Below, piece after piece: positions 1-64,000 of a DNA stretch of 64,000 nucleotides. Every line of letters starts with the position of its first letter. Positions within the stretch are counted from its first letter, which is position 1. The stretch lies in the IMG/VR virus record IMGVR_UViG_3300042691_031577, positions 1 through 64,000 of that record. The stretch is one strand, 5' to 3'. Made by a program: the position numbers and the translations under genes. Under the pieces are notes generated by a model. The model had not been told where the DNA came from. It saw nothing but the letters and a program-made list of their open reading frames with translations, and did no database searches. This DNA comes from a virus.

Positions 1-54
1 TTAAAGGACACAGGATTTTAAGTCCTGCGTGTCTACCAGTTCCACCACCCGAGC
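1..54 (-). tRNA. tRNA-Leu(TAA), 3' end cut by window edge
   Basis: On the minus strand the sequence opens with acceptor half GCTCGGG, a D-arm of class II type (GTGGAACTGGTAGACAC) and a perfect anticodon arm CAGGA-CTTAAAA-TCCTG, which gives anticodon TAA (leucine). The variable arm, T-arm and 3' end lie beyond position 1. Only 8 bases separate it from the next tRNA-like element. Confidence 0.85.
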
Positions 55-62
55 ATTATTTG

Positions 63-205
63 TAGTCAGGGTAGGACTTGCACCTACACCGCTTCCGTTT
101 ACCCGCACGACGAACGCTGAAACTCCTACGGTTTACTCTTTCGAGTGACGGCCAAGCTCTCCGTCTTTAATGTCGTGTTTTGCCTTTCTATTCAGCCACC
201 TGACT
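63..205 (-). ncRNA. 143-nt tRNA-like element A (expanded centre)
   Basis: The ends look like a tRNA: 7-bp acceptor AGTCAGG/CCTGACT with discriminator A at 63, a short D-stem GCT/GGC, and a T-arm GTAGG-TGCAAGT-CCTAC directly before the acceptor 3' strand. The interior is about 55-60 nt too long. A CACGAC/GTCGTG stem sits where the anticodon stem should be, but its loop is about 60 nt and holds nested hairpins (GACGG/CCGTC and ACTC-GAAA-GAGT). It could be a tRNA with an intron-like insertion in the anticodon loop, a degenerate tRNA, or a non-decoding tRNA mimic. The T-loop has G at position 55, which is atypical. No amino acid identity is assigned. Confidence 0.55.
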
Positions 206-326
206 ATATGCCTTTTTGAACAACGTTGAGAAGGCTAACTCTATCTCCTATACGATGAGACGGTACTAGTGAGCATTGTTAAGAGGCTTTACCGGTATTA
301 CGATCCCCTCGCGAGCGGGGCTATTG
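206..326 (-). other. Spacer between the two tRNA-like elements, with GC-rich inverted repeat
   Basis: No ORF and no complete tRNA could be found here. A GC-rich inverted repeat (CCCC/GGGG around TCGCGAGC) lies at 305-320. On the minus strand, around 225-260, there is a D-arm-like stretch with a CTC/GAG stem and a GG-containing loop, but no matching anticodon or T-arm. The segment may be the remains of a tRNA or the spacer of a processed polycistronic tRNA transcript. Confidence 0.35.
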
Positions 327-469
327 TAGTCAGGACAGGACTTGAACCTGTATAACTCATAACAGTTGGTGTGAGTTATTTAATCCATTAGACGAGGTAA
401 TCAATCCACTAACCAACATTGATAATCCCTCTCTTCTAACTTCTGCGTCTACCATTCCGCCACCTGACT
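327..469 (-). ncRNA. 143-nt tRNA-like element B (expanded centre)
   Basis: It has the same length and the same acceptor stem (AGTCAGG/CCTGACT, discriminator A) as element A. The D-arm is good (GCG-GAATGGTAGA-CGC, with the GG of the D-loop) and the T-arm is canonical (ACAGG-TTCAAGT-CCTGT). After the D-arm the sequence CAGAAGTTAGAA resembles the 5' half of a leucine anticodon arm, but no matching 3' half follows. About 55 nt intervene with their own pairings (GAGG/CCTC, ATCAAT/ATTGAT), then a long arm ATAACTC/GAGTTAT. It may be an intron-bearing or remodelled class II tRNA. Decoding identity is unresolved. Confidence 0.55.
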
Positions 470-703
470 ATTTTTCCTATCCTGAGATTCCAGATAGTAG
501 ATTTTAACGGTTTAGTTTTCTTGAAAACAAACACATTAGTGTCTTACCACATAAAACTAAAAAGCAGCATTACTGGGAGGAAACATGCCAGTATCCTTTA
601 TCCCCACGAGGTCGGCGTTTTTATTAGTAAGGATGTCCGGCCCAATACCCTATCCATTGTTTATGTCTTGGATTAAAGACTGCTGAGTATCTCTTACTCA
701 TTG
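470..703 (-). other. Noncoding, hairpin-rich stretch of unknown function
   Basis: There is no ORF above noise and no tRNA with a recognisable T-arm. On the minus strand several short stems can be seen: GAGT/ACTC just after tRNA-Glu, GTCTT/AAGAC, TACTGG/CCAGTA with an 11-nt loop, ACAC/GTGT, GTTTT/AAAAC and CTATC/GATAG. The density of stems and lack of coding capacity suggest a structured RNA or decayed tRNA genes within the tRNA transcript. Confidence 0.4.
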
Positions 704-775
704 TACTCCCTACGAGAATCGAACTCGTCTTTCCAGGATGAAAACCTGATGTCCTAACCGATAGACGAAAGGAGC
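704..775 (-). tRNA. tRNA-Glu(TTC)
   Basis: A normal 72-nt tRNA. The acceptor is GCTCCTT/AGGGAGT (with G-T wobbles), followed by a D-arm containing the GG pair, anticodon arm CAGG-TTTTCAT-CCTG with anticodon TTC, and T-arm with TTCGATT loop. CCA is not encoded; the genome reads A-CAA at the 3' end. Confidence 0.9.
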
Positions 776-779
776 ATAC

Positions 780-1034
780 TTAATATATCATTAACAAGTG
801 ACCTTCTTTTGAAATGACTCTTGTTATACTATAGTCCTCAGACAATGTACGAGCAGATACTTCTACTGCTTGTTGTAATAAACCATGTGCAAACGGATTC
901 ATAGGATCTATTAGTTTTTGTATTATAGTTGGATTATTTTTACCTATTTTAATCATATAAGCCTCCATTAGTTTAACACATTCATCTATGTTTAAGGGAT
1001 GACCTCTAAAATATTTTATAATTAGGTCCTTCAT
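780..1034 (-). CDS. Small hypothetical protein, 84 aa
   Basis: I do not recognise this family. It is a soluble, mostly helical small protein with no cysteines, membrane segments or clear motif. It is the last protein gene before the tRNA region and its ATG overlaps the stop of the upstream gene by one base, so it is probably translated by coupling. The coding-strand motif ATATTTAT lies only 4 nt upstream of its ATG. Confidence 0.6.
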   Translation of the reverse strand: MKDLIIKYFRGHPLNIDECVKLMEAYMIKIGKNNPTIIQKLIDPMNPFAHGLLQQAVEVSARTLSEDYSITRVISKEGHLLMIY

Positions 1035-1819
1035 TATAATAAATATTCCTTAAACTTATTTATATTAAAGGTAATATCTCCCATTTTGCCATCCAAACTA
1101 TCTTCAAAAAATTCTTCAATTTTATTTGATGGTTTAGTTAGCAAACCGTATTCTTCATATATGATTCCTAAAATACCATTTATAATAGGTGAAGATGTAT
1201 CAACTGAATTGATGTAGTTAAGTCCTTTGTAATATATAAATTCTTGAGGTAAACTAGCACCTAATAAATGGATATAGTGATTATCTAAAATATAACCTTG
1301 TTTTTTAAATGAAGTAACCAATTCAATCCTACCCATCATTTGATTAACTAGTTTATTTGGATGATGAAATAAACGTTGATACACCTCAGATGAATGATTA
1401 AATGCAAAATGTTTAAAACCTAAATCAATACATTTATCATATAAATTAATAAAATCTTCAACTGTTTTACCCTGTAGTACAACCATTAGTTTGGTTTCTG
1501 ATGGTAATTGTGCTTTAAGAGTATTCATCCAATATTTAGCGTTTTTATAAGTGGCACTAGTATTGTTCCAAGCATCAGGTGTAATAAAAATATCAGGTTT
1601 AATTAAGTTAATTTTTTCAATTAAGTCCTCATTTGTATGAGTCACACCTTCAAATAACCCATTATCCATAATAATAAAACGTTCATCAAGTCTAGTCTGT
1701 AGAAAATAGTTTTTATACATTTCATACTTGTCTAACAGATGAGGTAAACAATAATCGTAATCATTAAAATGTTTACTGCGTTCTAGTAACGCTAAAGGGA
1801 CTTCATGTGATACTTTCAT
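1034..1819 (-). CDS. TGT/DpdA-like TIM-barrel protein (possible 7-deazaguanine transglycosylase)
   Basis: About 261 residues from the chosen start. Features resembling the tRNA-guanine transglycosylase (TGT) superfamily and its phage DpdA relatives are: a strand with acidic residue IIMDNGLFEG near residue 50, a PDIFITPDAW segment, the strand MVVLQG, a GFKHFAFNHS segment and IHLLGASLPQEF followed by SVDTSSP. In DpdA proteins the barrel swaps guanine for a 7-deazaguanine in DNA; TGT does so in tRNA. The family call is by motif resemblance only. The start at 1819 is preferred because a longer frame beginning at 1864 would run through a terminator hairpin. It could instead act on the phage tRNAs encoded nearby. 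Confidence 0.5.
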   Translation of the reverse strand: MKVSHEVPLALLERSKHFNDYDYCLPHLLDKYEMYKNYFLQTRLDERFIIMDNGLFEGVTHTNEDLIEKINLIKPDIFITPDAWNNTSATYKNAKYWMNTLKAQLPSETKLMVVLQGKTVEDFINLYDKCIDLGFKHFAFNHSSEVYQRLFHHPNKLVNQMMGRIELVTSFKKQGYILDNHYIHLLGASLPQEFIYYKGLNYINSVDTSSPIINGILGIIYEEYGLLTKPSNKIEEFFEDSLDGKMGDITFNINKFKEYLL

Positions 1820-1840
1820 AACTTTATTTTTTATAAAGAT

Positions 1841-1862
1841 AAAAAAGGCCTCGTAAGAGGCC
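1841..1862 (-). terminator. Intrinsic terminator after the 779-aa fibre gene
   Basis: On the minus strand GGCCTC-TTAC-GAGGCC is followed by six Ts, about 10 nt after the fibre stop codon. This is a textbook rho-independent terminator and it also argues that the next gene starts downstream, at 1819. Confidence 0.85.
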
Positions 1863-1871
1863 AAATTTTTC

Positions 1872-4211
1872 TTAAACTACTTGAGTAACTGTTGCTATTA
1901 TTGAAGGTATAGCTGGAATGTTGCCTGTAGCCGTTGCATACAAAAATTGAGTATTTGTTTGATCAGTTTGATATGCTATTTCAATATATGAACCTGACTC
2001 AAATGTATCCATAAAATTCCAAGCAGGAACATGGTAAGTATTGTTTGATGTAGGTCCTATTTTAGTGCCTGAATTAGTGATGTTTACACCATTTTTCTTA
2101 AACCAAATATCAACTGTGGCTCCAGTTTGAGTAAATAATTGAGCTGAAAATTGTAAATTATATAAACCTGTATTTGCAAATGTTATTCTACTATTGTTAG
2201 TTAATGATATTCCACTTGATGTAGCTACAGTACTATAAATAAATGACCCAGAAACATTTTGAGTTGGTGATATACTTGCTGTATGGAATAATGAAATATA
2301 GTTAAATTGTTTTTGACCATTTACAAAAAAACTACCTGTTAAATTTAATGATCCTGTTATAGATACAGGAGCATTTATATCAACTAATGAAGATGAAAAT
2401 GACTGTAATGTTCCAGAAACATAAGTTATAGTATTAACATTACTTGTTGGGTCTGACGTAGAATTAAAACCGGCTGTATTAACTAAATCATTTCCAAAAT
2501 TAGTACTGGTTAGTCCAGATAAAGTAACAGTAACTCCATTTTCTAAAGTATTCTCAGAAATAGCTGATTTTACATACCACTGACTGCTTCCAGAGTCATA
2601 AACATATAATTTATAAGATTGGATAGTTCCACTTGGTGATAGAGTTATTTGTGGTCTTGGTGAAAATCCAAAAGTAAAGTCATTATAGAAATTATTATCA
2701 GCTGAAGCTGTAAAAACTGGGCTTACTTGGGTTTCATCACCACCAGATACACCAGCATAATATACATCAAAATTAGAATCCCATTGGGAGCTACCAAGAT
2801 TAGTATTTAAAAATCCACTACCATTAAATGATGCTGTTGTAGGTTCATTTGAAGAACTTATAGATGAAGATAATGAAGAACTAGCTCTAAATAATCTTCT
2901 TCCATCTAATGTATTCATTAACAATGAACCAGTCATCTCAGCTATACCAATATTTCTAAATGTTGATGAACCTGATACTACTAATGAGCCAGTAATATTA
3001 GTATTACCATTTATGTTTTGTGTTCCAACAAAATTATTTGAACCGGTAGTAGCAAATACAGATGAAGCAGTACTATTTAATGTTAAAGCATTTGTTGAGA
3101 ATGAAGCACTTACAGCGCGAGAAGCACTTACAGCATTTAAAACATATGAAGCAGAGACCGCATTTAAAACATATGATGCTGTTGTAGCAAATGAAGAACT
3201 AACAGCATTTAAAACGTATGAGGCCGTTGTTGCAAACGAACTTGAAACCGCGTTTAGAACATATGAAGCAGTTGTAGCAAATGAAGCACTTGTAACACTA
3301 CCTCCATAGAATGAAGCTGTTGTAGCAAATGAACTTGAAACCGCGTTTAGAACATATGAAGCTGTAGTTGCTGTACCTAATAATGATCCTGTTACACCAG
3401 CAGTAACATTTAATGAACCTGTGATAATGGTATTACCTAAAATATCTATTGGGGCATTTGAGGTTTGTTTATTGAAACTAAAAAATCCATTAGCCCCAGC
3501 ATTACTAGCTGACATAAATAAAGAACCTACACCACCTATACCTATAGCTAATCTATCAATAGGTTGAGCATACCAAAAGAATCCCTTATTATCATTTCCT
3601 GAGTTTACAGCAAAACCAATACTATCTGATGCTATGTCTTTAGCAGTTATTAATGCTGTATTATTACTACCAATTGCTGTTATAGATCCAGTTATTATAT
3701 TTGCTGATCCACTTGAATATATATTAGAGCTAACTAATGATTGGTTACCATTAGACATTGGAACTCTATATTGAGGAATACTTGCTTCTGTACCTAAACC
3801 TCCTGTACCTACAGGGCCTGTTAATAATATTGCACTACTAGTGACAGAACCTGTTATATTTCTATATATCCAATATTTGTTTAAAGAATCCCAAGCGAGA
3901 GATGATGTAGCTATTGATGCTCCTGAGTCAAGAACATCATATATACCATAACGTATTGTAGGACTAGATATAGATACTGCAAATGTTGAGGCACTAATTA
4001 CTGTGATAGAGGATGTAGTATATGTAAAGGAACCAGTGCCTAATACTGTTAAATTACCCTGTATTGTTTGGTTACCAATAAAAGTGTTTGAACCGGTAGT
4101 AGCATATGCTCCCGATATGGAATTGATAGATCCTGTAAGAAATTGGAAATTTCCATCTAATTCTGCGTGGGTTAATGGAGATCCTTTGGTTAATCTATAT
4201 ACTAATGGCAT
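1872..4211 (-). CDS. Tail fibre/structural protein with repeat-rich shaft, 779 aa
   Basis: A large, Ser/Thr/Gly/Asn-rich protein typical of phage fibres. The N-terminus (LTKGSPLTHAELDGNFQFL) resembles the short N-terminal modules of fibre proteins that attach to the baseplate. Residues about 290-370 contain tandem copies of a 15-residue unit built on ASYVLNAVSSSFATT, expected to form a trimeric beta shaft. The last roughly 150 residues look like a C1q/TNF-like jelly-roll head (strands such as FANTGLYNLQFSAQLF and ESGSYIEIAYQTDQ), which would be the receptor-binding end. It is far from the other fibre genes, after the nucleotide-metabolism block, and ends at a strong terminator. Host-binding role is inferred. 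Confidence 0.75.
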   Translation of the reverse strand: MPLVYRLTKGSPLTHAELDGNFQFLTGSINSISGAYATTGSNTFIGNQTIQGNLTVLGTGSFTYTTSSITVISASTFAVSISSPTIRYGIYDVLDSGASIATSSLAWDSLNKYWIYRNITGSVTSSAILLTGPVGTGGLGTEASIPQYRVPMSNGNQSLVSSNIYSSGSANIITGSITAIGSNNTALITAKDIASDSIGFAVNSGNDNKGFFWYAQPIDRLAIGIGGVGSLFMSASNAGANGFFSFNKQTSNAPIDILGNTIITGSLNVTAGVTGSLLGTATTASYVLNAVSSSFATTASFYGGSVTSASFATTASYVLNAVSSSFATTASYVLNAVSSSFATTASYVLNAVSASYVLNAVSASRAVSASFSTNALTLNSTASSVFATTGSNNFVGTQNINGNTNITGSLVVSGSSTFRNIGIAEMTGSLLMNTLDGRRLFRASSSLSSSISSSNEPTTASFNGSGFLNTNLGSSQWDSNFDVYYAGVSGGDETQVSPVFTASADNNFYNDFTFGFSPRPQITLSPSGTIQSYKLYVYDSGSSQWYVKSAISENTLENGVTVTLSGLTSTNFGNDLVNTAGFNSTSDPTSNVNTITYVSGTLQSFSSSLVDINAPVSITGSLNLTGSFFVNGQKQFNYISLFHTASISPTQNVSGSFIYSTVATSSGISLTNNSRITFANTGLYNLQFSAQLFTQTGATVDIWFKKNGVNITNSGTKIGPTSNNTYHVPAWNFMDTFESGSYIEIAYQTDQTNTQFLYATATGNIPAIPSIIATVTQVV
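3105..3370. repeat. In-frame tandem repeats, about 45 bp, in fibre gene
   Basis: Imperfect copies of a 45-bp unit (core gcatttaaaacatatgaagc, plus strand) encode the ASYVLNAVSSSFATT shaft repeats. Similar DNA occurs in the 1390-residue fibre gene near 29770-29860 and 30110-30190, so the copies could recombine between fibre genes. Confidence 0.8.
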
Positions 4212-4255
4212 ATTATTATTTAGTTTACCAATAAATATTAAAAAATATAATATTC

Positions 4256-4567
4256 CTACTCAGTTTCTTCAGTGTTTATATCTATTGCTGATAGTAGCTG
4301 TTCCAATTTTTGGTGTATTTCCGTTGCTTTTTCTATCTTTTCAGATGGAGTAAGACTATCTTGGTTTTTTTCTAGTAATTCTGCCTGCTCTTTTAAGGCT
4401 TTTAACATTTCTATATCCATAGTAGTATTATTTTTAATATATTTTGGTGTATAAGGGCAATGTCTGCATTTATTACCGCAGCAAAATCCGCGTTTAACGT
4501 GAAATAGGGCGGTAAATACCACCCTATCTCCGTCTTTATAATAATCTATATTTAAACTATCTCGCAT
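4256..4567 (-). CDS. DUF5522-like cysteine motif protein with helical tail
   Basis: The N-terminal part reads DYYKDGDRVVFTALFHVKRG followed by FCCGNKCRHCPY. This CC-x4-C-x2-C pattern matches the DUF5522 family, small proteins known mainly from Bacteroidetes and of unknown function; four Cys could bind a metal. The last 50 residues form a charged helix, possibly a coiled coil, and an internal Met at about residue 50 could start a separate product. I take the start at 4567, 15 nt inside the longest frame. The gene overlaps the end of the ribonucleotide reductase gene, so it is probably co-translated with it. Confidence 0.7.
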   Translation of the reverse strand: MRDSLNIDYYKDGDRVVFTALFHVKRGFCCGNKCRHCPYTPKYIKNNTTMDIEMLKALKEQAELLEKNQDSLTPSEKIEKATEIHQKLEQLLSAIDINTEETE

Positions 4568-6405
4568 GCTCCACCAGCACAAGCGGCTTGATCCATTAAT
4601 GCTGTTTCATCACTATACTCTACTACTTTAGATAGATCCAATGAATGTAGATGACCAACACGTTCATTAAATTCAGCCTCAGTTATAGTTTCAAATGGAG
4701 CTTGTGTATATGTTCCTAAATCTTCAGGTAAGAATGATAATGCAGTAAAATATTCTTTATTATCCCATAACCACTCACCTACAGTTTCCCATTCTTGTTG
4801 TTTGATATTTACTGTAGCTGAAACGTTATGCATATTGCTTCCTTTTCTGTGGCCTGGTTTAATCCACTCTTTATTGAATTTTTTAATTCTTTCTAACAAT
4901 TCAATTGCCGTTTCTTTAGGACGTGTAATAGAGCCTACTGGTGCCTTTTGAGGAATAGTTACAATCGCTTGAATATGTGGTTTAAAGAAATCATCTTCTA
5001 ATAATTCTGGGTGGTGGATTTGGAGGTGGGTATATAATGCCTCATTCTTACCAATACGAATTCTTCTTAAATAGAAATCATCGTGCCAAGCATGAATACC
5101 ACTTGAAGTACCTAATACTAATGATGTAGTTCCTGATGGTTTTACACATGTAACACGAGCTGCTTTATTAATTCCTAATATTTCAGCAACGCGAGCGTTT
5201 TCCTCTGTTGCTGTTTTAGCTGCTTCTTTTAAGCTAAAATTTAATACTGCTCCTGAAGCAATACCAGTCATTCCGATACCCAATAGTGCTTCTTTTTCAG
5301 TTGTTTTTTTCCATACATCTCTTAAATAATGGAAATCAGTATATGATGCTTGTAATGTACCTATAAATGCTGCTGCTTTTACTCTAGCGTTTAAATCTTC
5401 CTGTGATTCAATAGTTGAAGCATTTACTTCACATAAATTACAGAATTGATTAGGACGTAAGTTAATTTCAGCACAAGGATTAGTACCTGCATCTTTATCA
5501 TTTGAAAATATAAATCCTGGTTCACCTGAATTGCTTAGTTCAATTTTTTTCCATAAATCAAGAAATATATCTTTTTCAATTTTAGATTTAATTAATACTG
5601 CTGTATTATTTGCTCTTCCGCGTTGTGGGTTTTGTTCCCACCAATTACCGAATTTGCAAGTTAGCATGTCTTCATCATCTAGATTAAATAAAGCAATTAA
5701 AGCTGCTCTTCTAATACCACCTGACAATACAGCATCTGCTAAATGACAAATAATATCATGACATTCTAATGATGTTAATTTATCTCCGTCTTGTTTTCTA
5801 TCTAAAATAGCTTGTACATGTATTAAAGCAATTTTTAAAGGCTCAGGTCCAGGTGCTTTACCACCTACAGTAATTAACTGAGCACCTTTAGGACGAATAT
5901 CTCTAAAATCAAATAAAGGTGCTGGCCCTCCACGTAAATAGGCTTTCATTAATACTTTAACTGCATCAGCCCATCCTTCAATTGAATCACCTACTAAATA
6001 ACGTTTTGATTTTAGTGGTTTTCTTACCTCAGGTAATTTTTCAATATGGTGTTGTTGTACTGAGTATCCTACTCCACATCCTGATAATAATAAAAACATT
6101 ATTTCTGAGAACGATGCTAAATCATCAATAGGAAGATATGAACAGTTAAATACTCGAGCATTATTTATCTCAATTGGTTTACCAGCAAATTGCATTGAAC
6201 GCATTGATGGTAATACTTTTTTATCATATACAAATTTATATGCATTTTCAATTTCTTCAGCTAAATGAGGAAATTTCTTTAAATGCATATTTTTATTACG
6301 ATCAACTAATTCATGCCATGTCTCTCTTCTATTTAATTCAGGATTAAATTTGGCGTACTTCATGTAGACAGTGATGTCACTCAAGATACTTTGTTCTATG
6401 TTCAT
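4552..6405 (-). CDS. nrdJ: Class II (adenosylcobalamin-dependent) ribonucleotide reductase
   Basis: Reduces ribonucleotides to deoxyribonucleotides using a B12-generated thiyl radical, with no separate radical subunit. Visible active-site features are: FNCSYLP (Cys88, first redox Cys), SGCGVGYS loop, NPCAEI (Cys311 as thiyl radical site, Glu313), Cys322 as the second redox Cys, and C-terminal shuttle pair Cys609/Cys614 in ACAGGACEIV. The LPSMRSMQFAG and NCSYLP signatures fit the monomeric RTPR-type class II enzymes. At 617 residues it is somewhat shorter than the cellular enzymes. A thioredoxin gene lies directly upstream and would re-reduce the C-terminal cysteine pair. No nrdA/nrdB pair is seen in this window. 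Confidence 0.9.
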   Translation of the reverse strand: MNIEQSILSDITVYMKYAKFNPELNRRETWHELVDRNKNMHLKKFPHLAEEIENAYKFVYDKKVLPSMRSMQFAGKPIEINNARVFNCSYLPIDDLASFSEIMFLLLSGCGVGYSVQQHHIEKLPEVRKPLKSKRYLVGDSIEGWADAVKVLMKAYLRGGPAPLFDFRDIRPKGAQLITVGGKAPGPEPLKIALIHVQAILDRKQDGDKLTSLECHDIICHLADAVLSGGIRRAALIALFNLDDEDMLTCKFGNWWEQNPQRGRANNTAVLIKSKIEKDIFLDLWKKIELSNSGEPGFIFSNDKDAGTNPCAEINLRPNQFCNLCEVNASTIESQEDLNARVKAAAFIGTLQASYTDFHYLRDVWKKTTEKEALLGIGMTGIASGAVLNFSLKEAAKTATEENARVAEILGINKAARVTCVKPSGTTSLVLGTSSGIHAWHDDFYLRRIRIGKNEALYTHLQIHHPELLEDDFFKPHIQAIVTIPQKAPVGSITRPKETAIELLERIKKFNKEWIKPGHRKGSNMHNVSATVNIKQQEWETVGEWLWDNKEYFTALSFLPEDLGTYTQAPFETITEAEFNERVGHLHSLDLSKVVEYSDETALMDQAACAGGACEIV

Positions 6406-6424
6406 ATTTGTTTTTATTTAATTG

Positions 6425-6685
6425 TTAAGAAAATTGTTTGATTAACTCAATTATAACACTTTTAGGTTTTACACCTGTAAATCGGTGCAATTCTTGCCCG
6501 TTTTTAGACAAGATAACTGTAGGTACTGAGGAAACATTGTCATTCATTGCTGCCTCTTTGTGCATATCTACATCAATCGTAACAAAATTAGCATTTGGTA
6601 ACTCACTTTGTATTTCATTCATAATAGGTGCTAGCGCTTTACATGGGCCACACCAAGTTGCTGTATAACGTTTAACTGTAATCAT
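6425..6685 (-). CDS. Thioredoxin/glutaredoxin-like protein
   Basis: An 86-residue thioredoxin-fold protein with active site WCGPC (Cys12, Cys15) and the cis-Pro region SVPTVIL, a compact version of the roughly 105-residue family norm. Its likely job is electron delivery to the ribonucleotide reductase 19 nt downstream. An ATATTTAT motif lies upstream of its ATG, so it probably starts a transcription unit that includes the reductase. Confidence 0.9.
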   Translation of the reverse strand: MITVKRYTATWCGPCKALAPIMNEIQSELPNANFVTIDVDMHKEAAMNDNVSSVPTVILSKNGQELHRFTGVKPKSVIIELIKQFS

Positions 6686-6719
6686 AATTTTTATTTTTGG
6701 GTCTATAAATATAAGAATA

Positions 6720-8102
6720 TTACTGATAAGATAAAAATTTACTACGAAGAATTTGCTTATCTTCGTCCCCTACTTCTGAATAATCATTAGTACGTTTATT
6801 TTTACCTTTTAGTTCAGGTGTGTCTTCATCGTCCAATGGCTGATCATATATATCTATATATCCTGTAGATGTATTTATATGAGAACCAAAAGTTAATCCG
6901 TCTGCTCCGTATCTATTTTTAATAAAATGCCAATTACCTGTTCCATTTACTTTATCTTTTCTACCTCGTGCTAAGGATATAATAATATCACCAATCATGA
7001 TTTTATCATACGAACCAGCTGCATTTTCAGCTTGTAAAATTCCTTTATCAGCACCTGTTCTATTTGCTTGTGAAGGTGATACTACAGGTATTCCTAATTC
7101 TTTAGCTAATCCTTTTACATCAGTATAAACATCATCAATTTCTTCTTTACGTTCTTTTCTTCCTTTAGTACGTAATAAATCTAAATAATCAATAATGATT
7201 AAATCTGGTTTGAATTCGTTTTGGTGTTCTAACTGTTGTAAATGAGACTCAATTGTATCTAATGATGCTCGTTTAGGGGCATATTCTTTAATTACAATTT
7301 TACCTTTTACTTTAGATATAGCATCTTGTACGGCATCACGATGTTTATCTAATTTATCAACGTCTATACCTGAGAATACAGCATCATATCTCTTACCTAC
7401 ATATCCTTCAGATAATTCTAAAGTATAATGTACTACGTTATATCCTAAAGCAGCAGCATAAGCTCCCATTGCTATCACACCCCATGATTTTCCACCACCT
7501 GGATTACCGAATAATAGTACTAGATCACCTTTACCATATCCTCCTTGTGTTAACTCATTAAATACTTTCCAAGGAAATGGAATAGCTCTTCTATCATCAT
7601 CCCTATAACGAGACTCAACATCAGCCTCGTAAATATGGCCTATGTTTTTATCTTCACCTGCTTTTAAAGCGCGATTAATTAATTGTTTAATACCATCATA
7701 ATCACCTAAACTCAATAAATCAACAGAAGTCATGATTGCTTTTTTCATCTGTTGGTTTTGGCAAAAATTAGAGAATTCTTTTTCAACCCATTCTAAATCA
7801 CTTGCGTCTGCCAATTTATATGCTTCACGAATTGATTCAACTAAAGATATTCTTAATACATCATTGTCTATCTTTTTGATTTCAATTGATAATGTTTCAG
7901 CAGTAGGATAAGTATGATATTGTTCAAAATATTTTATAATATAGTCAACAACCCATTTATGAGATGGATTTTCAAAATATTCACTATCAAGTGAATCAGA
8001 TATATTTAATAAAAAATCACGTTGAGTCAATAATGCTCCTAACACTTTAACCTGGAAAACACTACCGTAATTTTGTAATTTATTTAATGTTGAATTTGTC
8101 AT
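6720..8102 (-). CDS. 41: Replicative DNA helicase, DnaB/gp41-like
   Basis: 460 residues. An N-terminal helical domain comes first, then the RecA-like motor with Walker A GNPGGGKS (about 199-206), Walker B LIIIDYLDLL (Asp305), a conserved SPSQANRTG segment and the ISLARGRKDK/RYG region including the arginine finger side. These are the DnaB/T4 gp41 signatures for a hexameric 5'-3' helicase that unwinds the fork. It lies in a replication cassette with the 5' nuclease, UvsX and SSB. The primase partner is not in this window. Confidence 0.9.
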   Translation of the reverse strand: MTNSTLNKLQNYGSVFQVKVLGALLTQRDFLLNISDSLDSEYFENPSHKWVVDYIIKYFEQYHTYPTAETLSIEIKKIDNDVLRISLVESIREAYKLADASDLEWVEKEFSNFCQNQQMKKAIMTSVDLLSLGDYDGIKQLINRALKAGEDKNIGHIYEADVESRYRDDDRRAIPFPWKVFNELTQGGYGKGDLVLLFGNPGGGKSWGVIAMGAYAAALGYNVVHYTLELSEGYVGKRYDAVFSGIDVDKLDKHRDAVQDAISKVKGKIVIKEYAPKRASLDTIESHLQQLEHQNEFKPDLIIIDYLDLLRTKGRKERKEEIDDVYTDVKGLAKELGIPVVSPSQANRTGADKGILQAENAAGSYDKIMIGDIIISLARGRKDKVNGTGNWHFIKNRYGADGLTFGSHINTSTGYIDIYDQPLDDEDTPELKGKNKRTNDYSEVGDEDKQILRSKFLSYQ

Positions 8103-8121
8103 AAACCTTTATTTTAATATA

Positions 8122-9144
8122 CTAAAAATTGTCTAGCCCTCCAAAAATTTGATTAAGCCAGTTTGATGTATTAGGTATGCTTTCACCTAAATGGTCTGCT
8201 AAATACATCTGCATAAACACGTGTTTATTTAATGAGAATTGATTATTGAAACTTTGTTGTATTTCTTTTTTATTTTCATCAGATAACGGAATAGTTTGCA
8301 AATCCATTAACTGTTTGTTTATGTGTAGTTGATGTGATCTTTCTATAACAGATGAATATAAAGCATGTTCATTAATCTTGGTTTTAGAATACTCTATTAT
8401 CTCATCTAAACTAATCTTTTTATTTTCATTTAAAATAGGAAATAGTTTAAGTAATTTTTTAGGCCCTAAACCAGGTACACCAGGTAAATTATCTGATTGA
8501 TCACCCATTAATATCTTATAATTTACAAAATTCAGATGGTCAATTTCATATTCGGTTTTTACATCTTCAGGTTTGTATATTTTTTTCTTAACAGGTGAAT
8601 AAACTTGTGTTTTATCGCTTATTAACTGTAAGAAATCTTTGTCAGCGGACATAATGGTGACTTCTTTAGTTAGCGCGAAATTCTCAAATTTAACCGCGAG
8701 ATAACCGATAACATCATCAGCTTCAATACCATCTATACAGATTATACTAACTGGTAGGCATTTAAGGTATTGAATTAGTCTACTAATTTGATTATTGATA
8801 GCTTCGCTTTCCTCTTCCTTACTACTAAATATAGAATAATTAGTCATACGACTTTTATTCCTATTTGCTTTATAGTCGGGATATAGATTTCTTTTATTGT
8901 TCGATCCTCCTACACCATCAAATACAATAACTACCTTAGTTGGATCTATCAGTTTTATAGCATACCCAATTGATTTTAAAAACCCAGTGAGCCCACCTAT
9001 GTGGGCTCCATCTGGATTTATGTGGTTTATCATCGTAAATGATCTTAGGAAAGCGTTTAACCCATCAATTATTAAAATTGAGTCTTGAGCATTACGAGGA
9101 TTATTATTTATGTTGGCTAAAAGTTGGGCATACTTATTCTTCAT
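8122..9144 (-). CDS. 5'-3' exonuclease / RNase H (FEN family, T4 rnh-like)
   Basis: 340 residues of the PIN-like FEN superfamily, which removes RNA primers and 5' flaps. The acidic metal ligands are visible in order: ILIIDGLN (Asp27), IVFDGVGG (about 76), GIEADDVIG (about 140), MSADKDFLQL (about 167) and GDQSDNLPGVPGLG, where the helix-hairpin-helix starts (about 215). The N-terminal 25 residues are extra. It overlaps the uvsX stop by 11 bases. Confidence 0.88.
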   Translation of the reverse strand: MKNKYAQLLANINNNPRNAQDSILIIDGLNAFLRSFTMINHINPDGAHIGGLTGFLKSIGYAIKLIDPTKVVIVFDGVGGSNNKRNLYPDYKANRNKSRMTNYSIFSSKEEESEAINNQISRLIQYLKCLPVSIICIDGIEADDVIGYLAVKFENFALTKEVTIMSADKDFLQLISDKTQVYSPVKKKIYKPEDVKTEYEIDHLNFVNYKILMGDQSDNLPGVPGLGPKKLLKLFPILNENKKISLDEIIEYSKTKINEHALYSSVIERSHQLHINKQLMDLQTIPLSDENKKEIQQSFNNQFSLNKHVFMQMYLADHLGESIPNTSNWLNQIFGGLDNF

Positions 9145-10225
9145 TGTCTACTTCAATCATTGGTGATATTCTACTACTTTCTTCCCATTCTGAACTATCT
9201 TCAATTATTTGAAGTTTTTCAATATCTACTTTTTCACCGAACCATTCATGCGCATGAGCAGCTTTATATGCCTTTTCTGCTTCTTTAGTGTCAGGAATAA
9301 AACCATGAGGAGTAACAATAACTGTAGTTGAAGTTGCTATACCACAATCAGCATGAATCTTATCGATTGCTATTTTAGTACGTTTAGCAAACTCTACTTT
9401 TTTACCCTTATGTTGAGCAAATATTTTAGATGTTCCACTATTAGTTACGTTACCAAATGTAGTTACGATAGTAGCATCCCAATACATTGAATTACCACCT
9501 TTATTTGTCATTCTAGGTTGAGACATAGGCGTTAAAGCCGGTTGAACACCTGTTTTATTAATAACAAACAATGTATTTGTATATGGATATTTTTCTTTAC
9601 GAGATAATGGAAACTGTTGGTTAATAAAATTACCAAATTGAGTAGCCATTGCTCCTGCATTCCACATAGGATTGTTATTTCCTTGTTTAACACTCATATC
9701 ACATGGTATTGAGCCTACTGAATCCCACAAGAATAATAAATCATGTGGTAATTTTCCTTGTTTTTGCTCATTTAGAATATCAGCAATAAACCCAGCTACA
9801 TCTTCAATAGTATTTAGAGATGCTCTATCTACATATAAGAAGAATCCTTTGTAGTTTACTTCACCTGTTTCTTCATCTACTACTTCCTCTAATTCTAGAC
9901 CCATCATTTTAGCATGAGAAAAATCCCATTTCATTTCAGTGATGATGAATACAGGTAGTATTCCCATTTTTTGAGCTGCTACTGCTGTTTCAATTAATAG
10001 AGTAGTTTTACCAGTATCAGATCCACCACGAGCTATATAAACGTGTCCCATAGGAACACCAGGAATAGATAATGCCTCTTTAACTGCAGGTGAAAACGGT
10101 ATCCATCTTTGTTTTTTAAACTTAGAAGATTGATCTAAGTATTTTGATTTTTTAAACGCCTCTATATCAAACGGCTTTTTCAAACCGTCTGATATAGCAG
10201 TCGTTAAACTGTCTTTCTTTGCCAT
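9134..10225 (-). CDS. uvsX: UvsX-like RecA recombinase
   Basis: 363 residues. Walker A is GGSDTGKTT (about 67-75), Walker B LLFLWDSVGS (Asp168), followed by the loop region with NNNPMWNAGAMATQF and the RecA-like strand TLFVINKTG. This catalyses homologous strand exchange and, by T4 analogy, recombination-dependent replication. The gene follows the SSB gene by 5 nt and overlaps the 5' nuclease gene, so the three are expected to be co-expressed. Confidence 0.9.
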   Translation of the reverse strand: MAKKDSLTTAISDGLKKPFDIEAFKKSKYLDQSSKFKKQRWIPFSPAVKEALSIPGVPMGHVYIARGGSDTGKTTLLIETAVAAQKMGILPVFIITEMKWDFSHAKMMGLELEEVVDEETGEVNYKGFFLYVDRASLNTIEDVAGFIADILNEQKQGKLPHDLLFLWDSVGSIPCDMSVKQGNNNPMWNAGAMATQFGNFINQQFPLSRKEKYPYTNTLFVINKTGVQPALTPMSQPRMTNKGGNSMYWDATIVTTFGNVTNSGTSKIFAQHKGKKVEFAKRTKIAIDKIHADCGIATSTTVIVTPHGFIPDTKEAEKAYKAAHAHEWFGEKVDIEKLQIIEDSSEWEESSRISPMIEVDNEE

Positions 10226-10230
10226 ATATT

Positions 10231-11067
10231 TTAGTCGTTAAATAAACTATCAAATTTATCCGCATTACTTGTTTTAGCAGGTGCTTCTACTTTATAAGGA
10301 GACGGTGCGGGTATTTCTTTTTCCCAAGGTAAATCACCTGCTTCATCTTCATCTTCATCAGTAGCTGATGCTACTGGTGTTTCTGTTTCTTCAGCAGTTT
10401 CCTCTGGGTTTAACCATTTGTTAAGGGTTTCTTGTAACTCCTCAAATGTATGATGTTTATTAACGGTTAAAATATCAGGTTGTTCGTCTAATACTTTCTG
10501 TACTAAAGCAGCATCTTCTGAGATAGGTGATGATTTAACTTTAGGACGAATAGAGCATTTTACACTCTTTCTGCCAGCAACGGTGTCTTCAACTGCCTCA
10601 ATGGTAAAATCACGTCCATCAGTAATGTCTGTGTAATCACCATAGTCTTCATCAGCAGCAATACCTAACAATTGCTCATAAGTTAATTTACCAAATTCCC
10701 ATAAACGGGCACCTTTTTCTTCCTCACCACGTACTAATACAGGTGCGAAATAACGTAATTTTGGTTCAACTTTTTTAGCTAATTGCCAATCGTCTTTGTC
10801 TGATGATTTGCGTAATTGTTTTGCAAATTCAACAATAGGATCTTTTTCATTCCAGTTTGTTAATGCTAGAATTGGACCTCTTGCAAATCCGTAGTGAAAA
10901 TAAATTTCACGGAAAGGATTAGATTTGTCGAATTTAGAAGGTAAGATACGTATTTGGTATTTACCTGGTTTTGGTTTCCAGAATATCTTTGAATAATCTG
11001 TTTTTTCTTTTGGTTTGCCTTTGCTTTGAGAAGCGGCAAGCTTCTGTTTAATTAATGATAAATCCAT
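10231..11067 (-). CDS. 32: Single-stranded DNA-binding protein, gp32-like
   Basis: 278 residues. A basic N-terminus (SLIKQKLAASQSKGK) is followed by an OB-fold core beginning KIFWKPKPGKYQIRILPSK with FREIYFHYG, as in T4-like gp32. The acidic C-terminal tail (repeated Glu/Asp, then EKEIP and the end FDSLFND) is the usual protein-docking tail. The T4 zinc-finger cysteines are missing; only one Cys is present. An ATATTTAT motif precedes the gene, so it likely leads the SSB-UvsX-nuclease-helicase unit. Confidence 0.85.
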   Translation of the reverse strand: MDLSLIKQKLAASQSKGKPKEKTDYSKIFWKPKPGKYQIRILPSKFDKSNPFREIYFHYGFARGPILALTNWNEKDPIVEFAKQLRKSSDKDDWQLAKKVEPKLRYFAPVLVRGEEEKGARLWEFGKLTYEQLLGIAADEDYGDYTDITDGRDFTIEAVEDTVAGRKSVKCSIRPKVKSSPISEDAALVQKVLDEQPDILTVNKHHTFEELQETLNKWLNPEETAEETETPVASATDEDEDEAGDLPWEKEIPAPSPYKVEAPAKTSNADKFDSLFND

Positions 11068-11121
11068 AACTTGTTATTTTGTATAAATATAAAACCTTGA
11101 TTTTGGCCTTCCAAATCTATC

Positions 11122-11574
11122 TTAAAGATTGATTATAGAGTGTATAGCCGTTTCTAATTTACGTATACTATCGCCATTAGTCAATATTAAACTATTGCGA
11201 TACTCTGGCCAATTTATAGGATATTTAGTATCAATTACACCATTATTTAATAATTTAATTAATGTATTTAATGCATTAATAGTATATAATGTATTACTTT
11301 CCTTTTTACGGTGTATCAGTATAGTATGAGACAGAGGAACGTCATTGGTATTATGTGTATCTATATTATAAGTACACATTAATTCCTCGCTTTGTGGTGA
11401 TTCTAAAACAAATATTTTATTGTATAAAATTGTATATTTATCTGTTATGTTATCTAGTGTTTTATCTAGATCACCGTGTAACGTAAAAGTACAAAATAAC
11501 TTTTGTCCCATGCTTATTGATGAAATTTCATTATCAATAAATATATCGGGATTGTTTATAAACGAGAACTTCAT
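11122..11574 (-). CDS. Hypothetical protein next to the polymerase gene, 150 aa
   Basis: I do not recognise this protein. It has an alternating beta-rich N-terminal half and a helical C-terminal half (NALNTLIKLLNNGVIDTKYP, then IRKLETAIHSIIN). The start codon sits 1 nt beyond the polymerase stop, so the two are probably translationally coupled. It could be a polymerase accessory or regulatory factor, but that rests only on position. Confidence 0.6.
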   Translation of the reverse strand: MKFSFINNPDIFIDNEISSISMGQKLFCTFTLHGDLDKTLDNITDKYTILYNKIFVLESPQSEELMCTYNIDTHNTNDVPLSHTILIHRKKESNTLYTINALNTLIKLLNNGVIDTKYPINWPEYRNSLILTNGDSIRKLETAIHSIINL

Positions 11575-11575
11575 A

Positions 11576-12874
11576 TTATATTTTTTGTAGATTATGGTAT
11601 GTTTTGCCTTTTTTAATGTTTGTTGGATATTTTATTATTCGTTGTAATTCGATTAATGTTTCTTTTCCATCTGACCTTGCAAAGTCAAACAAAAACGCAT
11701 CATAAGTATATAACACTAATTTGGTTTGTTTATCTTTCAAATAATCTACTATTTCGGATAATATTTTGACATTGGTAGATGTTTCTTTACTTTGTATAAT
11801 GTAATTCAGTAATTTAGACTGAGTCATGTCTTTATCATAGGTAAATTTTCTATTTTCTGTTTCATAGTATTTACCAAACTGATACATATCCCAAATACTG
11901 TCTGTAAGTTTTACTATATCTTTAAAGAATGGTTTATTTTGATAATCACCCCATACACCTCCGTAAGTTTGTTTAAACGTTAATTCTTTGGCTTCTTGTG
12001 TTGATACTCCTAATAGTTCACCTAATACTTCATATACGTTTTTATCTGTAAAATTAAAATTGATCATCTCACCTAGTAATCGTGGATGATACCCTTGAAT
12101 ATCGTATTCAATAAACATATCGTTTGCTGGGCGATAACATAATCGTTCGCCATTATTTTTATTTAATGCAACGAAATTAATATGATTATATGAATTAGAT
12201 GGTCTACTGGTAGTTGTGTATAGATTATAATGTGAATATATTTTGCCTTTTAGTATATTGAATTCAGGATGTCTTAAGTCACTACCATAGCAATCGATAA
12301 AGCAATCTTTATCTATCTTTATACCGTTATTTTCTATTTCAAAAAATACTCGTGTTGTTTGATTATTATTGAATTTATATACCTCATCATTTTCGCTAAA
12401 TTGAGATATAATAGGTTTAGCTAATCCAAATAAATTTTCTTTATCCTCATAATGTTTACTAAGAGGAATTAAGCAATTTACATTAGGTAAAGCATGGTGT
12501 TTTCTATAATAAAAATCAATACAATTGTTTGTTTGTAATTTGTCTAAGGGTATATCCTCTATAAAGTTAATATCATATAACTTATCAAAATTATTAAAAT
12601 AATACAGAGCTCTTTTTTTATCAGGGGTAAATAATTTCTGGGTGTTATTGTTAATCCAGTTGATAACATATTCCTTATCTAAGGAAAATGTTTCACTGTG
12701 ATCTAAGCAAAATATATAACCCTTATGATCATTTAATGGTCTAAGGTATATTAAACTTAAAGGACTAATTTTAGGATGAAAATTGTTGTTTTGTGAGATA
12801 AAATCAATAAAACAATCTCCAAAATGCTCTAATTTCTCTAATTGATTTTCTTTTTCTATAACGTAGAATGCCAT
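11576..12874 (-). CDS. Compact family A DNA polymerase
   Basis: 432 residues with the PolA core in the right order: ENNGIKID (180-188, matching the MExxGIxID thumb motif), TTTSRPSN near 220-227 (matching TxTGRLSS, Arg224), motif A EYDIQGYHPRLL (Asp258), fingers helix K296-x3-F300-x3-Y304-GG, N357-x3-Q361 (matching the Klenow Asn/Gln motif), and motif C YTYDAF (Asp392). Both catalytic Asp residues are kept. The motif A Glu is replaced by His263 and the motif C HDE is YDA. A to C spacing is about 134 residues against about 177 in E. coli Pol I, so the fingers are trimmed. The N-terminal 170 residues show no convincing exonuclease motifs. T4 itself uses a family B enzyme. Whether this is replicative is unknown. 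Confidence 0.75.
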   Translation of the reverse strand: MAFYVIEKENQLEKLEHFGDCFIDFISQNNNFHPKISPLSLIYLRPLNDHKGYIFCLDHSETFSLDKEYVINWINNNTQKLFTPDKKRALYYFNNFDKLYDINFIEDIPLDKLQTNNCIDFYYRKHHALPNVNCLIPLSKHYEDKENLFGLAKPIISQFSENDEVYKFNNNQTTRVFFEIENNGIKIDKDCFIDCYGSDLRHPEFNILKGKIYSHYNLYTTTSRPSNSYNHINFVALNKNNGERLCYRPANDMFIEYDIQGYHPRLLGEMINFNFTDKNVYEVLGELLGVSTQEAKELTFKQTYGGVWGDYQNKPFFKDIVKLTDSIWDMYQFGKYYETENRKFTYDKDMTQSKLLNYIIQSKETSTNVKILSEIVDYLKDKQTKLVLYTYDAFLFDFARSDGKETLIELQRIIKYPTNIKKGKTYHNLQKI

Positions 12875-12922
12875 ATAACCTTTATTTTTATAAAGATAAT
12901 AAAGCTTTCTTGACTTTACAAC

Positions 12923-13585
12923 TTAAGAGTCTTTTCTTAAAGTTATAACAGCCTTATAGTTGTTATTAGGTAGTCTAGATATTTTTTCATCTATTTTGGT
13001 GTAACTACCTGAACCTCCTTTTTGCTTAGCGTTAAATGTAGCTATCTTAATAGCGGTAGCCAAATCTAATGATTCCCCTTCACCTGTAAATGCTGAATCT
13101 AATCCTAAAAATGTTTTTATCCCAGGAAAATTTCTTTCAGCCGCATCTAATGCTGGCGAGTTTAAGTATATCGAATCAGAACCTAAAGATATAGTTTGAT
13201 ATAATGGATTGCCTTTAATACTATCAAAAGTATCTTTATTTATTTCTTTTATAATTATGGGAGTTACGTTAATTTGTTTTGAAAAATAACGAATACTAGA
13301 AGTACTCGTGTTAGCAGGAATGCCAGTAACATTTGCATTAGATGACAATATTGTTCTTTTAGATACATTATTTATTCCTTCAGTTTTATTTAATTGGGCT
13401 CTTTGTATTTCTTCAGGAGTTGCTTTTTTAAGTTCAATAGCATTGTTGGATGCTGTTTTACCTACAAAATATCTTCCATTTAATTCCCAATAATACCCAC
13501 TATACACTCTATTATTAGAAGTATCAATAAATTCTCCTCCTGGTGTATGTAAATTTTCTTTTAACTGGTTTTTAGGGTATCTCAT
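12923..13585 (-). CDS. Baseplate-region structural protein, 220 aa
   Basis: Family not recognised. The N-terminus (TPGGEFIDTSNNRVYSGYYWELNG) resembles the small beta modules seen at the start of phage baseplate proteins. It starts 1 nt after the hub-lysin stop and ends the baseplate cluster, so a baseplate or hub accessory role is inferred from position. Confidence 0.55.
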   Translation of the reverse strand: MRYPKNQLKENLHTPGGEFIDTSNNRVYSGYYWELNGRYFVGKTASNNAIELKKATPEEIQRAQLNKTEGINNVSKRTILSSNANVTGIPANTSTSSIRYFSKQINVTPIIIKEINKDTFDSIKGNPLYQTISLGSDSIYLNSPALDAAERNFPGIKTFLGLDSAFTGEGESLDLATAIKIATFNAKQKGGSGSYTKIDEKISRLPNNNYKAVITLRKDS

Positions 13586-13586
13586 A

Positions 13587-16500
13587 TTATTTGTAAACTA
13601 CATTTATTTTGTTAATAAAATCAGGAACAGGATATGTTGTATTTTTAGTATAATTAAATGAAAATCCAAATTTATTGCTTCTTGGAGTTCTTTGTACTTT
13701 AGTACCATTTTTAGTCATTGCTGCAGCAGATTGAGCTGATCCTAAAAAGTCAGTTCTTCCTTGAATAAATTGAGCTGCGTTTCTTTGTAAATCCGTTCTT
13801 TGGAGATTTTTAGCTACTTGAAATAATAAATCTCCTGGTAATCCAGTTGCTGCAGCTGCTGTCGTAGCATTTGTTATATTATACCATGCTTGATTAGGAT
13901 TTCCTTCTCCACGTTCAGGTCCTCTAGGGAATTTCCATGTTGGTTCATATTGGCCTCTATTTAATATTAATTTAGTTATAGAATTAGCCGAATATGCTTT
14001 TGAACCTAATCTATTATATATTGATTGAGCTACGTCAGCTTGTCCTTGTGCATCTGTAGTTCCTGCTTCTGTAGCACATATAGCTACTAAAGTCCAAAAA
14101 TCTTGCTCTGGGGTATTTGATACTGCTGGAGGGGTAGCAGGTTGAGTATCAACTTCTTTAATAGTGGCTTGTCCTGTATTTGTATTTATTGTTATTACAT
14201 CTGTAGCGTCTGCCTCTTCTAAAAGTTTAGAAAAATCTAATTTCTTTGTTTTTTCTGGGTCTTCCAGTATTATGGTTTGGGCTTCTATACTAGTAACCCA
14301 ATCAGAATCTGATATTTTATGACCTAATCTAGTTACTAGGTATCCTAACTTTCTACCTATTTTATTTTGGTTTATTATATCTCCTTTATAACCAGCAGGT
14401 AGAACTTCATCAGGTAATCTAAACATATGACCTATGATAATACCTCCAATACCGTCTAATTCTAAAGATACAGTAGTTGGGATTATAGCTTTAAATTCAG
14501 CATCATCTTTGGAAAATGCTATAAACGCTTTTATCATATCACGTAAAGCGTTTTTATATTTTTCTGAATTTTCTATATCGTATTCTCTTTCTTTATCAGG
14601 CCAAAATCTATTTTCAATCCAGTTTAAATCTTCTAAAAATTTTACAAGTAAAGACAGAGATTGGCTTAATACTCCTATTATTTCTGCTCCTTGATTCTTA
14701 ATAAAGGGAGCAGATGCTGGTTTTGTGTTTGGAGCTAGCCTATTTGTAAGACCAGTTTGAAATCCTACTAAGGTTTCATTGTCTAATCCCATTACTCCGC
14801 CTCCATTTTGGGCACTGATAGCTACAATACTACTTTGTTCTTTAAATATTTTAGAATTTATTTTGTATGAGCGAACATTATTTATTAATCCATTATAAGT
14901 AGGAATACCATTGTTATCTTGACTTATAAATGTAAATGCGTTAGCATATGCTTCACTTGTTTTTTTCTCATCAACATAATTAATATCTATAATTCTACCT
15001 ATACCATCAATGGGATCAACATGTATATCAAAGTTGTTTAGGTTACCTATAGAACTTTGAACTTGACCCATTAATTTTTTTATAAAATCATATAAATTAA
15101 TTTCTTGTTTTTCTTTAACGTCATTTGCCTCTAAATTACCATCAGTAGCTAAATTAATAACATTAAGTAAATTAATAAATATATTTCCTATATTTCCTAA
15201 ATTTTTACCATTGATTGATTCTCTAAAATTTTTTCCTTCTGGTAATCTTTCTAAAAAATCAATAGCTTCAAATTTAATATTTTGTCTAGCTTCATCTTCT
15301 CTAAGATCATTTATAGTTGCTATAATATCTTCTTGAGCAGCTTTAGCAACATTATTATCAGGAATGTATATTTTACTATAATTTTCTCCTAATGCTAATT
15401 TTAATTCTTGATCAGTACCTATAGAACTTCCACGACCTTCAAGTTTTATTTTGAGAACAGTGATAAGATCAAAACCAGAAACCTCATTTATAAAACTTCT
15501 TTCATCTGGGTATAATTTGCCATTTAGTGGGTTAAATCTTATATTATTATTTAAAATGCCAGTATAATTTATATCAGTTATAGTAGAAACAGTACCAGAA
15601 GCAGTTGTTGCATCTCCTAAAATTATATCAGAATTTCGAAATTTATATTCTTCCCAAGCATCAGCTAAAAGTTTACCCATTGTCTTTTCATCAATGCCTT
15701 TTTTAAATGCTAATTCTTTTAAAGTATTTATGCGTGCTCGCAATGCAGTTATTTTTTCTTCTTTAGTATCTATAGCTCTAAGATCATTAAAGAGAGTTAC
15801 AACATAGCCTTTAAGAAATAAAGCAAATGATTGTTGGTTAGGTGGCAAACTACTTATATTCCAAATAGTTGCTGGGGAATTATATTCTGGGTCTATTGAT
15901 AGTGCTTTTTTAAATAAATCATTTCTAATCAAACATACTCTAGGATCCATTGATATTTGTAAAGGATGATACAGACAATACAAATCAGAACTAACTCCTG
16001 AAGGGTATTCTCTTGATTTAGTAGTTATAGGTACTAATGGATCTTCATTATCTGGATTTGATGGTACTACGTGTTTGCTTATAATCTTGGTAAATGAATC
16101 TAAATCCATGTATACTTGGGTATTAGGATCAATACCATTACTATTTTGTTGTTCTGACGTGTTTTTGTTTGATATTTTAAGTACGTAAAGCCTTATAGCA
16201 TGATCCTTAGTTCCTGTGATGAAACCATTTGCATCAGGTATAGTAAATGGGGTTCCTTTGTCTATATCAACTATAGCCCCCTGTTCATTAGCTGTATAAG
16301 CAGCGAATATAGACTCAGCCGCTATCCCAGCTAAAATATTATTTTGATAAAACTTAGCTACATTTCCTCCATATTTTGCTTTATCTACAAAAGATTCTCC
16401 TGAGGTTTTCTTTGGCGTAAATAATATTCCATTTTCTAATTGAGTTGATGAAATATAATTTACAGAATAATTTACTTTTAATGATTCTAATACTTCACCT

Positions 16501-17210
16501 GTTGATATAATTTCGGTTGTACAATCGTATCCTCCATCTTGTCTTTGTGACCAACTATAGTTTTTAATATAGCCTAATATTCCCTCGTAATTGGCATCAT
16601 TTGTTTGGGATTTATTGTATACTTCAATTAAACGTTCATGAAGAGATATAGGTTTACCTGTTTTAGGAGATGTTCTTGACTTAAAAACATCATAAAAACC
16701 ATCTTTAAGATTTGTAACTATATTACCACTATTATCTAAGTACGGCAACCAACCCCACTCTAATAACACCACAAAACCTGGTCTCATGTATAGTAATTCT
16801 AATATTTCTAATTGTCTAATATCCCAACAATTAAATGTTACTGTTGCTACACGTACTGAACCATATGCTGATTTACTTTGTACATCAATACTAGTGATAC
16901 CAGGCATTGGTCTTAAACCATAAAAGTTATCTGTGCCATTAGTTATATTGCTGTAAGCATTGGCTGTGGAACTACTACCAACGCCTTGTCTTAAGGATTT
17001 ACCATCGTTTTGTAATAATCCACCTTGTAATATGTTTTCTTTAGCTAATCTACTATCTCCTCCAACATCAACACCAGACACCATTCTAGCCCAAGCCGTT
17101 CTTCCGTTTATGTATATGATATCATTAGAAGTGCGTTTTAAAAACGCATTTCCTCTAACTTTTAATTGGTCCCTAACGGGTTTAGTGAATGTATCTTTAA
17201 ATATCGACAT
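13587..17210 (-). CDS. Baseplate hub protein fused to C-terminal cell-wall hydrolase domain
   Basis: 1207 residues. The N-terminal part (residues about 85-155: PMPGITSIDVQSK, ATVTFNCWDIRQLEILE, MRPGFVVLLEWGW) matches the conserved hub-type proteins of T4-like phages that sit at the centre of the baseplate. A long middle region is helical and mixed. The last 140 or so residues (LVAICATEAGTTDAQGQADVAQSIYNR, GQYEPTW) resemble the SleB/hydrolase_2 cell-wall hydrolase fold, with the Glu of CATEAG as probable catalytic acid. This fits a hub that digests peptidoglycan during injection, like T4 gp27 plus gp5 in one chain. The hydrolase call is by motif. Confidence 0.7.
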   Translation of the reverse strand: MSIFKDTFTKPVRDQLKVRGNAFLKRTSNDIIYINGRTAWARMVSGVDVGGDSRLAKENILQGGLLQNDGKSLRQGVGSSSTANAYSNITNGTDNFYGLRPMPGITSIDVQSKSAYGSVRVATVTFNCWDIRQLEILELLYMRPGFVVLLEWGWLPYLDNSGNIVTNLKDGFYDVFKSRTSPKTGKPISLHERLIEVYNKSQTNDANYEGILGYIKNYSWSQRQDGGYDCTTEIISTGEVLESLKVNYSVNYISSTQLENGILFTPKKTSGESFVDKAKYGGNVAKFYQNNILAGIAAESIFAAYTANEQGAIVDIDKGTPFTIPDANGFITGTKDHAIRLYVLKISNKNTSEQQNSNGIDPNTQVYMDLDSFTKIISKHVVPSNPDNEDPLVPITTKSREYPSGVSSDLYCLYHPLQISMDPRVCLIRNDLFKKALSIDPEYNSPATIWNISSLPPNQQSFALFLKGYVVTLFNDLRAIDTKEEKITALRARINTLKELAFKKGIDEKTMGKLLADAWEEYKFRNSDIILGDATTASGTVSTITDINYTGILNNNIRFNPLNGKLYPDERSFINEVSGFDLITVLKIKLEGRGSSIGTDQELKLALGENYSKIYIPDNNVAKAAQEDIIATINDLREDEARQNIKFEAIDFLERLPEGKNFRESINGKNLGNIGNIFINLLNVINLATDGNLEANDVKEKQEINLYDFIKKLMGQVQSSIGNLNNFDIHVDPIDGIGRIIDINYVDEKKTSEAYANAFTFISQDNNGIPTYNGLINNVRSYKINSKIFKEQSSIVAISAQNGGGVMGLDNETLVGFQTGLTNRLAPNTKPASAPFIKNQGAEIIGVLSQSLSLLVKFLEDLNWIENRFWPDKEREYDIENSEKYKNALRDMIKAFIAFSKDDAEFKAIIPTTVSLELDGIGGIIIGHMFRLPDEVLPAGYKGDIINQNKIGRKLGYLVTRLGHKISDSDWVTSIEAQTIILEDPEKTKKLDFSKLLEEADATDVITINTNTGQATIKEVDTQPATPPAVSNTPEQDFWTLVAICATEAGTTDAQGQADVAQSIYNRLGSKAYSANSITKLILNRGQYEPTWKFPRGPERGEGNPNQAWYNITNATTAAAATGLPGDLLFQVAKNLQRTDLQRNAAQFIQGRTDFLGSAQSAAAMTKNGTKVQRTPRSNKFGFSFNYTKNTTYPVPDFINKINVVYK

Positions 17211-17215
17211 AACAT

Positions 17216-17521
17216 TTATCTAGCGTTATTAAAATTATTATATTGTGTTAATACATCTCCTATGTTAACTGGTATTCTTAATTGAGTACCAGGAGCAGGA
17301 AATAATAATCCTTTAGTTGCATTATTATTTGCCATAGCTATAATCCACCATAAAGTAGAGTCACGATAATAAGATTGAGCTAAAAGATCAAGCCTATCTC
17401 CTTCAGAAGTTATTACATAAAAATCATTTTCTGATACAGGTATATTAGGATAAAATTTACCCTTATAATATGGCTGTCCATCTTCTGTTTTTAATATTGT
17501 TCCGTTTTGATATCTGTTCAT
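17216..17521 (-). CDS. LysM-like baseplate wedge protein (gp53-like)
   Basis: 101 residues. The core FYVITSEGDRLDLLAQSYYRDSTLWWIIAMANN, then PGTQLRIP, is a LysM-type fold (first strand, DRLDxLAxxYY helix, WWxIxxAN helix, G-x-x-LxIP strand). Such domains occur in T4 gp53 and in tail X proteins of contractile phages, where they help build the baseplate. It sits between the two large baseplate genes and shares a base with the upstream stop. Confidence 0.75.
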   Translation of the reverse strand: MNRYQNGTILKTEDGQPYYKGKFYPNIPVSENDFYVITSEGDRLDLLAQSYYRDSTLWWIIAMANNNATKGLLFPAPGTQLRIPVNIGDVLTQYNNFNNAR

Positions 17522-19584
17522 TACGTTGTAGTTTGTGTTAAATATCGTGAACTATTTCCCACTACTGGTCTAGGATTTTCTTTAGCTAATACTGTTCCTT
17601 TAGAAGATGCACTATCTAAATTAATAGAAAAACCTGTTATTATATCATTTTGTTCAGTACGTGTTCTATTTTCTACTCCTAAAAATTCAGCATCTCCTGC
17701 TACTGTGTTAGGTAAATATCCAAAGAAACCAGCATCATTGTTGCTGTTGTTTGTGCCTCTACTAGGCAAATACTGAGGTAACTTCTGATGTACAATGTTA
17801 AAACTAAAGTTTGCTTCAATATACATAGCTAATCTAGCCTCAGGTGTTATATCCCAAGATGAATCATCAGGTATATTGTATTGTAAACTAGTCATTGTAG
17901 CATATTCACCTACTAAATAGTTTCCTACGTTTAGTCTCAACAACATACCACCTAAAGTATTAGTACCATTTGGATTATATCTACCGGCTGTGGTAGATGC
18001 TAATTGACCTAATGCTCTATGTTTTTCAAATAACTGTGTTCTATTGAAACAAGGTATTTTTAAACTAAAGGATACTGAACGTCTGAATTTTGAATATATG
18101 TAAAAAGTTTCTGATCTGCCAATATAATTTATATCATTCCATGTAGCTCCAAAATCATCTCTGAAGTTACTTAGATATGCTGAGAACGCCCATCTTTCTT
18201 CGTTTAAAGGTTGTCCCGGACTAGGTGGAAATGGGTCTACTCCTCTAAATATTATGGTTAATATATCTGAGTCGTATCTTTCAAATACTTTTGCTCCTTC
18301 ACCATATGTAGCTACACTACCTTCATTGCTAGTTTTACGTTTTCCGTAATATCTAAAATCTGCTGCTCCTCTATTTAACCCTGCTTTTGTTGTTAAATCT
18401 TGTGTTGTAAAATATCTTCTGTCAGCAGCAAATGGAGAATTAGATGCTGTTGTAAAATTATATCGTTCAGCATCTGAAAACGGGATACTTTGGGTTATGT
18501 TTGTAGTTGAATTAATTGCTGCAAATAATTCTCTATATGTTTTAGTAGAAGGACTGTTATATTTTATAACATTATTACCATTATTTGATAATGTATCAGC
18601 AGGACCTGATAGTATTTTTCTTCCATTGTTAAAATTAACAGCAGTATTTACCTGTCGTGTTAATCCAAAATATCTACTAATATTGTAACTAGTATCAGAA
18701 ACAATAGTATTATTTTTTCTAGCTTTTTCTCCTTTTTGCCTAAATTCTTCAAGAACATTACTAGGAGGAGTAGTATTTTGATATCTTCTTATTAAGGTTT
18801 TACCAATACCATAAACAGAACTAGGACCTGTTAAATAATCATCTATAGGAGTATTGTTATCTAAAACATCATCTACAAATGAACGTATACTAGGAGGTAA
18901 AAAACTAGTTAATCCTGCTAACAATGGAGGAATAATAGGAGTTGGGTCAAAAACATTTAATGTACTTTTTAAGCTTACTAATCTGTTATTATTAGAAGAT
19001 CCTAAAAAATCATTATTAGCTCTTGCTATAGCTTCATACTTTTGGTTATCATCCATTGTAGGACCTAAACCATGTCTATAGAAATGAACTCCAAAAGCAT
19101 TAACAGGAACCTGTAATGCTGTATTAATACCTAAATTATATATTCTGGTAGGTTGAATTATACCATTAGTTCCTAATGATAATATATTTCCTGGGTTAGT
19201 AAGTAATGATATATTTTTAGGGGTTTCTAATCTAGGATTAGATAATTGTAGGCCTATTTGTTTAGCAATCCATAAAGGATTATTTACTATCCAACTACCT
19301 ACACGAAACGTGTCTACTATAGAAGACGTACCTGCTCCTAAAAATCCACCTCTTATAAAACCAGCATCTTTGCCTATTTTATTATTAATAGTAATGGTAG
19401 GAGATATACCTGCACTTCGTAATATGCTTCCTAATTCTCCTCTAGCTAAAGTTAGATTAGTTAAATTAGGATCACTAACGTCTGTTGTTATATAAGGTTG
19501 GCCACTAGATCCTTCGTTTAGTTGATCATTACCATACTTTATTGATTTTAGGGCTGTGTCATTAAGTAGATCTCTTAAAGCCAT
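17521..19584 (-). CDS. Large baseplate protein (tube-initiation or hub-associated), 687 aa
   Basis: Start MALRDLLNDTALKSIKYGNDQ. The C-terminal third (FRRSVSFSLKIPCFNRTQLFEKHRALGQLAS, then GGMLLRLNVGNYL, YATMTSLQYNIPDDSSWDITPEARL, split here from longer stretches) resembles tube-like folds of proteins that cap the baseplate and start tail tube growth, such as T4 gp48/gp54. That assignment is tentative. It lies between the tape-measure side and the hub, consistent with the role. Confidence 0.55.
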   Translation of the reverse strand: MALRDLLNDTALKSIKYGNDQLNEGSSGQPYITTDVSDPNLTNLTLARGELGSILRSAGISPTITINNKIGKDAGFIRGGFLGAGTSSIVDTFRVGSWIVNNPLWIAKQIGLQLSNPRLETPKNISLLTNPGNILSLGTNGIIQPTRIYNLGINTALQVPVNAFGVHFYRHGLGPTMDDNQKYEAIARANNDFLGSSNNNRLVSLKSTLNVFDPTPIIPPLLAGLTSFLPPSIRSFVDDVLDNNTPIDDYLTGPSSVYGIGKTLIRRYQNTTPPSNVLEEFRQKGEKARKNNTIVSDTSYNISRYFGLTRQVNTAVNFNNGRKILSGPADTLSNNGNNVIKYNSPSTKTYRELFAAINSTTNITQSIPFSDAERYNFTTASNSPFAADRRYFTTQDLTTKAGLNRGAADFRYYGKRKTSNEGSVATYGEGAKVFERYDSDILTIIFRGVDPFPPSPGQPLNEERWAFSAYLSNFRDDFGATWNDINYIGRSETFYIYSKFRRSVSFSLKIPCFNRTQLFEKHRALGQLASTTAGRYNPNGTNTLGGMLLRLNVGNYLVGEYATMTSLQYNIPDDSSWDITPEARLAMYIEANFSFNIVHQKLPQYLPSRGTNNSNNDAGFFGYLPNTVAGDAEFLGVENRTRTEQNDIITGFSINLDSASSKGTVLAKENPRPVVGNSSRYLTQTTT

Positions 19585-19594
19585 TTATATTGGA

Positions 19595-20026
19595 TTAATA
19601 ACGTCCGTCTCTAGGTCCTTTATCTTTATATGTTTGTCCTCCAACAGATCCTCTAGGAGTTGATTTATAGATTTGAGATACTACTGGACCTCCATTTGGA
19701 ACTGGTCTTCCGATTTGGTAGTTATTAGGAGCTCTTTTATCTAATTCATCTAGACCAGATTGAGGTCTTACAGTAACTGTACTTCCTGCGGTTGTATCAC
19801 CAAATGATTCTACTCTAACATTGGGAATCCCATCTACTGAGTATCCTAATTCATAAGGAATAGCAAATCCTTCACCATGTAATTGGCTTAATGCTGGGTC
19901 AGTATTGGCTGATGGGTCTCTATATCCCCAAAAAGAATTTTTAGCTGTTGGGTCTCTTTGCGGCTCAACATTGTGTCTAACTAACAATCCAAGTGTACTT
20001 GTTTTGTATTGGTCTACTAATGCCAT
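19595..20026 (-). CDS. Baseplate-region structural protein, 143 aa
   Basis: Pro/Gly/Arg-rich, low-complexity protein without a recognised domain; the C-terminus (GGQTYKDKGPRDGRY) is basic and extended. It lies between tape measure and baseplate genes and is preceded by an ATATTTAT motif, so it may begin the baseplate transcription unit. A structural role is inferred from context alone. Confidence 0.5.
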   Translation of the reverse strand: MALVDQYKTSTLGLLVRHNVEPQRDPTAKNSFWGYRDPSANTDPALSQLHGEGFAIPYELGYSVDGIPNVRVESFGDTTAGSTVTVRPQSGLDELDKRAPNNYQIGRPVPNGGPVVSQIYKSTPRGSVGGQTYKDKGPRDGRY

Positions 20027-20067
20027 AATTGTAAATTAATTAATTGTTTATAATAAATATTAGAGTA

Positions 20068-22038
20068 TTAAGCTAGGTTGTAAGAGTTTTGAGGTACAGT
20101 TGTTGCTATATTTACTCCGTCTATTTGTGTTCTGATTAATGGGTTATAGTTTTTACTAGCTATAACGTCTGTTTGTCTATTAATAGCCGCTATTAGAGCT
20201 GTGTTATCTTGTTTAGGAGCTACCATGTTAGGCATTTTATTTAAAGGTATAATGGCTTCAGGTTGGCCTGCTTCTGCTACTTTTACTATTCTACCACCGG
20301 GCGTTGCAGGCACTACACCACCTTCTGCCATTTCAGGGACATTATTTCCAGCAGATAATAATTTTGCTGTTACTATACCTGCTGTAGCTAAACCAGCTAT
20401 AGCAGCAGCTGGATTTGAAAAAGCAGTAGCTATAGCAGTTCCTATTCCTTGCATTCTTATATATCTCATTATTACTGCTAACCGACTAAATGATGGAATA
20501 ATAGAGGCTACCATGTATCCTGCTAATCCTCCTACAATTATTTTTAATGCTGTAGTGTGAGATAATATGGATGTTATTACATCTAAAAAACTTCCTAATG
20601 GTCCCGCTAATAAATTACCAATTAAATCTTTTAATTTATCAATAGCTGCATTAAATTTATCTTGTATATTTTGACGTTTTTCAGCTTCTAATGCTTCTTC
20701 TTCAGTAAGTTGAGCTAATGATTTGCCACTTTCTACAGCTAATTTCTGTAATCGAAGTTGGTCAGATAATTGATCTGCTGTTAAACCAAGAGCTGAAGCA
20801 AATGATTGTTGGGCCAATACATTCATGTTTTGGAACTTTTCAAGCGTCATTCCTTGATTATTAAGTTCTGTCATTAATGTAACTTGATCACCCATTAAGG
20901 CTGCTGCTCTTGCTCTTTCTAGATTCATTGCTTGGCCCGTTAATAATTCGGCTCGCAATTCATTTTCTATTGAAGATTCAAAATCTAAAAGCGATTGAGC
21001 TTGGTTTTTAGCTATTTCTAAAGAAGTACCTAATGCTTTAGCCTGAGCTACAGCTTTAACTATAAGTTCAGGATTATTTTTTAAGTTAGCTGCTAACTGT
21101 CCTGATACTTTAGCTGATTCAGCTATGGTTGCTCTGAATGGAATTCCTACTCCAAGTTGATTTCTGGCGGCTACAAAAGCACCCACCATAGCTTTATTTA
21201 CTTGTTCTGAGGATTTTCCTGTTAAAACAGATAGTTTATATATCCCTGCTGCTTCTTCAGCTGTTAACCCAAATTGTTTAGTTAACATTATTTGGGTTTC
21301 TAATGTTTTAGCTGAGTATTCTGCTACGAATCCTGTTTGAGTATTTAACTCATTCATTGCCTCAGCAGCATTTTTTAGAGTAAAGTTAACGTTGTCTGAT
21401 GCTTGAGCAGCTGATACTAAATTAGATGTTAATCTATCTGCTTGGTCTGCTCCGTATCCAAAGTTTTTTCCTATATCAACAGATATCTTATTAAAATTAA
21501 GAGCAGCTTTAATCAGTATGTCTATTATACCTTGTAAAGTAGTAAAAGAATCTACTATTTTTTTAAAGTTATCGTCATATATTTTTTTAGCTACACCACT
21601 GATGGAATTTTGTTTTTTCTTCTCTTCTGTTACTCTTTTTTCTGCTTCTGCTGCTGCTAGTATTTGTTTATTTAATTGAATAGAATCATCTATTTGGATA
21701 GACATTAATTTGTTTTGGAGTAAAGCCGTTCTAATTCTTTTTTCTGCTTGGAAATTACCCAATGATATTGCTTTAGCTAAATCAGCTTCTAATTTTATTT
21801 TATTAAAAGATAATCTATTATTTTCTTTAGATAATTTTTGTATTTCAGTAGTAACTTTTTTAGTTACATCTTCTCCTTTTTCAAAAGCAGTGATAAAGTC
21901 TTTAGCTTTACTAGAAGCATCCGCTAACTTATTATTCATGCGGTCTAATAATTGACCTGATATGCTAGCTAGTCTGAGGTCTAAATCATCTAATGCTTGA
22001 TTTAAATCTTTTATTATTTTATCTTTATCGTCAGCCAT
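20068..22038 (-). CDS. Tail tape measure protein
   Basis: About 656 residues. Long helical coiled-coil segments (about 1-170) are followed by an Ala-rich helical region, two hydrophobic stretches (about 480-560, including IIVGGLAGYMVASIIPSF and AAAIAGLATAGIV) and a C-terminal segment with EMAEGGVVPATPGGRIVKVAEAGQPEAIIPL (split: the GG..P..GRIV..AEAG..EAI pattern), the typical end of tape measures. It sets tail length and leaves with DNA. I use the ATG at 22038; the longest frame would use a TTG. An ATATTTAT motif lies 5 nt upstream of that ATG. Confidence 0.85.
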   Translation of the reverse strand: MADDKDKIIKDLNQALDDLDLRLASISGQLLDRMNNKLADASSKAKDFITAFEKGEDVTKKVTTEIQKLSKENNRLSFNKIKLEADLAKAISLGNFQAEKRIRTALLQNKLMSIQIDDSIQLNKQILAAAEAEKRVTEEKKKQNSISGVAKKIYDDNFKKIVDSFTTLQGIIDILIKAALNFNKISVDIGKNFGYGADQADRLTSNLVSAAQASDNVNFTLKNAAEAMNELNTQTGFVAEYSAKTLETQIMLTKQFGLTAEEAAGIYKLSVLTGKSSEQVNKAMVGAFVAARNQLGVGIPFRATIAESAKVSGQLAANLKNNPELIVKAVAQAKALGTSLEIAKNQAQSLLDFESSIENELRAELLTGQAMNLERARAAALMGDQVTLMTELNNQGMTLEKFQNMNVLAQQSFASALGLTADQLSDQLRLQKLAVESGKSLAQLTEEEALEAEKRQNIQDKFNAAIDKLKDLIGNLLAGPLGSFLDVITSILSHTTALKIIVGGLAGYMVASIIPSFSRLAVIMRYIRMQGIGTAIATAFSNPAAAIAGLATAGIVTAKLLSAGNNVPEMAEGGVVPATPGGRIVKVAEAGQPEAIIPLNKMPNMVAPKQDNTALIAAINRQTDVIASKNYNPLIRTQIDGVNIATTVPQNSYNLA

Positions 22039-22053
22039 ATACAATAAATATTA

Positions 22054-22078
22054 AAAGCACCTATTTTTTAGGTGCTTT
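22054..22078 (-). terminator. Hairpin at end of the frameshift ORF
   Basis: AAAGCACCT/AGGTGCTTT stem on the minus strand with a short T-run (TTTTAAT), overlapping the stop codon at 22061-22063. An ATATTTAT motif at 22044-22051 follows at once, so it separates the gp26-like unit from the tape measure unit. Confidence 0.6.
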
Positions 22079-22336
22079 AGCTGTGTAGTGCGGTTTATTT
22101 TGAGGAGCTATATTAGGTTTAGCCACTTCCTGTTTACTCTTATTATTCATCATGTTCTGCTGTTTTTCGGCTTCTTCATTTTGTTTATCATAATGCTCCT
22201 TTAATTTAAGAAATGTAAATTTTCTTAACCAAATGGGCATATCGTAAACAGTGGTCCAATCATATCCACCTTGTCCCCAAAAACATATATCATGAATTTG
22301 ACTAAATAATATTGGTCTATACTCCGGAGTCAGGCC
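22061..22336 (-). CDS. Frameshift extension of the gp26-like protein (tail chaperone-like C-terminal part)
   Basis: A 91-codon frame with no ATG, GTG or TTG at its head lies in the +1 frame relative to the upstream gene and overlaps its end. It encodes YRPILFSQIHDICFWGQGG followed by YDWTTVYDMPIWLRKFTF, then a Lys/Gln-rich tail. Such sequences are found after gp26-like genes in T4-like phages. The two frames meet at a run of seven Ts (22337-22343): the upstream reading AAC TTT TTT TGG becomes GGC after a +1 (or -2) slip. Position directly before the tape measure is where lambda-like phages put their frameshifted tail chaperones. Expression as a fusion is inferred. Confidence 0.7.
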   Translation of the reverse strand, partial: GLTPEYRPILFSQIHDICFWGQGGYDWTTVYDMPIWLRKFTFLKLKEHYDKQNEEAEKQQNMMNNKSKQEVAKPNIAPQNKPHYTAKAPKK

Positions 22337-23087
22337 AAAAAAAGTTAAGAGAAATAGGAATATCTATGCCCTCCCCTGCATAGTTTTCATCCTCTGGGTA
22401 GTATTTTATTTCAATATCTGGTTGGATTTTTACGTAATATTCACGTAATGCTCTAGCATCTCTCGCTGTTAGGAAAGTATCTACAAACTCTCTTACGGCC
22501 TTAGCATCTCTATTACCGTTTACTGATGTTATCATGTATTTTAAACGAGTAGTAACATCGTATGATGCTGTTGGGTTTAGTTTTTGTAGACCCTTAATTT
22601 CAGCTTCAATTTTCTTTTCATCACCATGCGTTAATAACTTAAACGTAATGGTATTGTCTGAATGAGGTAGATTAAAGGTAAATTCATTTACACCGGGCTT
22701 AAATAAAGTTTCATTGATTTCTTTGTCGTTTAACGTGGTTAAATCAACAGTAGCTTCCACTTCATATCCCTGTTTGTTTTTGTAAGTAAATTGGTAATCT
22801 TTGCCGTATCCTAATATACGAGCGGCAACTAAAATTGCATTTTTATCCCCAATTAACAAATCATCATAACTGATAGGGGATATAATTAGTGCTTGTAGTA
22901 ATTTATCAATAACGGTACCTTGCTTAATATAATTTGCGTTTGTGAGAATATCTTCTTCACGCGCGCTCATATATTTCATTTCAATTTTACCGCTTGATAA
23001 TGGATTTTCCTTTGGATATAGTAGGCCTTTTGAAGGTAAATCTACTATTTCAGTTGGGAATTTGGGTTTTGTAACATTATTTTCCAT
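22317..23087 (-). CDS. 26: T4 gp26-like baseplate hub/tail assembly protein
   Basis: 256 residues. The pattern VDLPSKGLLYPKENPLSSGKI followed by MKYMSAREEDILTN is characteristic of the T4 gp26 family of T4-like phages. A C-terminal half with helical segment (AREFVDTFLTARDARALREYY) ends in ISLNFFWPDSGV. It ends where the frameshift product begins, and the tape measure follows, which suggests an assembly or chaperone role rather than only a structural one. An ATATTTAT motif stands 19 nt upstream of the ATG. Confidence 0.8.
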   Translation of the reverse strand: MENNVTKPKFPTEIVDLPSKGLLYPKENPLSSGKIEMKYMSAREEDILTNANYIKQGTVIDKLLQALIISPISYDDLLIGDKNAILVAARILGYGKDYQFTYKNKQGYEVEATVDLTTLNDKEINETLFKPGVNEFTFNLPHSDNTITFKLLTHGDEKKIEAEIKGLQKLNPTASYDVTTRLKYMITSVNGNRDAKAVREFVDTFLTARDARALREYYVKIQPDIEIKYYPEDENYAGEGIDIPISLNFFWPDSGV

Positions 23088-23120
23088 TTATAACTTATTA
23101 TTTTATATAAATATAACGAT

Positions 23121-23147
23121 AAAAAAAGGTTTGGCAAAAGCCAAACC
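23121..23147 (-). terminator. Intrinsic terminator after the Vsr-like endonuclease gene
   Basis: GGTTTGGC-TTTT-GCCAAACC followed by seven Ts on the minus strand, downstream of the stop at 23192. Confidence 0.85.
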
Positions 23148-23191
23148 AATTTTTCTGTATACTTCGGAAAAAGTAATTTTACATATAAATA

Positions 23192-23956
23192 CTATGATTT
23201 TGTGTTTTCTAATAAAATTTGTTTTACTTGTTTTATATTGTTATTTATATCATTTTCCCAAAAACGCAATAATTTGTAACCGTTGTCTGCAGCCCATTGT
23301 GTTTTAATGGAATCTTTAATTAGATTATTTTTTTGAGTTTCATAAAAAGCTTCAGGAAATTTAATAGGATTACAGTGCCAAAAATCACCATCTACTTCTA
23401 TTATTATATTATAATCTGGGAGGTAGAAGTCGTAGAATGCTTTAATATCTTTAGCATAGAAGAATTGTTGATATTTTATATCTAATAAGTCTAATATATT
23501 TGCAAATGTTTTTTCTAGTTTAGAAGTATAATGTTTCTTTTTACCTATGTCACCAGTCTTCCATTTTTGTTTGGCTGTTTTACTCATTTTTTTACGAGTT
23601 TCTTCAGATTGTATGCGTCCTATCCCAAATCCATCTGGTTTAGGTTTGGGAATACCTTTAGATCCTTGGGATATTTTCTTTCCTAATTCAATGCTATCTC
23701 TACCTTTAACCGCTTGTTTTATATAGTCATACTCACCAGAAGCAAATTTTTCTTTACGTGTTTTAATAATAGCTTGTACACGTTTTTCTGCTTTAGGATC
23801 ACCAAAATGACCAGGAACTCGGGATTGGTGTCCGCTTTTCCATTTACAGAAATCTTTTAATTTAGCTTCATAACGTGTTTGTTCACCACAACCACATTGA
23901 CATGTTGGGTGAATTCCGTTGTATTTTTCTTGTATTAATTTGTCTTTTTTAAGCAT
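23192..23956 (-). CDS. Free-standing homing endonuclease, NUMOD3 plus Vsr/EDxHD-like nuclease
   Basis: About 254 residues from the chosen ATG. Two CxC-type Cys pairs near the N-terminus (HPTCQCGCGEQT), then NUMOD3-like DNA-binding helices (SQGSKGIPKPKPDGFG, SEETRKKMSKTAKQKW), then a C-terminal nuclease of Vsr/PD-(D/E)xK type: FYDFYLPDYNIIIEVDGDFWH with a later GYKLLRFWENDI. It would nick or cut DNA at intronless sites and spread itself. The start at 23956 is preferred; the longer frame would run through a terminator hairpin. It is inserted between tube and gp26-like genes with its own terminator. Confidence 0.8.
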   Translation of the reverse strand: MLKKDKLIQEKYNGIHPTCQCGCGEQTRYEAKLKDFCKWKSGHQSRVPGHFGDPKAEKRVQAIIKTRKEKFASGEYDYIKQAVKGRDSIELGKKISQGSKGIPKPKPDGFGIGRIQSEETRKKMSKTAKQKWKTGDIGKKKHYTSKLEKTFANILDLLDIKYQQFFYAKDIKAFYDFYLPDYNIIIEVDGDFWHCNPIKFPEAFYETQKNNLIKDSIKTQWAADNGYKLLRFWENDINNNIKQVKQILLENTKS

Positions 23957-23970
23957 ATATTTAAATAAAA

Positions 23971-23995
23971 AGGTTCGATAATAAATATCGAACCT
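23971..23995 (-). terminator. Terminator after tail tube gene with embedded ATATTTAT motif
   Basis: AGGTTCGATA/TATCGAACCT, 10 bp with a 5-nt loop, followed on the minus strand by TTTTTATTT. The ATATTTAT start-associated motif spans the top of this hairpin, about 25 nt before the endonuclease ATG. Confidence 0.8.
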
Positions 23996-24052
23996 TCTTG
24001 AAAAACGTTGCTTTGGATAATAAGGCTTTGAATTGAAAGCCATGCACCGTTG

Positions 24053-24538
24053 CTAAAAATTTAATACACAATAATCCATAGCTATTGTAACTGATAAATT
24101 AATAGCTTGGTCGTTTGCCCAATCGTAATCACCAAAAGTTGCTGATTTTACGTAGGCTCCTTTAACAACCCATTCGCTAATAATATCACCTACAGGACCT
24201 AATACGTCTAAAGTAATATCTTTCTTATAAAAATCTGAGTAACCATCACGGCCTGTTACAGATTCGTGTGATAAACGTACCCATTCCATTACTGCTTGAG
24301 CACCTGATGGTGTGATAGGATCATATAATTCAAGTGTCATATCATTCCACCTTACTTTACCTTTAACTTTACGGTAAACGTTAATGTGGTCTAATACGAT
24401 TTCACCAGCTTCTAAAGAAGGTGATGCTGCTTTTTTAATCAGGTATGCAGGAATACCATCTATGTACATGATAAAGCGATTTTGAACTTTTGGTTCAAAA
24501 GCTGTAAACATTATCTCATTGGCGCTTAATACTGGCAT
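24053..24538 (-). CDS. 19: Tail tube protein
   Basis: 161 residues, the usual length for T4 gp19. The sequence starts with a short arm and EPKVQNRFIMYIDGIPAYLI, then beta strands LDHINVYRKVKGKVRWNDMT and ITLDVLGPVGDIISEWVVKG, ending in AINLSVTIAMDYCVLNF. This is the conserved gp19 fold that stacks as hexamers inside the sheath. It follows the sheath gene and its terminator. Confidence 0.9.
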   Translation of the reverse strand: MPVLSANEIMFTAFEPKVQNRFIMYIDGIPAYLIKKAASPSLEAGEIVLDHINVYRKVKGKVRWNDMTLELYDPITPSGAQAVMEWVRLSHESVTGRDGYSDFYKKDITLDVLGPVGDIISEWVVKGAYVKSATFGDYDWANDQAINLSVTIAMDYCVLNF

Positions 24539-24587
24539 TTTATTTAGTTATTATCTGTTAATAAATATTATATATTTTAAAAAATAT

Positions 24588-24611
24588 GTAGAGAGGCTTT
24601 CACCCCTCTAC
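24588..24611 (-). terminator. Terminator after tail sheath gene
   Basis: GTAGAGGGG-TGAAAG-CCTCTCTAC on the minus strand followed by ATATTTTTT, 12 nt past the sheath stop codon. Confidence 0.75.
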
Positions 24612-24622
24612 ATTATTAATTG

Positions 24623-26347
24623 TTATGCTGGGAATGTGGCTCCAGTTGGTAAAATGTTAAAGTTCAAGATAATAAATTCAGCTGTTTTAGTAGGTTGAAT
24701 ATAAATTTGGCCTACTAATTGATTTCTATCAACTACATCTGCTGTATTGTTAGTATCATCCATTATCACTTTGTAAGCGTATAAACCTTGACGTTGAACT
24801 ACTGATTCTAAGTATGGATTAACTTGGCTTAAGAAACGATTACGTGTTACAGTTGTATTTTGTTCAAATACTAAAGTACGAGATACATTACCGATAAAAT
24901 CTTTCAATGCTATTAATAAACGTCTTACATTTACACGATCTAAAGATGTTGGTTTGCGTTGTAATGTTTTCTGACCCCATACACAAGTACCAGTTCCAGG
25001 GAAAGTTGCAATTGGATTTACATTTCCACTGTATAATGTATCACGATCTGTTTGTTGTAATCTACGTTCAGCACGTACTACTGAAGGAATACCACCTCTG
25101 TTTAAACCAGCTGGGGCGAACCATTCAGCACCTACTCTATCGTTAAATGCTAATACACCACCTATTACTGTTGATGGAGGACACCATACTACTTTTCCTA
25201 AACCGCTTGAGAATAATTGAACCCAAGGATAATAAGTAGCAGCGTAGTTGCTTGATTGGCCTGAAGCGTTTTGAGTTGCAGTTCCTATTGCGGTTCCGTA
25301 AACACCAACGTCTGTAATTGCAATTGCATCACCACGTCCTTCTACTGTTGCTATCATAGTAGATACAGCTGAGTTATCTAATCCAACACCAGGAGCTAAC
25401 AACATGTTAAATCTGTATTCATCAGCATTAGCTAATAAACCAAATGCTGTATTATAATCTGCTGGGGCAAATCCTTGTATACTTGCTGAGGTAATATTTT
25501 CATTCATTAATTTAGCAGTATTTGTATCTGCTACACCTCCACTAAATGAACCACCGTATGATCCACTTCCTACTAATGGTAAGCTTCCACTATATTGGGT
25601 TGCTTTATAGTTACCATTGTTGTCGATTGAATCTACGTTTGGAGTAGTTACTGAAGATACACGAACGTATTGTGATACGTTTGGATAAGTTCCAGTATAG
25701 TTAATGTATGCTGCACTATTACCTGTAGCAGCTACGTAAACTGGTTTTAAATCACCAATTACGCGAGCAATATAGTTAGGTAATTGAGGATCTAAACTTA
25801 CGTTTGCCCATGTTTCTAAAATATTTTTCTGAGCGTTATTGTCGTCACCACGACGAATTGTTAAGGTGAAAGTACCACTACCAGTATTTACTGAGGTTAC
25901 CTCATAACGTACGTTTAATGAAGATCCACTTGCTAAAGCACCACTTACTAAACTAGAAGTGTTGTTCATTTGATTACCCCATGATAATACTTCTAATTGG
26001 AATGATGAACCTGTTAATGAAGCAGCAGGAACATCTGCTGTTGCATATGTACTTGCATTAGCTGAACCACTAATAATACGGGTAACTAATAATGATTGAC
26101 CACCGTTTTGAAAATACTCTCTAGCGGCTTGTGAAGTGAAATATTCATAGTAGTAACTACCACTTTTGAAAATATCACCAAATAACGATAAGTACTGAGA
26201 GTACGTAGTAACATACGTTGGTACAAACGGTCTACCCATTACAGTAGGACCTACTATTGCGGCTCCTAATGCGGGTGGTTGTGTTGTGTAAAGGCTCTGG
26301 TCTGATTCTATTTGGAATACGCCAGGTGAAATGATTTGTTCTGCCAT
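24623..26347 (-). CDS. 18: Tail sheath protein
   Basis: 574 residues. N-terminal IISPGVFQIESDQS and PALGAAIVGPTVMGRPFVP are typical of sheath proteins (SPGVxxxExD). The C-terminal conserved domain includes WCPPSTVIGGVLAFNDRVG, NPIATFPGTGTCVWGQKTL, VNVRRLLIALKDFI and ends FIILNFNILPTGATFPA. It forms the contractile outer tube around gp19. Its unit is bounded by an ATATTTAT motif upstream and a terminator downstream, so high-level separate expression is likely. Confidence 0.93.
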   Translation of the reverse strand: MAEQIISPGVFQIESDQSLYTTQPPALGAAIVGPTVMGRPFVPTYVTTYSQYLSLFGDIFKSGSYYYEYFTSQAAREYFQNGGQSLLVTRIISGSANASTYATADVPAASLTGSSFQLEVLSWGNQMNNTSSLVSGALASGSSLNVRYEVTSVNTGSGTFTLTIRRGDDNNAQKNILETWANVSLDPQLPNYIARVIGDLKPVYVAATGNSAAYINYTGTYPNVSQYVRVSSVTTPNVDSIDNNGNYKATQYSGSLPLVGSGSYGGSFSGGVADTNTAKLMNENITSASIQGFAPADYNTAFGLLANADEYRFNMLLAPGVGLDNSAVSTMIATVEGRGDAIAITDVGVYGTAIGTATQNASGQSSNYAATYYPWVQLFSSGLGKVVWCPPSTVIGGVLAFNDRVGAEWFAPAGLNRGGIPSVVRAERRLQQTDRDTLYSGNVNPIATFPGTGTCVWGQKTLQRKPTSLDRVNVRRLLIALKDFIGNVSRTLVFEQNTTVTRNRFLSQVNPYLESVVQRQGLYAYKVIMDDTNNTADVVDRNQLVGQIYIQPTKTAEFIILNFNILPTGATFPA

Positions 26348-26430
26348 TTTTATATAAAATAATTGAGTTTTACTATTGAATTAACCTAATAATAAATATC
26401 AACTATTCTATATAAAACGCAGAACCGTGA

Positions 26431-26703
26431 TTAAAGAGGGGTAATTTCGCCAGTTTCCATATTTATATTACCGGCACCGTATTTTTCTTGTAGGTTGTCA
26501 ATTAATGTTTTTTCTTTTTTACCGACATTATCTATCTCAGCTACTATTTTTGCTTTTTCAGCCTCTAATAGCTCGGTTTGTTTTTTGATAAATACTAATT
26601 GGCTTTCGATTGAGCCTAATTCAAATACAACCTTGTTGTATTCTGATTGGAGACCTTTAATAGAATTGATCTCTTCTTGGGTTAACTTTTTAACTTCTGA
26701 CAT
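26431..26703 (-). CDS. Small coiled-coil protein, 90 aa
   Basis: From the preferred ATG (MSEVKKLTQEEINSIKGLQ) the protein is a continuous charged amphipathic helix with heptad-like spacing, ending NMETGEITPL. The longer frame to 26736 overlaps the zinc-motif gene and lacks support. Function unknown; small coiled-coil proteins at this position are common in T4-like structural clusters. Confidence 0.6.
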   Translation of the reverse strand: MSEVKKLTQEEINSIKGLQSEYNKVVFELGSIESQLVFIKKQTELLEAEKAKIVAEIDNVGKKEKTLIDNLQEKYGAGNINMETGEITPL

Positions 26704-26708
26704 ATAAC

Positions 26709-26942
26709 TTAAATTTTCCATTTTTGTTTTGGGCATGCTTCCGGTCCCGGTTTGAAACTAAATATTTTTTTGTTTATTGGGCAATTACATACTCCACAAA
26801 TATAAGTATCAAATAGATCTACATATGTTTTTTCAGGACATGTGTCACATATTTGTACTCTAGATTCTGCTATTGCTTTCCTTTCTGGGGTTGGATTTTC
26901 AGCCTCCATCCAGGCATCTACTATTTCTAATAATTTAATCAT
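26709..26942 (-). CDS. Small four-cysteine (zinc-ribbon-like) protein
   Basis: 77 residues. The N-terminal helix MIKLLEIVDAWMEAE resembles the capsid-targeting-like peptides of other genes here. It then has C-x2-C (ICDTCPE), a second pair C-x2-C (YICGVCNC) and Cys near the end (PEACPKQ), which suggests metal binding. Function not recognised. It overlaps the upstream basic protein by one base. Confidence 0.65.
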   Translation of the reverse strand: MIKLLEIVDAWMEAENPTPERKAIAESRVQICDTCPEKTYVDLFDTYICGVCNCPINKKIFSFKPGPEACPKQKWKI

Positions 26943-27148
26943 TATTTTTTAGTAGATGGTTTTTTCTTTTTTTTAGGTGTAGTTTTAGGTTTTACTTCGT
27001 TTATAATAACCGGTTTTACTTCTTCAACCTTAGCTGGTTCTTCAACTTTAACAGAAGTTTCTACTTCTTTAAGTATTTCAACACTAACATGTTTAGTTTC
27101 TTTAGCAAAACCTAAAATTGTTTTTACAAAATCAAATATCTTTTTCAT
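26942..27148 (-). CDS. Small Lys-rich protein, 68 aa
   Basis: An N-terminal amphipathic helix (IFDFVKTILGFAKE) is followed by a Val/Glu/Lys repetitive stretch (VEEPAKVEEVKP) and a very basic tail (TPKKKKKPSTKK). No domain recognised. The tail could bind nucleic acid or a negatively charged surface. It starts the small-gene run before the sheath gene and has an ATATTTAT motif upstream. Confidence 0.55.
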   Translation of the reverse strand: MKKIFDFVKTILGFAKETKHVSVEILKEVETSVKVEEPAKVEEVKPVIINEVKPKTTPKKKKKPSTKK

Positions 27149-27197
27149 ACTATATTACTTTATATATAAATATATAACTTTTCTTCAGACCTCCAAA

Positions 27198-27524
27198 CTA
27201 AACTCTATTAAAAGTACAATCTGGGTTAGAACCTGATAATTGAGTTATAATATATGTTTCCAATGAATATATAAGATCTGAGTAAGGATCTACAGGTGTT
27301 CTTGGATATGTTAACTCAGATGTTGATGGATACATTGGTATCGCTCCTACTTGAGGGTAAGACATACTACCAGTACCTAAACTATCAGTTACATAAGTTG
27401 GAATAGTAATATTCACATCCATTGCTATTGTACCTCTATAAGTTAAGTGAGGTATTAATTGTAGTTGTGGGTCTGTATAACTAGCATACCCATTTTTAAA
27501 ACTTCCTGTTATTTGAATTGCCAT
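27198..27524 (-). CDS. Virion-associated hypothetical protein, 108 aa
   Basis: Beta-rich protein with many Tyr, Pro and Thr residues (LTYRGTIAMDVNITIPTYVT). No domain recognised. It follows the large fibre gene and is preceded by an ATATTTAT motif, so a fibre or baseplate accessory role is plausible from position only. Confidence 0.5.
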   Translation of the reverse strand: MAIQITGSFKNGYASYTDPQLQLIPHLTYRGTIAMDVNITIPTYVTDSLGTGSMSYPQVGAIPMYPSTSELTYPRTPVDPYSDLIYSLETYIITQLSGSNPDCTFNRV

Positions 27525-27549
27525 TTTGTTTATGTTTATTATAAATATA

Positions 27550-30500
27550 TTACTTTTTGTTTATCTGTTCACGTAAAGTGTCTATTTCTTGTTTTAATTC
27601 TTTAATAGACTCTACTAATATACTAACTACATTTGAATAAGCTACAGATTTTATTCCATTTGTTTCGCTTACTAATTCTGGTAGTACTTGTTCTACTTCT
27701 TGAGCTATCAAACCTATCTCATGTTTATTTGTACCTATTCTATCATATTCAACACCTCTTAATTGTAATGTTTTTTCTAAAGCATTTGGTATTGTTTGAA
27801 TGTTGGTTTTTAAGCTAGCGTCTGAGTTTTGTGTTAATGTACCTGCGATGGTCATATTACCTGTATCATCAAGTGACATAATAACTTGAGTGTATGCATT
27901 ATTTATCACTTCCCATGAACCATTACCATCAATTCTAAAGTATTTTTTAGGATTACTTCCACCACCTGTGTTATCAACATATAAAAAGTCTAAATAATTA
28001 GCACCACCTTTTGTGTTACTACCACGTATAAAAAGTGGAACATCACCGCCATTTCCAGCGGCTGCTATATGAAGTCTTTCTGACGGTGAAGTTGTACCTA
28101 TACCAACATTATTACTTGAATCAGCAAATAAAGTATTTGTTCCTACTAAAAATTGAGTAACGTTAGAACTAGATACAATTAATGAACCAGTTATAGTAGT
28201 ATTACCATTAAAATTACTTGAACCACTTACACTAAAACTACCTGTTACTGTGTGAACATCACCTATCACATTACCTATTCTAACCCCAGTATTTAGTACT
28301 CGGAATTCAATATTAGAACCTGTGATAACAGTTAATGAACCAGTTATTATAACACTACCGCTAACATCTAAATCGGCATTAGGTGTTACGGTACCTTTAT
28401 TGACACTGATAAGACCTGTTTCCGTCATAAACATGTAAGTTTTACCAGTAGTGAGATTGTAGAATCTTAAGTCACCTAATGCATTTGTATAACCTTTTAT
28501 AGTTGAACGAGCAAAAAGTACTAATTCTGTTGGATAAAGAAATGTATTATAAGAATTAATACCAATTAAAGCGTTACTTGTAGGATTTTGTATTATTATT
28601 CTACCACCTGAAGACGTTGAACCATCTATTGTGATGTTAGCATTGTTTGGCATTACACTAACTAAACCATCATCTCTTACAGTGAATGAAGCACTAGCGT
28701 TACTATTTTCTATACGCAATGCATTTGTAGCACTTGTTGCTCCAGAACCTTTTACTAATAAAGAATTAGATGATGAGCCGGTTATTTGGGTATTGCCATT
28801 AACATGCAGTTTAGCATTTGGAGATGTTAAACCATCACCTATTACTAACCCAGTATCTGTTAAAAACATTCTTGTTACGGCTCCGGCTTGGAATCCTATA
28901 GCATTACTTGCACCTGAAAAACTAATTAAATTACCAAGACCACCAGCTGTGTTTCCTATACTAGATTCATTATTAGTAGACCTAATAAATATACTTCGTA
29001 CACCCGCATAAAACTGAGCTACATCACCTACAGTTCCAGCTGGGTTTGATGCAAAAACACTTTGGCCAATAACATTAAAACTACCACTTACATTAAAACT
29101 TCCCGTGGCTGTATGAGTATCTGTTGATGCGTTTCCTAATTTAACACCTGTGTTTGTAACTTGGAGTTCAACATTTGATCCAGTCATGACTGTTAATGAA
29201 CCCGTTATTATAACACTACCACTAACATCTAAATTAGCATTTGGTGAGGTTTTATTTATACCAACATTACTTAATATATTAAATGTTGAATAATTTACTC
29301 TTCCGGTCCATCCGGACTCACCTATATTAAATATACCGCCGCCTGGGTAACTACCGAAAAGAACACCTGCTAGGTCATATCGGTTATTATTCATATAAGC
29401 TGCTATTATGTAACTTGTTGTTAAATCATATGCATTTGATGCATTTGGTGTTATGTTAGTACCGATAGCAACTTTACCTACATCATTCACTATTAAACCA
29501 CTACTACCGGCACTATTTTCTATACGTAATGCATTTGTAGCATTTGTTGTACCACTACCTTTTACTAATAATGAGTTTGAGGCTGAGCCTGTTATAGTTA
29601 AATTACCATTAAAATTACTTGAACCACTCACACCTAAACTACCAGTTACTGTATGGGCATCACCTATTATGTTGCCTAGTCTAACACCTGTATTTAGTAC
29701 TTGAAGTTCGATATTTGAACCGGTGATAACTGTAAGTGAACCAGTTATAATTACATTTTGGTTTAATGGATTTACATATGATGCTGTTGGGGCGAATGAT
29801 GAACTAATAGCATTTAAAACATAAGAGGCTGTAGTGGCAAATGAACTACTTAAAGCTTGAGTAGCGTATGAGGCTGTACCTAGTAAACTACCTGTTATAT
29901 TAGGTATGTTAGTACTTCCTGTTACCTCAAAACTACCACTTACAATTGTTCTACCTATTAATGTTTGTGTATCATTAGTAGCATCACCAAGTTGATTTGA
30001 ACCAGATGAATAAATTATTGAGGCTGATTCGTATGTTACATTTAAAAATGAAATTGAAGCAGTACCATTTAATGTTAAATTACCATTAAAAGTTAAATCT
30101 TGATTTAATGTATTTAAATATGATGCTGTTGAAGCAAATGAACTAGAAACTGCATTTAAGACATAAGATGCTGTGTTTGCAAATGAGGCTGTTGTTGCAG
30201 TAGCTGCATTTCCTGAAATGGAAGCACTTATAAATGATTTATTTTCCCATTTAAGAGCTGCATTATTGTATACTAATGCTTGCCCATCTGTAGGAGCTGA
30301 TATATTAACATCAGATAAACCTGCTAATGTTGTTGTTACAGTAGAACCACCTCCACCAGATCCTCCTACTTGTCTAAATAAACCTGATGGGTAAATTGTA
30401 AAAGTAGCAGCATTAGTAAAAACACCAGTACCATTAATTACAATTGCTCCTAAATAAATAGCATTAGCTGCTGTGTCAGGGGCTTCAATAAAAGATTCAA

Positions 30501-31722
30501 AAGCAATATTAGCTAAAGCTTCTGATTCTGATCCATAATAAGCATTACCGTAATAAACAACTATTGCTTTTATTGGTGAACTTGGAAAATAGAACACTCT
30601 TTGAATAGTCCAATTTTGATTAGCTGGGGCGGGTACTGCTGTTAATACACCATTATTAGAATATCTAGTAGGGTCTATTGCGGCATATCCTGCTCCTGCA
30701 TTTGTATCATATACCCAAGTAGACCCTGATTGGCGATATCTAAATATTTTAGATATATTAGTTCCTGTATCATTTACATAATAAGGTTCATTAGGATCAT
30801 TAACATAATCAGCACCAGGAGAGTAAGCTGTACCACTTCCTACTACTAAACTACCTGTACTTGAACCACTAGGAGATAGTGTAAAACCAGAAAGTTTTAA
30901 AGGTCCAAATGCTCTATTAAATATATTTTGTGCTTGTATAAAACCATAGGCTGTTGATGGTTGTGTTTTAACAGCATTAATACTAGTTTGATTTTGAAAT
31001 AATACATTACCAATATTAATTATTGTATTAAATTGACTATTAGTAAAAGGATCTGCTTGAGCAAAGATGTTATTTGTTGAATCTATACCAACAAAACATT
31101 GTTGGTGTGATGCTGTAAAAGCATTAATACTAGCTGATAAGTTAGACCATTCTAGATATTGTATTGTTGGATAAGGATCATCACTTAAAGAAGCATTTAA
31201 ATCCACAATAATACCACTACCACTACTTACTTGATAAACAGTAGATGATTGGGATGTGATTACACCTCCATGTAATAAGCCAGTATATAAGGTACCTTCT
31301 ATCCAACGTAAACGAGTTACATTATTGTATCCTTTACTATTTTGAGAAAAATATAAGTCTTGAGTAGATCCACTTACATAAATGTAAGAGGCTGATATGG
31401 TTGTATCTAAATTAGTTGATACAGGATTAAATCTTATATATCCATCATGAGTTACATTACCATAAACCTGAACTGTTGGAACTGTGGTTGAACCTGATAT
31501 AATGATACTACCTGATAATGTAGTATTACCTAATAAATTATTACTACCTATTTGGGTAGTAGAACCTGATATGTTTAAGCTACCAGTTAATGAAGTATTT
31601 CCTATTAATGTATTTGAACCGGTTGTTACTAAAGAACCTGTTATTACAACACCATTTGATGATGTTAATGAATTTAAAATAGCATTAGAGCCACTTACTA
31701 TGACTTTTTTCCAATTTGGCAT
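27550..31722 (-). CDS. Very large tail fibre with S74 intramolecular chaperone, 1390 aa
   Basis: The N-terminus MPNWKKVIVSGSNA is shared with the fibre at 32276, suggesting a common attachment peptide. The body contains many NTTITGSLxVSG-type beta repeats and ASYVLNAVSSSFA shaft repeats. The C-terminal 100 or so residues (SDASLKTNIQTIPNALEKTL, GVEYD, HEIGLIAQEVEQVLPELV, then a coiled coil) match the peptidase S74 intramolecular chaperone, which trimerises the fibre and then cuts itself off at the Ser of the SDxxLK region. It is the main candidate for host recognition. Confidence 0.88.
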   Translation of the reverse strand: MPNWKKVIVSGSNAILNSLTSSNGVVITGSLVTTGSNTLIGNTSLTGSLNISGSTTQIGSNNLLGNTTLSGSIIISGSTTVPTVQVYGNVTHDGYIRFNPVSTNLDTTISASYIYVSGSTQDLYFSQNSKGYNNVTRLRWIEGTLYTGLLHGGVITSQSSTVYQVSSGSGIIVDLNASLSDDPYPTIQYLEWSNLSASINAFTASHQQCFVGIDSTNNIFAQADPFTNSQFNTIINIGNVLFQNQTSINAVKTQPSTAYGFIQAQNIFNRAFGPLKLSGFTLSPSGSSTGSLVVGSGTAYSPGADYVNDPNEPYYVNDTGTNISKIFRYRQSGSTWVYDTNAGAGYAAIDPTRYSNNGVLTAVPAPANQNWTIQRVFYFPSSPIKAIVVYYGNAYYGSESEALANIAFESFIEAPDTAANAIYLGAIVINGTGVFTNAATFTIYPSGLFRQVGGSGGGGSTVTTTLAGLSDVNISAPTDGQALVYNNAALKWENKSFISASISGNAATATTASFANTASYVLNAVSSSFASTASYLNTLNQDLTFNGNLTLNGTASISFLNVTYESASIIYSSGSNQLGDATNDTQTLIGRTIVSGSFEVTGSTNIPNITGSLLGTASYATQALSSSFATTASYVLNAISSSFAPTASYVNPLNQNVIITGSLTVITGSNIELQVLNTGVRLGNIIGDAHTVTGSLGVSGSSNFNGNLTITGSASNSLLVKGSGTTNATNALRIENSAGSSGLIVNDVGKVAIGTNITPNASNAYDLTTSYIIAAYMNNNRYDLAGVLFGSYPGGGIFNIGESGWTGRVNYSTFNILSNVGINKTSPNANLDVSGSVIITGSLTVMTGSNVELQVTNTGVKLGNASTDTHTATGSFNVSGSFNVIGQSVFASNPAGTVGDVAQFYAGVRSIFIRSTNNESSIGNTAGGLGNLISFSGASNAIGFQAGAVTRMFLTDTGLVIGDGLTSPNAKLHVNGNTQITGSSSNSLLVKGSGATSATNALRIENSNASASFTVRDDGLVSVMPNNANITIDGSTSSGGRIIIQNPTSNALIGINSYNTFLYPTELVLFARSTIKGYTNALGDLRFYNLTTGKTYMFMTETGLISVNKGTVTPNADLDVSGSVIITGSLTVITGSNIEFRVLNTGVRIGNVIGDVHTVTGSFSVSGSSNFNGNTTITGSLIVSSSNVTQFLVGTNTLFADSSNNVGIGTTSPSERLHIAAAGNGGDVPLFIRGSNTKGGANYLDFLYVDNTGGGSNPKKYFRIDGNGSWEVINNAYTQVIMSLDDTGNMTIAGTLTQNSDASLKTNIQTIPNALEKTLQLRGVEYDRIGTNKHEIGLIAQEVEQVLPELVSETNGIKSVAYSNVVSILVESIKELKQEIDTLREQINKK
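29765..30195. repeat. Copies of the fibre shaft repeat inside the 1390-aa fibre gene
   Basis: Two clusters (about 29769-29865 and 30112-30190) repeat the plus-strand words gatgctgttg and gcatttaaaacat, encoding SSSFATTASYVLNA units nearly identical to those at 3105-3370. In-frame and without spacers. Confidence 0.65.
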
Positions 31723-31738
31723 ATTATTATATAATTAA

Positions 31739-31820
31739 ACCATGGTTAGATACACACACTTATGCCGTGCATGAGCCTACTTCCCTACATGGGCCAATGG
31801 TCTAGTATAAATATCAGAAA
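31739..31820 (-). promoter_or_regulatory. Leader of the 1390-aa fibre gene with ATATTTAT motif
   Basis: An 82-nt gap without ORF. The coding strand has GATATTTATAC at about 31807-31817, right after the stop of the upstream small gene, and then an approximately 85-nt leader to the fibre ATG. This is one of the few long leaders in the window. Confidence 0.5.
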
Positions 31821-32042
31821 TTACTTCTTAGGTGATGTTTTAGCTATAGTTTCAGATAATGCTAACATCTTTTTTTGTTCTTCTTCCTGAATCATTTTTT
31901 TGATTTCAGAGAGTTCATGTTCAATTTTTGATTGAAGTGATGCTAAAAATTTAGCGTCTTTACCCTGAATTGTCACTGTCTCTAAAGATTGACGAATAAA
32001 ATTTAACTCATTGTGAGTTAAATCAATTGAAAATATATCCAT
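31821..32042 (-). CDS. Small helical protein, 73 aa (paralogue of next gene)
   Basis: Contains LTHNELNFIRQSLETVTIQG followed by KDAKFLASLQSKIEHEL, then a Glu/Lys-rich helix. It resembles the adjacent gene in the pattern EL-x-hydrophobic-IRxS...G-D-A-x-x-x-x-x-x-LQ. The pair looks like a tandem duplication. Function unknown. Confidence 0.55.
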   Translation of the reverse strand: MDIFSIDLTHNELNFIRQSLETVTIQGKDAKFLASLQSKIEHELSEIKKMIQEEEQKKMLALSETIAKTSPKK

Positions 32043-32048
32043 AACTTA

Positions 32049-32258
32049 TTATTTTGTTTGTTCTAAATATTGATTTTGTAGTTTAACTACCATAGTGTAA
32101 ATAGCCTCTACGTCTTCTCCAAGGAAACTTGATCTCTTTATTAAAGTTAATAACACCTCTAACTCCTTAGAATTTAATTGATTTGGAGTTTGTTTAGTTT
32201 GTGTTAGTTTAACCTGAGTAGAGTTAACTCCTTCAATATGATTAGCTGTAAAACTCAT
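32049..32258 (-). CDS. Small helical protein, 69 aa (paralogue of previous gene)
   Basis: The longest frame would start at a TTG at 32291 inside the upstream fibre gene. I prefer the ATG at 32258 (MSFTANHIEGVNS). The core LNSKELEVLLTLIKRSSFLG then EDVEAIYTMVVKLQNQ parallels the neighbour. Function unknown. Confidence 0.5.
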   Translation of the reverse strand: MSFTANHIEGVNSTQVKLTQTKQTPNQLNSKELEVLLTLIKRSSFLGEDVEAIYTMVVKLQNQYLEQTK

Positions 32259-32275
32259 AACTGATTTAAAAAATT

Positions 32276-33007
32276 TTATGAATAAATCCAAATATTTTCG
32301 TCTGTACCTATAAATATATTACCTCCTACTTGGTATCTTGCTGGTGCTGCTGTTGGTGATGTGCCTGCACCTATAACAGCTGCAGCTACAAAAGCATCAG
32401 GAGTAAAAGAACTATTAGCACCATTAAATGAACTAGTAAATGCCCATCTTGTAGTACCACTATCAAATGCAAATAACTCACCTACATTTTGAGTACCTTG
32501 TTGAACTACAATACCACCATCACCAGTTGTATTTGAACCAGAGGCTAATAATACAAATCTATCTGCTACTTCTAAGTTAGTAGTGTTTTGAAATGATGCT
32601 GTACCTTGTACTGTTAAATTATTTGTAATAACAGCATTACCTGTGACTGTTAATAAAGTACCATCAAATGTTAAATTAGATTCACCATTAATAGTACCAC
32701 CACCAGTTGCTGTTATTATTCTATTATCAACATTATTAGTAATAGCATTTGTTAAATTATTAACAGATGAAGCATATGAAGCTGAAGTACTATTTAAAGC
32801 ATATGATGCACTAGTAGCATTTAAGGCATATGATGCTGAGGTACTATTTAGAGCATATGATGCACTAGTAGCATTTAGAGCGTAGGATGAACTTAAACCT
32901 TGAGAAGCATATGATGCTGTACCTGATAAGTTTCCTAAAAATGATGAAGTAACTGATAATAATTCCGCATTACTACCTGATACTATGACTTTTTTCCATG
33001 TTGCCAT
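32276..33007 (-). CDS. Fibre protein with 9-residue tandem repeats, 243 aa
   Basis: N-terminus MATWKKVIVSGSNAEL matches the start of the 1390-residue fibre. Residues about 25-80 are tandem copies of SASYALNAT/SASYALNST. The C-terminal 100 residues (DRFVLLASGSNTTGDGGIVV, then FAFDSGTTRWAFTSSF) form a beta domain ending IFIGTDENIWIYS. It is probably a short fibre or a fibre adaptor that shares the baseplate docking site of the larger fibre. Confidence 0.7.
   Translation of the reverse strand: MATWKKVIVSGSNAELLSVTSSFLGNLSGTASYASQGLSSSYALNATSASYALNSTSASYALNATSASYALNSTSASYASSVNNLTNAITNNVDNRIITATGGGTINGESNLTFDGTLLTVTGNAVITNNLTVQGTASFQNTTNLEVADRFVLLASGSNTTGDGGIVVQQGTQNVGELFAFDSGTTRWAFTSSFNGANSSFTPDAFVAAAVIGAGTSPTAAPARYQVGGNIFIGTDENIWIYS
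32755..32910. repeat. 27-bp tandem repeats in short fibre gene
   Basis: Plus-strand unit gcatatgatgc-actagtagcatttaa (and the tact variant) repeated about five to six times in frame. It encodes the SASYALNAT/S repeats and alternates two variants, giving a 54-bp higher-order period. Confidence 0.75.
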
Positions 33008-33040
33008 TATATATTACTTTAATGTTTGTTATAAATATGT

Positions 33041-33424
33041 TTAATTTTCTAATCCTACATAAAAAGATGAAGAAGTAAAGTATATGCTTCCAGCTACTGT
33101 TGAACCTGTTAATGGAGCTGATTGAGTGGCAAAATATACTATACTTTCACTAACTTTAAATGTTGTTTGACCTGTATTATTTTTAATTAAGAATATGTTA
33201 TTAGTAATAGTAGTAGTGTCTGAAGTTATAGATATTAATTCAGCACTAGCTGACTTAACTAAAAATAAATTACCAATGGGACTTACACTAGCAGTTACAC
33301 TACCTGATGTTATTTCATTTCCTTTTACTGTTAAATTAGTTAAACCACTACCATCGCCAAAAAATGACCCACTAAATGAACCGGATAACGGATATTGTAT
33401 TTGTTTACTGGTAATTAATGCCAT
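33041..33424 (-). CDS. Small fibre-like structural protein, 127 aa
   Basis: Contains QYPLSGSFSGSFFGDGSGLT, typical of fibre junctions, followed by beta-rich Ser/Thr segments. Starts 1 nt into the stop of the gp15-like gene. Probably a fibre or whisker component; specific role unknown. Confidence 0.55.
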   Translation of the reverse strand: MALITSKQIQYPLSGSFSGSFFGDGSGLTNLTVKGNEITSGSVTASVSPIGNLFLVKSASAELISITSDTTTITNNIFLIKNNTGQTTFKVSESIVYFATQSAPLTGSTVAGSIYFTSSSFYVGLEN

Positions 33425-34692
33425 TATGTGAATTTTCCTATTGCTACTACTTCGTCTGTTAAATTTAATGAATAACCTATAGATGATGTATTGAAAGTTG
33501 TCACTACATTTCCTCCACTTTCTAATAAAGATACAGCAGAAGAAGGAACGTATTGGCCGTTAATATAAAACACAAAGTTACTTACTGTTGTAGCTGGTAA
33601 ACTTGATCCTGCTGGTGGTTGTAATATAGATGCACTAGTAAATGTAGCGATATTAGGAACTGTTACAGAACCTGCTATTTTAGTAATATTGGTATTAATA
33701 TATTCTAAATCAGCATTACTTGCTCCTGTGCTTGTTACATTAGTTACATTAATTCCTCCTCCTATAAATGAAGTTGCACCTGTAGCATTTTTAGCTGCTG
33801 GTTTATTTGCAAATTTCATTTCATCTATATTTGTTGTTGTTCCTGCTCCGTCTATTACTTCTAAATTAAAAACCACTTGAGATGTTGTATAAAATTTACT
33901 ACGAGCTACTGCTAAATCTTTATTTACTGTATCAGGAATGATATATCCATTTAAAACAAGATTAAAAGTAGAGCGAGCCGCTCTATCTTCTCCTTGTTCT
34001 AATAAAGTAGTTGTAGTAAATGAATCTATTCTGGCTTTGAATTTCCATCTGTTTGGATCACCCCAATATGAATCAGAAGCAAATTCAATTGCTTCTACTA
34101 ACTTATTGTTTTGTTCAACATAATCTGTAAATACAACACATGAATATGTTAAAGTAACATAATCAGGTACAGCACTCATGTAATACTGTTCTGAGGGTAT
34201 TCTATTATTTATAACAGAGAATCTATCATATGCATTTCTGATATTGTACTTTGTACCTATAACTTGATATAAATGAGCTCTATTGCCGTCTAATTTATTT
34301 CCTAATGTTCTATTTTTTTCAACATTTTCACGTTTGAACATTATAAGAGGAGCTAATCCTTTTCCGTTAGCATCACGATAGAAACCATCTGCTTGAACTG
34401 ATTTCCAACGTTCTGGAGAGCCATAAATTACAGGAACTGTTATTTGTTGTCCGTTTTGTATTACAGATGGTTTTATAACACTTTCAAAATAATATAATAC
34501 AGCATAATCTAAATCTTCTAGTCCTATACTTACGTCTTTAACAGTGTCTCCTTTAAACGAAATATCTTTACCTCTATTTTTAGAAAATACAGTATTACTA
34601 ACAGGTTTTCCTTGATCTTTTAAATAAGGAATAACTTGTTCTTGACTAATTTCAGCTGCATTTTTAGGTATAGGTTTAAGAGATCTAGCCAT
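33424..34692 (-). CDS. Tail completion/sheath-stabiliser-like protein (gp15-like)
   Basis: 422 residues. The segment ITVPVIYGSPERWKSVQADG, with APLIMFKRENVEKNRTLGNK, YMSAVPDYVTLTYSCVVFTD and DRAARSTFNLVLNGYIIPD, follows the pattern of T4 gp15 homologues in T4-like phages (VPVIYG-PERW ... PLIMFKR). gp15 caps the tail and binds the sheath end. The C-terminal 150 residues are Ser/Thr-rich and look like an added domain. The order next to neck genes supports it. Confidence 0.65.
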   Translation of the reverse strand: MARSLKPIPKNAAEISQEQVIPYLKDQGKPVSNTVFSKNRGKDISFKGDTVKDVSIGLEDLDYAVLYYFESVIKPSVIQNGQQITVPVIYGSPERWKSVQADGFYRDANGKGLAPLIMFKRENVEKNRTLGNKLDGNRAHLYQVIGTKYNIRNAYDRFSVINNRIPSEQYYMSAVPDYVTLTYSCVVFTDYVEQNNKLVEAIEFASDSYWGDPNRWKFKARIDSFTTTTLLEQGEDRAARSTFNLVLNGYIIPDTVNKDLAVARSKFYTTSQVVFNLEVIDGAGTTTNIDEMKFANKPAAKNATGATSFIGGGINVTNVTSTGASNADLEYINTNITKIAGSVTVPNIATFTSASILQPPAGSSLPATTVSNFVFYINGQYVPSSAVSLLESGGNVVTTFNTSSIGYSLNLTDEVVAIGKFT

Positions 34693-35054
34693 TACTGTTG
34701 TTTTCTTTGTAATTCTAACATTTTATCTAATGCTAATATCATTTGGGCGGCTTTATATAAATAACTATTAGCGTCTTTAGCTACTTTAGCTATATCTTCA
34801 TTAGTAGAATATTTAAATGCCTGTACTTCTCTTCTGTATTTTAAAACATTTCTTCGTATTTCATCAAATTTAGGAAGTGCTTCAAACTCTTGTGTATAAG
34901 CGCCGGTTTCAGGATCCATAGAAGTTTTTATACTTTTATATCCTCTTTCAAAAGCCTCATCACCTTTTTTAGGTTTAAAAGCAGCTACTTTTTCACCACT
35001 TTTCCCAGTTACAGGGATTTCAGCTTCATTTAATATATCTAATAATTTAATCAT
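34692..35054 (-). CDS. Small protein with capsid-targeting-like N-terminus, 120 aa
   Basis: I choose the ATG at 35054 (MIKLLDILNEAEIPV); the longer frame to 35135 overlaps the neck gene and would place the ATATTTAT motif inside the coding sequence. The first 12 residues look like a targeting peptide ending in a Leu-Asn-Glu cleavage-type site. The rest is helical and charged (AFERGYKSIKTSMD, FDEIRRNVLKYRREVQAF). Function unknown. Confidence 0.65.
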   Translation of the reverse strand: MIKLLDILNEAEIPVTGKSGEKVAAFKPKKGDEAFERGYKSIKTSMDPETGAYTQEFEALPKFDEIRRNVLKYRREVQAFKYSTNEDIAKVAKDANSYLYKAAQMILALDKMLELQRKQQ

Positions 35055-35065
35055 GTTAATAAATA

Positions 35066-35602
35066 TTATAATCTTGTTTGAGTTATACCTAATATTTCTG
35101 GTCTCATATAATGGCATGTTACTATGATCGACCATGATGAACCAAAATTATCTGTGTTAGTTGAATAAGAATAGTTATAATCCTTACCTACAACTAACTG
35201 ATTTTCGTTTACATTGTCTACTTCATAGTAATCGTTATTCCATAAAACAACATCTCCTATCTCAGGTACTATGTTATATGTAAAGCCTCTAGCATCTGGG
35301 CCAAGTTCGGTGCTTAAGTCAATACCTGCGAGATCATCGCGTAAAAAGCGGCAAGTAATATTACGATTTATATCAGGTCCAAAATCATCTGTTGTTGAGA
35401 TAGTATCTCCGCGTTCAATTAAACAATTTAATAATACCGGGTCATTATATGTCTTTTTAGGAGCCTCACCATACATGTTAGGTAAAGAACGATCCAATAC
35501 TATTTTATAATATCCTACCTTTTGCTCAATGATATCATTGAGTAATTCTCTATTTATATGTCTAAATAGACTTATATCCCTATTTGCTCCAAATAAACTC
35601 AT
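35066..35602 (-). CDS. Neck protein, gp14-like
   Basis: 178 residues. Conserved-looking segments are DISLFRHINRELLNDIIEQ, GYYKIVLDRSLPNMYGEA, PVLLNCLIERGD and DDFGPDINRNITCRFLRDDL. These resemble neck/head-completion proteins of T4-like phages (gp14 type). It sits between gp15-like and gp13-like genes, the T4 order for neck proteins. Assignment is by pattern and position. Confidence 0.6.
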   Translation of the reverse strand: MSLFGANRDISLFRHINRELLNDIIEQKVGYYKIVLDRSLPNMYGEAPKKTYNDPVLLNCLIERGDTISTTDDFGPDINRNITCRFLRDDLAGIDLSTELGPDARGFTYNIVPEIGDVVLWNNDYYEVDNVNENQLVVGKDYNYSYSTNTDNFGSSWSIIVTCHYMRPEILGITQTRL

Positions 35603-35940
35603 TATAGGGTAGTTATTTTTTCTAAAGTTTTAAACCTAGGCATAAATTTTAATAATCCTGGAATTTTTTGGGTCGCTAAGGCTCTTCTTTTAATTTCTGC
35701 TATTGATTCTTTTGGATCTTTTCTCACAATATATTTCATATGCAGTAAAGCATATTCAGTTTGATCTGTAATTAAAGTATTTAGATAAGTATTTTGTTCT
35801 ACTTTAACAACAACAACTCCATCTATACCTCTAATTTCATTATAGATATCTACTTTATTTGCTTGTCTTTCTACTTTAATCATTACTTCTATTTCATATA
35901 TAGAAAGTACTTCAAGTAATAAATTTTGTAATTTTACCAT
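35602..35940 (-). CDS. Small alpha/beta protein in neck cluster, 112 aa
   Basis: N-terminus MVKLQNLLLEVLSIYE resembles a targeting-type amphipathic peptide. The core (EIEVMIKVERQANKVDIYNE, VVVVKVEQNTYLN, YALLHMKYIVRKDP) alternates strands and helices like a ferredoxin-type fold, followed by a basic tail. No family recognised. Its ATG overlaps the neighbouring stop. Confidence 0.55.
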   Translation of the reverse strand: MVKLQNLLLEVLSIYEIEVMIKVERQANKVDIYNEIRGIDGVVVVKVEQNTYLNTLITDQTEYALLHMKYIVRKDPKESIAEIKRRALATQKIPGLLKFMPRFKTLEKITTL

Positions 35941-35943
35941 AGC

Positions 35944-37101
35944 TTAAAATATATAAATTCCCATTGGTACATTGATTAATGCTTTTTGCATGTTTTCAGC
36001 TTCCAATGCTTGGTTTTCTAATTGAGTTTTACGAGAAGCATCACTTAATGTAGCTCTTAAAACTTCTAATAATTTTTCTTTTTCAGTTCTAGCATCAGCT
36101 AATAAATCAGCTTGATTTAAAGTAACTTCAGCTCCAGGAATAGGTACTGTACTGTATTTACCTCTAATGTAGGCTAACATTTCTTTACATATTGCTAAAG
36201 TGTACTGATATATCCATTGTTTACCTACAGCATTAATAAAACCAAATGTAGGATTAGTATAAGGGACATTTGAAACGTCTGTTATTCTACCAGAACCTAA
36301 ACCACTACCACTAAGAGGGATTATACTATTTCTTTCATTTACTAATATATAATGAAAAAACATTTTTAGATCAGTAGTAGGAATAGGGAATATTCTTAAT
36401 TTATTGTTTATTAAGTCAAATGAGTAAGCTGATTTTCTAATCTGATCATTTAATTCAATAGCTTGTATTTTTTGAACATCAAAATATATAGGCATTAACA
36501 AAAAGTTAATACCAGGTGAAAATTGACCAAATCCAAATGTTTCTAATAATGATTGAATACCAGTACCTGTACCAGCATATGGGTCAAAATAACGAACTAT
36601 TGCTGGTGGTTCTTGGTAAAATACTTTCTTAACTTCAATAGATGATGTAATACCATATGAACTAGACATGATTGTTTTTAAATCATAATCCTGGACACCA
36701 GGAATCATATCAAATGAAGCTGTGTATTGAGTAATATTACCTCCTGAACCCGCTTCAACAGCATATGTTTGGGAAAGACGTACTGTACTACCTAAATTAG
36801 GGGTAACTACTTGGTTATTGAATGAAGAACCGGTTGAATTTCCTTGCATTGCAAAGAAGTTTTCACGTATTTTCCATTGGTATACTTCATTTCCGTAAAC
36901 TGTAATGGCTTCCTCAAATGCTGTGTAGAAATTAATGTCTTGCAATTCAATTTCCATTAATGGGTAACCTAATCTACGAGCACACCAATTTGCTACTTTA
37001 TCAGCTTCTTGTTGAAAAGACGCGTCATAATCATAGAAACCAAATGGGGTACTTCCAGGTACGAATGAACTTGAGCCAGGCCAAATAGGAATGTTTGCCA
37101 T
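35944..37101 (-). CDS. Neck protein, gp13-like
   Basis: 385 residues. The N-terminal region DKVANWCARRLGYPLMEIEL then FEEAITVYGNEVYQW fits the T4-like gp13 pattern (helix, LGxPxxxIEL, then an acidic helix pair). Residues 300-385 are helical (KEMLAYIRGKYSTVPIPG, EKEKLLEVLRATLSDASR-like). gp13/gp14 close the filled head and join it to the tail. The middle has a beta domain. Confidence 0.6.
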   Translation of the reverse strand: MANIPIWPGSSSFVPGSTPFGFYDYDASFQQEADKVANWCARRLGYPLMEIELQDINFYTAFEEAITVYGNEVYQWKIRENFFAMQGNSTGSSFNNQVVTPNLGSTVRLSQTYAVEAGSGGNITQYTASFDMIPGVQDYDLKTIMSSSYGITSSIEVKKVFYQEPPAIVRYFDPYAGTGTGIQSLLETFGFGQFSPGINFLLMPIYFDVQKIQAIELNDQIRKSAYSFDLINNKLRIFPIPTTDLKMFFHYILVNERNSIIPLSGSGLGSGRITDVSNVPYTNPTFGFINAVGKQWIYQYTLAICKEMLAYIRGKYSTVPIPGAEVTLNQADLLADARTEKEKLLEVLRATLSDASRKTQLENQALEAENMQKALINVPMGIYIF

Positions 37102-37146
37102 ATTATATTATTGTAAATATTGTTATATCATATAAATATATGACTA

Positions 37147-38169
37147 TTATAGCTTAGTTATAATAACATAACCATGTCCTTGATTAATGTTACTAGAACC
37201 AGTAACAAATGATCCAGTATAGAATGTACCTCCACCACCACCAAATGAACTATTAGATGCTCCTGAATTTCCTCCAGCACCACCCCCTGAGTATCCACCT
37301 CCACCTCCAGCCCATCCTATAATATTAGGATCACCACTTGCATCACCATCAACAGCTCCACCACCTCCACCAAATCCACCCTCAACACCATTTATATTTG
37401 AAGTTGAACCAGTAGTACCACCTAACCAATTTCCAACTCTAGATAATCCTTGACCTCCATTAGCAGCTGAACCTGATGAATTAATACCTGCTCCTGGGGC
37501 TCCATATAAAATATTTCTATTACTTCTAAATCCACCACTACCATTAAACCCTCCTGAACCTGAAAATCCACTTCCTATATTTACTGTAGAGCCGGATGTG
37601 GTGTTAAATTTACCACTAGCTGTAGCTTGATTTGAAAATAAGTTAACTAAAGCACCAGCAGCACCACCACCACCACCTACAGCTAAATAATATGTTATAG
37701 AAGAACTATCATAAACAAATGTACCCCCACCACCTGATCCACCATTAAATGTTGCTGCTCCTGAACCTGTAAATCTATTTCCTCCTCTTTGTCCTACTAC
37801 AATTAATATTTTTTGATTTTGAGTTAAAGAAATATCTGTAGTTACAGATGCTCCAAATCCACCACTAAAATTTAATGTTGGGCTATTACCTCCAGCTGCA
37901 CCTGCTGCTACTATTCTATAAGTTGCTGTGGCTGGTACAGTCCATTCTTGAATACCTCGAATGGAAGCTGAAAAATATAATGATGATGTTACCCAAGAAG
38001 CGGTGGTAGCATATGAAGCTGTCAATTGTTGGTAAGTAGGACCTTGCCTACCTGTGGCTCCAGCATTAGTGAAAGTAAATGTTGTAAAATCATATAAAGA
38101 AGATGTATCTGGGGGTGATACAGGAGAAGGTGTACTTTGAGCAAAAAAACCAAATATAGGATAAATCAT
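37147..38169 (-). CDS. Glycine-rich adhesin-like tail protein, 340 aa
   Basis: A short N-terminal linker is followed, from about residue 85, by a glycine-rich domain: IQEWTVPATATYRIVAAGAA, then repeated GGGGG-type clusters (GGSGGGGTF, AVGGGGGAAG, EGGFGGGGGAV, WAGGGGGYSGGGAGG). This pattern is known from glycine-rich receptor-like domains and from phage adhesins such as the Gly-loop tips related to T4 gp38. It is a candidate receptor-binding tip for the neighbouring fibre and a likely site of host-range variation. Confidence 0.65.
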   Translation of the reverse strand: MIYPIFGFFAQSTPSPVSPPDTSSLYDFTTFTFTNAGATGRQGPTYQQLTASYATTASWVTSSLYFSASIRGIQEWTVPATATYRIVAAGAAGGNSPTLNFSGGFGASVTTDISLTQNQKILIVVGQRGGNRFTGSGAATFNGGSGGGGTFVYDSSSITYYLAVGGGGGAAGALVNLFSNQATASGKFNTTSGSTVNIGSGFSGSGGFNGSGGFRSNRNILYGAPGAGINSSGSAANGGQGLSRVGNWLGGTTGSTSNINGVEGGFGGGGGAVDGDASGDPNIIGWAGGGGGYSGGGAGGNSGASNSSFGGGGGTFYTGSFVTGSSNINQGHGYVIITKL

Positions 38170-39410
38170 ATCAAATTCTTCACATTTACTAAATACAAAT
38201 TACTACTATCTAATGATACAAAAGTTAATATATCTGTTCCAGTTGTAGTTGTAGGAGTATAAGAAGATCCACTTGGTTGTTTAACTGTAGAAGGAAAACT
38301 AACTGTAGCAGATCCTGTAGTAGATAGTAGAAGTATACTTGATTGACCTGGTTTAATATTTGAAGGATTAATATGTGTATTTACTCCTGCTACTAACTGT
38401 AAAGTAAAGAAATTACCTGAGTTTAAATTTAATGATGCTGTGTTTGATGATATAGTTAAAGTTGTAACATTTCCTTGAGTAGAACCTGTGATAACAACAC
38501 TTTGATTAAGATTATTAATGAATGAGGATGATATACTGTTATTTGCCCAACTAGAAGTACCTAATAAAGACCCAGTTATACCATTAGTAACATTTAAAGT
38601 ACCTGTAATAGAGGTATTAATACCTATAGAAACATTTGAATCATTATCTATAATATTTGAATCATATAAATGGTCTCCACCCTGTCCTCTTAATACTCTG
38701 TATTGAGTAGGATAAATTACATTTGACAATGATCCAGTGTTACGAGGTCCTGACATGAATCCTCCACCATTATATGTGCTTCCACTAGCATTCTCGTAAA
38801 CAAAGTGATTTGTTTGAGAATCCCAAACAATAGAAGAAGTAGTATTCGATCCAGAATCATACACTTGAATACCTGAAAAACGAGCTGGTGTACCAGATGA
38901 GTTTAAAACAATATATTGATCTCCTATAATTACAGCTGATCCAGAAATATATTCTACATATCCAATAGAAGCAGATACTGCGTTTAATATATTTGTATTT
39001 ATGTTATTATTAACTAATAAATTTGAGGCTGTTAAATTTAGTCCACTGTTAATATTTGAAGCAAAAGATGATGTTATGCTATTATTTGCCCAACTAGAAG
39101 TTCCAAATAATGAACCTGTAAATCCTAAAGTTGATGTTGTAGATCCTGTTATTATTTGATTACCATTAAAGTTATTTGAACCTGTAGTAGCAAATGAACC
39201 TGTTGCAAATGAACCTGTACCTGGAGATCCAGCTGCTCCTGCTATTCCTTGAGGGCCGGGCGTTGCTACCTGTATTATATTGAGTGCGGGTTGGATAAGA
39301 CTAATTTCAATGTTACTGGTTTCATTAACAACTGTTATTTGGTTGTTATTATTTTGTACAGTAACACTATTAGTTGTGTTTACTATTTCAACTTGATTAG
39401 GTGTAGCCAT
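38166..39410 (-). CDS. Fibre protein with collagen-like segment, 414 aa
   Basis: The N-terminal beta module is followed by GPQGIAGAAGSPGTG (about residues 52-66), a collagen-like Gly-X-Y run, then NGNQIITGSTTSTLGFTGSL-type beta repeats and SSWANNSISSSF shaft repeats. The C-terminal 90 residues resemble a beta sandwich. It ends 4 nt inside the adhesin gene, so the two probably act as fibre and tip. Confidence 0.7.
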   Translation of the reverse strand: MATPNQVEIVNTTNSVTVQNNNNQITVVNETSNIEISLIQPALNIIQVATPGPQGIAGAAGSPGTGSFATGSFATTGSNNFNGNQIITGSTTSTLGFTGSLFGTSSWANNSITSSFASNINSGLNLTASNLLVNNNINTNILNAVSASIGYVEYISGSAVIIGDQYIVLNSSGTPARFSGIQVYDSGSNTTSSIVWDSQTNHFVYENASGSTYNGGGFMSGPRNTGSLSNVIYPTQYRVLRGQGGDHLYDSNIIDNDSNVSIGINTSITGTLNVTNGITGSLLGTSSWANNSISSSFINNLNQSVVITGSTQGNVTTLTISSNTASLNLNSGNFFTLQLVAGVNTHINPSNIKPGQSSILLLSTTGSATVSFPSTVKQPSGSSYTPTTTTGTDILTFVSLDSSNLYLVNVKNLI

Positions 39411-39817
39411 TAATATGTTACTTGTTTAGAAATACTTATTCTACCTTCTAATATTCTTGTTCTAATACTTCCTGAGGTTATTTCTAAATCATAATATGCT
39501 TGGTCAGTAAATGTTAAAGCGTCTGTAGCTGCCCAACCAGCGTATATTCCTATACTACCTGATGTAGTTGGTTTTGTTTGGGTACTACCGGCAAAACATA
39601 AAAATACACTACCACTAGTTTTAGCAGGAGTAAGATCAGCTAAACTAGAGGTAAATGTTAAATAAGTTGTGCCACTACCACTATAACTTGAGCGTATTTG
39701 CATAGCTCCAGTATATCCTGTTAGGTCTATAGGATTACCATTAGAATCTTTATATTGAATTTCAAAATCTAAAGTAGCCCCTTGCTCTATTATAAATGAA
39801 TATTTTCCAGCTGACAT
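39410..39817 (-). CDS. Small beta-sandwich structural protein (fibre-associated), 135 aa
   Basis: YSFIIEQGATLDFEIQYKDS then GNPIDLTGYTGAMQIRSSYS is a pattern common in phage virion proteins of the BppU-type N-terminal or similar beta-sandwich modules (EQG-T...YKD-GNPIDLTGY-A-MQIR). The gene shares its stop/start bases with the collagen-like fibre gene. Likely a fibre base or adaptor component. Confidence 0.65.
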   Translation of the reverse strand: MSAGKYSFIIEQGATLDFEIQYKDSNGNPIDLTGYTGAMQIRSSYSGSGTTYLTFTSSLADLTPAKTSGSVFLCFAGSTQTKPTTSGSIGIYAGWAATDALTFTDQAYYDLEITSGSIRTRILEGRISISKQVTY

Positions 39818-39844
39818 GTGTTTTACTATAAATATTGGAAAATA

Positions 39845-40513
39845 CTATTTTCCGTATTCATAATCTAATATTTTACCAACTAGATCTGAGCGGTGGTTTT
39901 CTTTTAGTTTAACCCATTTTATTTCATCAATCTTTTTAGACATTTCAATAGCATATGTTAAACCATTCATTTGTCCGTCAGGTGTTTTGATGTCTGTTTG
40001 CTCATTATCGCCATTTACAACGATTTTACCGTTTTTACCTAAACGAGTTAATATGGCTAACATTTCGCCTTTAGTTAGGTTTTGAGCTTCTTCAACAATT
40101 AATATATCATCAATTGTTTTACCACGTATAAATTGTACTGGCATTGCTTTTACTTTGCCTTGTTCAATTAATTTAGATACTTCATTTTTGTCAACACAGC
40201 ATTTGTTTAAATTTTCAACTAATGCTTCCATGTATGGATCAAATTTTTCATTTAAAGCACCAGGTAAATAACCTAAACTTTTACCTACTTCAACTGCTGC
40301 GCGTGTGTTGTATATACAGTCAATTTGTTTTTTCTTTAAAAAATCTAATGCTGCGTTAGCACATACTAATGATTTTCCTGAACCTGCTCTACCTGTGATT
40401 ATTACTATTTGATTTTCAATAATTAATCGTTTGGCTTCTTTTTGTTCTTCATTTAATTGTAGGGCGTTGATTGCTTTAATTTCGCTTTTGCGTTCACGAT
40501 TTGGCTCCTTCAT
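39845..40513 (-). CDS. phoH: PhoH-like P-loop ATPase
   Basis: 222 residues. Walker A GRAGSGKS (41-48), IYNTRAAVEVGKSLGYLPG (the PhoH signature region around 66-84), Walker B ILIVEEAQN (about 138), and VVNGDNEQTD. PhoH proteins are ATPases, possibly with RNA helicase activity, and occur in many marine and freshwater phages. The role in infection is not settled. It forms a single-gene unit with ATATTTAT motif upstream, following a terminator. Confidence 0.9.
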   Translation of the reverse strand: MKEPNRERKSEIKAINALQLNEEQKEAKRLIIENQIVIITGRAGSGKSLVCANAALDFLKKKQIDCIYNTRAAVEVGKSLGYLPGALNEKFDPYMEALVENLNKCCVDKNEVSKLIEQGKVKAMPVQFIRGKTIDDILIVEEAQNLTKGEMLAILTRLGKNGKIVVNGDNEQTDIKTPDGQMNGLTYAIEMSKKIDEIKWVKLKENHRSDLVGKILDYEYGK

Positions 40514-40541
40514 AATAACAATTATTTAATATAAATATAAC

Positions 40542-40567
40542 AAAAAAAGCCGAGCAATGCTCGGCTT
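40542..40567 (-). terminator. Intrinsic terminator before phoH
   Basis: AGCCGAGC-ATT-GCTCGGCT followed by a run of seven Ts on the minus strand, after the stop of the 96-residue gene. Confidence 0.9.
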
Positions 40568-40592
40568 TCTTATATTTCTAAGTTAAGTTAGA

Positions 40593-40883
40593 TTAGATAT
40601 TTTCAATAAAGGTATATTCTGATTCGTCTGATATTTTGTTAATAAGTTGACGAAAATCACTACTGCTTAATTTATTTCCTGGTATTAGGTTAGGGTTTCT
40701 TGGGATGATTACGTCATTTACTATTGTATATACATCATCATGTGAAATTTCATTGTTGTTATAGTTATTATCCATATAAAATATAACTTTATCATATAAT
40801 GTATTTAATAAACTATTATTGTTTTCATTTATAATCCCAGCTAACTGCTGCATTCTTTTGATTTCATTAATTACTGTTTTCAT
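40593..40883 (-). CDS. Putative packaged protein with capsid-targeting-like N-terminus, 96 aa
   Basis: Starts MKTVINEIKRMQQLAGIINE, nearly identical to the start of the gene at 44397 although the rest of the two proteins differs. This is what the propeptide of T4 internal proteins looks like: a conserved N-terminal peptide ending hydrophobic-x-Glu, then an unrelated cargo. The cargo here is helical (SLLNTLYDKVIFYMDNNYNN). It lies two genes after the major capsid gene. Function of the cargo unknown. Confidence 0.65.
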   Translation of the reverse strand: MKTVINEIKRMQQLAGIINENNNSLLNTLYDKVIFYMDNNYNNNEISHDDVYTIVNDVIIPRNPNLIPGNKLSSSDFRQLINKISDESEYTFIENI

Positions 40884-41433
40884 GTATATAAATATTATCA
40901 GACTTTACTCTATTATCAGTTATTGTAAGTGGTTGGGTATTAGTGTAGTGGAATGATCCGCCTTTAGCTAACGGATATATATGATCTATTTCCCAATATG
41001 AACCATAATTATCCCAATTTATTTCTGGTGTGAACATTGGTTCAAGGTATTCTTTGTATTCTTGTATTGTACAACCTAAATATTCAATACTACTTTGTGA
41101 TTTACCTTTTTTAAGGTGGTGGTTGATGAGAGCGTTGATTGCGTGGCGGAGACGGAATAGTGGGTCTGTATCCATTTTATACCTATTCCATTCGCGGTAG
41201 TAGTCTTTATTTGTATGATAATGTTCGTTTACTAATTTTTTATGGTATTCTTTGTTTTCTTCTCTCCATTTTGATGTACGAGTATTGTGTTCGTCTTTGT
41301 GAGTAGAATAATATTGTTTACCTTCTACTTTTTGACAGTCTACACAATAACGATGTAGTCCGTCTTTTTCTCCTTTGCGTTTCCAATATTGATCTAGTGG
41401 TTTATCAACACCACATTTTTTACATGTTTTCAT
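40867..41433 (-). CDS. HNH homing endonuclease with N-terminal zinc finger
   Basis: About 188 residues from the ATG at 41433 (MKTCKKCGVDKPLDQYW). Two C-x2-C pairs (TCKKCG, RYCVDCQ) form a treble-clef/zinc finger. The C-terminal HNH core is WEIDHIYPLAKGGS, with a downstream TNTQPLTITDNRVKSD for the N and second H side. It sits just after the major capsid gene; the longer frame would pass through the capsid terminator, so the shorter start is preferred. A free-standing selfish endonuclease. Confidence 0.85.
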   Translation of the reverse strand: MKTCKKCGVDKPLDQYWKRKGEKDGLHRYCVDCQKVEGKQYYSTHKDEHNTRTSKWREENKEYHKKLVNEHYHTNKDYYREWNRYKMDTDPLFRLRHAINALINHHLKKGKSQSSIEYLGCTIQEYKEYLEPMFTPEINWDNYGSYWEIDHIYPLAKGGSFHYTNTQPLTITDNRVKSDNIYIHENSN

Positions 41434-41457
41434 ACGTGTATAAATATACAAAAGAAA

Positions 41458-41479
41458 GGCCGGACTACAAAGTCCGGCC
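41458..41479 (-). terminator. Intrinsic terminator after the major capsid gene
   Basis: GGCCGGACT-TTGT-AGTCCGGCC followed by TTTCTTTT on the minus strand, 41 nt past the capsid stop codon. It is the most GC-rich stem in the structural block. Confidence 0.9.
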
Positions 41480-41519
41480 ATTCTCTTTTTAACCTTACGG
41501 TTAGTTATGTTATACTAGA

Positions 41520-43115
41520 TTAAAGAGTATTTAAACCAGCAACATATACCTTCCCATAATAATCTGGACGTATCATCTTCTTAGCGTAACGAGTCATCAA
41601 ACCTTTACGTGGAGTGAAGGTATTTGGATCGTACAGAAGTGGAGTCATGATCAACGGAACGTATGGAGCGAATACAGCACCACACTCTAGGAACTGAGCA
41701 CCTTTGTAACCCATTAAGATTACGTTTTCAGTCATGTATGGATTTTTGTATACTTTGTAGCGGCTGTTTAAGCTACCGATTTTCTGGATACCAAAGTTGT
41801 ATTCCATTTTCTCACCATCACCATCTGATGCGAATCCAGGGATAGATTCTAAGATAGTTGCTACGGTAGGTGAAGTAACTAAGAAGTTAGCGCCACCACG
41901 TAGGGTTAACTGATGAATTTTGTTAGATACTTTCTGTAATTTGGTACCTAAAGTTTGGAACCAACCACCTTGAGTGTTATAGAAACCTAAAGCGTTGTTA
42001 GTTACACCACTAGCACCTACAGCTTGATTGTTAATTGCTGACCAGTATTCAGTTGTGAAAGCGTTTTCGATTAACATATCTAACAATTCAAGATCAATTT
42101 CCATTGAAATGTATTGTGATAAGATACCAGTTAATTCAGCTTCAGCGTCTACTGAATGGTAAGCGTTCAAATCTTGAGCGAATTCAGGTGTCCATTGAGC
42201 TTTCAATTTGCGTGTTTTAGCAACGATAGCTTCAGATTTTAACTGAACGTTAATTTCTGGGATAGAAATTGCTGAATTGCTAAGAGCGTTAGGATAACCA
42301 GCACCGCTAGCATCTTCGAAATCACCACGTGAAGTAGCTGTAGGTTGTACGTTGTAGAATAATACTACAGTTTGAGTAGGGTTATTAGATACTAATGAAC
42401 CAGTTACTACGAATGAAGCTGTGTTGTTGGCTACAGTAGTGTAAGTTTGTAAAATATCAGTAGCGGTAATTGAACCTGAAGTGAATACAAACGCGCGTAC
42501 ACCATTTTGGTCAGCAGCAGTAGGTAGAGGAACATTAATTACTTTGTAAGTAGAGAATGAAGATGTGTAATCAGCATCTAAGTTAAATGTAGCCCAGCTA
42601 GTTGAACCAGTTGTAGCAGCGATAGAAGCTGAGAATTGGTTAACAGAATAACCGAATCTACCAGCACCATATAATGAAGCTGAAGCGATATCAGTTACGT
42701 TTGTAGTTGCGTTAGCACCATACAATGAACCGTTAGTAGCGAATGGTTTTACACCAGTACCATATTTGAAATCAAGATAGAATACAAGACCTGAAGGTAA
42801 GTTCATAGGTTGTACACTAACGAATTCTTTTGCAGCGATTTCACCGAATACACGGCGAACTAATGGAAGGGCAACACCGTTCCAGCTCTCACCACTGTAA
42901 GTACCAGCACCAGATGCTTGAGTACCAGTTTGAGAAGTTTCTACTACTAATTGTTTTGCTTGATTTTCTAATAACATAGCCATTGTGTTACGGCTGTTAT
43001 TGTCTTTTAAACCTTCTAATAGGCCTGATTTTGCCCATTTGTCTTGAAGGCGTTTTGCGTCATCTTGAACCGATTTAAATTGGTTTGATGATTCTAATAA
43101 TTGTTGAATGTTCAT
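41520..43115 (-). CDS. 23: Major capsid protein
   Basis: 531 residues, the length of T4 gp23 precursors. N-terminal pro-region (IQQLLESSNQFKSVQDDAKR, then MAMLLENQAKQLVVE) precedes the mature start, followed by VALPLVRRVFGEIAAKEFVS, NLPSGLVFYLDFKYG, IPEINVQLKSEAIVAKTRKL, AQWTPEFAQDLNAYHSVDAE, and LIMTPLLYDPNTFTPRKGLM, all T4-like capsid signatures. The N-terminal 60 or so residues would be removed by the prohead protease (a LxE-type site is LLEN). Its terminator gives it a transcript end directly after the gene. Confidence 0.95.
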   Translation of the reverse strand: MNIQQLLESSNQFKSVQDDAKRLQDKWAKSGLLEGLKDNNSRNTMAMLLENQAKQLVVETSQTGTQASGAGTYSGESWNGVALPLVRRVFGEIAAKEFVSVQPMNLPSGLVFYLDFKYGTGVKPFATNGSLYGANATTNVTDIASASLYGAGRFGYSVNQFSASIAATTGSTSWATFNLDADYTSSFSTYKVINVPLPTAADQNGVRAFVFTSGSITATDILQTYTTVANNTASFVVTGSLVSNNPTQTVVLFYNVQPTATSRGDFEDASGAGYPNALSNSAISIPEINVQLKSEAIVAKTRKLKAQWTPEFAQDLNAYHSVDAEAELTGILSQYISMEIDLELLDMLIENAFTTEYWSAINNQAVGASGVTNNALGFYNTQGGWFQTLGTKLQKVSNKIHQLTLRGGANFLVTSPTVATILESIPGFASDGDGEKMEYNFGIQKIGSLNSRYKVYKNPYMTENVILMGYKGAQFLECGAVFAPYVPLIMTPLLYDPNTFTPRKGLMTRYAKKMIRPDYYGKVYVAGLNTL

Positions 43116-43140
43116 TTTGTTTAAAAATTAAATTAAATTG

Positions 43141-44178
43141 TTACTTAATAATGTTAGCTAGTTTTTGCATACGTGAAATAACGTCATTTGACTCTACGAT
43201 TTGTTTCTTAGGAGCAATACCTGCTGCTTTTGAAGCAAATCCTAAAGATTCCTTAATAGGTGATTTCTTTTTAACTGCGCTTAAAGTAGTTTCTAATGAT
43301 TCGTAAACCATTTTAGCTTCTTTAGGTGTAGTTGCTTTGTCGAATGATGCAATCACGTTTAATTTTTGAGATTCAGTTAAGTTTTTAGATTTGAAAATTT
43401 TGTTAACGTAAAGCAATTTAGCGTTTAATAAATTCACTTCATTTAATTCTTTACGAAGTGTATTAATTACGTTAATAGCTTCTTTCATTTCTTTTTTCTC
43501 TTCTTCTTTCTCTTTTTTCATAACTTTTTTCTTTTTAGCTTCTTCTAGTTCTTCATTTTCATCTAATGATTCTAGTTCAGCTAGTAATTCGTCAAGATTG
43601 ATTTCTTCTTCGTCAGACATTTCCATTTCTTCACCACCCATTTCATCACCCATGTCCATACTCATTTCTTCTTCACCGGCTTCAGCTCCCATTTCTCCTG
43701 TTTCCAATTCTTGGCTAACGATGTCTTTAATTAGATCTTTAAGATCTTCAATAGACATGTCTTTAACTTCCATTTCTTCTTCTTCAGTTTCTTCGGTTTC
43801 TTCTTCGCCTTCTTCTTCACCTTCTTCTTCTTTTTCTTCTTCTTTCTTAGCTTCTTCTAAAGTTTCTTCAGCTTCTAGTTCAGCTAAAATAGCAGATAGA
43901 TCGAATTCTTCTTCAAGATTGAAATCAAGATTAGCATCACTGTTTTCTTCGTGAGATGATGTAAATCCTTCTTCCATTTCTTTTTCGCCTTTTTTCATAG
44001 CTTCTTCTTCCATTCCATATTCTTCATCCATGTCCATCTCGTTTAATTTAGCGACTAACATGTTTTGAATACTTGGAGTCAAAGCTTCTTCAAGGGCTTC
44101 TTTTGCGTTTAACAACGCTGCTTCGCGAACGGCTTTAGCGTCAACGATAGCCTCTTCAAATAGTTTTTTGTTTGACAT
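43141..44178 (-). CDS. 22: Prohead core/scaffold protein (gp22-like)
   Basis: 345 residues, extremely acidic: residues 55-215 are mostly Glu/Asp/Met (EEEKEEEGEEEGEEETEETE), flanked by helical segments. It directly precedes the major capsid gene, as T4 gene 22 does. The C-terminus ends DVISRMQKLANIIK, a near copy of the end of the 53930 gene and close to the MQQLAG motif of two targeting-like N-termini. Several LxE sites could be cleaved by the protease. It alone in this window has a strong Shine-Dalgarno (AAGGAGGAC, 6 nt before ATG) and a long leader. Confidence 0.8.
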   Translation of the reverse strand: MSNKKLFEEAIVDAKAVREAALLNAKEALEEALTPSIQNMLVAKLNEMDMDEEYGMEEEAMKKGEKEMEEGFTSSHEENSDANLDFNLEEEFDLSAILAELEAEETLEEAKKEEEKEEEGEEEGEEETEETEEEEMEVKDMSIEDLKDLIKDIVSQELETGEMGAEAGEEEMSMDMGDEMGGEEMEMSDEEEINLDELLAELESLDENEELEEAKKKKVMKKEKEEEKKEMKEAINVINTLRKELNEVNLLNAKLLYVNKIFKSKNLTESQKLNVIASFDKATTPKEAKMVYESLETTLSAVKKKSPIKESLGFASKAAGIAPKKQIVESNDVISRMQKLANIIK

Positions 44179-44183
44179 TTTTG

Positions 44184-44192
44184 TCCTCCTTA
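44184..44192 (-). promoter_or_regulatory. Perfect Shine-Dalgarno of the scaffold gene
   Basis: AAGGAGGAC on the coding strand, with GGAGG 6 nt from the ATG. I checked TCCTCC-type words across the window: the others lie inside coding sequence, not before start codons. Confidence 0.8.
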
Positions 44193-44250
44193 AATTTGTT
44201 TTTGGAAATAAGATTATTAGGAATCTTAATAGAATTTTGTTTAAAATACC

Positions 44251-44282
44251 GAGCTATAATGCAGAATGATTATGAATAGCTC
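44251..44282 (-). promoter_or_regulatory. Hairpin in scaffold gene leader
   Basis: GAGCTAT/ATAGCTC, 7 bp with an 18-nt loop, between the candidate promoter and the Shine-Dalgarno. Could be a translational or stability element. Confidence 0.5.
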
Positions 44283-44290
44283 ATTGCGGT

Positions 44291-44298
44291 CAAATATA
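44291..44298 (-). promoter_or_regulatory. TAnnTTTG promoter element upstream of scaffold gene
   Basis: TATATTTG on the coding strand is an exact match to the Bacteroidetes housekeeping -7 element (TAnnTTTG, from established knowledge of Bacteroides promoters). T-rich TTTTTTG lies upstream but with shorter spacing than the usual 19 bp, so the -33 element is uncertain. It sits about 110 nt before the ATG and just after the preceding terminator. Confidence 0.5.
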
Positions 44299-44330
44299 CA
44301 TATATGAAAATAGCAAAAAACGCAAAAGAA

Positions 44331-44354
44331 ATGCCTCCTTTTTAGGGGAGGCAT
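44331..44354 (-). terminator. Intrinsic terminator after the 118-aa gene
   Basis: ATGCCTCC-CCTAAAAA-GGAGGCAT followed by TTCTTTT on the minus strand; it separates the preceding unit from the scaffold-capsid unit. Confidence 0.8.
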
Positions 44355-44396
44355 TAGCCTAACGATACTATCGATAGGGGGGATATTATTTTATTT

Positions 44397-44753
44397 TTAC
44401 ATTTTGGTTATCATATCAAAATCACCTTGTGATTTGACTAACATTATATCTTTCATTTCTGCATCTTCTCCTGGTTCAGGAACATATCCTCCTGGGGGTT
44501 GGATAGGTTTACTTAATTCTATATTTAATATATCTGTTGGATTGTTATCTGACATTATGTCATAATGTTGGATTTGTGTTATTACTCCTGTTAAACCTTC
44601 ATAATATTCTATAGGATTTTCAAATCCATATGCATACATTACTTCAGGATTAAATCTTACTTTATCTCCTACTTTAAAATTAGAAGAATATTCTTCTTTA
44701 ATCAATCCAGCTAATTGCTGCATTCTTTTAATTTCATTTAGTTGTGTTTTCAT
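44397..44753 (-). CDS. Putative packaged protein: targeting-like peptide plus SH3/KOW-like domain
   Basis: Starts MKTQLNEIKRMQQLAG, then LIKEE (candidate protease site). The rest (FKVGDKVRFNPEVMYAYGFE, YYEGLTGVITQIQHYD, NIELSKPIQPPGG) is a small beta-barrel of SH3/KOW type. Lies next to the prohead protease gene and ends at a terminator. A packaged or core-associated protein is inferred; the barrel's partner is unknown. Confidence 0.65.
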   Translation of the reverse strand: MKTQLNEIKRMQQLAGLIKEEYSSNFKVGDKVRFNPEVMYAYGFENPIEYYEGLTGVITQIQHYDIMSDNNPTDILNIELSKPIQPPGGYVPEPGEDAEMKDIMLVKSQGDFDMITKM

Positions 44754-44771
44754 AGTTACAAATATTATATT

Positions 44772-45392
44772 TTAACACAAAGCACATACTCCTGTTTGAG
44801 TACATATGATTTCTGTAATTAATTCGTTTACTTTACTATAATTTTTATCTGATTGATATTGTTTACCTTCAGATAATGTCATATATGCGTTTGGAGTACT
44901 AGGTACTGAAACTAAATCCCAGCATAGTAATTCAAAATCGTCTTGAACTTCAACAGTTTCACCTATTTGGCGTACTGAGCCCATACCTCTTGATGATATA
45001 CCTAATGGAATATTAGCTTTAATAATTTCTTGAGCGATTTTACCTGATGGAGTATTTAATAGAGTTAATTCTCCCATTACATCATTACCTTCCCACCATA
45101 TTTTAGTAATTAAGTGAGATACATTACTTAAATTAATGATAGATGATTCAGGGTGATCTAATTCACCTGTTGATGTTCTAGTTTTTAAAGGACCATTTAT
45201 ATATTTGTCTATTTGTTCCTTTAAAACATTAAGAGGATAAACACGACCATTACCGTTTTTAACACCGGCTTCTTGTAATTTACCTCTAACGCGCATCAAA
45301 CCATCGCCTAGTTTACTGTCTTTTCCTTCAGTAATAGGTTGTAGTTTGGCTACGTGGAACGGTATATGATCTACTAGTAATTGCTTATTCAT
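44772..45392 (-). CDS. 21: Prohead core protease (gp21-like)
   Basis: 206 residues, the T4 gp21 length. Conserved features: NGRVYPLNVL, STGELDHPESSI (catalytic His of the gp21 family), IKANIPLGISSRGMGSV (nucleophile Ser in SSRG) and DDFELLCWDLVSVPSTP. It is the herpesvirus-assemblin-like serine protease that matures the prohead and removes targeting peptides at hydrophobic-x-Glu sites. An internal LQPITEG may be an autocleavage site. Flanked by candidate substrates on both sides. Confidence 0.92.
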   Translation of the reverse strand: MNKQLLVDHIPFHVAKLQPITEGKDSKLGDGLMRVRGKLQEAGVKNGNGRVYPLNVLKEQIDKYINGPLKTRTSTGELDHPESSIINLSNVSHLITKIWWEGNDVMGELTLLNTPSGKIAQEIIKANIPLGISSRGMGSVRQIGETVEVQDDFELLCWDLVSVPSTPNAYMTLSEGKQYQSDKNYSKVNELITEIICTQTGVCALC

Positions 45393-45394
45393 AA

Positions 45395-47152
45395 TTATAT
45401 TTCGTCATTTCTATCTAAGTAAAAATCGTCTTGGTCTTTACCATTAGATAATACTAATTTAATATCATTTCCGAAGGGCTCCACAGAAACTACTTCTACT
45501 TCTTCACCCATTACAAATTTACCTAAATCAGCTCCTAGTTTAAATTTATTACCTACCGATAATGAGCTTGCTTTAGCTTCATCCATTTGATGACCAGCTA
45601 CATCTGTCATATTATCACCACCAGGTAAAGTCGAATACTCTAACATATCATCCATACCACTATCGTATCTTTCGTCAGCGTTATATTGGAATATATTATC
45701 ATCTATTTCTTTAGCAATAGCATCTGAAAAATTATACTTCTTTTGATACATTTTGATCAATTCCAATACATCACTAGAGTCATAACTGTCTCTATTTTCA
45801 AGTTCGTCTATAATTTTTTTTGTTAAAGCATTTACATCAGTATTTTGATTTTCTTTTAAAGCTGCTTTTTTCATCTTTTCACCAGTAGCATCCATTTTCT
45901 TAACGCCACGAACTGTTTTAGCTACTAATGACATTATTTTGATACCGGTTTCTGGTTTATTGGTTTCTTTATTAGCTTTATTAGCAGATGCTTTATCTTT
46001 TTCAATTCCTTTTACGGGTTGCATTCCCATTTTCTTATCAACTACATTGCTCATGTTTTTATCAAGTAATTGCATCTGACGTGCATCTGCATTAGCTGAT
46101 TTACCACCAATATATTCTAGTTCGTATCCTTCTTTACCAGCCATTAATGAGTCAGTATAATAAAATGGATTCTTTTTTAGATTCTTAATTGCGATTTTTG
46201 CGGCTTCTTTTTTGGTTAAATCGTTATTTTTTTCAATTTCATAATCTATACCGATTAAAACTTCTTGACCGTTTAAATTGTCGATTTCAGAAAATTTAGA
46301 ATATAATTCTTTACCACTGGTGTTAGTAGTATAAGATTCATTCAATGACATTCTTTGCTCTAAGTCATCAATCATTTTCTTAATTTTCTCAGTTGGCGTT
46401 TTAGCATATATTTTCTTTAAGAAATTAAGCTCAGATTGGTCTATTTTTTTATCAACACCATATTTTTCTTCTGGGGTTTGTTTAGGTTTGATACTCATAC
46501 TAGCTGCTTTTCTTTCTGCTTCTGCTTCAGGGTCACCTGCTATTCCGTAGATATCAGCTTCTTTTAATGATTCGTATGGTGGTAAATCAAACTCAGTCCA
46601 TCCTAACCATGAACCTGCTTTTAAAGCAGCATCGTAATATTTTTCAGCTTTTAATAAATCACCTTCAGAGTATGCTTGTAATCCTTTTTCATAGTATTCT
46701 TCAGCTTGTACCATAGATTTCATATCAAAATCACGATCGCCATCAGTTGGATCAGATGAAAAATAAGGATTTTCGTTTTCTTCAGTATACATTCCTGTTT
46801 TACCTTTAATAGGATTTAATTCAACAACACCATTAACAGGTTCTGATATTCTATATATAGTATCATCTAATTCTGCTTTTAGTATATTATCAAAAAAAGC
46901 TAATTCAGGAAATACTTCTTTACCATTTAAGGTATAAGTATATTGATCATATTTTTCTAATTTTTCTTGATTTTTATCTTTAATATCAGCTTCAGTTAAG
47001 ATAGCTTTATTTCTTAATATTTTAACAGTATCATCAAATGATGTTGTATTAGTAACTAAATGAGGTAAAGTCATACGAACGTTACGCATAAATTGCGCTT
47101 GATTCATTTTACCTTCTTTTAAATCTATAAATTGTTGTTTTACACTTTTCAT
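45395..47152 (-). CDS. Large prohead/core-associated protein with repeated protease-type sites, 585 aa
   Basis: No overall homology recognised. N-terminus MKSVKQQFIDLKEGKMNQ; residues about 150-180 include a TPR-like helix pair (AEEYYEKGLQAYSEGDLLKA). Hydrophobic-x-Glu sites followed by small residues recur (AILTEAD, ESLKEAD, SLNESY, AALKENQ, HQMDEAK), as expected for a polyprotein cut by gp21. The C-terminal 60 residues form a small beta-domain (SLSVGNKFKLGADLGKFVMG). Position between gene 21 and gene 20 fits a core component. Confidence 0.55.
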   Translation of the reverse strand: MKSVKQQFIDLKEGKMNQAQFMRNVRMTLPHLVTNTTSFDDTVKILRNKAILTEADIKDKNQEKLEKYDQYTYTLNGKEVFPELAFFDNILKAELDDTIYRISEPVNGVVELNPIKGKTGMYTEENENPYFSSDPTDGDRDFDMKSMVQAEEYYEKGLQAYSEGDLLKAEKYYDAALKAGSWLGWTEFDLPPYESLKEADIYGIAGDPEAEAERKAASMSIKPKQTPEEKYGVDKKIDQSELNFLKKIYAKTPTEKIKKMIDDLEQRMSLNESYTTNTSGKELYSKFSEIDNLNGQEVLIGIDYEIEKNNDLTKKEAAKIAIKNLKKNPFYYTDSLMAGKEGYELEYIGGKSANADARQMQLLDKNMSNVVDKKMGMQPVKGIEKDKASANKANKETNKPETGIKIMSLVAKTVRGVKKMDATGEKMKKAALKENQNTDVNALTKKIIDELENRDSYDSSDVLELIKMYQKKYNFSDAIAKEIDDNIFQYNADERYDSGMDDMLEYSTLPGGDNMTDVAGHQMDEAKASSLSVGNKFKLGADLGKFVMGEEVEVVSVEPFGNDIKLVLSNGKDQDDFYLDRNDEI

Positions 47153-47168
47153 GCGTATAAATATTATG

Positions 47169-47555
47169 TTATATGTTAAAATACTGGCTTTTTAATTTGT
47201 CTACAGCTTCTACAATATGGTCTAAAGCTTCTTCTAATAAGTAAAGATCGTCATTTAAATTATCTAATTTAGTAACTAGATTATCTAATTTAGACACGTT
47301 ATCTGGGTATTCAGCGACATCATACATTTCAACTACTTTGTAGTATTTTTGAGCTTTACTATCAAGAAATGATCTAGTTTGTTTTACTTTATCTAACAAA
47401 GAATTTATTTCATCTGGAGATTCAATGACGCTTTGTATGCTAATATCATATATTTTTGAACGTAATGTTCTAAATATATTTTCTGCTGTTGATTTTTCTT
47501 TTTCAGCAGATAATACAAATTCATCTATCTTTTCTGGTGTATATGATATATCCAT
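47169..47555 (-). CDS. Coiled-coil protein in head cluster, 128 aa
   Basis: Almost entirely amphipathic helix (FVLSAEKEKSTAENIFRTLR, LVTKLDNLNDDLYLLEEALD). The ATG overlaps the stop of the 43-residue basic protein (TAATG), so translation is coupled. The position corresponds to the T4 gp67/gp68 prohead core genes; no sequence link can be shown. Confidence 0.55.
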   Translation of the reverse strand: MDISYTPEKIDEFVLSAEKEKSTAENIFRTLRSKIYDISIQSVIESPDEINSLLDKVKQTRSFLDSKAQKYYKVVEMYDVAEYPDNVSKLDNLVTKLDNLNDDLYLLEEALDHIVEAVDKLKSQYFNI

Positions 47556-47686
47556 TATCGTCCTTGTCCTCTATAGTTTTGTTCTGAGCTATCGTGTTTG
47601 TTAGTGCGTTTTTGAGCTTTGCCTTTTTTACGAACGCCAAAGCTTATTTTACGTGATTCTTTAGATGCTGCTTTTGCTTTTGCCAT
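47555..47686 (-). CDS. Small basic protein, 43 aa (short ORF)
   Basis: ATG at 47686 encodes MAKAKAASKESRKISFGVRK, then KGKAQKRTNKHD, ending YRGQGR. About one third is Lys/Arg. Stop and start codons overlap neighbours on both sides (start at the stop of the 369-residue gene, stop overlapping the next ATG), which supports it as a real gene. It may be a core or DNA-binding protein, like small basic head proteins in other phages. Confidence 0.75.
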   Translation of the reverse strand: MAKAKAASKESRKISFGVRKKGKAQKRTNKHDSSEQNYRGQGR

Positions 47687-48795
47687 TACTGGTAGATTGA
47701 TTTAATTTTATTGCTAATTTTATTTGATATTTCACTAATTTCATTTATAGCTTTTAAGCTACGCTTCCAATAGTTTGTACCATCTTCGTTTTCACTTAAT
47801 TCTTGTTTAATACGAGTAGTATATTCAATTAATTGATCTACTTCAGATAATTTACGTTTTACTTCACGAATACTTTTATGAAGCATTTCTGCTTTAGTTC
47901 TATATTTAACTTCGTTTTTAAATTTATTATACGATACTTCGTTTAATAATTCTTCTTTAATAAGATTATTCAACACTTCTTCTAAAGGATAATCAAATGG
48001 TTCTTCACCTGTTATTTTACTACTTTTAATATATTCTATTAAAGATTCAATATTATTAAAATAAGTATATCCTTCTTCTCTTCCTAAATTATCTATTTCT
48101 AAAACAAAATATGGTTTATCACCAGATGTAGTTTCTCCACATATTAAAGTCATAAATCCAGAACCATCTGCATAATCAACAGGTATTTGTACTCTGGCTA
48201 AATTTTTATTTTTACCTGAATAAACTATTTTAGCTTCTTCAAAAATAGGTTTTATTGCTGATAGTATATTATTTGCAGATTCTTGGTATTTAATATTTTG
48301 TTCATTCATTGCTGATTTTTTACCTTTCCAAAGTTCTTTATAATCTAACATTTTAGAATTTTTAGGCATACCTTTAACTGTTTTAAATCCCATTTTTTCA
48401 GCGTATTTAGTTGCTTTATTTTTCTTTTGTCCTTTAGGAGCAAAAGCATATGGGGTTTGAATAGGACCTGCTCCAACACCAATAGCGCCAGTAGCTGATT
48501 CTTCATTCATACCCATTAATTTTTTATACATAGATAAATCAGATAAGCTTTGACCTTCAGGATTCTTAGCTAAGTTATCTATTTGATCAATAGTTACTTC
48601 ACCTGAATCAAGTGCTTTTTTTAACCAAGTACCATTTATTATGTTATGTTTATATAAAAATGATTTAGCTTTATCATCATTTCTAGTATAAATATTTAAC
48701 CAATTATATAATGTATCCCAGTTACTAGATTCATTTTCAAGAACATTTTCTAGTTCTTCTTTAATAATCTGTTTTAATAAAGATACTTTCATCAT
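47686..48795 (-). CDS. Putative packaged protein with targeting-like N-terminus, 369 aa
   Basis: Starts MMKVSLLKQIIKEELENVLE, a strong amphipathic peptide with multiple hydrophobic-x-Glu sites. Residues 30-60 are a small helical domain; residues 180-270 form an alpha/beta domain (NLARVQIPVDYADGSGFMTL, GDKPYFVLEIDNLGREEGYT), followed by long helices. Located between portal and protease genes. Family unknown. Confidence 0.55.
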   Translation of the reverse strand: MMKVSLLKQIIKEELENVLENESSNWDTLYNWLNIYTRNDDKAKSFLYKHNIINGTWLKKALDSGEVTIDQIDNLAKNPEGQSLSDLSMYKKLMGMNEESATGAIGVGAGPIQTPYAFAPKGQKKNKATKYAEKMGFKTVKGMPKNSKMLDYKELWKGKKSAMNEQNIKYQESANNILSAIKPIFEEAKIVYSGKNKNLARVQIPVDYADGSGFMTLICGETTSGDKPYFVLEIDNLGREEGYTYFNNIESLIEYIKSSKITGEEPFDYPLEEVLNNLIKEELLNEVSYNKFKNEVKYRTKAEMLHKSIREVKRKLSEVDQLIEYTTRIKQELSENEDGTNYWKRSLKAINEISEISNKISNKIKSIYQ

Positions 48796-49646
48796 TTAAT
48801 AGAATTTAACTCGTTAATTAATTGGTGGTACTGGAGTAAAGAGATGATATTTTCGTCCTTTACGTTTTGATTTTTATTAAGAGGCTGTAGTAAATTAATT
48901 ACTTCAGTTAATTTAATTTGAGTTGTTTTGTCATCAACACTTTTAACTAGTTCTGTTAATTCTTTAGTAATTAAAGCATACTGAGTGTTAACAAATTCTT
49001 TTAATGCTGTTGTGTTGGTAATATTGTTGATGTATTCTTTTAATACTGTTTTTTGCTTATTATTCAGAGTAGAATATTTTTTGTTAAATCTTTCTAGCAA
49101 TACTCTGTAAGCTAGTAAACGAGTACCTTTATCCATCTTAGCATATTCTTCAAGAATACGGTCTTTAACCTGATCTTTATTTACTTCTTTACGTGTGATA
49201 TGCTCCAGTAATGTTACTTTATTATCTATAATTTGATTAGGTTCAACAAACTCACTTGAGTTTTGAGCCTCTATTAAATTATACACAGCAGCATACTGTG
49301 AGTAGTGGTTGATTTTTGCTTTAAAAAATTCTTCTATATTGTAATGCTCGCGAATTTCTTTAATCAAATTATACTTTTCTTTACGTAAAGTAGATTTATT
49401 TAAACGCGATGATGCATTTAGAGTACTATTTATGAATATCTCCGCTTTACTTTCAGTAAGTGCTTTAGAGTTTACAAGAACTTGATACAATTTGTATTCT
49501 TTAGCTAATTCAGTTTTGTTAAAATATTTCTTAACTAAATCAATAGCTGCTGAGTCTTTGTTAGATATAGTATCGGATGCTATTTGTCTAACAAGTAGTT
49601 CAAATAATATGCCCGTGTTTTTAAATTTGTTGTGTTTAATTTTCAT
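48792..49646 (-). CDS. Conserved head-cluster protein, 284 aa
   Basis: Helical protein starting KHNKFKNTGILFELLVRQIA, a pattern I associate with hypothetical proteins found downstream of portal genes in T4-like phages. Lys/Asn/Leu-rich throughout, no catalytic motif. Start/stop overlap with the downstream gene shows translational coupling. Role in prohead assembly inferred from position. Confidence 0.55.
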   Translation of the reverse strand: MKIKHNKFKNTGILFELLVRQIASDTISNKDSAAIDLVKKYFNKTELAKEYKLYQVLVNSKALTESKAEIFINSTLNASSRLNKSTLRKEKYNLIKEIREHYNIEEFFKAKINHYSQYAAVYNLIEAQNSSEFVEPNQIIDNKVTLLEHITRKEVNKDQVKDRILEEYAKMDKGTRLLAYRVLLERFNKKYSTLNNKQKTVLKEYINNITNTTALKEFVNTQYALITKELTELVKSVDDKTTQIKLTEVINLLQPLNKNQNVKDENIISLLQYHQLINELNSIK

Positions 49647-49680
49647 AAAAAAGTGTACACTATCTATAAATATGTAATAA

Positions 49681-51585
49681 TTATATGTCCTTAATATTTT
49701 CTTCAGATAATAAGTCAGAATCTAAATCAGGATTATATACTATATCTTTTCTTAAATGATTCATAGATTCAAGTAAATGCTTATTCTTATGTAGTTCAGT
49801 TAATGCTAATGGAGAACCACCTTTAGGTGTACCACTATCCATATCATTACTAGGTTTATTAGCAGTATATAGAGTATTCATGCCTTTTTTACCTAATCTA
49901 TCTTTACCTAATGGATCTTTCTGTGTGTTTATAATAGAAGATTTTTCTTTTGGACGACCTATTGGTGCTTTTTCATCATATCCACCAGGTATGTTTTGTT
50001 GTGCTTCCATTCCTGTTCTACCACGACCATACAGTGCTGCTAAGTCATGAGGTGTTCCGTATGATTTACCTGATTTAGCTGGGTCATTACCCTCGTTTTC
50101 GATTTGGCCTAAACGGAATGTACGTTTTTTATCTTCCATTACTAAATCACGTAATTCATCATATTGATCTTCTGATAGTTTAAATACATTATCATAAATC
50201 CAATCAGACGGGATTAAATTAGTATCTAATAAGTCTTTAGCTAATGCAACTTTTTCTTTCCATATAGCTATTTTCTCTTGATCATATATGATTGAAGGAG
50301 TAGTTAATGATAATTCAAAATTACCTAATGATTCACCATCGTATCCTTGAACATATAAATGAACTAATGCTATTTTATATAATTCGGATAATACAATACG
50401 TTGGATACGTTCTACTGTGCGAGCAAAACGAATATCTTCAGCTGCTAATGTTGCTTTACCTGTTAAATCTTTTTCAAATCCAAAAAACGCTTTAGGTACT
50501 TTAAGAGCAGCTAACATTTCATCACGTAAGAAATTTACGTCCTCAATAGCATTATACTCTAATCCTTTAATAGTATCGATTTTAGTATTTGAATTAGTAC
50601 CACGTTGAGGTATATAGAAATCCTCCATAACATTCATCATGTTATATTTAAGATTATATTCACCTGTGTTTTGGTCAATATAAGGAGTTTTCTTCATTTT
50701 TTGCTTTAAACGCTCCATATAACCATCAACCTCATTTGGTGGCATATTTCCAATATCAACGTAAAATACACGTTTTTCTGGGGCGCGAGTAATACGATGT
50801 AGTAACATCGCATCTTTCATTAAAATATATTGTTTATATGTTTTACGAGCTGGCTCTATGTATGATCTACCATATGGAAGATAGTTAGCATCTGCTAATA
50901 ATCTAAAGTGAGCTATTTCGTAGTTTTCAAATTTAATCTTTCCCTCTCTATCGTTTATACGGCTATTAATACCACCAGCAGCAATAACCATTGGATCTAT
51001 CTTAAAGCATACATAATTAGGATTTTCAGGATCAGTTCCTTCTTCACGAACCATATCATAAACTGATAATGGAGATACATTATATACTCCAAATTTTTCA
51101 GCTATGTCTAAGTGTAAATAAAAATCACCATACTTACACATATTTCTAATCCATACCCATAAATTAAATTCAATATTTAAAATATCGTAGAATAAATTAT
51201 ACAATATGCGTTGAATATTTTCGTCTGAACTTCTAATTTGAATTATTTCTCCTGTTTCATTTTTTAATGTAGCTTCATCAGCTACAATATCAAGAGCAGA
51301 GGCTATGATTGATTCTGTATCCATTGCTTCATAATCAGTATATAACTGAATACGAAGTGTTTGGTAATTCATTGTAGGATTATAAGGCATATTAGCTCCA
51401 TATCTATGGAGTTTAGTAAACCTATCAATCAGGGCATTTGTTTTTACGTTACCATATGCTTGAATGCGGTCAACATCTGTTGTTTTTAGTTGTTTTCCGC
51501 CTACATTTCTAATGATAACATCAGTACTAAATAGACGTCTTAATTGCCCAAATAGTCCCGTGTTATTTATATTATTTTCTGCCAT
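49681..51585 (-). CDS. 20: Portal vertex protein
   Basis: 634 residues. T4 gp20-like features: RIQAYGNVKTNALIDRFTKL, YNPTMNYQTLRIQLYTDYEA, MDTESIIASALDIVADEATL, FRLLADANYLPYGRSYIEPA, MLLHRITRAPEKRVFYVDIG, and DFYIPQRGTNSNTKIDTIKG, LKVPKAFFGFEKDLTGKATL. Forms the dodecameric DNA gateway and nucleates the prohead. The last roughly 130 residues are low complexity with LxE sites, possibly processed. Confidence 0.93.
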   Translation of the reverse strand: MAENNINNTGLFGQLRRLFSTDVIIRNVGGKQLKTTDVDRIQAYGNVKTNALIDRFTKLHRYGANMPYNPTMNYQTLRIQLYTDYEAMDTESIIASALDIVADEATLKNETGEIIQIRSSDENIQRILYNLFYDILNIEFNLWVWIRNMCKYGDFYLHLDIAEKFGVYNVSPLSVYDMVREEGTDPENPNYVCFKIDPMVIAAGGINSRINDREGKIKFENYEIAHFRLLADANYLPYGRSYIEPARKTYKQYILMKDAMLLHRITRAPEKRVFYVDIGNMPPNEVDGYMERLKQKMKKTPYIDQNTGEYNLKYNMMNVMEDFYIPQRGTNSNTKIDTIKGLEYNAIEDVNFLRDEMLAALKVPKAFFGFEKDLTGKATLAAEDIRFARTVERIQRIVLSELYKIALVHLYVQGYDGESLGNFELSLTTPSIIYDQEKIAIWKEKVALAKDLLDTNLIPSDWIYDNVFKLSEDQYDELRDLVMEDKKRTFRLGQIENEGNDPAKSGKSYGTPHDLAALYGRGRTGMEAQQNIPGGYDEKAPIGRPKEKSSIINTQKDPLGKDRLGKKGMNTLYTANKPSNDMDSGTPKGGSPLALTELHKNKHLLESMNHLRKDIVYNPDLDSDLLSEENIKDI

Positions 51586-51614
51586 TTTATATACTTAATA
51601 TATTAATAAATATG

Positions 51615-53213
51615 TTAGCCTAATAACCAGCTAATATCTTCTACTCCACCAACACCATTATCTAGTTGGTATGGATTTTGAAATCCCGGTTGCATGTTAC
51701 TATACATTCCTGGGGTTTTAGTATTGCTTATATTTAAAACAGCTGCTCTAGTTAAATCTAAACCTTGAGCGCTAAATTTTAGACCAGTGTCACGAACAAA
51801 TAAACCAATACCTAATGCCATTGCCAAATCATCATTATATCCATTTTGCGCTTGTGCTTTACCATTTTGCCAAATAAACACACGTAGCTCTTCTAATAGA
51901 CGTTTAGAGTGAAAAATAAACGATCTTTCTCTAATGTACGTCTCCATCTTTGAGATGACAAGTGGTCTTGTACGAGTAGAGTTAGTAAAACCAGGAACTG
52001 TGTTATCGCTTTCCATTTTGGCCATCCATTTATCTATATTCATTTCACCATATGATCTAGGTGAATAATATAGATTAGGATATCCTCGTTCTATAATTGT
52101 ATTTACAACGTCCCATCCTATATTAGCGTTTTCTACTACGAGTAAAGCATTGTTGTATTCACCTGCTATAGAAACTAATACATGACCAAATTCACGGGTA
52201 CTAACCTGAGATTTGTATTCGGCTACTTGCTCACAATTTTCTAAATCAATAACATGGAATGTAGAATAGTCAGTTCCATCACCACGAGCAACGTCAGCAC
52301 ATACTATATAGTTTTTAGAGTAATTTGGATATTGCCATATCCATAAATCACCCCCCATTAATCGTCTTTCTATAGGATCTTGAATATATGTTTGCTCGTA
52401 AAATCCTAAAATTTCTGATTCTATTACAGTATTACCTGATCCTAAAAAGTCACAATCATATTCTTGAGCAAATTCACGAGGCGACATATTAGATCGTTCT
52501 CTTTGTTCCCATTCAGGGTCTACAGGGGCAACACGATCAGGGTGTAAATTCCATGGTAATTTAATTGCTTTAAAGTCGTTGTCACCAACTTCTGCTTCAG
52601 TATACATTCTATGAAACCAGTTACCTACACCATTAGGTGAAGATAAAGCTATAATACCACCACCAGTAGCAATTGTAGGTTTAATACTCGTGTATATTTT
52701 ATCAATACCCTCGATAAACGCAGCCTCATCCACTATTAGTAAAGATACTGCGTATGATCGACCAGCATCGGATGCTGCTGATGTAGCTACGATTTGAGAG
52801 TTATTAGCTAATTTAAGTGATAATTTGTTATCGGAAATAGGTTTTTGATTACCTCTTAACCAACTAGGAAGATTGTTATACATAAACTGTACTTTTTCAA
52901 CCATGCCTTTAGCGGTTTCTTGTTTAGTAGCGATACATAGTACTGTTTTATCTTTATGGAATAACATAGTCCATAATGAATATCCAGCTACTAGAGTTGA
53001 TATACCTAACTGGCGAGATTTATTGATGATAGTAAATCTATTATCTCGAATATCTTGTAATGTATCGGCCTGAAATGGATATAGGTGAAATAGTACTCGT
53101 CCTTTTACAGGATGGGTTATATAACAATATTTACGAAAAAAATGGATTGGATCAGTAGCACATTTAATGTATTCTTGCTTTATGATCTCCTTAATTTGTT
53201 GTTGATTACTCAT
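51615..53213 (-). CDS. 17: Terminase large subunit
   Basis: 532 residues. ATPase domain: Walker A-like SRQLGIST (66-73), Walker B LLIVDEAAF (Asp162/Glu163), coupling motif ALSSPNG (about 189). Nuclease domain: CADVARGDGTDYS (Asp307), VENANIGWD (about 357), and NDDLAMALG (about 490), the RNase H-fold metal ligands. Packages DNA and cuts concatemers. A gp16 small subunit is not obvious nearby. Confidence 0.95.
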   Translation of the reverse strand: MSNQQQIKEIIKQEYIKCATDPIHFFRKYCYITHPVKGRVLFHLYPFQADTLQDIRDNRFTIINKSRQLGISTLVAGYSLWTMLFHKDKTVLCIATKQETAKGMVEKVQFMYNNLPSWLRGNQKPISDNKLSLKLANNSQIVATSAASDAGRSYAVSLLIVDEAAFIEGIDKIYTSIKPTIATGGGIIALSSPNGVGNWFHRMYTEAEVGDNDFKAIKLPWNLHPDRVAPVDPEWEQRERSNMSPREFAQEYDCDFLGSGNTVIESEILGFYEQTYIQDPIERRLMGGDLWIWQYPNYSKNYIVCADVARGDGTDYSTFHVIDLENCEQVAEYKSQVSTREFGHVLVSIAGEYNNALLVVENANIGWDVVNTIIERGYPNLYYSPRSYGEMNIDKWMAKMESDNTVPGFTNSTRTRPLVISKMETYIRERSFIFHSKRLLEELRVFIWQNGKAQAQNGYNDDLAMALGIGLFVRDTGLKFSAQGLDLTRAAVLNISNTKTPGMYSNMQPGFQNPYQLDNGVGGVEDISWLLG

Positions 53214-53270
53214 ATACTACACAATGTGTTGTATATAAATATATAAGATTTATTATCTCAAATAAGATAT

Positions 53271-53933
53271 TTATTTTACTACAAGTATTACAGTTAAAAT
53301 AGCAGCAACAGCAGTTACGGCCTTAGTACTTAATTTTAAAAGCTTATTTTGAGTATTTACTTTAGTATACTCTTTATTTAAAGTATTATACTTTACATCT
53401 TGTAAAGATATGATATTTTGTTGTGCTGTATCTTTTATTTGGAACGAGTGTATAGTACTGTCTTTAATGACTATCTGTTGACCTAATACAGTGTTAATAC
53501 TATCAGCATATGATAAATCTTGTCTATCACCATCACAATATAATAGATCACGAGCAGCACCTACTGCTGATTCCTTAGGTAAAGAAAATGCTGTTTTATC
53601 TTCAGTTGGGTATCTGTCTACAAAAAATTTATGTAATGTATCTGAATTAGATAAATTAGGGTTATTTGCTTTTTTATTAGCTTCAGCTCTAGCTTTATTT
53701 CTTTCTTGGGCTAAATAAACTACTTGTTTTGCTAAAGCTGAGTCCTTTTTAGCTAAACCAGCAATAATTAAATTTTGTTCGTCTACAATTATTTTTTCAG
53801 AATCAATTACTTTATTCAAGCTATCTATTGTTTGTTGAAATTTAGCGTCCGACGGACCATTACAAACAGAATAAGTAGTAAGTAAAATACCTACTACTAT
53901 TCCTATTAATAACCATATTAATTTATTTGTCAT
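53271..53933 (-). CDS. Membrane-anchored coiled-coil protein (spanin-like?)
   Basis: 220 residues with a hydrophobic segment at each end: LIWLLIGIVVGILLTTYSVC (5-24) and AVTAVAAILTVILVV (about 205-219). The middle is charged and helical with repeated coiled-coil patterns. This topology resembles spanins or other envelope-bridging lysis proteins, but a lipobox is not convincing (YSVC). Could also be an endolysin partner or an injected protein. Overlaps the upstream gene by 4 bases. Confidence 0.55.
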   Translation of the reverse strand: MTNKLIWLLIGIVVGILLTTYSVCNGPSDAKFQQTIDSLNKVIDSEKIIVDEQNLIIAGLAKKDSALAKQVVYLAQERNKARAEANKKANNPNLSNSDTLHKFFVDRYPTEDKTAFSLPKESAVGAARDLLYCDGDRQDLSYADSINTVLGQQIVIKDSTIHSFQIKDTAQQNIISLQDVKYNTLNKEYTKVNTQNKLLKLSTKAVTAVAAILTVILVVK

Positions 53934-54826
53934 TTTATTATATTTGCTAACTTTTGGAACCGTTCCATTATTTCATCTTCAGATGGAGCGTTTTTTTCTT
54001 GTTCTACTTTATTTCTAACGTATTCGTTTGAATCAATTATACTTTGAACACGTTGTTCAAGAGATGCTTTTAATTTAGTTAAACGTTCTACTTCGCTTGA
54101 ACCTAATGATAAATCATCTCTACTTTTACCCATTTTTTTAGCTTGTGTTAATGCACTTTTAGTTCTAGCTAAACGTTCTTTAAATTTAGAATAATCCATC
54201 CAAGCATTATAATCTTCATCTGATAATCCTCCTACTGATGGTCTGTCCATTGGTAGTTCTGGCATTTCTGGCTCTTCCTCTTCTTCAGGTTGAGGCATAC
54301 CAGATGGGAAAAATTCACCTGTTCTTCCACCTATGAAAAAATCTTCCATACTGGGTGGTCCTGAGACTGTTTCAGGTTCACTAACTACTGTAGTCTCTCC
54401 CGTTTCATCATCCACTACTACTTCACCCATTTTAGCTATAACACCGGCATCTTTCAAACCATTCATTAACGCATTTGCTATTTGTGGACGAATAAAGTTA
54501 AATTGATCTTGGATATCTTTCTTTTCTACACCTGGATTCTCTTTAATGTAATTAATAACATCAGCTACTGACACACCACTAATCATTTTAGTAGCATATG
54601 GTGTGGTATCAAATTCAGGATCAACAATTTGGTATCCTTTAGCTTTACGAGCCATTTCCGTTACTTTTTTATATTTTTGTTGAAAAGCAGAAGATTTTTC
54701 TGTATTATCATCAGGATCAATTACTGACGATAAACCTTTAGTGGCATCTGTTGGATTTTTTAATGTATATAATCCTACTTCTGATATTACTTCTTTAACT
54801 ACGGCACGAATTTGTTTCGGGGTCAT
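53930..54826 (-). CDS. Putative packaged/core protein with targeting-like motifs at both ends, 298 aa
   Basis: I prefer the ATG at 54826 (MTPKQIRAVVKEVISEVGLY) because the longer frame to 54853 begins inside the ATATTTAT motif. The N-terminus is of the targeting type. A winged-helix-like stretch follows (GVSVADVINYIKENPGVEKK, then DIQDQFNFIRPQIANALMNG). Pro/Glu-rich linker, coiled coil, and an end EIMERFQKLANIIK that nearly equals the scaffold C-terminus. Suggests a scaffold-associated or packaged protein; DNA binding by the winged helix is possible. Confidence 0.6.
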   Translation of the reverse strand: MTPKQIRAVVKEVISEVGLYTLKNPTDATKGLSSVIDPDDNTEKSSAFQQKYKKVTEMARKAKGYQIVDPEFDTTPYATKMISGVSVADVINYIKENPGVEKKDIQDQFNFIRPQIANALMNGLKDAGVIAKMGEVVVDDETGETTVVSEPETVSGPPSMEDFFIGGRTGEFFPSGMPQPEEEEEPEMPELPMDRPSVGGLSDEDYNAWMDYSKFKERLARTKSALTQAKKMGKSRDDLSLGSSEVERLTKLKASLEQRVQSIIDSNEYVRNKVEQEKNAPSEDEIMERFQKLANIIK

Positions 54827-54858
54827 GATGTTTGCGTTTATTTCTGTATACATAAATA

Positions 54859-55383
54859 TTAGTTTATTTGGGAAAGTATTGAATTGATGCGTTCTTCTGT
54901 AGAACCTTTAATTTCTATTAATTTTTTAGGTGGATATTGTTGTAGTAAACCTTTTATAACAAAATCAATTTTTTGACGATATTCTGCATCCGTTATGCGC
55001 ACACCGTTGTCTTCAATATCAACGCCTTCAGGTGATACATAAATTATAACGTCATAATCACCTCTAATTATTAAAAATGATTCAATTAATTTTATTTTAT
55101 CTTCCCAACTAATTGACTTAGCACTCATAGTAAATGCACACACATCATATATTGTTCTGTCTGTCAATAAATCATCATGCATTAATTCTAAACTGCGTTC
55201 TGCCGCAAACACAAATTGTCCTTTAGTTGTTGAGTCGTCATTTAATAAGATTCCTTGATCACGTAAATATTTACTACGTTCTGTAGCTACATGATAATCT
55301 TTAAATTGTTCTAATTTGGCTAGCTCTTTAACTAAAGTGCTTTTGCCTACTGATACTGTTCCTGCTAATCCTATTCGTGCCAT
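54859..55383 (-). CDS. P-loop NadR/nucleotide kinase-like ATPase, 174 aa
   Basis: Walker A GTVSVGKST (8-16), a lid-like region with ATERSKYLRDQGI, DRTIYDVCAF (acidic/DR motif about 75-84), and VIIYVSPEGVDIEDNGVRI. This is the layout of NadR-type and thymidylate-kinase-like P-loop enzymes that phosphorylate small molecules such as nucleosides or nicotinamide riboside. Substrate cannot be told from sequence. Could serve nucleotide or NAD salvage. Confidence 0.7.
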   Translation of the reverse strand: MARIGLAGTVSVGKSTLVKELAKLEQFKDYHVATERSKYLRDQGILLNDDSTTKGQFVFAAERSLELMHDDLLTDRTIYDVCAFTMSAKSISWEDKIKLIESFLIIRGDYDVIIYVSPEGVDIEDNGVRITDAEYRQKIDFVIKGLLQQYPPKKLIEIKGSTEERINSILSQIN

Positions 55384-55389
55384 ATTTTT

Positions 55390-56073
55390 TTATATTTTAA
55401 ATTTCCAAATAAATCCTCCTGCTGTTTTTTGTTTACCTTTACAGCAAGCCTGTATATCTCCTTTTCCTATATATTTTTTAGCTTCAACAATTGAAGGCCA
55501 TTCTTGAATAAAATCACCTTCTAAATTATATTGGTTAATTGGTTTACTATTAGCTAATCTTACTCCTTTTATTATATTGTCTTTTTTTAATTTTATGTTA
55601 TTTTTATGACTTTCAGATTTAAATTTTCCTATAGCTGATTTTCTCATTTTTTCTTTTGTTATCTCAGATGGAAACTTTCCTATCATTGATATTCTTTTTT
55701 TATTTTTAGTTTCATTAGAAACTATTTTTCCTTTATTAGATTTACTAATTTTATTTTTAGTTTCTTCTGATCGAGGTCCTGTTCCTCTGTCGTATAATTC
55801 ACAAAACAATACTTGTTTCCAATCTCCATTTACTTGATCTAAATAATATTGTTTCCAATATATTTCTCTTTCATTTAATTGTTCTAAATTGCATTCTTCA
55901 ATTATTTCAAATATGTGTTGTTCCCAACCATATTTTTGATATGAATTATATAGTTTAGAACCTATATGAGATTTACTTTTATGTTTATGTTGGTATTTTC
56001 TATTTTGTATATTAATAGATTGTCCTACATAAATTTTACCTTTAGGATTTGTTATTTTATATATTCCTGTCAT
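55390..56073 (-). CDS. GIY-YIG homing endonuclease with NUMOD modules
   Basis: 227 residues. The GIY-YIG domain starts GIYKITNPKGKIYVGQS and carries RKYQHKHKSK and NEREIYW (Glu about 69 as catalytic). Then NUMOD3-like helices (RSEETKNKISKSNKGK repeated) and a C-terminal NUMOD1-type module (INQYNLEGDFIQEWPSIVEA). A free-standing selfish endonuclease inserted between accessory genes; its codon use and Ile/Lys richness differ little from neighbours. Confidence 0.88.
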   Translation of the reverse strand: MTGIYKITNPKGKIYVGQSINIQNRKYQHKHKSKSHIGSKLYNSYQKYGWEQHIFEIIEECNLEQLNEREIYWKQYYLDQVNGDWKQVLFCELYDRGTGPRSEETKNKISKSNKGKIVSNETKNKKRISMIGKFPSEITKEKMRKSAIGKFKSESHKNNIKLKKDNIIKGVRLANSKPINQYNLEGDFIQEWPSIVEAKKYIGKGDIQACCKGKQKTAGGFIWKFKI

Positions 56074-56097
56074 ATGATAATAAATATATAGGAATAC

Positions 56098-56346
56098 CTA
56101 TTTCCCGTTAGAAGGAGAAGTAAGTCCCAAAGCTCTAGCTCTCTGGTAGGAAACATATTTACCATTTGCTGGGTTTAAATATTTTTTATCTGTTTTATTG
56201 TCTTTAGTATTTTCTACAGTTCCTAAATACTCTTTAGGATAAGACGTAGTTGTTTCAATAGGTCCACTAGTGGATTTATTTAAATCATATTTCCAAACAC
56301 AAGTAGTACCATCATCATTAATAAACGTTCTTGTAAATTGTTTCAT
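56098..56346 (-). CDS. Small hypothetical protein, 82 aa
   Basis: Contains FTRTFINDDGTTCVWKYDLN and a C-terminal KYVSYQRARALGLTSPSNG. No recognised domain. Lies between a terminator and the GIY-YIG gene. The end resembles a small DNA-binding or AT-hook-free linker peptide; not assigned. Confidence 0.5.
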   Translation of the reverse strand: MKQFTRTFINDDGTTCVWKYDLNKSTSGPIETTTSYPKEYLGTVENTKDNKTDKKYLNPANGKYVSYQRARALGLTSPSNGK

Positions 56347-56357
56347 GTTATAAAGAT

Positions 56358-56380
56358 AAAAAAAGGGTCTTGACGACCCT
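56358..56380 (-). terminator. Intrinsic terminator after the 80-aa gene
   Basis: AGGGTC-GTCAA-GACCCT followed by a run of seven Ts on the minus strand, just past the stop codon at 56386. Confidence 0.88.
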
Positions 56381-56385
56381 AATTT

Positions 56386-56628
56386 TTAAACTCTTGCTCC
56401 TGTATTTTTACCTATAGCGGTTTTAAACCATGGTAATCCATTAGTATCACGTTTACGGTCTATCCAATCCTCTTTTGAATATTGAATACCGTAGATATAA
56501 TATTCTGCTAATTTCATGTTACCTTGAGGGATTAAGGCTGGGCCATCCCAGTTATGGAGCTTATTTACTCCTGTTGTGTCACTATAATGTAATATAGTAC
56601 CGTCTTTCGTTCTAAAAGTTCTTGTCAT
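56386..56628 (-). CDS. Small hypothetical protein, 80 aa
   Basis: Contains FRTKDGTILHYSDTTGVNKL, HNWDGPALIPQG and AEYYIYGIQYSKEDWIDR. The DGT...HxxNGPA...YYxYGxxxS pattern resembles MORN-like or phage hypothetical proteins with NGPA motif. Function unknown. It ends at a strong terminator. Confidence 0.55.
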   Translation of the reverse strand: MTRTFRTKDGTILHYSDTTGVNKLHNWDGPALIPQGNMKLAEYYIYGIQYSKEDWIDRKRDTNGLPWFKTAIGKNTGARV

Positions 56629-56669
56629 ATTTTTACTTTCTTTTTTCGAAAGTTAATATTTCTTTTTCA

Positions 56670-57686
56670 CTAATCCAAGCCTGAAAGTTCGGTATCATCT
56701 TTCTTCAGATCTACCTCAATTTCTTTCATCGTGTCTGCTGCCCATTTCTTTTGAGCTGGGGTTAATTTATTATTAATGATGTTTTCTATAAATAGAAGGA
56801 AATTTTTATCGTCTAATTTATATACTTCAGCAAAGAATAATTCACGAACACGAGCATCTTCTATATTACTTTGGTTATATAAGTTTGATAAAGCATCATA
56901 AATAAATTTACCATATTGAAAATCACGAGGTTCGTTTGATACTTTATCTACTTTACCAACAATAGCTTTATTTTGTTCTTTATCAGTTCCAAATCCTTCT
57001 GTTCCTACTATTTCATATAATCCTTTTACTATCTCATGAAATAACATAGGAAAACATATAGCTCTTGCTTTAATAACAAATCTATCTTCTTCTTCATCAT
57101 ACACCATTTCAGATGATCCACCACTAATATTTTGTTTTTGACCAAGAGCCGCTAACATCATAGCGATAGCATTCTCATCATCATATATACCAAAAACTAG
57201 TTTCATTATTTCGTTGTATTTTTCAACTAATTCCGGACTTAAATCATCTAAATGTTCTCTAAATAATAAGAAACCAAAAGTTCCACGTACTGATGCGCCT
57301 TGAGTGATACCGTTGATTATACGGCGTTTTTTCTCCATAGCTTCGGTATCAGTTGATGGTATTTCGTCTATAGATATTTCATCTTCATCTTCATTTTGTT
57401 GAACTTGACCCATACTTACTATTTTAGCATCTATTTTTACATTAGCATAATCTAAAATAGGGTAAGCTTCTCTAGCCATAATTTCAGCTATCATTGCTAA
57501 TTCAATACGGTAATCAGATTCAGCCTCAATAATTTGACTTAGTAATTCCTGAGAACGCATCATTGTTTGCATTAGATTTTTGTTACCTAACATAGCACGC
57601 AATGATTCACCTGACTTACCTTTTAAGGCAGCCATTGTTTCAGGGCTGAATATATCTTCGTATTCTACTTCTAATAAACGTTTCAT
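56670..57686 (-). CDS. Hypothetical protein, 338 aa, possible packaged protein
   Basis: N-terminus MKRLLEVEYEDIFSPETMAA, with LLE and VEYE sites of the targeting type. Mostly helical, with a central acidic loop (NEDEDEISIDEIP, about 98-110) and conserved-looking VRGTFGFLLFREHLDDLSPE. No motif recognised. The ATG overlaps the stop of the upstream ExoX-C-like gene. Confidence 0.5.
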   Translation of the reverse strand: MKRLLEVEYEDIFSPETMAALKGKSGESLRAMLGNKNLMQTMMRSQELLSQIIEAESDYRIELAMIAEIMAREAYPILDYANVKIDAKIVSMGQVQQNEDEDEISIDEIPSTDTEAMEKKRRIINGITQGASVRGTFGFLLFREHLDDLSPELVEKYNEIMKLVFGIYDDENAIAMMLAALGQKQNISGGSSEMVYDEEEDRFVIKARAICFPMLFHEIVKGLYEIVGTEGFGTDKEQNKAIVGKVDKVSNEPRDFQYGKFIYDALSNLYNQSNIEDARVRELFFAEVYKLDDKNFLLFIENIINNKLTPAQKKWAADTMKEIEVDLKKDDTELSGLD

Positions 57687-58159
57687 TATTTTGTTTTTTT
57701 AGCTTTCATAAAACGAGCAGTAATCTTATCAATCATTTCCTCTTCCTTTAAATTTTTAGGAGCAGGTTTTACATCAGGATTACCAATTCTTCTACGTTTA
57801 GGTTCGTCTGGAGTCACTTTAGGTCTAGGTAAAACTGCTGGTTCACTTGGTGTAGTAGCTGGTTTAGGTTGATTTTCGTTTAGTTCTTTACGAATTATTT
57901 CACGAATAGCTTCGCGTAGTTGTTTAATTTTCATATTTTCTTTTAATTTAGTTCTAGGTAATTTCATTCCTGCTACCGCAAAATTTGATGGAATTAGGTT
58001 TAGGCGTTGCTCTAATGCATTATCAGGAGCAATGGCGCGTTTTTCAACCCATAACCATTTAAGATATTGTGGATCAATTATCATTATATCAGATACTAAT
58101 CGGTTTTTATATTTACCAAATGGTATTTTAGATGATAATGTTAAAGTAACAGGGATCAT
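57686..58159 (-). CDS. ExoX C-terminal-like domain joined to an internal targeting-like peptide, 157 aa
   Basis: Residues 11-45 (KIPFGKYKNRLVSDIMIIDP then QYLKWLWVEKRA) match the small domain at the C-terminus of ExoX-like exonucleases, also found alone. At residue 76 a second Met begins MKIKQLREAIREIIRKELNE, just like the N-terminal peptides of other genes here, followed by a Pro-rich tail. Two in-frame products from starts at 58159 and 57934 are possible. Overlaps the oxidoreductase gene by 4 bases. Confidence 0.6.
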   Translation of the reverse strand: MIPVTLTLSSKIPFGKYKNRLVSDIMIIDPQYLKWLWVEKRAIAPDNALEQRLNLIPSNFAVAGMKLPRTKLKENMKIKQLREAIREIIRKELNENQPKPATTPSEPAVLPRPKVTPDEPKRRRIGNPDVKPAPKNLKEEEMIDKITARFMKAKKTK

Positions 58160-59511
58160 GCCAATAAATATTCAGCAACATATATTCCATGCGCTCCTGA
58201 TACTGTGATACCACGAGCTGATAAAGCATCACCAACAAAATGCACATTTGGATATTCAGTTAATGCTAAACTATTATAATCAACTAATGGTTCAGGACTT
58301 AAATATTTTACCTCGGGTATATACATGCCCCAGTCATCACCAAAGTTAAATACTTCATTCATTTGTTCAATAAAGTTAGTTATATAAAATGCATACTTAC
58401 CTAATACTTTATCAAAATCTTCTAAATCATCAGTTTGATATGCTGATACAACTGCGCCTTCTGATGTTATACCTGGCGTACGAGTTTTATTTGGTGAATA
58501 ATATAATCCTTTACCATCAACTTGTAACTGTCCTACTACATGACGTGACCACTCAAACGGATTTTCAATACCTTTAATTTCCATTAATATACCAAAATTA
58601 GTCATATCATTGCGATACTCTTCACCTTTTTTCGCATGACCATTGTAAGTAATATCACCATAAGTTTCTTCAACAGCCACATAGGCAGCGTTATTGTTAG
58701 TACAAAAACTACGCAAAGATACGTTATCAAATTTTTGATATAGTTTAAAATCATAAGAGACATCAATTAATTTTTGGAAATATTTTTGTGGTGCTTCAAA
58801 ACGAACACCTATTTGAACTGATTTGGGTTCAGTTGGTAATTTATAATCATTTGATAGCTGTTGAGCAAAGTCAATACCTGATTTACCTACAGCAAATATG
58901 AGAGTATCATATTCGATCTCAGTGTTAATATAAGGTCTAAAATTAGCCAATCCGCTTTCTTTTCCTAATTTATCAAATCTATCTACTATTGTATTATCGA
59001 CAAATAATACTATTTGTTTATCAAAATCAATAGATGTAACTTCACAATTCCAACAAAATTTAACACCTTTATCTAACAAATATTGATACCATGCTTTAGC
59101 AATCTCGTGCAAGAAATTGGATCCTATGTGCCATACAGGAAACATTCTTAAACCAAAATATGGTTTAATAAATTCAGGTTCTTCCTGAGGATCAGACATG
59201 AATATTTCTTCTGGTTTAGGATGGAAACGAGTAAAATTATCTACTACTTGTTTCATTAATTCCATTGCTTTGTCCTCACCACAATATTTTGATAATTGAC
59301 CTCCAATTGCTGTGTGATAAGTAAGTTTACCATCTGACCACCCACCTGCTCCTAACATACCTGTCATTACCTCTTCAGGTAAACGATTATGTGGGTCGTT
59401 GCCTTTATCTATGATAGTGATTAATTCACCTGGGTATCCATTGTCTACTAATTTGGTAGCGGCATTTATACCTGCAACACCAGCACCTACGATTACTATT
59501 TTTTTATTCAT
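58156..59511 (-). CDS. FAD-dependent oxidoreductase
   Basis: 451 residues. The Rossmann FAD-binding motif IVIVGAGVAGINAATKL (6-22) with an acidic end of strand 2 (ITIIDKG), then GGWSDGKLTYHTAIGG, EYDTLIFAVGKSG, VQIGVRFEAP, YYSPNKTRTPGITSEGAVVS, and YPNVHFVGDALSARGITVSGAHG (C-terminal FAD site). These match the NAD(FAD)-utilising dehydrogenase group (COG2509-like) known mostly from bacteria. Substrate unknown. Such flavoenzymes are unusual in phages; a host-derived auxiliary metabolic gene is likely. Confidence 0.82.
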   Translation of the reverse strand: MNKKIVIVGAGVAGINAATKLVDNGYPGELITIIDKGNDPHNRLPEEVMTGMLGAGGWSDGKLTYHTAIGGQLSKYCGEDKAMELMKQVVDNFTRFHPKPEEIFMSDPQEEPEFIKPYFGLRMFPVWHIGSNFLHEIAKAWYQYLLDKGVKFCWNCEVTSIDFDKQIVLFVDNTIVDRFDKLGKESGLANFRPYINTEIEYDTLIFAVGKSGIDFAQQLSNDYKLPTEPKSVQIGVRFEAPQKYFQKLIDVSYDFKLYQKFDNVSLRSFCTNNNAAYVAVEETYGDITYNGHAKKGEEYRNDMTNFGILMEIKGIENPFEWSRHVVGQLQVDGKGLYYSPNKTRTPGITSEGAVVSAYQTDDLEDFDKVLGKYAFYITNFIEQMNEVFNFGDDWGMYIPEVKYLSPEPLVDYNSLALTEYPNVHFVGDALSARGITVSGAHGIYVAEYLLA

Positions 59512-59642
59512 ACTTTATAAATTTAATATCTTTATTTTGACTTTCAAACTAAGGTGGCCCACCTTTTAGGGGTGGGCCACAGCTCCATAATTTTATCTCT
59601 TACGAGCGACCGGCTATGAATCGGTCTATAAATTATTTATTT
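59512..59642 (-). terminator. Intergenic region with two hairpins
   Basis: No ORF. GTGGCCCACC/GGTGGGCCAC (59554-59580) is a 10-bp stem and GACCG/CGGTC (59608-59626) a smaller one. The T-run after the large stem is weak (CTTAGTTTG), so it could be a terminator or a processing/stability hairpin upstream of the oxidoreductase gene. Confidence 0.5.
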
Positions 59643-60014
59643 TTATATCATCTTTATATTAGCTACAAATTCTTTTACGTAATTATCTATTTTATTTTTC
59701 TGTTTTTCGGCTTCTTCTTTAGTAAATAATGTTACTTTAATATCCCCCATAGGATGATTAAATAAATCATTTTTAGTTTTATATTGAGCCGGGATACTAC
59801 TCCCGTCTTTGTATGTACCTATAAAATATCGTCTAACTTTATCTCCATATATTTTATCAACGTTTATATCGTTAATATTTACTTCTAAGTCTTTTAACTT
59901 ATTTATAGTTTTTTCTACTTGTTGATATTTTTTAAGATCCTCTACAGGAATTAACTCAATGTAGTATTTTTTATTACTATCTATTTCTTGGATTATGTTT
60001 ACTAACTTAATCAT
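59643..60014 (-). CDS. Hypothetical protein with targeting-like N-terminus, 123 aa
   Basis: MIKLVNIIQEIDSNKKYY start; the first 10 residues match the MIKLxxIIxE type. The rest (YYIELIPVEDLKKYQQVEKT, IYGDKVRRYFIGTYKDG, ITLFTKEEAEKQKNKI-like) is an alpha/beta small domain. Function unknown. Overlaps the next upstream stop by one base. Confidence 0.55.
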   Translation of the reverse strand: MIKLVNIIQEIDSNKKYYIELIPVEDLKKYQQVEKTINKLKDLEVNINDINVDKIYGDKVRRYFIGTYKDGSSIPAQYKTKNDLFNHPMGDIKVTLFTKEEAEKQKNKIDNYVKEFVANIKMI

Positions 60015-60451
60015 TATTGTACATTATATTCGTTATTACCAATTTTTAGTTTAGTAATAGTATTAACGTTTATCATTCTGTATCCACCTGTTTTTACATC
60101 ATATACAGGAATTAATCCTTTTTCATCTGGATTGTAAGGTAATTCGCCACCTTTTAAATAAACTTTAACACCTAAACGAGCATTCATTACGCGAGTAGTA
60201 CCATCTTTTTTAATAAAAGTTACAGTAAAAAACTTACCTTTAGTATCTTTAATTAATTGTTTAGCTTGTTCTTTAGTAATAGACCCAGCTGGGGTTTCAG
60301 GAGTTTCAGCTTCTGATGGTGCTTCTTCTGGTGAAGGAACATTAGCTGGTTCTTGTCCCGGTCCTGGGGTAATAGGAGGTAAATCTTCTTGTTCTTTAAG
60401 ATATTGAGATATAGTTTCTCTGATTAATTGGCGTAATACTTTGCTGTTCAT
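60014..60451 (-). CDS. Putative packaged protein: targeting-like peptide, Pro/Glu linker, DUF2693-like domain
   Basis: 145 residues. MNSKVLRQLIRETISQYLKE start, then a Pro/Glu-rich linker (PSPEEAPSEAETPETPA), then a beta domain GKFFTVTFIKKDGTTRVMNA, KVYLKGGELPYNPDEKGLIP, GYRMINVNTITKLKIGNNEY. The last domain is like DUF2693-type small domains of Bacteroides and their phages (function unknown, SH3/WYL-like). Three-part layout suits a delivered effector; untested. Confidence 0.65.
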   Translation of the reverse strand: MNSKVLRQLIRETISQYLKEQEDLPPITPGPGQEPANVPSPEEAPSEAETPETPAGSITKEQAKQLIKDTKGKFFTVTFIKKDGTTRVMNARLGVKVYLKGGELPYNPDEKGLIPVYDVKTGGYRMINVNTITKLKIGNNEYNVQ

Positions 60452-60498
60452 TTTTATTGTTTTTTACAAAGATAATAAAGGTACCTTGCCAATAAATA

Positions 60499-61236
60499 TT
60501 ATAAAGCTATATTCTCAGCTGTTTTTTCAGATACAGTGTGATATCTACCGCATTTTTTACATTGCATTTGTACACGAATTGTTCCTAATGCTGACATTCT
60601 ACGTTTAGAGAATGTCCATTTATTTGAACCGCATGTAGGGCAATCTGTTTTGTCTTCACTAACGCTACTTTTTTCAGGAAAATGTGGTGCTAATTTATTG
60701 TATACTTTTTCTAACAATTCAACATCACCTTTACAATATTCTACCATTTTTTCCATGGCTTCTTTATCTTTATTTAAGACAATGTCTTTCCATAAATTAA
60801 AACCAGTGCTGATTTTAGCACCTAAACCTAAAAACTGAGCAATGTAATCTAATTTATTGCTATTAAATTTAAATTTAGATCTGGCGTATTTTAACGTATC
60901 TATTGTAGTATATGACGGAAATAAAGAGATGCCATGATATAGGCATCTAGTTCTAACCCACGGTAAATCGTATTTATCACCGTTATGTCCTACTAATTCA
61001 TCAGCTTCATTAGCTATTTTAATGAATTTTTCTAGTAGACTTTTATCGTTTTGTTTAGCATCCCAAGTTAAAGAGTGTACTTCTTTTTCGTCAGCCCATT
61101 TGTAACAAATACAAATGATAGCTCTTTCTTTTATAATATTGTCGTGACCTATATTTAATCTATAACCTGCGGTCCAAAACAAACCAATGTTTGGGCTTGT
61201 TTCAATATCAAAAAAGAGTCTTTTTACTTTACTCAT
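60499..61236 (-). CDS. DnaQ-like 3'-5' exonuclease (RNase H fold) with zinc ribbon
   Basis: 245 residues. Exonuclease motifs: RLFFDIETSPN (Asp/Glu near 10-12), ELVGHNGDKYDLPWV (about 80-94), and EKMVEYCKGDVELLEKVY (Asp about 169; DEDDy type with Tyr). The C-terminal CPTCGSNKWTF and CKKCGRY make a zinc ribbon. This is the YprB-like/ribonuclease-H-like class. Likely a nucleic-acid processing enzyme; polymerase proofreading is possible since the polymerase lacks an exonuclease. Confidence 0.82.
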   Translation of the reverse strand: MSKVKRLFFDIETSPNIGLFWTAGYRLNIGHDNIIKERAIICICYKWADEKEVHSLTWDAKQNDKSLLEKFIKIANEADELVGHNGDKYDLPWVRTRCLYHGISLFPSYTTIDTLKYARSKFKFNSNKLDYIAQFLGLGAKISTGFNLWKDIVLNKDKEAMEKMVEYCKGDVELLEKVYNKLAPHFPEKSSVSEDKTDCPTCGSNKWTFSKRRMSALGTIRVQMQCKKCGRYHTVSEKTAENIAL

Positions 61237-61282
61237 ATGATTTTTTTTAAAATATAAAACTTATTTTTTGCCTATCCAAATT

Positions 61283-61810
61283 TTAGGCAGCAGGAGTTTC
61301 CTCAGGTGCTGGCGTTTCTTCAGGGGTAGGTACTTCTGAAGGTGGGGCTTCAGGTGTTGGAGGAATACTTCCTGCTTCTAAATCAGCTTTAATATCAGTA
61401 TTACGTTGTGATGCTAATTCTTCTGCTGACTCTTTAGGAGCATAATTTAGTTCAAGTAAATCTGCTATTGCTTGTGATGCTCTTTCAGATTCTCCTATGT
61501 TAATTGGATTATATTTTTTTCCAGATACTTTTACAACAAAATTATTTTTTCCTAAATATATCATTGTAAAGTCTTGTCCATTAATTAACCCAATACCAAA
61601 TGTAGTTGGTTTAGGAGCTATTAATGAAACATCTGCTATATATCGTCCAAAAGCAGGTGACATTAATTCTTCTAATGTTTTCTTCAAACCAGGAAAGCGA
61701 TGTATTAAATACATTGCTTTTTCAGCTTGTTTTTGTTGCTGTTCTTCTTCCTTTAAAGCCATACGAACAGCTTTTTTAATATATTTTTCTAATAACAGAG
61801 TCTTATTCAT
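61283..61810 (-). CDS. Putative packaged protein, 175 aa, Pro/Glu-rich tail
   Basis: [20 protein letters not shown] then EEEQQQ: amphipathic N-terminus with Leu-Lys-Glu site. A central alpha/beta portion ([40 protein letters not shown]) and a C-terminal low-complexity [13 protein letters not shown] tail, similar to the linker of the gene at 60014. Stop/start overlap with the upstream gene. Confidence 0.55.
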
Positions 61811-62270
61811 CGTCTCTTAATTCATGAAAACCTTGAGCTGCTTGCTCAATATAGTTTTCAGCATTGGTAATATGATCTTGAATCCATCCTGGGATGTTAC
61901 GTTCTACTGTTCCTATCTTTTGAGACAATTCCATAGCTGCTTTAGCAATAGCTTCTAAACTATTTTGAGCCATAGCAACTTCATGATCCATACCTTCTTT
62001 TTTAATATTTTTAGATATTGTCTTACGGCGATTTAAAAGATATTTATCTGTTTTATCAACTTTACCGTCATTGTTTATATCTTTATCTTCTTTACCTACT
62101 GGGTCTAAAGCTTCTTCTTTTTTACCTTTACCCATGGCTTTAGCTGTAGCTATAGGACCTGCTTTTTCAGGAGACATCCCTGAGTCAACTAAGGCATCGT
62201 AAATTTCTCCACGCTTTTTCTTTTGGCTAGGAGTCATTTTTTTCTCTAGTAAATCGATTAATTTTATCAT
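61803..62270 (-). CDS. Small protein with EF-hand-like loop and targeting-like N-terminus, 155 aa
   Basis: [20 protein letters not shown] start; then a helical part ([20 protein letters not shown]), then [16 protein letters not shown], which is a canonical EF-hand/dockerin calcium-binding loop (D-x-N-x-D-G-x-V-D-x-x-D at about 63-74). C-terminal helices. Possibly stabilised by Ca2+ inside the capsid. Overlaps the downstream gene by 8 bases and the upstream gene by 4. Confidence 0.6.
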
Positions 62271-62644
62271 TTTAAAAAGCGTAATTTATAGATGGTTGAA
62301 TTAATAAGAGCAACAACTTCATCAATTTGATTTTGAATATATGAATCTTGGCAAAGCATTGTTCTACTTTTTTCAATATAAGAACAAAGTACAGTAAAAT
62401 ACATAATGATACCTTCACAGCTTTGATATTCTTGTAAAGCAACATTTGTATACCCAGTAACGATACCGTATTTACCTTGATATGATTCTACTATACCGTC
62501 AGTTATACCTACAATTTCATCATAATATTCATTTAATGCTTTATGAGCAGCAAATGAAGGTGTTTGTAGATGAAATACATGAGCCTGCGTACGAGACGCC
62601 ATTAACGTAGAAACAAATTGACCCATTAATGCGTTATGTTCCAT
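62267..62644 (-). CDS. Dps/ferritin-like protein (DUF5856-like)
   Basis: 125 residues. [23 protein letters not shown] then [13 protein letters not shown] matches the helix-A/helix-B region of Dps-type proteins (H-x-x-H...PSFFAxHxxFxxxYDEL...DxxAER), with remaining helices after. Dps proteins bind DNA and iron; phage versions are of unknown function. It lies inside the packaged-protein cluster but has no targeting-like start. Confidence 0.72.
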
Positions 62645-62648
62645 TATT

Positions 62649-63332
62649 TTATTTTTTAACTACTTTTTTTAGTATAGCACCAGCTACTTTTTGACCTGCT
62701 TCTTTTGAACCGTATTTTTTAGCTGCTGATTTAGCTATTTTGGCAAATCCTTTACCAGGTTTACCTACGTCTTCACCTTTTTCAAAGCGAGCTTCTTCCA
62801 TTTTTTTATCATCGCCTTTTGGTAGACCTTTTTTGTAACTTCTATATGCGCTACCTATTGCTGCTCCTATTCCACCTACAGTTCCAGCAGCTGCTGCAAT
62901 TTGTCCTATGAGTTCTCCTACTGAGATATTCATGGATTTGGCTAAATCTGTAAGAGGTCCCATAATTTCTGACGAGAGACCTTCGTTTATTTTTTTAGCT
63001 TCGTCTAATTCTTTTTTTTCAGATTTTTTAGGACCTTTAGAATTTTTATCCATTGTTTTTTTCTGGTCTTCTAGATCTTTTTTCTTAGTTTGTAATTCTT
63101 TAATACTAGCTTCCATATCATCCATCATATCACCTATAATTTCTGAGGAAACATAATATTTTAAACCATCCATTGATGTTAATGCTGTTTTAACAGACAT
63201 AGCATCTTTAATATCTTCGTCTACTTTTTTAATTTTAGCTTCCAAAGCAGCTATATCACCAGCCTCGTCTATCATTTTGATACGGTCAGCAATTGCTTCT
63301 TTAATTAATTTCTTTAATTCGGATTGTTTCAT
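62649..63332 (-). CDS. Putative packaged protein with coiled coil, hydrophobic segment and basic tail, 227 aa
   Basis: MKQSELKKLIKEAIADRIKM start (LIKE-type site), coiled coil (about 28-110, with many Lys/Glu/Asp), a hydrophobic Gly/Ala segment GELIGQIAAAAGTVGGIGAA (about 138-158) that could cross a membrane, and a Lys-rich end (AGAILKKVVKK). The layout suggests a protein that leaves the capsid with DNA and enters the envelope. Inference only. An ATATTTAT motif lies 16 nt upstream. Confidence 0.6.
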   Translation of the reverse strand: MKQSELKKLIKEAIADRIKMIDEAGDIAALEAKIKKVDEDIKDAMSVKTALTSMDGLKYYVSSEIIGDMMDDMEASIKELQTKKKDLEDQKKTMDKNSKGPKKSEKKELDEAKKINEGLSSEIMGPLTDLAKSMNISVGELIGQIAAAAGTVGGIGAAIGSAYRSYKKGLPKGDDKKMEEARFEKGEDVGKPGKGFAKIAKSAAKKYGSKEAGQKVAGAILKKVVKK

Positions 63333-63355
63333 GGTATTGTTATTTTATATAAATA

Positions 63356-64000
63356 TTAACTATTTTTTATTTCTTCAATATGTTTTTTCAATTCGTCAAC
63401 TCTATCAGGATTACGTTCGATATATTCATTGAATATATAATTGCGTATTTCTGTTAAATTACGTTGTCTTAATGCGGCTACCAAATTAGCAGGACTATCT
63501 AATTGAAATGCACCGTTTTGTGTTAATAACCAGTGGCTATTTCCTGGTTGGGCTACTATAGATGCTACTAAATTGCCTGATTCTAATTGGATACCATATA
63601 TGGCACTAGGGCCTACTATTCGTACATAATCAACGTGACCCAAATTACCTAATAGATTATCGCGGCGTGATACTCCTCTATCTGTATTTAAATTTCCTCT
63701 AGTAGAATCACCGAAGAATTTAGCACGGATATTTACAGGTAATTGGTTAAATGAATTTAATAAATTACTATTTTCTAAAGTAGTTTGTAAATCATCACTT
63801 ATATTACCTTCAATTGGTCTATTAGCACCACCTGCTGGTCTTCCTCTTCTACCGGTTCCTGCTGCTGGTACTCGTTCACCTGCTCCTAATTGAGCTGGTG
63901 TTGGGCGAGGAGTAGTTGTTCTAGGAGCTCTAGCTTGTAATACTCTTCCTGTTTTTTCTGATATTCTAAAACTTTCTGCAGGGTTAGCTGTGTTTACAAT
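63356..64000 (-). CDS. Hypothetical protein, at least 214 aa, N-terminus beyond the window
   Basis: The frame is open from 64000 to the stop at 63356-63358 and reads through a TTG at 63643 that might be taken as a start. I read upstream to TLENSNLLNSFNQLPVNIRA and KFFGDSTRGNLNTDRGVSRR, further up a Pro/Gly/Arg-rich stretch (RAPRTTTPRPTPAQLG, GTGRRGRPAGGANRP). The C-terminal part is globular (IVGPSAIYGIQLESGNLVAS). No family recognised; likely part of the same packaged or structural set. Confidence 0.65.
   Translation of the reverse strand: MVNTANPAESFRISEKTGRVLQARAPRTTTPRPTPAQLGAGERVPAAGTGRRGRPAGGANRPIEGNISDDLQTTLENSNLLNSFNQLPVNIRAKFFGDSTRGNLNTDRGVSRRDNLLGNLGHVDYVRIVGPSAIYGIQLESGNLVASIVAQPGNSHWLLTQNGAFQLDSPANLVAALRQRNLTEIRNYIFNEYIERNPDRVDELKKHIEEIKNS

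Follow-up and report, generated by a model that had tools for sequence, protein, structure and literature searches.

Two 143-nt tRNA-shelled RNAs of a T4-like virus belong to a widespread phage RNA family that is apparently undescribed

The window analysed here, positions 1 to 64,000 of IMG/VR record IMGVR_UViG_3300042691_031577 (110,141 bases), encodes two 143-nt elements, 63-205 and 327-469, that are probably natural tRNA scaffolds, in which the top half of a tRNA is built around an unrelated, independently evolving folded cargo RNA; this reading is drawn from sequence comparison. The record was assigned to a T4-like virus by its major head protein and portal families, a DnaB-type helicase, and RecA-like and gp32-like proteins. 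A preliminary description had reported both elements with shared AGTCAGG/CCTGACT acceptor strands and a discriminator A, all of which are present; the coding strand, previously unstated, is the minus strand, with the elements read 205→63 and 469→327 in the order AGTCAGG-TG-D-arm-interior-T-arm-CCTGACT-A (Table 1). ARAGORN detects neither element, and the tRNA model is their sole match in Rfam, at scores to be compared with a gathering score of 29; no intron, tmRNA or YrlA model matches them. Two contigs (L012 and L013) carry an identical element pair. Neither intergenic stretch, 206-326 or 480-702, folds better than shuffled sequence, and the coding potential of positions 1-800 is confined to short open runs.

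Table 1. Coordinates of the two elements and their parts, of ordinary tRNA genes in the same array, and of the four further elements of the record.
Feature	Position	Strand	Basis or remark
tRNA-Leu(TAA), ordinary, 5' part only, truncated at contig end	1..54	-	intact 85-nt gene in L012, L013
tRNA-shelled RNA 1, whole, 143 nt	63..205	-	Rfam tRNA 29.9 bits
acceptor 3' strand CCTGACT and discriminator A	63..70	-	sequence
T-arm GTAGG-TGCAAGT-CCTAC	71..87	-	sequence
interior	88..181	-	fold prediction only, z -1.25
D-arm GCTGAATAGAAAGGC, D-loop GG absent	182..196	-	sequence
acceptor 5' strand AGTCAGG	199..205	-	pairing with 64-70
tRNA-shelled RNA 2, whole, 143 nt	327..469	-	Rfam tRNA 35.6 bits
acceptor 3' strand CCTGACT and discriminator A73, then C74	327..334	-	sequence
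T-arm ACAGG-TTCAAGT-CCTGT	335..351	-	sequence
interior, 93 nt, in place of anticodon arm and variable loop	352..444	-	conserved in L120, L339, L340
interior stem-loop ATAACTCA/TGAGTTAT, adjoining T-arm	352..379	-	two pairs doubly changed across versions
interior hairpin, helices RNA 30-35/78-83, 39-42/73-76, 47-52/65-70	387..440	-	four versions compared
proposed pseudoknot strand GTTGGT, partner ACCAAC 365-370	412..417	-	complementarity
D-arm GCGGAATGGTAGACGC, tRNA-Leu type, G18 G19 present	445..460	-	sequence
acceptor 5' strand AGTCAGG	463..469	-	pairing with 328-334
tRNA-Glu(TTC), ordinary	703..775	-	ARAGORN; Rfam 54 bits; same array and strand as elements
element, 118 nt	90396-90513 of record	+	
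element, 83 nt	96113-96195 of record	-	
element, 107 nt	98335-98441 of record	-	
element, 69 nt	108203-108271 of record	-	

Element 327-469 could be compared in four distinct versions found in phages, and these versions keep 99.4% of pair cells where slid controls keep 30-43%. Both sides have changed in six pairs, of which four belong to the acceptor and two to the interior stem beside the T-arm; the acceptor changes come from L340, in which the same interior sits inside another acceptor, AGCAGAG/CTCTGCT, with four compensated pairs. The larger interior hairpin is invariant or shows a G-U change, with a single C.A mismatch (in L120), and the strands of the proposed pseudoknot are unchanged in all four versions and so carry no covariation signal either way. 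The RNA as a whole folds with a z score of -2.13.

The interior of 63-205 recurs only in two contigs, both with an identical element, and because these offer no informative divergent relatives its fold is a prediction only, with candidate hairpins CACGAC/GTCGTG, GACGG/CCGTC and ACTC-GAAA-GAGT found by eye and by minimum free energy. The element retains A15-U48 but is without the D-loop GG and the T-loop U55. The T-arms and D-stems that had been called credible are borne out insofar as each element has a 5-bp T-stem and a D-stem, whereas the T-arm (loop TGCAAGT) and GG-less D-loop of 63-205 are less canonical.

The record holds six such elements of 69-143 nt, all with the AGTCAGG/CCTGACT acceptor, and a generic acceptor-plus-T-arm search of the record, whose filter excludes ordinary tRNAs with imperfect stems, returned these six and no others. 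Their six interiors have no match to each other, in agreement with the earlier observation that the interiors of the pair differ. Pattern scans of viral contigs matched at least 119 stretches with T-arm plus 3' acceptor, at least 120 with the 5' shell, and at least 120 with the D-arm alone; GTDB genomes added 13 stretches, mainly on phage-like contigs within metagenome bins, several of them Bacteroidota. The family comprises at least 358 distinct elements at no fewer than 222 loci, chiefly on environmental phage contigs, and the 358 elements among the matches listed fall by blastn into 266 interior families unrelated to each other. With hundreds of relatives in other phages, chance is excluded as the origin of the two elements. 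Up to eight different elements occur per record, and when seven long relatives were picked by ribonucleotide reductase, independently of the element, five contained one. Element lengths in the family span 54 to 212 nt (median 105 nt; interior median about 60 nt), and given this spread the equal 143-nt length of the two elements is a coincidence. No record with both ends of the AGTCAGG shell was found among INPHARED isolates with a chimeric probe, and no description of a tRNA-shelled family was found in the open-licence literature; the AGTCAGG-shell elements are apparently a widespread phage RNA family that has not yet been described. The sample of AGTCAGG elements is partly circular, since that acceptor was itself the probe; with the D-arm as the only probe, AGTCAGG is present in 69 of 101 among the matches listed, and about 20 matches have other acceptors, paired throughout in almost every case; ordinary tRNA-Leu genes account for at least two of these.

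A host tRNA was considered as the source of the acceptor and rejected, as eight mostly Bacteroidota bins gave the pattern only at loci already in the sample. At one of these, L217:6810-6881 (Hymenobacter montanus), a tRNA-Arg(CCT)-like gene has the 3' end CCTGACTA and a 5' end that does not pair with it, and looks like a tRNA end altered by integration. In CALMEO010000055.1, the final 40 nt of a shell element recur antisense in an ORF approximately 70 kb away (RTGFEPVRYNH; L222 about 5960-6000, and L219:2446-2485), which is possibly a trace of recombination or integration.

The shell that is constant across the family consists of the acceptor, a tRNA-Leu-type D-arm, the T-arm and the discriminator. 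Among the 358 listed elements, U8 is present in 344 and A73 in 325, and the Levitt pair 15-48 is A15-U48 in 274, while G15 is matched by C48 in 9 of 10 cases and U15 by A48 in 5 of 8; this covariation persists when each interior family is represented by a single element (Fisher p 4e-10). Nearly all members have a T-loop of the form TTCRANN, mostly TTCGAAT, TTCGAGT, TTCGATT or TTCAAAT, and loss of the TTC in this loop goes together with loss of the D-loop GG (Fisher p 0.006, from only five cases, 63-205 among them). The D-arm of 327-469 also occurs in ordinary tRNA-Leu(TAA) genes of L353 and L362. As in functional tRNAs, there is a 7-bp acceptor stem with discriminator, compensated in L340, and a D-arm/T-arm elbow with a 15-48 pair, all of which is present in 327-469. 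Because the 15-48 pair covaries, acceptor changes are compensated and the end signatures are tRNA-like, the shell is maintained by selection as the folded upper half of a tRNA. A second insertion site was observed in the record's 90396-90513 and in L125, L170, L191, L268 and L308, as a hairpin in the D-loop directly before the GG.

The interiors likewise behave as structured RNA. Their folding energy is lower than that of dinucleotide shuffles (mean z -0.79, p 8e-20, n=213), and 27 of the 57 multi-member families among those listed have at least one interior pair changed on both sides. Across these 57 families, 54 of 669 interior pairs are doubly changed compared with 30 of 4014 in slid controls, a comparison biased toward the observed side in that the family structures were derived from the same alignments on which they were tested. 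The compensated pairs kept within families, together with the transfer of an interior between acceptors in L340, indicate that the interiors are selected in their own right. Some interiors (L138, L120, L147, L183 and L216) contain a second T-arm-like hairpin, e.g., TTGGTTCGACTCCAA. Antisense action on the virus's own genome or on rRNA was rejected as a role: apart from the shells, the six interiors have no match longer than 16 nt to the viral genome, and complementarity to rRNA is 8.26 nt against 8.32 nt in shuffled sequences, with E. coli rRNA as a stand-in because none was found in the Hymenobacter genome.

The ends of the shell elements resemble those of the ordinary tRNAs at the same loci, with U at position -1 in 82% and 69%, respectively, C74 in 99% of both, and positions 75-76 equally A-rich. 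Strand agrees with that of an ordinary tRNA at most 1 kb away in 158 of 158 elements. From these equal end signatures and agreeing strands we infer that the elements would be co-transcribed with tRNAs and undergo tRNA-like maturation. In the proposed scaffold mechanism, the elements would be transcribed together with the phage tRNA array, cut at their ends by host RNase P and 3' maturation enzymes, and given CCA; the tRNA top half would then shield and display the interior, a cargo that may bind a host or phage target differing between elements, perhaps as an aptamer-like effector or a decoy for a host protein or RNA. Transcription, processing, stability, and the interior rather than the shell as the active part are steps that we infer. 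The dominance of one acceptor (69 of 101 among the matches listed by the D-arm probe) suggests that something may recognise the shell sequence itself, a recognition for which a passive scaffold would have no use.

That single dominant acceptor would be explained if the shell were the active part, with the element serving as an anticodon-less decoy for RNase P, the CCA-adding enzyme, LeuRS, EF-Tu or a tRNA-targeting defence nuclease, and the interior merely abolishing decoding and drifting under weak constraint. The conserved acceptor and elbow, the tRNA-Leu-type D-arm and the prevalence of A73 noted above are consistent with such a decoy, as is the prevailing view that bacterial LeuRS does not recognise the anticodon. 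This explanation is nevertheless unlikely, although it is the strongest of the alternatives, as it leaves unexplained the compensated pairs within interior families and the same interior under different acceptors (L340), and a single decoy function would be hard to square with as many as eight different elements in one record. The processing decoys suggested in the preliminary description are likewise a possibility.

A role as specialised translation RNAs, either in tmRNA-like rescue or as unusual decoders, is considerably less credible. The processing signatures and the shell do resemble an aminoacylatable tRNA, and a weak tmRNA-like match was obtained, but to another unusual tRNA-like gene, in L177. 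The elements themselves have no match to the tmRNA model RF00023, their acceptor pair 3-70 is U-A and not the G-U of tmRNA, and they have neither a conserved reading frame nor an anticodon loop. Among 226 elements whose D-arm is canonical, 2 have a 5-bp/7-nt anticodon arm at the canonical place, compared with 1.9 expected from shuffles, and neither of these two candidates has U33, so that by sequence the elements are not functional tRNAs; L100 and L152 are exceptional members with tRNA-like arms, for which ARAGORN calls Lys UUU.

Very little speaks for the earlier suggestion of tRNA genes with a small intron whose removal would restore the anticodon arm, beyond the position of the insert at the place expected for that arm. 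The idea fails in that no anticodon arm occurs above chance at the canonical place. There are no constant exons beside the insert that would rejoin into such an arm, and in 327-469 an interior helix directly adjoins the T-arm. The interiors are unrelated between families yet covary within them, are far smaller than known group I introns, and contain no known intron core or Rfam intron match. The splicing endonuclease of archaea and eukaryotes is not known from bacteria, which also counts against splicing. The alternative suggestion of tRNA mimics fared better and can be widened to a large family with hundreds of relatives; simple, insert-free tRNAs in related phages had been named as the outcome that would speak against unusual elements, and the relatives instead retain the interior with compensated changes, even under another acceptor. 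Decay of tRNA pseudogenes or assembly artefacts, to which the loss of the D-loop GG and T-loop U55 from 63-205 might point, can be dismissed as extremely improbable given hundreds of copies on independent contigs with paired acceptors and covarying 15-48 pairs and interiors, and two or three near-identical assemblies of the locus.

Two further loci hold unusual tRNA-like genes. In the tRNA-like gene at L177:1916-2038, which has acceptor GGGGCGG and the weak tmRNA match, an anticodon arm is followed by a second T-arm-like hairpin and, after a spacer, by the T-arm; expanded tRNAs also occur outside the AGTCAGG shell. The minus strand of L277 at approximately 2830-2500 encodes two tRNA-like genes, Asn GTT-like and Ile AAT-like, with permuted halves, the 5' half coming after the T-arm and 3' acceptor, and a sub-threshold YrlA match.

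If the scaffold reading holds, viruses use on a large scale the engineers' trick of a tRNA shell that matures and stabilises small RNAs, and the family would offer a reservoir of folded RNA cargos, 266 or more of them unrelated, of which many may be aimed at host machinery or defences. More broadly, phages, apparently mostly of Bacteroidota, could possess a natural tRNA-scaffold system in which hundreds of unrelated structured cargos, displayed on one conserved and tRNA-processed shell, are trans-acting effectors against differing host targets, with T4 RNA C as a distant case, a generalisation we advance tentatively as somewhat short of an even chance. As tRNA finders miss the elements or assign them meaningless anticodons, they contaminate phage tRNA counts.

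Several known systems share features with the elements. YrlA and the bacterial Y RNAs are likewise tRNA-mimicking bacterial small RNAs; identity with YrlA was rejected, since the elements do not match RF02553 and the record contains no Ro60 (TROVE) gene. The TMERs of MHV68 join a viral tRNA-like part to variable functional miRNA hairpins, but these hairpins trail the tRNA rather than replace its anticodon arm, and the virus is eukaryotic. Class II tRNA-Leu shares with the elements the D-arm GCGGAATTGGTAGACGC, U8, A14, A15-U48 and A73, whereas the elements have no anticodon arm, an unrelated interior, and a median length of 105 nt. In the engineered tRNA scaffold, the acceptor stem and the T- and D-arms are retained and a structured RNA is inserted at the anticodon arm (PMC3753655); the elements keep the identical arms and use the identical insertion site, but the engineered version is man-made, and the natural ones also use insertion in the D-loop (90396-90513, L125, L170, L191).

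A natural phage RNA with a comparable plan is T4 RNA C (rnaC, or 'species 1 RNA'), which has been validated by Northern blot (PMC9697503), is expressed late, and has a function reported as unknown (PMC9697503, PMC3014915). Like the elements, it is a tRNA-array RNA, of 139 nt, with a 7-position acceptor-like stem and T-arm, no anticodon arm, CAA after the 3' end, and an exchangeable middle. Comparison with its homologues in CIP9, Pet-CM3-4 and EnC15 reveals that the acceptor-like stem, the T-arm and an abutting hairpin are kept, with six pairs doubly changed, and in EnC15 (L414) the central domain of the T4-type RNA C is swapped while these three parts are retained. Unlike the elements, T4 RNA C has two U.U mismatches in its acceptor and is a single RNA in each phage, with one main interior where the elements have hundreds; since it also lacks a D-arm and shares no sequence with the AGTCAGG shell, we claim a likeness of plan and not membership. 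If the scaffold reading is correct, T4 RNA C would nonetheless gain a class, and the question of its role would become testable.

Follow-up and report, generated by a model that had tools for sequence, protein, structure and literature searches.

Candidate capsid-targeting tags of three classes in an environmental phage, one of them matching the C-terminal tail of a gp22-like scaffold

In this study, we ask why many small, otherwise unrelated proteins encoded in one stretch of phage DNA begin with similar short, Lys-rich peptides, and whether these peptides direct the proteins into the phage head. The window analysed is a 64-kb stretch (64,000 nucleotides) of a 110-kb viral record. The original prediction, made from the letters alone, had listed 14 genes with such starts and read them as one family of peptides of the kind that T4 uses for capsid targeting.

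Three motifs and the genes that carry them

Profile comparison separated three distinct N-terminal motifs, class A (MIKLxDILxE), class B (MxxSxLRQLIKExI) and class C (MKxxINEIKRMQQLAGIIxE), and a single peptide family for all tags is thereby ruled out. Using tag profiles trained on other contigs only, with internal-Met controls of the same class from this genome as the comparison, we found that 10 of the 14 listed genes outscore every control: 34692, 35602, 40593, 44397, 47686, 53930, 59643, 60014, 61803 and 62649 (numbers denote the low, 3′ ends, as all genes lie on the minus strand). Among the cases previously called less clear, 35602 proved to be tagged, 26709 was borderline (score 8.7 versus a control maximum of 10.7), and 45395 and 56670, together with 61283, matched none of the three tag profiles. 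The top-scoring class B control (23.9) appears to be a tag itself, situated internally at residue 76 of ORF 57686-58159 and missed by the earlier reading; it sits behind an ExoX-like C-terminal domain (PF20600, 2.3e-8) and may instead mark an internal translation start. Outside the window lie six further tagged genes, five of them between 66.2 and 68.7 kb and the sixth at 84.7 kb; the record thereby has 16 N-terminally tagged genes, and each of them (16/16) has an [LIVMF]xE site within its first 23 residues. Tagged genes are confined to 34-85.5 kb, a span holding 62 of the 153 ORFs (hypergeometric P = 1.4e-7, with bounds picked post hoc).

As anticipated, the proteins behind the tags are unrelated to each other, no pair of bodies scoring below E = 0.4, and the near-identical starts of 40593 and 44397 precede differing remainders: their first 60 nt agree in 51 of 61 alignment columns. 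One tagged body, that of ORF 60014-60451, contains a WYL_2 barrel (PF10902, 1.2e-8), and in L193 a 77.6% identical body stands behind a class C tag; similarly, the body cluster of ORF 62649-63332 also includes class C-tagged members. The expected gp21-like protease gene is present and shares the genome with gp23 and a gp22-like scaffold (Table 1). The latter, acidic and helical, is encoded between the prohead protease and gp23; it is called gp22-like by position and composition, since known gp22 family profiles gave no PHROG match better than E 0.18.

Table 1. Positions of head genes, tags and related motifs in the window; a slash separates a tag from the residue that follows it
Feature	Position	Strand	Sequence or basis
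gp23-type major capsid protein	41520..43115	-	phrog_138 4.6e-73
gp22-like scaffold	43141..44178	-	synteny and composition; alignment of 51 relatives
Scaffold tail	43144..43188	-	NDVISRMQKLANIIK, then stop; class C motif, 44/44 relatives
gp21-type prohead protease (peptidase S77)	44772..45392	-	PF03420 1.1e-32; phrog_207 9e-54
Class A tag, ORF 34692-35135	35025..35054	-	MIKLLDILNE/A; tag profile; start taken at internal ATG, common to relatives
Class A tag, ORF 35602-35940	35911..35940	-	MVKLQNLLLE/V; tag profile
Class C tag, ORF 40593-40883	40824..40883	-	MKTVINEIKRMQQLAGIINE/N; tag profile and pair alignment
Class C tag, ORF 44397-44753	44694..44753	-	MKTQLNEIKRMQQLAGLIKE/E; tag profile and pair alignment
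Class B tag, ORF 47686-48795	48736..48792	-	MKVSLLKQIIKEELENVLE/N; tag profile
Scaffold-tail motif, C-terminus of ORF 53930-54853	53933..53968	-	MERFQKLANIIK, then stop
Class B tag, ORF 53930-54853	54779..54826	-	MTPKQIRAVVKEVISE/V; second ATG (residue 10) as start
Internal class B tag, ORF 57686-58159	57872..57934	-	MKIKQLREAIREIIRKELNEN
Class A tag, ORF 59643-60014	59985..60014	-	MIKLVNIIQE/I; tag profile
Class B tag, ORF 60014-60451	60392..60451	-	MNSKVLRQLIRETISQYLKE/Q; tag profile
Class A tag, ORF 61803-62270	62241..62270	-	10 residues; tag profile
Class B tag, ORF 62649-63332	63264..63332	-	MKQSELKKLIKEAIADRIKMIDE/A; tag profile

The scaffold tail as a probable model for class C

In class C, the tag coincides with the motif in which the gp22-like scaffold ends, a correspondence found in 44 of 44 relatives; when 260,076 windows are scored with a profile built from scaffold tails alone, the tags come out on top. 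Alignment of 51 relatives identified R336, L340, A341 and I343 as invariant residues of the tail, in which a helix is predicted at 331-340. The same C-terminal motif ends the scaffolds of phages immuto, Mel-JY01 and RM378 and of a 484-kb phage, and the tail is kept in distant phages, two of them without the tag. In the cargo proteins a cleavage site follows the motif, whereas the scaffold ends at it. Within genomes, covariation between tag and tail is weak (for the M/W pair, W tags accompany W tails in 5/19 versus 0/20, counts that include near-duplicate contigs). Our best reading, and one absent from the original prediction, is that at least one kind of tag would mimic the scaffold; the near-copy of the tail in class C suggests how the sorting may work.

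For the other two classes we also looked for donors. Class A as a copy of a scaffold segment was rejected, as its best windows were equalled by 72 of 300 shuffles, and the donor search for this class found none. Class B resembles a scaffold helix near residue 150, a score reached by 8 of 300 shuffles, and copying from it is suggestive only. The 45395-family protein is a better donor candidate than this helix (34 of 60 relatives), but the copy encoded in the window has no class B-like helix (score 2.9).

Tags across related phages

Among IMG/VR stretches, degenerate patterns matched at least 119 for class A and at least 76 for class C, and because scrambled versions never matched (0), chance is excluded for the tags. 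The class C pattern occurs 51 times N-terminally versus twice in 238,000 internal residues, and it was not found in the GTDB genome set. That the tags are instead secretion or membrane signals, or fortuitous Lys/Leu-rich starts in an AT-rich genome, is a reading to which we give almost no credence: they are indeed short, amphipathic and Lys-rich, and 3 of the 14 listed cases fall outside every class, but the tags have no long hydrophobic core, their acidic residues are fixed, and the scrambled-pattern and GTDB results speak against both versions.

Of the 5,042 ORFs in related contigs, 481 carry a tag, spread over 188 body clusters; for classes A and B, the profiles had been refined in iterative rounds on data of this kind, and the sequences are related to one another. 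Twelve of the 188 clusters carry more than one tag class, and tags are also found in tandem and inside polyproteins. Since classes are swapped on these 12 clusters and tags recur in tandem and within polyproteins, the tag acts as protein. A gp21-type site, [ILVMF]xE, follows class C in 116 of 125 cases (93%, versus a background of 7.1%). In Flavobacterium phage immuto, predicted products start with MKKQILSEQFRRMQKLAGIITES, MKKSQLRQIIKEAL and similar peptides, for which ITE or IKE would be the cleavage site.

The conserved starts might alternatively reflect a late promoter, a translation enhancer or another DNA or RNA signal, or a recombination anchor, with no role for the peptide. Over-uniform codons, such as AAC at N6 of class C and ATA at I7 of class A, and a promoter-like ATATTTAT upstream of several tagged genes would fit such an origin. 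Nevertheless, it is the amino acids that are conserved, many synonymous sites being about as variable as background, the motif also occurs internally and C-terminally in proteins, and the 60 nt upstream of the closest pair (40593/44397) align poorly (38/67 columns). On the basis of the internal and C-terminal copies and the synonymous variation we reject a start-site DNA signal, and the wider alternative is in our view highly improbable. The over-uniform codons point to copying of DNA segments, and the tags may well have spread by recombination.

The bodies themselves bear on a further alternative, namely that tagged proteins are minor structural parts of the core or head, anchored by their tags, with none of these proteins acting in the next host cell. 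The genes 47686, 53930 and 35602 have head genes as neighbours and are seen again in relatives, and the C-terminus of the 53930 product has the scaffold-tail motif, which is itself found in relatives (for example RMQYYAGIKK, then stop). Most tagged bodies, however, are mutually unrelated and differ from phage to phage, and some resemble enzymes that have no structural role (superoxide dismutase, zeta-toxin-like kinases). As a general account we regard the structural reading as unlikely, while it can be true for a subset of the tagged proteins. Weak ADP-ribosyltransferase-like matches were also present among tagged bodies; a Pfam search of class C bodies gave essentially no match, and the ADP-ribosyltransferase-like repeats of the 484-kb phage had no Pfam match either.

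As to head genes, S77 is present in 19 of the 21 tag-bearing records with gp23, which favours capsid targeting. Against it, nine of the 34 tag-bearing records, including G006 (114 kb) and G021 (173 kb), show no T4 head gene; phrog_207 and phrog_138 searches of records lacking S77 or gp23 gave no match, and neither did they in controls.

Probable capsid targeting and known systems

The most probable explanation is that the tags are T4-like capsid-targeting sequences (CTS), greatly expanded, with class C mimicking the scaffold tail. During head assembly, the short helical tag would draw each tagged protein into the prohead core, the gp21-type protease would cut after [ILVMF]xE at the end of the tag, and the freed body would remain in the head, probably to be ejected together with the DNA. 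The three classes would be interchangeable, and class C, through its likeness to the tail of the gp22-like scaffold, would let its cargo join the core in the guise of a scaffold molecule. The sequences show the tags, their swapping and their tandem and internal use, the cleavage motif after them, the head genes alongside and the match of class C to the scaffold tail; that the tags bind the core, are cut off, and lead to packaging and delivery into the host is what we infer from them. We lean, by a lesser degree, towards a broader picture in which the scaffold tail, and perhaps other core-protein helices, were turned into a portable, cleavable cargo label, accompanied by two further interchangeable labels, and in which fast-changing enzymes and possible anti-host proteins are loaded, some as polyproteins cut by the head protease.

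According to a 2023 review, it is still mysterious by what mechanisms certain proteins come to lie in the T4 scaffolding core (PMC9958956), and the match between cargo tag and scaffold tail makes that question directly testable. The tags also provide a rule for spotting packaged, probably injected phage proteins, by which environmental phage proteins that are so far uncharacterised could be flagged in their hundreds as likely head cargo, among them the superoxide dismutase, the zeta-toxin-like kinases and the weak ADP-ribosyltransferase-like matches, and the three kinds of portable tag could serve for protein loading into phage heads. No phage paper turned up when the literature was searched for the motif strings.

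The closest known system is the gp21-processed CTS of T4 (IPI, IPII, IPIII, Alt), which likewise is an N-terminal peptide of 10-20 residues with an L/I-x-E end, placed before unrelated bodies in a genome with an S77 protease. In T4 IPIII, CTS residues 4 and 7 serve targeting and residues 8 and 10 processing (PMC9026906). This layout applies to class A and not to B or C: positions 4, 7 and 8 are hydrophobic in 99-100% and Glu10 is present in 90% of members, which were chosen by profile, and the T4 CTS MKTYQEFIAE shares these features, the layout alone matching. Scoring showed no homology, the class A profile ranking the IPII/IPIII start 23-24 of 281 T4 starts. The proposal of T4-type peptides cut by a gp21-type protease is well supported by sequence, through the S77 gene, the [ILVMF]xE sites, the unrelated bodies and the tag swaps, and is to be corrected for the three classes, the four listed genes that are borderline or unsupported, and the scaffold tail seen in class C. 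Further differences from T4 are the number of motif classes (three versus one in T4), the number of tagged genes (16 or more per genome here, few known in T4), the tandem and internal tags, and the scaffold tail, as in T4 the gp22 tail (SVYAKVASRF) and the CTS are dissimilar.

In giant phages of the phiKZ type (SPN3US, phiKZ), head proteins also carry N-terminal propeptides that the prohead protease removes, and some of these proteins are ejected; gp53 and gp54 of SPN3US have identical N-termini on diverged proteins (PMC5694885). Those propeptides mostly exceed 100 residues, in contrast to the modular 10-23 residues here, and they have no confirmed scaffold counterpart, whereas class C here corresponds to the scaffold tail. 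Packaged phage effectors also include the polyvalent proteins, known from phages and conjugative elements, whose domains are of kinase, ADP-ribosyltransferase and metallopeptidase types (PMC5512222). Our Kinase-PolyVal and ART-PolyVal matches, weak and under curated cut-offs, recall them, but polyvalent proteins are large, multidomain and found by domain content, while the bodies described here are small, single-domain and found by their tag.

Finally, bacterial microcompartments use encapsulation peptides: by means of a short amphipathic helix at the N-terminus, unrelated cargo proteins are brought into a protein shell. Class B may resemble these peptides, a likeness that would be at most convergent; in the phage, the shell is the head and a protease site follows the tag.

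Head genes and host

The window phage is T4-like and encodes a gp21-type prohead protease, whose presence had been noted and was confirmed, together with a gp23-type capsid protein, a portal and a gp22-like scaffold (Table). Almost every gene of the window, which covers positions 1 to 64,000 of a virus record of 110,141 bases, lies on the minus strand. Among cultured phages, Flavobacterium phage immuto is the nearest (60.6% identity of the capsid protein), which suggests a member of the Bacteroidetes as host. Amid the head and packaging genes, two ORFs resemble mobile endonucleases, by eye only, with a GIY-YIG-like and a zinc-finger HNH-like start. Across the whole 110-kb record, the octamer ATATTTAT has 53 copies on the coding strand versus 5 on the opposite strand. 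Below 91 kb, 33 of 105 genes have it in the 60 nt that precede them, versus 3 of 48 genes beyond that point. The octamer is a possible late-promoter element, akin to the late promoter of T4.

Table. Coordinates of features in this record and in compared viruses
Feature	Coordinates	Strand	Remark
gp23-type capsid protein	41520-43115	minus	phrog_138 4.6e-73
gp22-like scaffold, acidic	43141-44178	minus	between protease and capsid gene; name from position
gp21-type prohead protease (S77)	44772-45392	minus	PF03420 1.1e-32; phrog_207 9e-54
Portal			phrog_213 2.7e-60
Core-like protein	45395-47152		conserved, upstream of protease
Endonuclease-like ORFs	55390-56073; 40867-41481
ORF with mid-protein tag	57686-58159		class B
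Tagged gene	60014		WYL_2 barrel
Tagged gene	61803		dockerin-like, below cut-off
Class A genes beyond window	66,191; 66,870; 67,112		66191: DUF5872, below cut-off
Class B genes beyond window	67,472; 68,101; 84,675
Basic protein ending GYW, this record	68,101-68,748		class B start
Same, contig L196	1596-2204		class A start
Same, immuto	101,270-101,827		third kind of start
ORFs with class C tags between domains	L021:10611-12122; L052:9439-10506
Fe/Mn superoxide dismutase, complete	L216:5505-6206; L246:7741-8442		behind class A tag MIKLTDILKE
Paralog row, 484-kb phage (L285)	LR756508.1 177,696-182,386		class A-like starts

Three classes of N-terminal tag

Fourteen small genes, four of them less clearly, had been predicted to begin with capsid-targeting peptides of one Lys-Leu/Ile-rich type. 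Their coordinates, listed as gene starts, are in fact 3′ ends. Using profiles built from other contigs only, and taking the internal methionines of this genome for comparison, we found support for 10 of the 14, with one borderline and three unsupported. The tags fall into three motifs: class A, M-I-K-L-x-[DN]-[IL]-L-x-E; class B, M-x-x-S-x-L-R-x-[IL]-I-[KR]-E-x-[IL]; and class C, M-K-x-x-[IL]-N-E-[IA]-K-R-[MWF]-Q-x-L-A-G-[IL]-[IL]-x-E. Six further tagged genes, three of class A and three of class B, lie outside the window; the latter three score under the top internal-methionine control, which itself appears to be an internal tag. As predicted, the bodies behind the tags in this genome are mutually unrelated. 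Separately, one basic protein ending in GYW stands under different starts in three viruses.

In 80 contigs with relatives of the protease, 51 occurrences of class C fell within the first 30 residues of a protein, versus two in 238,000 internal residues. Degenerate DNA patterns for classes C and A matched 76 and at least 119 stretches of IMG/VR, respectively, versus none for scrambled versions (codon-scrambled for class C), and the class C pattern had no match in the GTDB genome set (84,980 species, one genome each). Among 34 tag-bearing records, 21 carry gp23, and 19 of these the S77 protease; in the other two the capsid gene is close to the contig end. A T4-type portal is present in another four, and in three of these it sits at the contig end. 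The remaining nine, without a recognised T4 head gene, are mostly fragments of 46-76 kb, the larger ones being G006 (114 kb) and G021 (173 kb), the latter with an atypical tag, MIKLTDIFKE.

Tag exchange and cargo

Across all fetched DNA, tagged ORFs make up 481 of 5,042 distinct ORFs and spread over 188 body clusters. For class C, 71 tags gave 65 usable bodies, which formed 54 clusters; for class A, 106 tags gave 99 bodies, which formed 35. More than one tag class is found in 12 clusters (single-linkage, so that multi-domain members may join some). The body of the class B protein 60014 matches that of a class C-tagged protein of contig L193 (identity 77.6%, 4e-53), as does that of an immuto class B protein a class C-tagged one of L060 (67%, 1e-77). 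Tags also stand in tandem (C+B in L016 and L105, A+C in L198), and one L021 ORF runs from tag A through a domain with a HELIH metallopeptidase-like motif and tag C to a hydrophobic domain. This swapping, with the tandem and internal copies, argues that the tag works at the peptide level, with classes that look exchangeable for one another. The L021 and L052 ORFs look as if they were cargo polyproteins for cutting by the head protease.

Class A bodies include Fe/Mn superoxide dismutase and zeta-toxin-like kinases, with weak matches to 5′-nucleotidase, HAD phosphatase, kinase and ADP-ribosyltransferase families; in the window phage's own genome, numerous tagged bodies have no assigned family. 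Given its class A tag, the superoxide dismutase, an enzyme of oxidative stress, may be carried inside phage heads. Known T4 cargo comprises an RNA-polymerase-modifying ADP-ribosyltransferase and a restriction endonuclease inhibitor (PMC9958956). The L285 paralogs carry YRG/YLYR motifs reminiscent of ADP-ribosyltransferases and were not recognised by Pfam.

Scaffold tail, putative cleavage site and T4

In 44 of 44 relatives, the class C core forms the end of the gp22-like protein (own copy, VISRMQKLANIIK*). When a profile of the scaffold tails only was applied to all other proteins (260,076 windows), the top matches were tags at N-termini, a few tags at internal positions, and C-termini; six of these C-termini were scaffolds missed by the first filter. 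Tails read VSRWQKLAGIIK* in immuto, VERMKKLAGIVK* in Mel-JY01, LERIKRLAGL* in RM378 and KSRMQKLADIS* in the 484-kb phage. With a loose pattern, the tail was the only match preceded by a start codon in the whole genomes of RM378 and Mel-JY01, while immuto gave, besides the tail, two tags at N-termini and a single match within a 754-residue ORF; the tail is hence the wider feature, from which the tag looks derived. AlphaFold places the tail as a short helix after a disordered stretch (low overall confidence, pTM 0.29). The 53930 protein bears a class B tag at the start and the scaffold-tail motif at the end, in relatives too.

The scaffold stops where the cargo tag runs on into the putative cleavage site. 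The predicted hydrophobic-x-Glu at the tag end held in the form [ILVMF]xE, found inside all 16 tags of this genome and at most six residues after the class C core in 116 of 125 cases (versus 7.1% of body windows). As these sequences share ancestry, a binomial P value for the excess should not be read at face value. The Glu is commonest at +4, and the next residue is mainly Ser, Asn, Ala, Glu or Gly. In T4, gp21 cleaves after L/I-x-E (PMC9026906).

Class B resembles a near-C-terminal helix of the protease-adjacent core-like protein in 34 of 60 relatives, and this helix is absent from the own copy. That protein varies highly in length among relatives, and the helix is frequently close to its end. 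The likeness of classes A and B to scaffold segments did not clearly pass a shuffling test. In T4 IPIII, targeting depends on residues 4 and 7, and processing on residues 8 and 10 (PMC9026906). Those class A starts that fall outside the search pattern agree with this layout (4, 7 and 8 hydrophobic, Glu at 10), and T4 sequences scored with the class A profile gave no match. Taken together, the sequences demonstrate the tags and their logic, with core binding, cleavage, packaging and delivery of the tagged proteins as presumed steps. We read the whole as an expanded and modular form of T4 capsid targeting, in which one tag class copies the scaffold tail.
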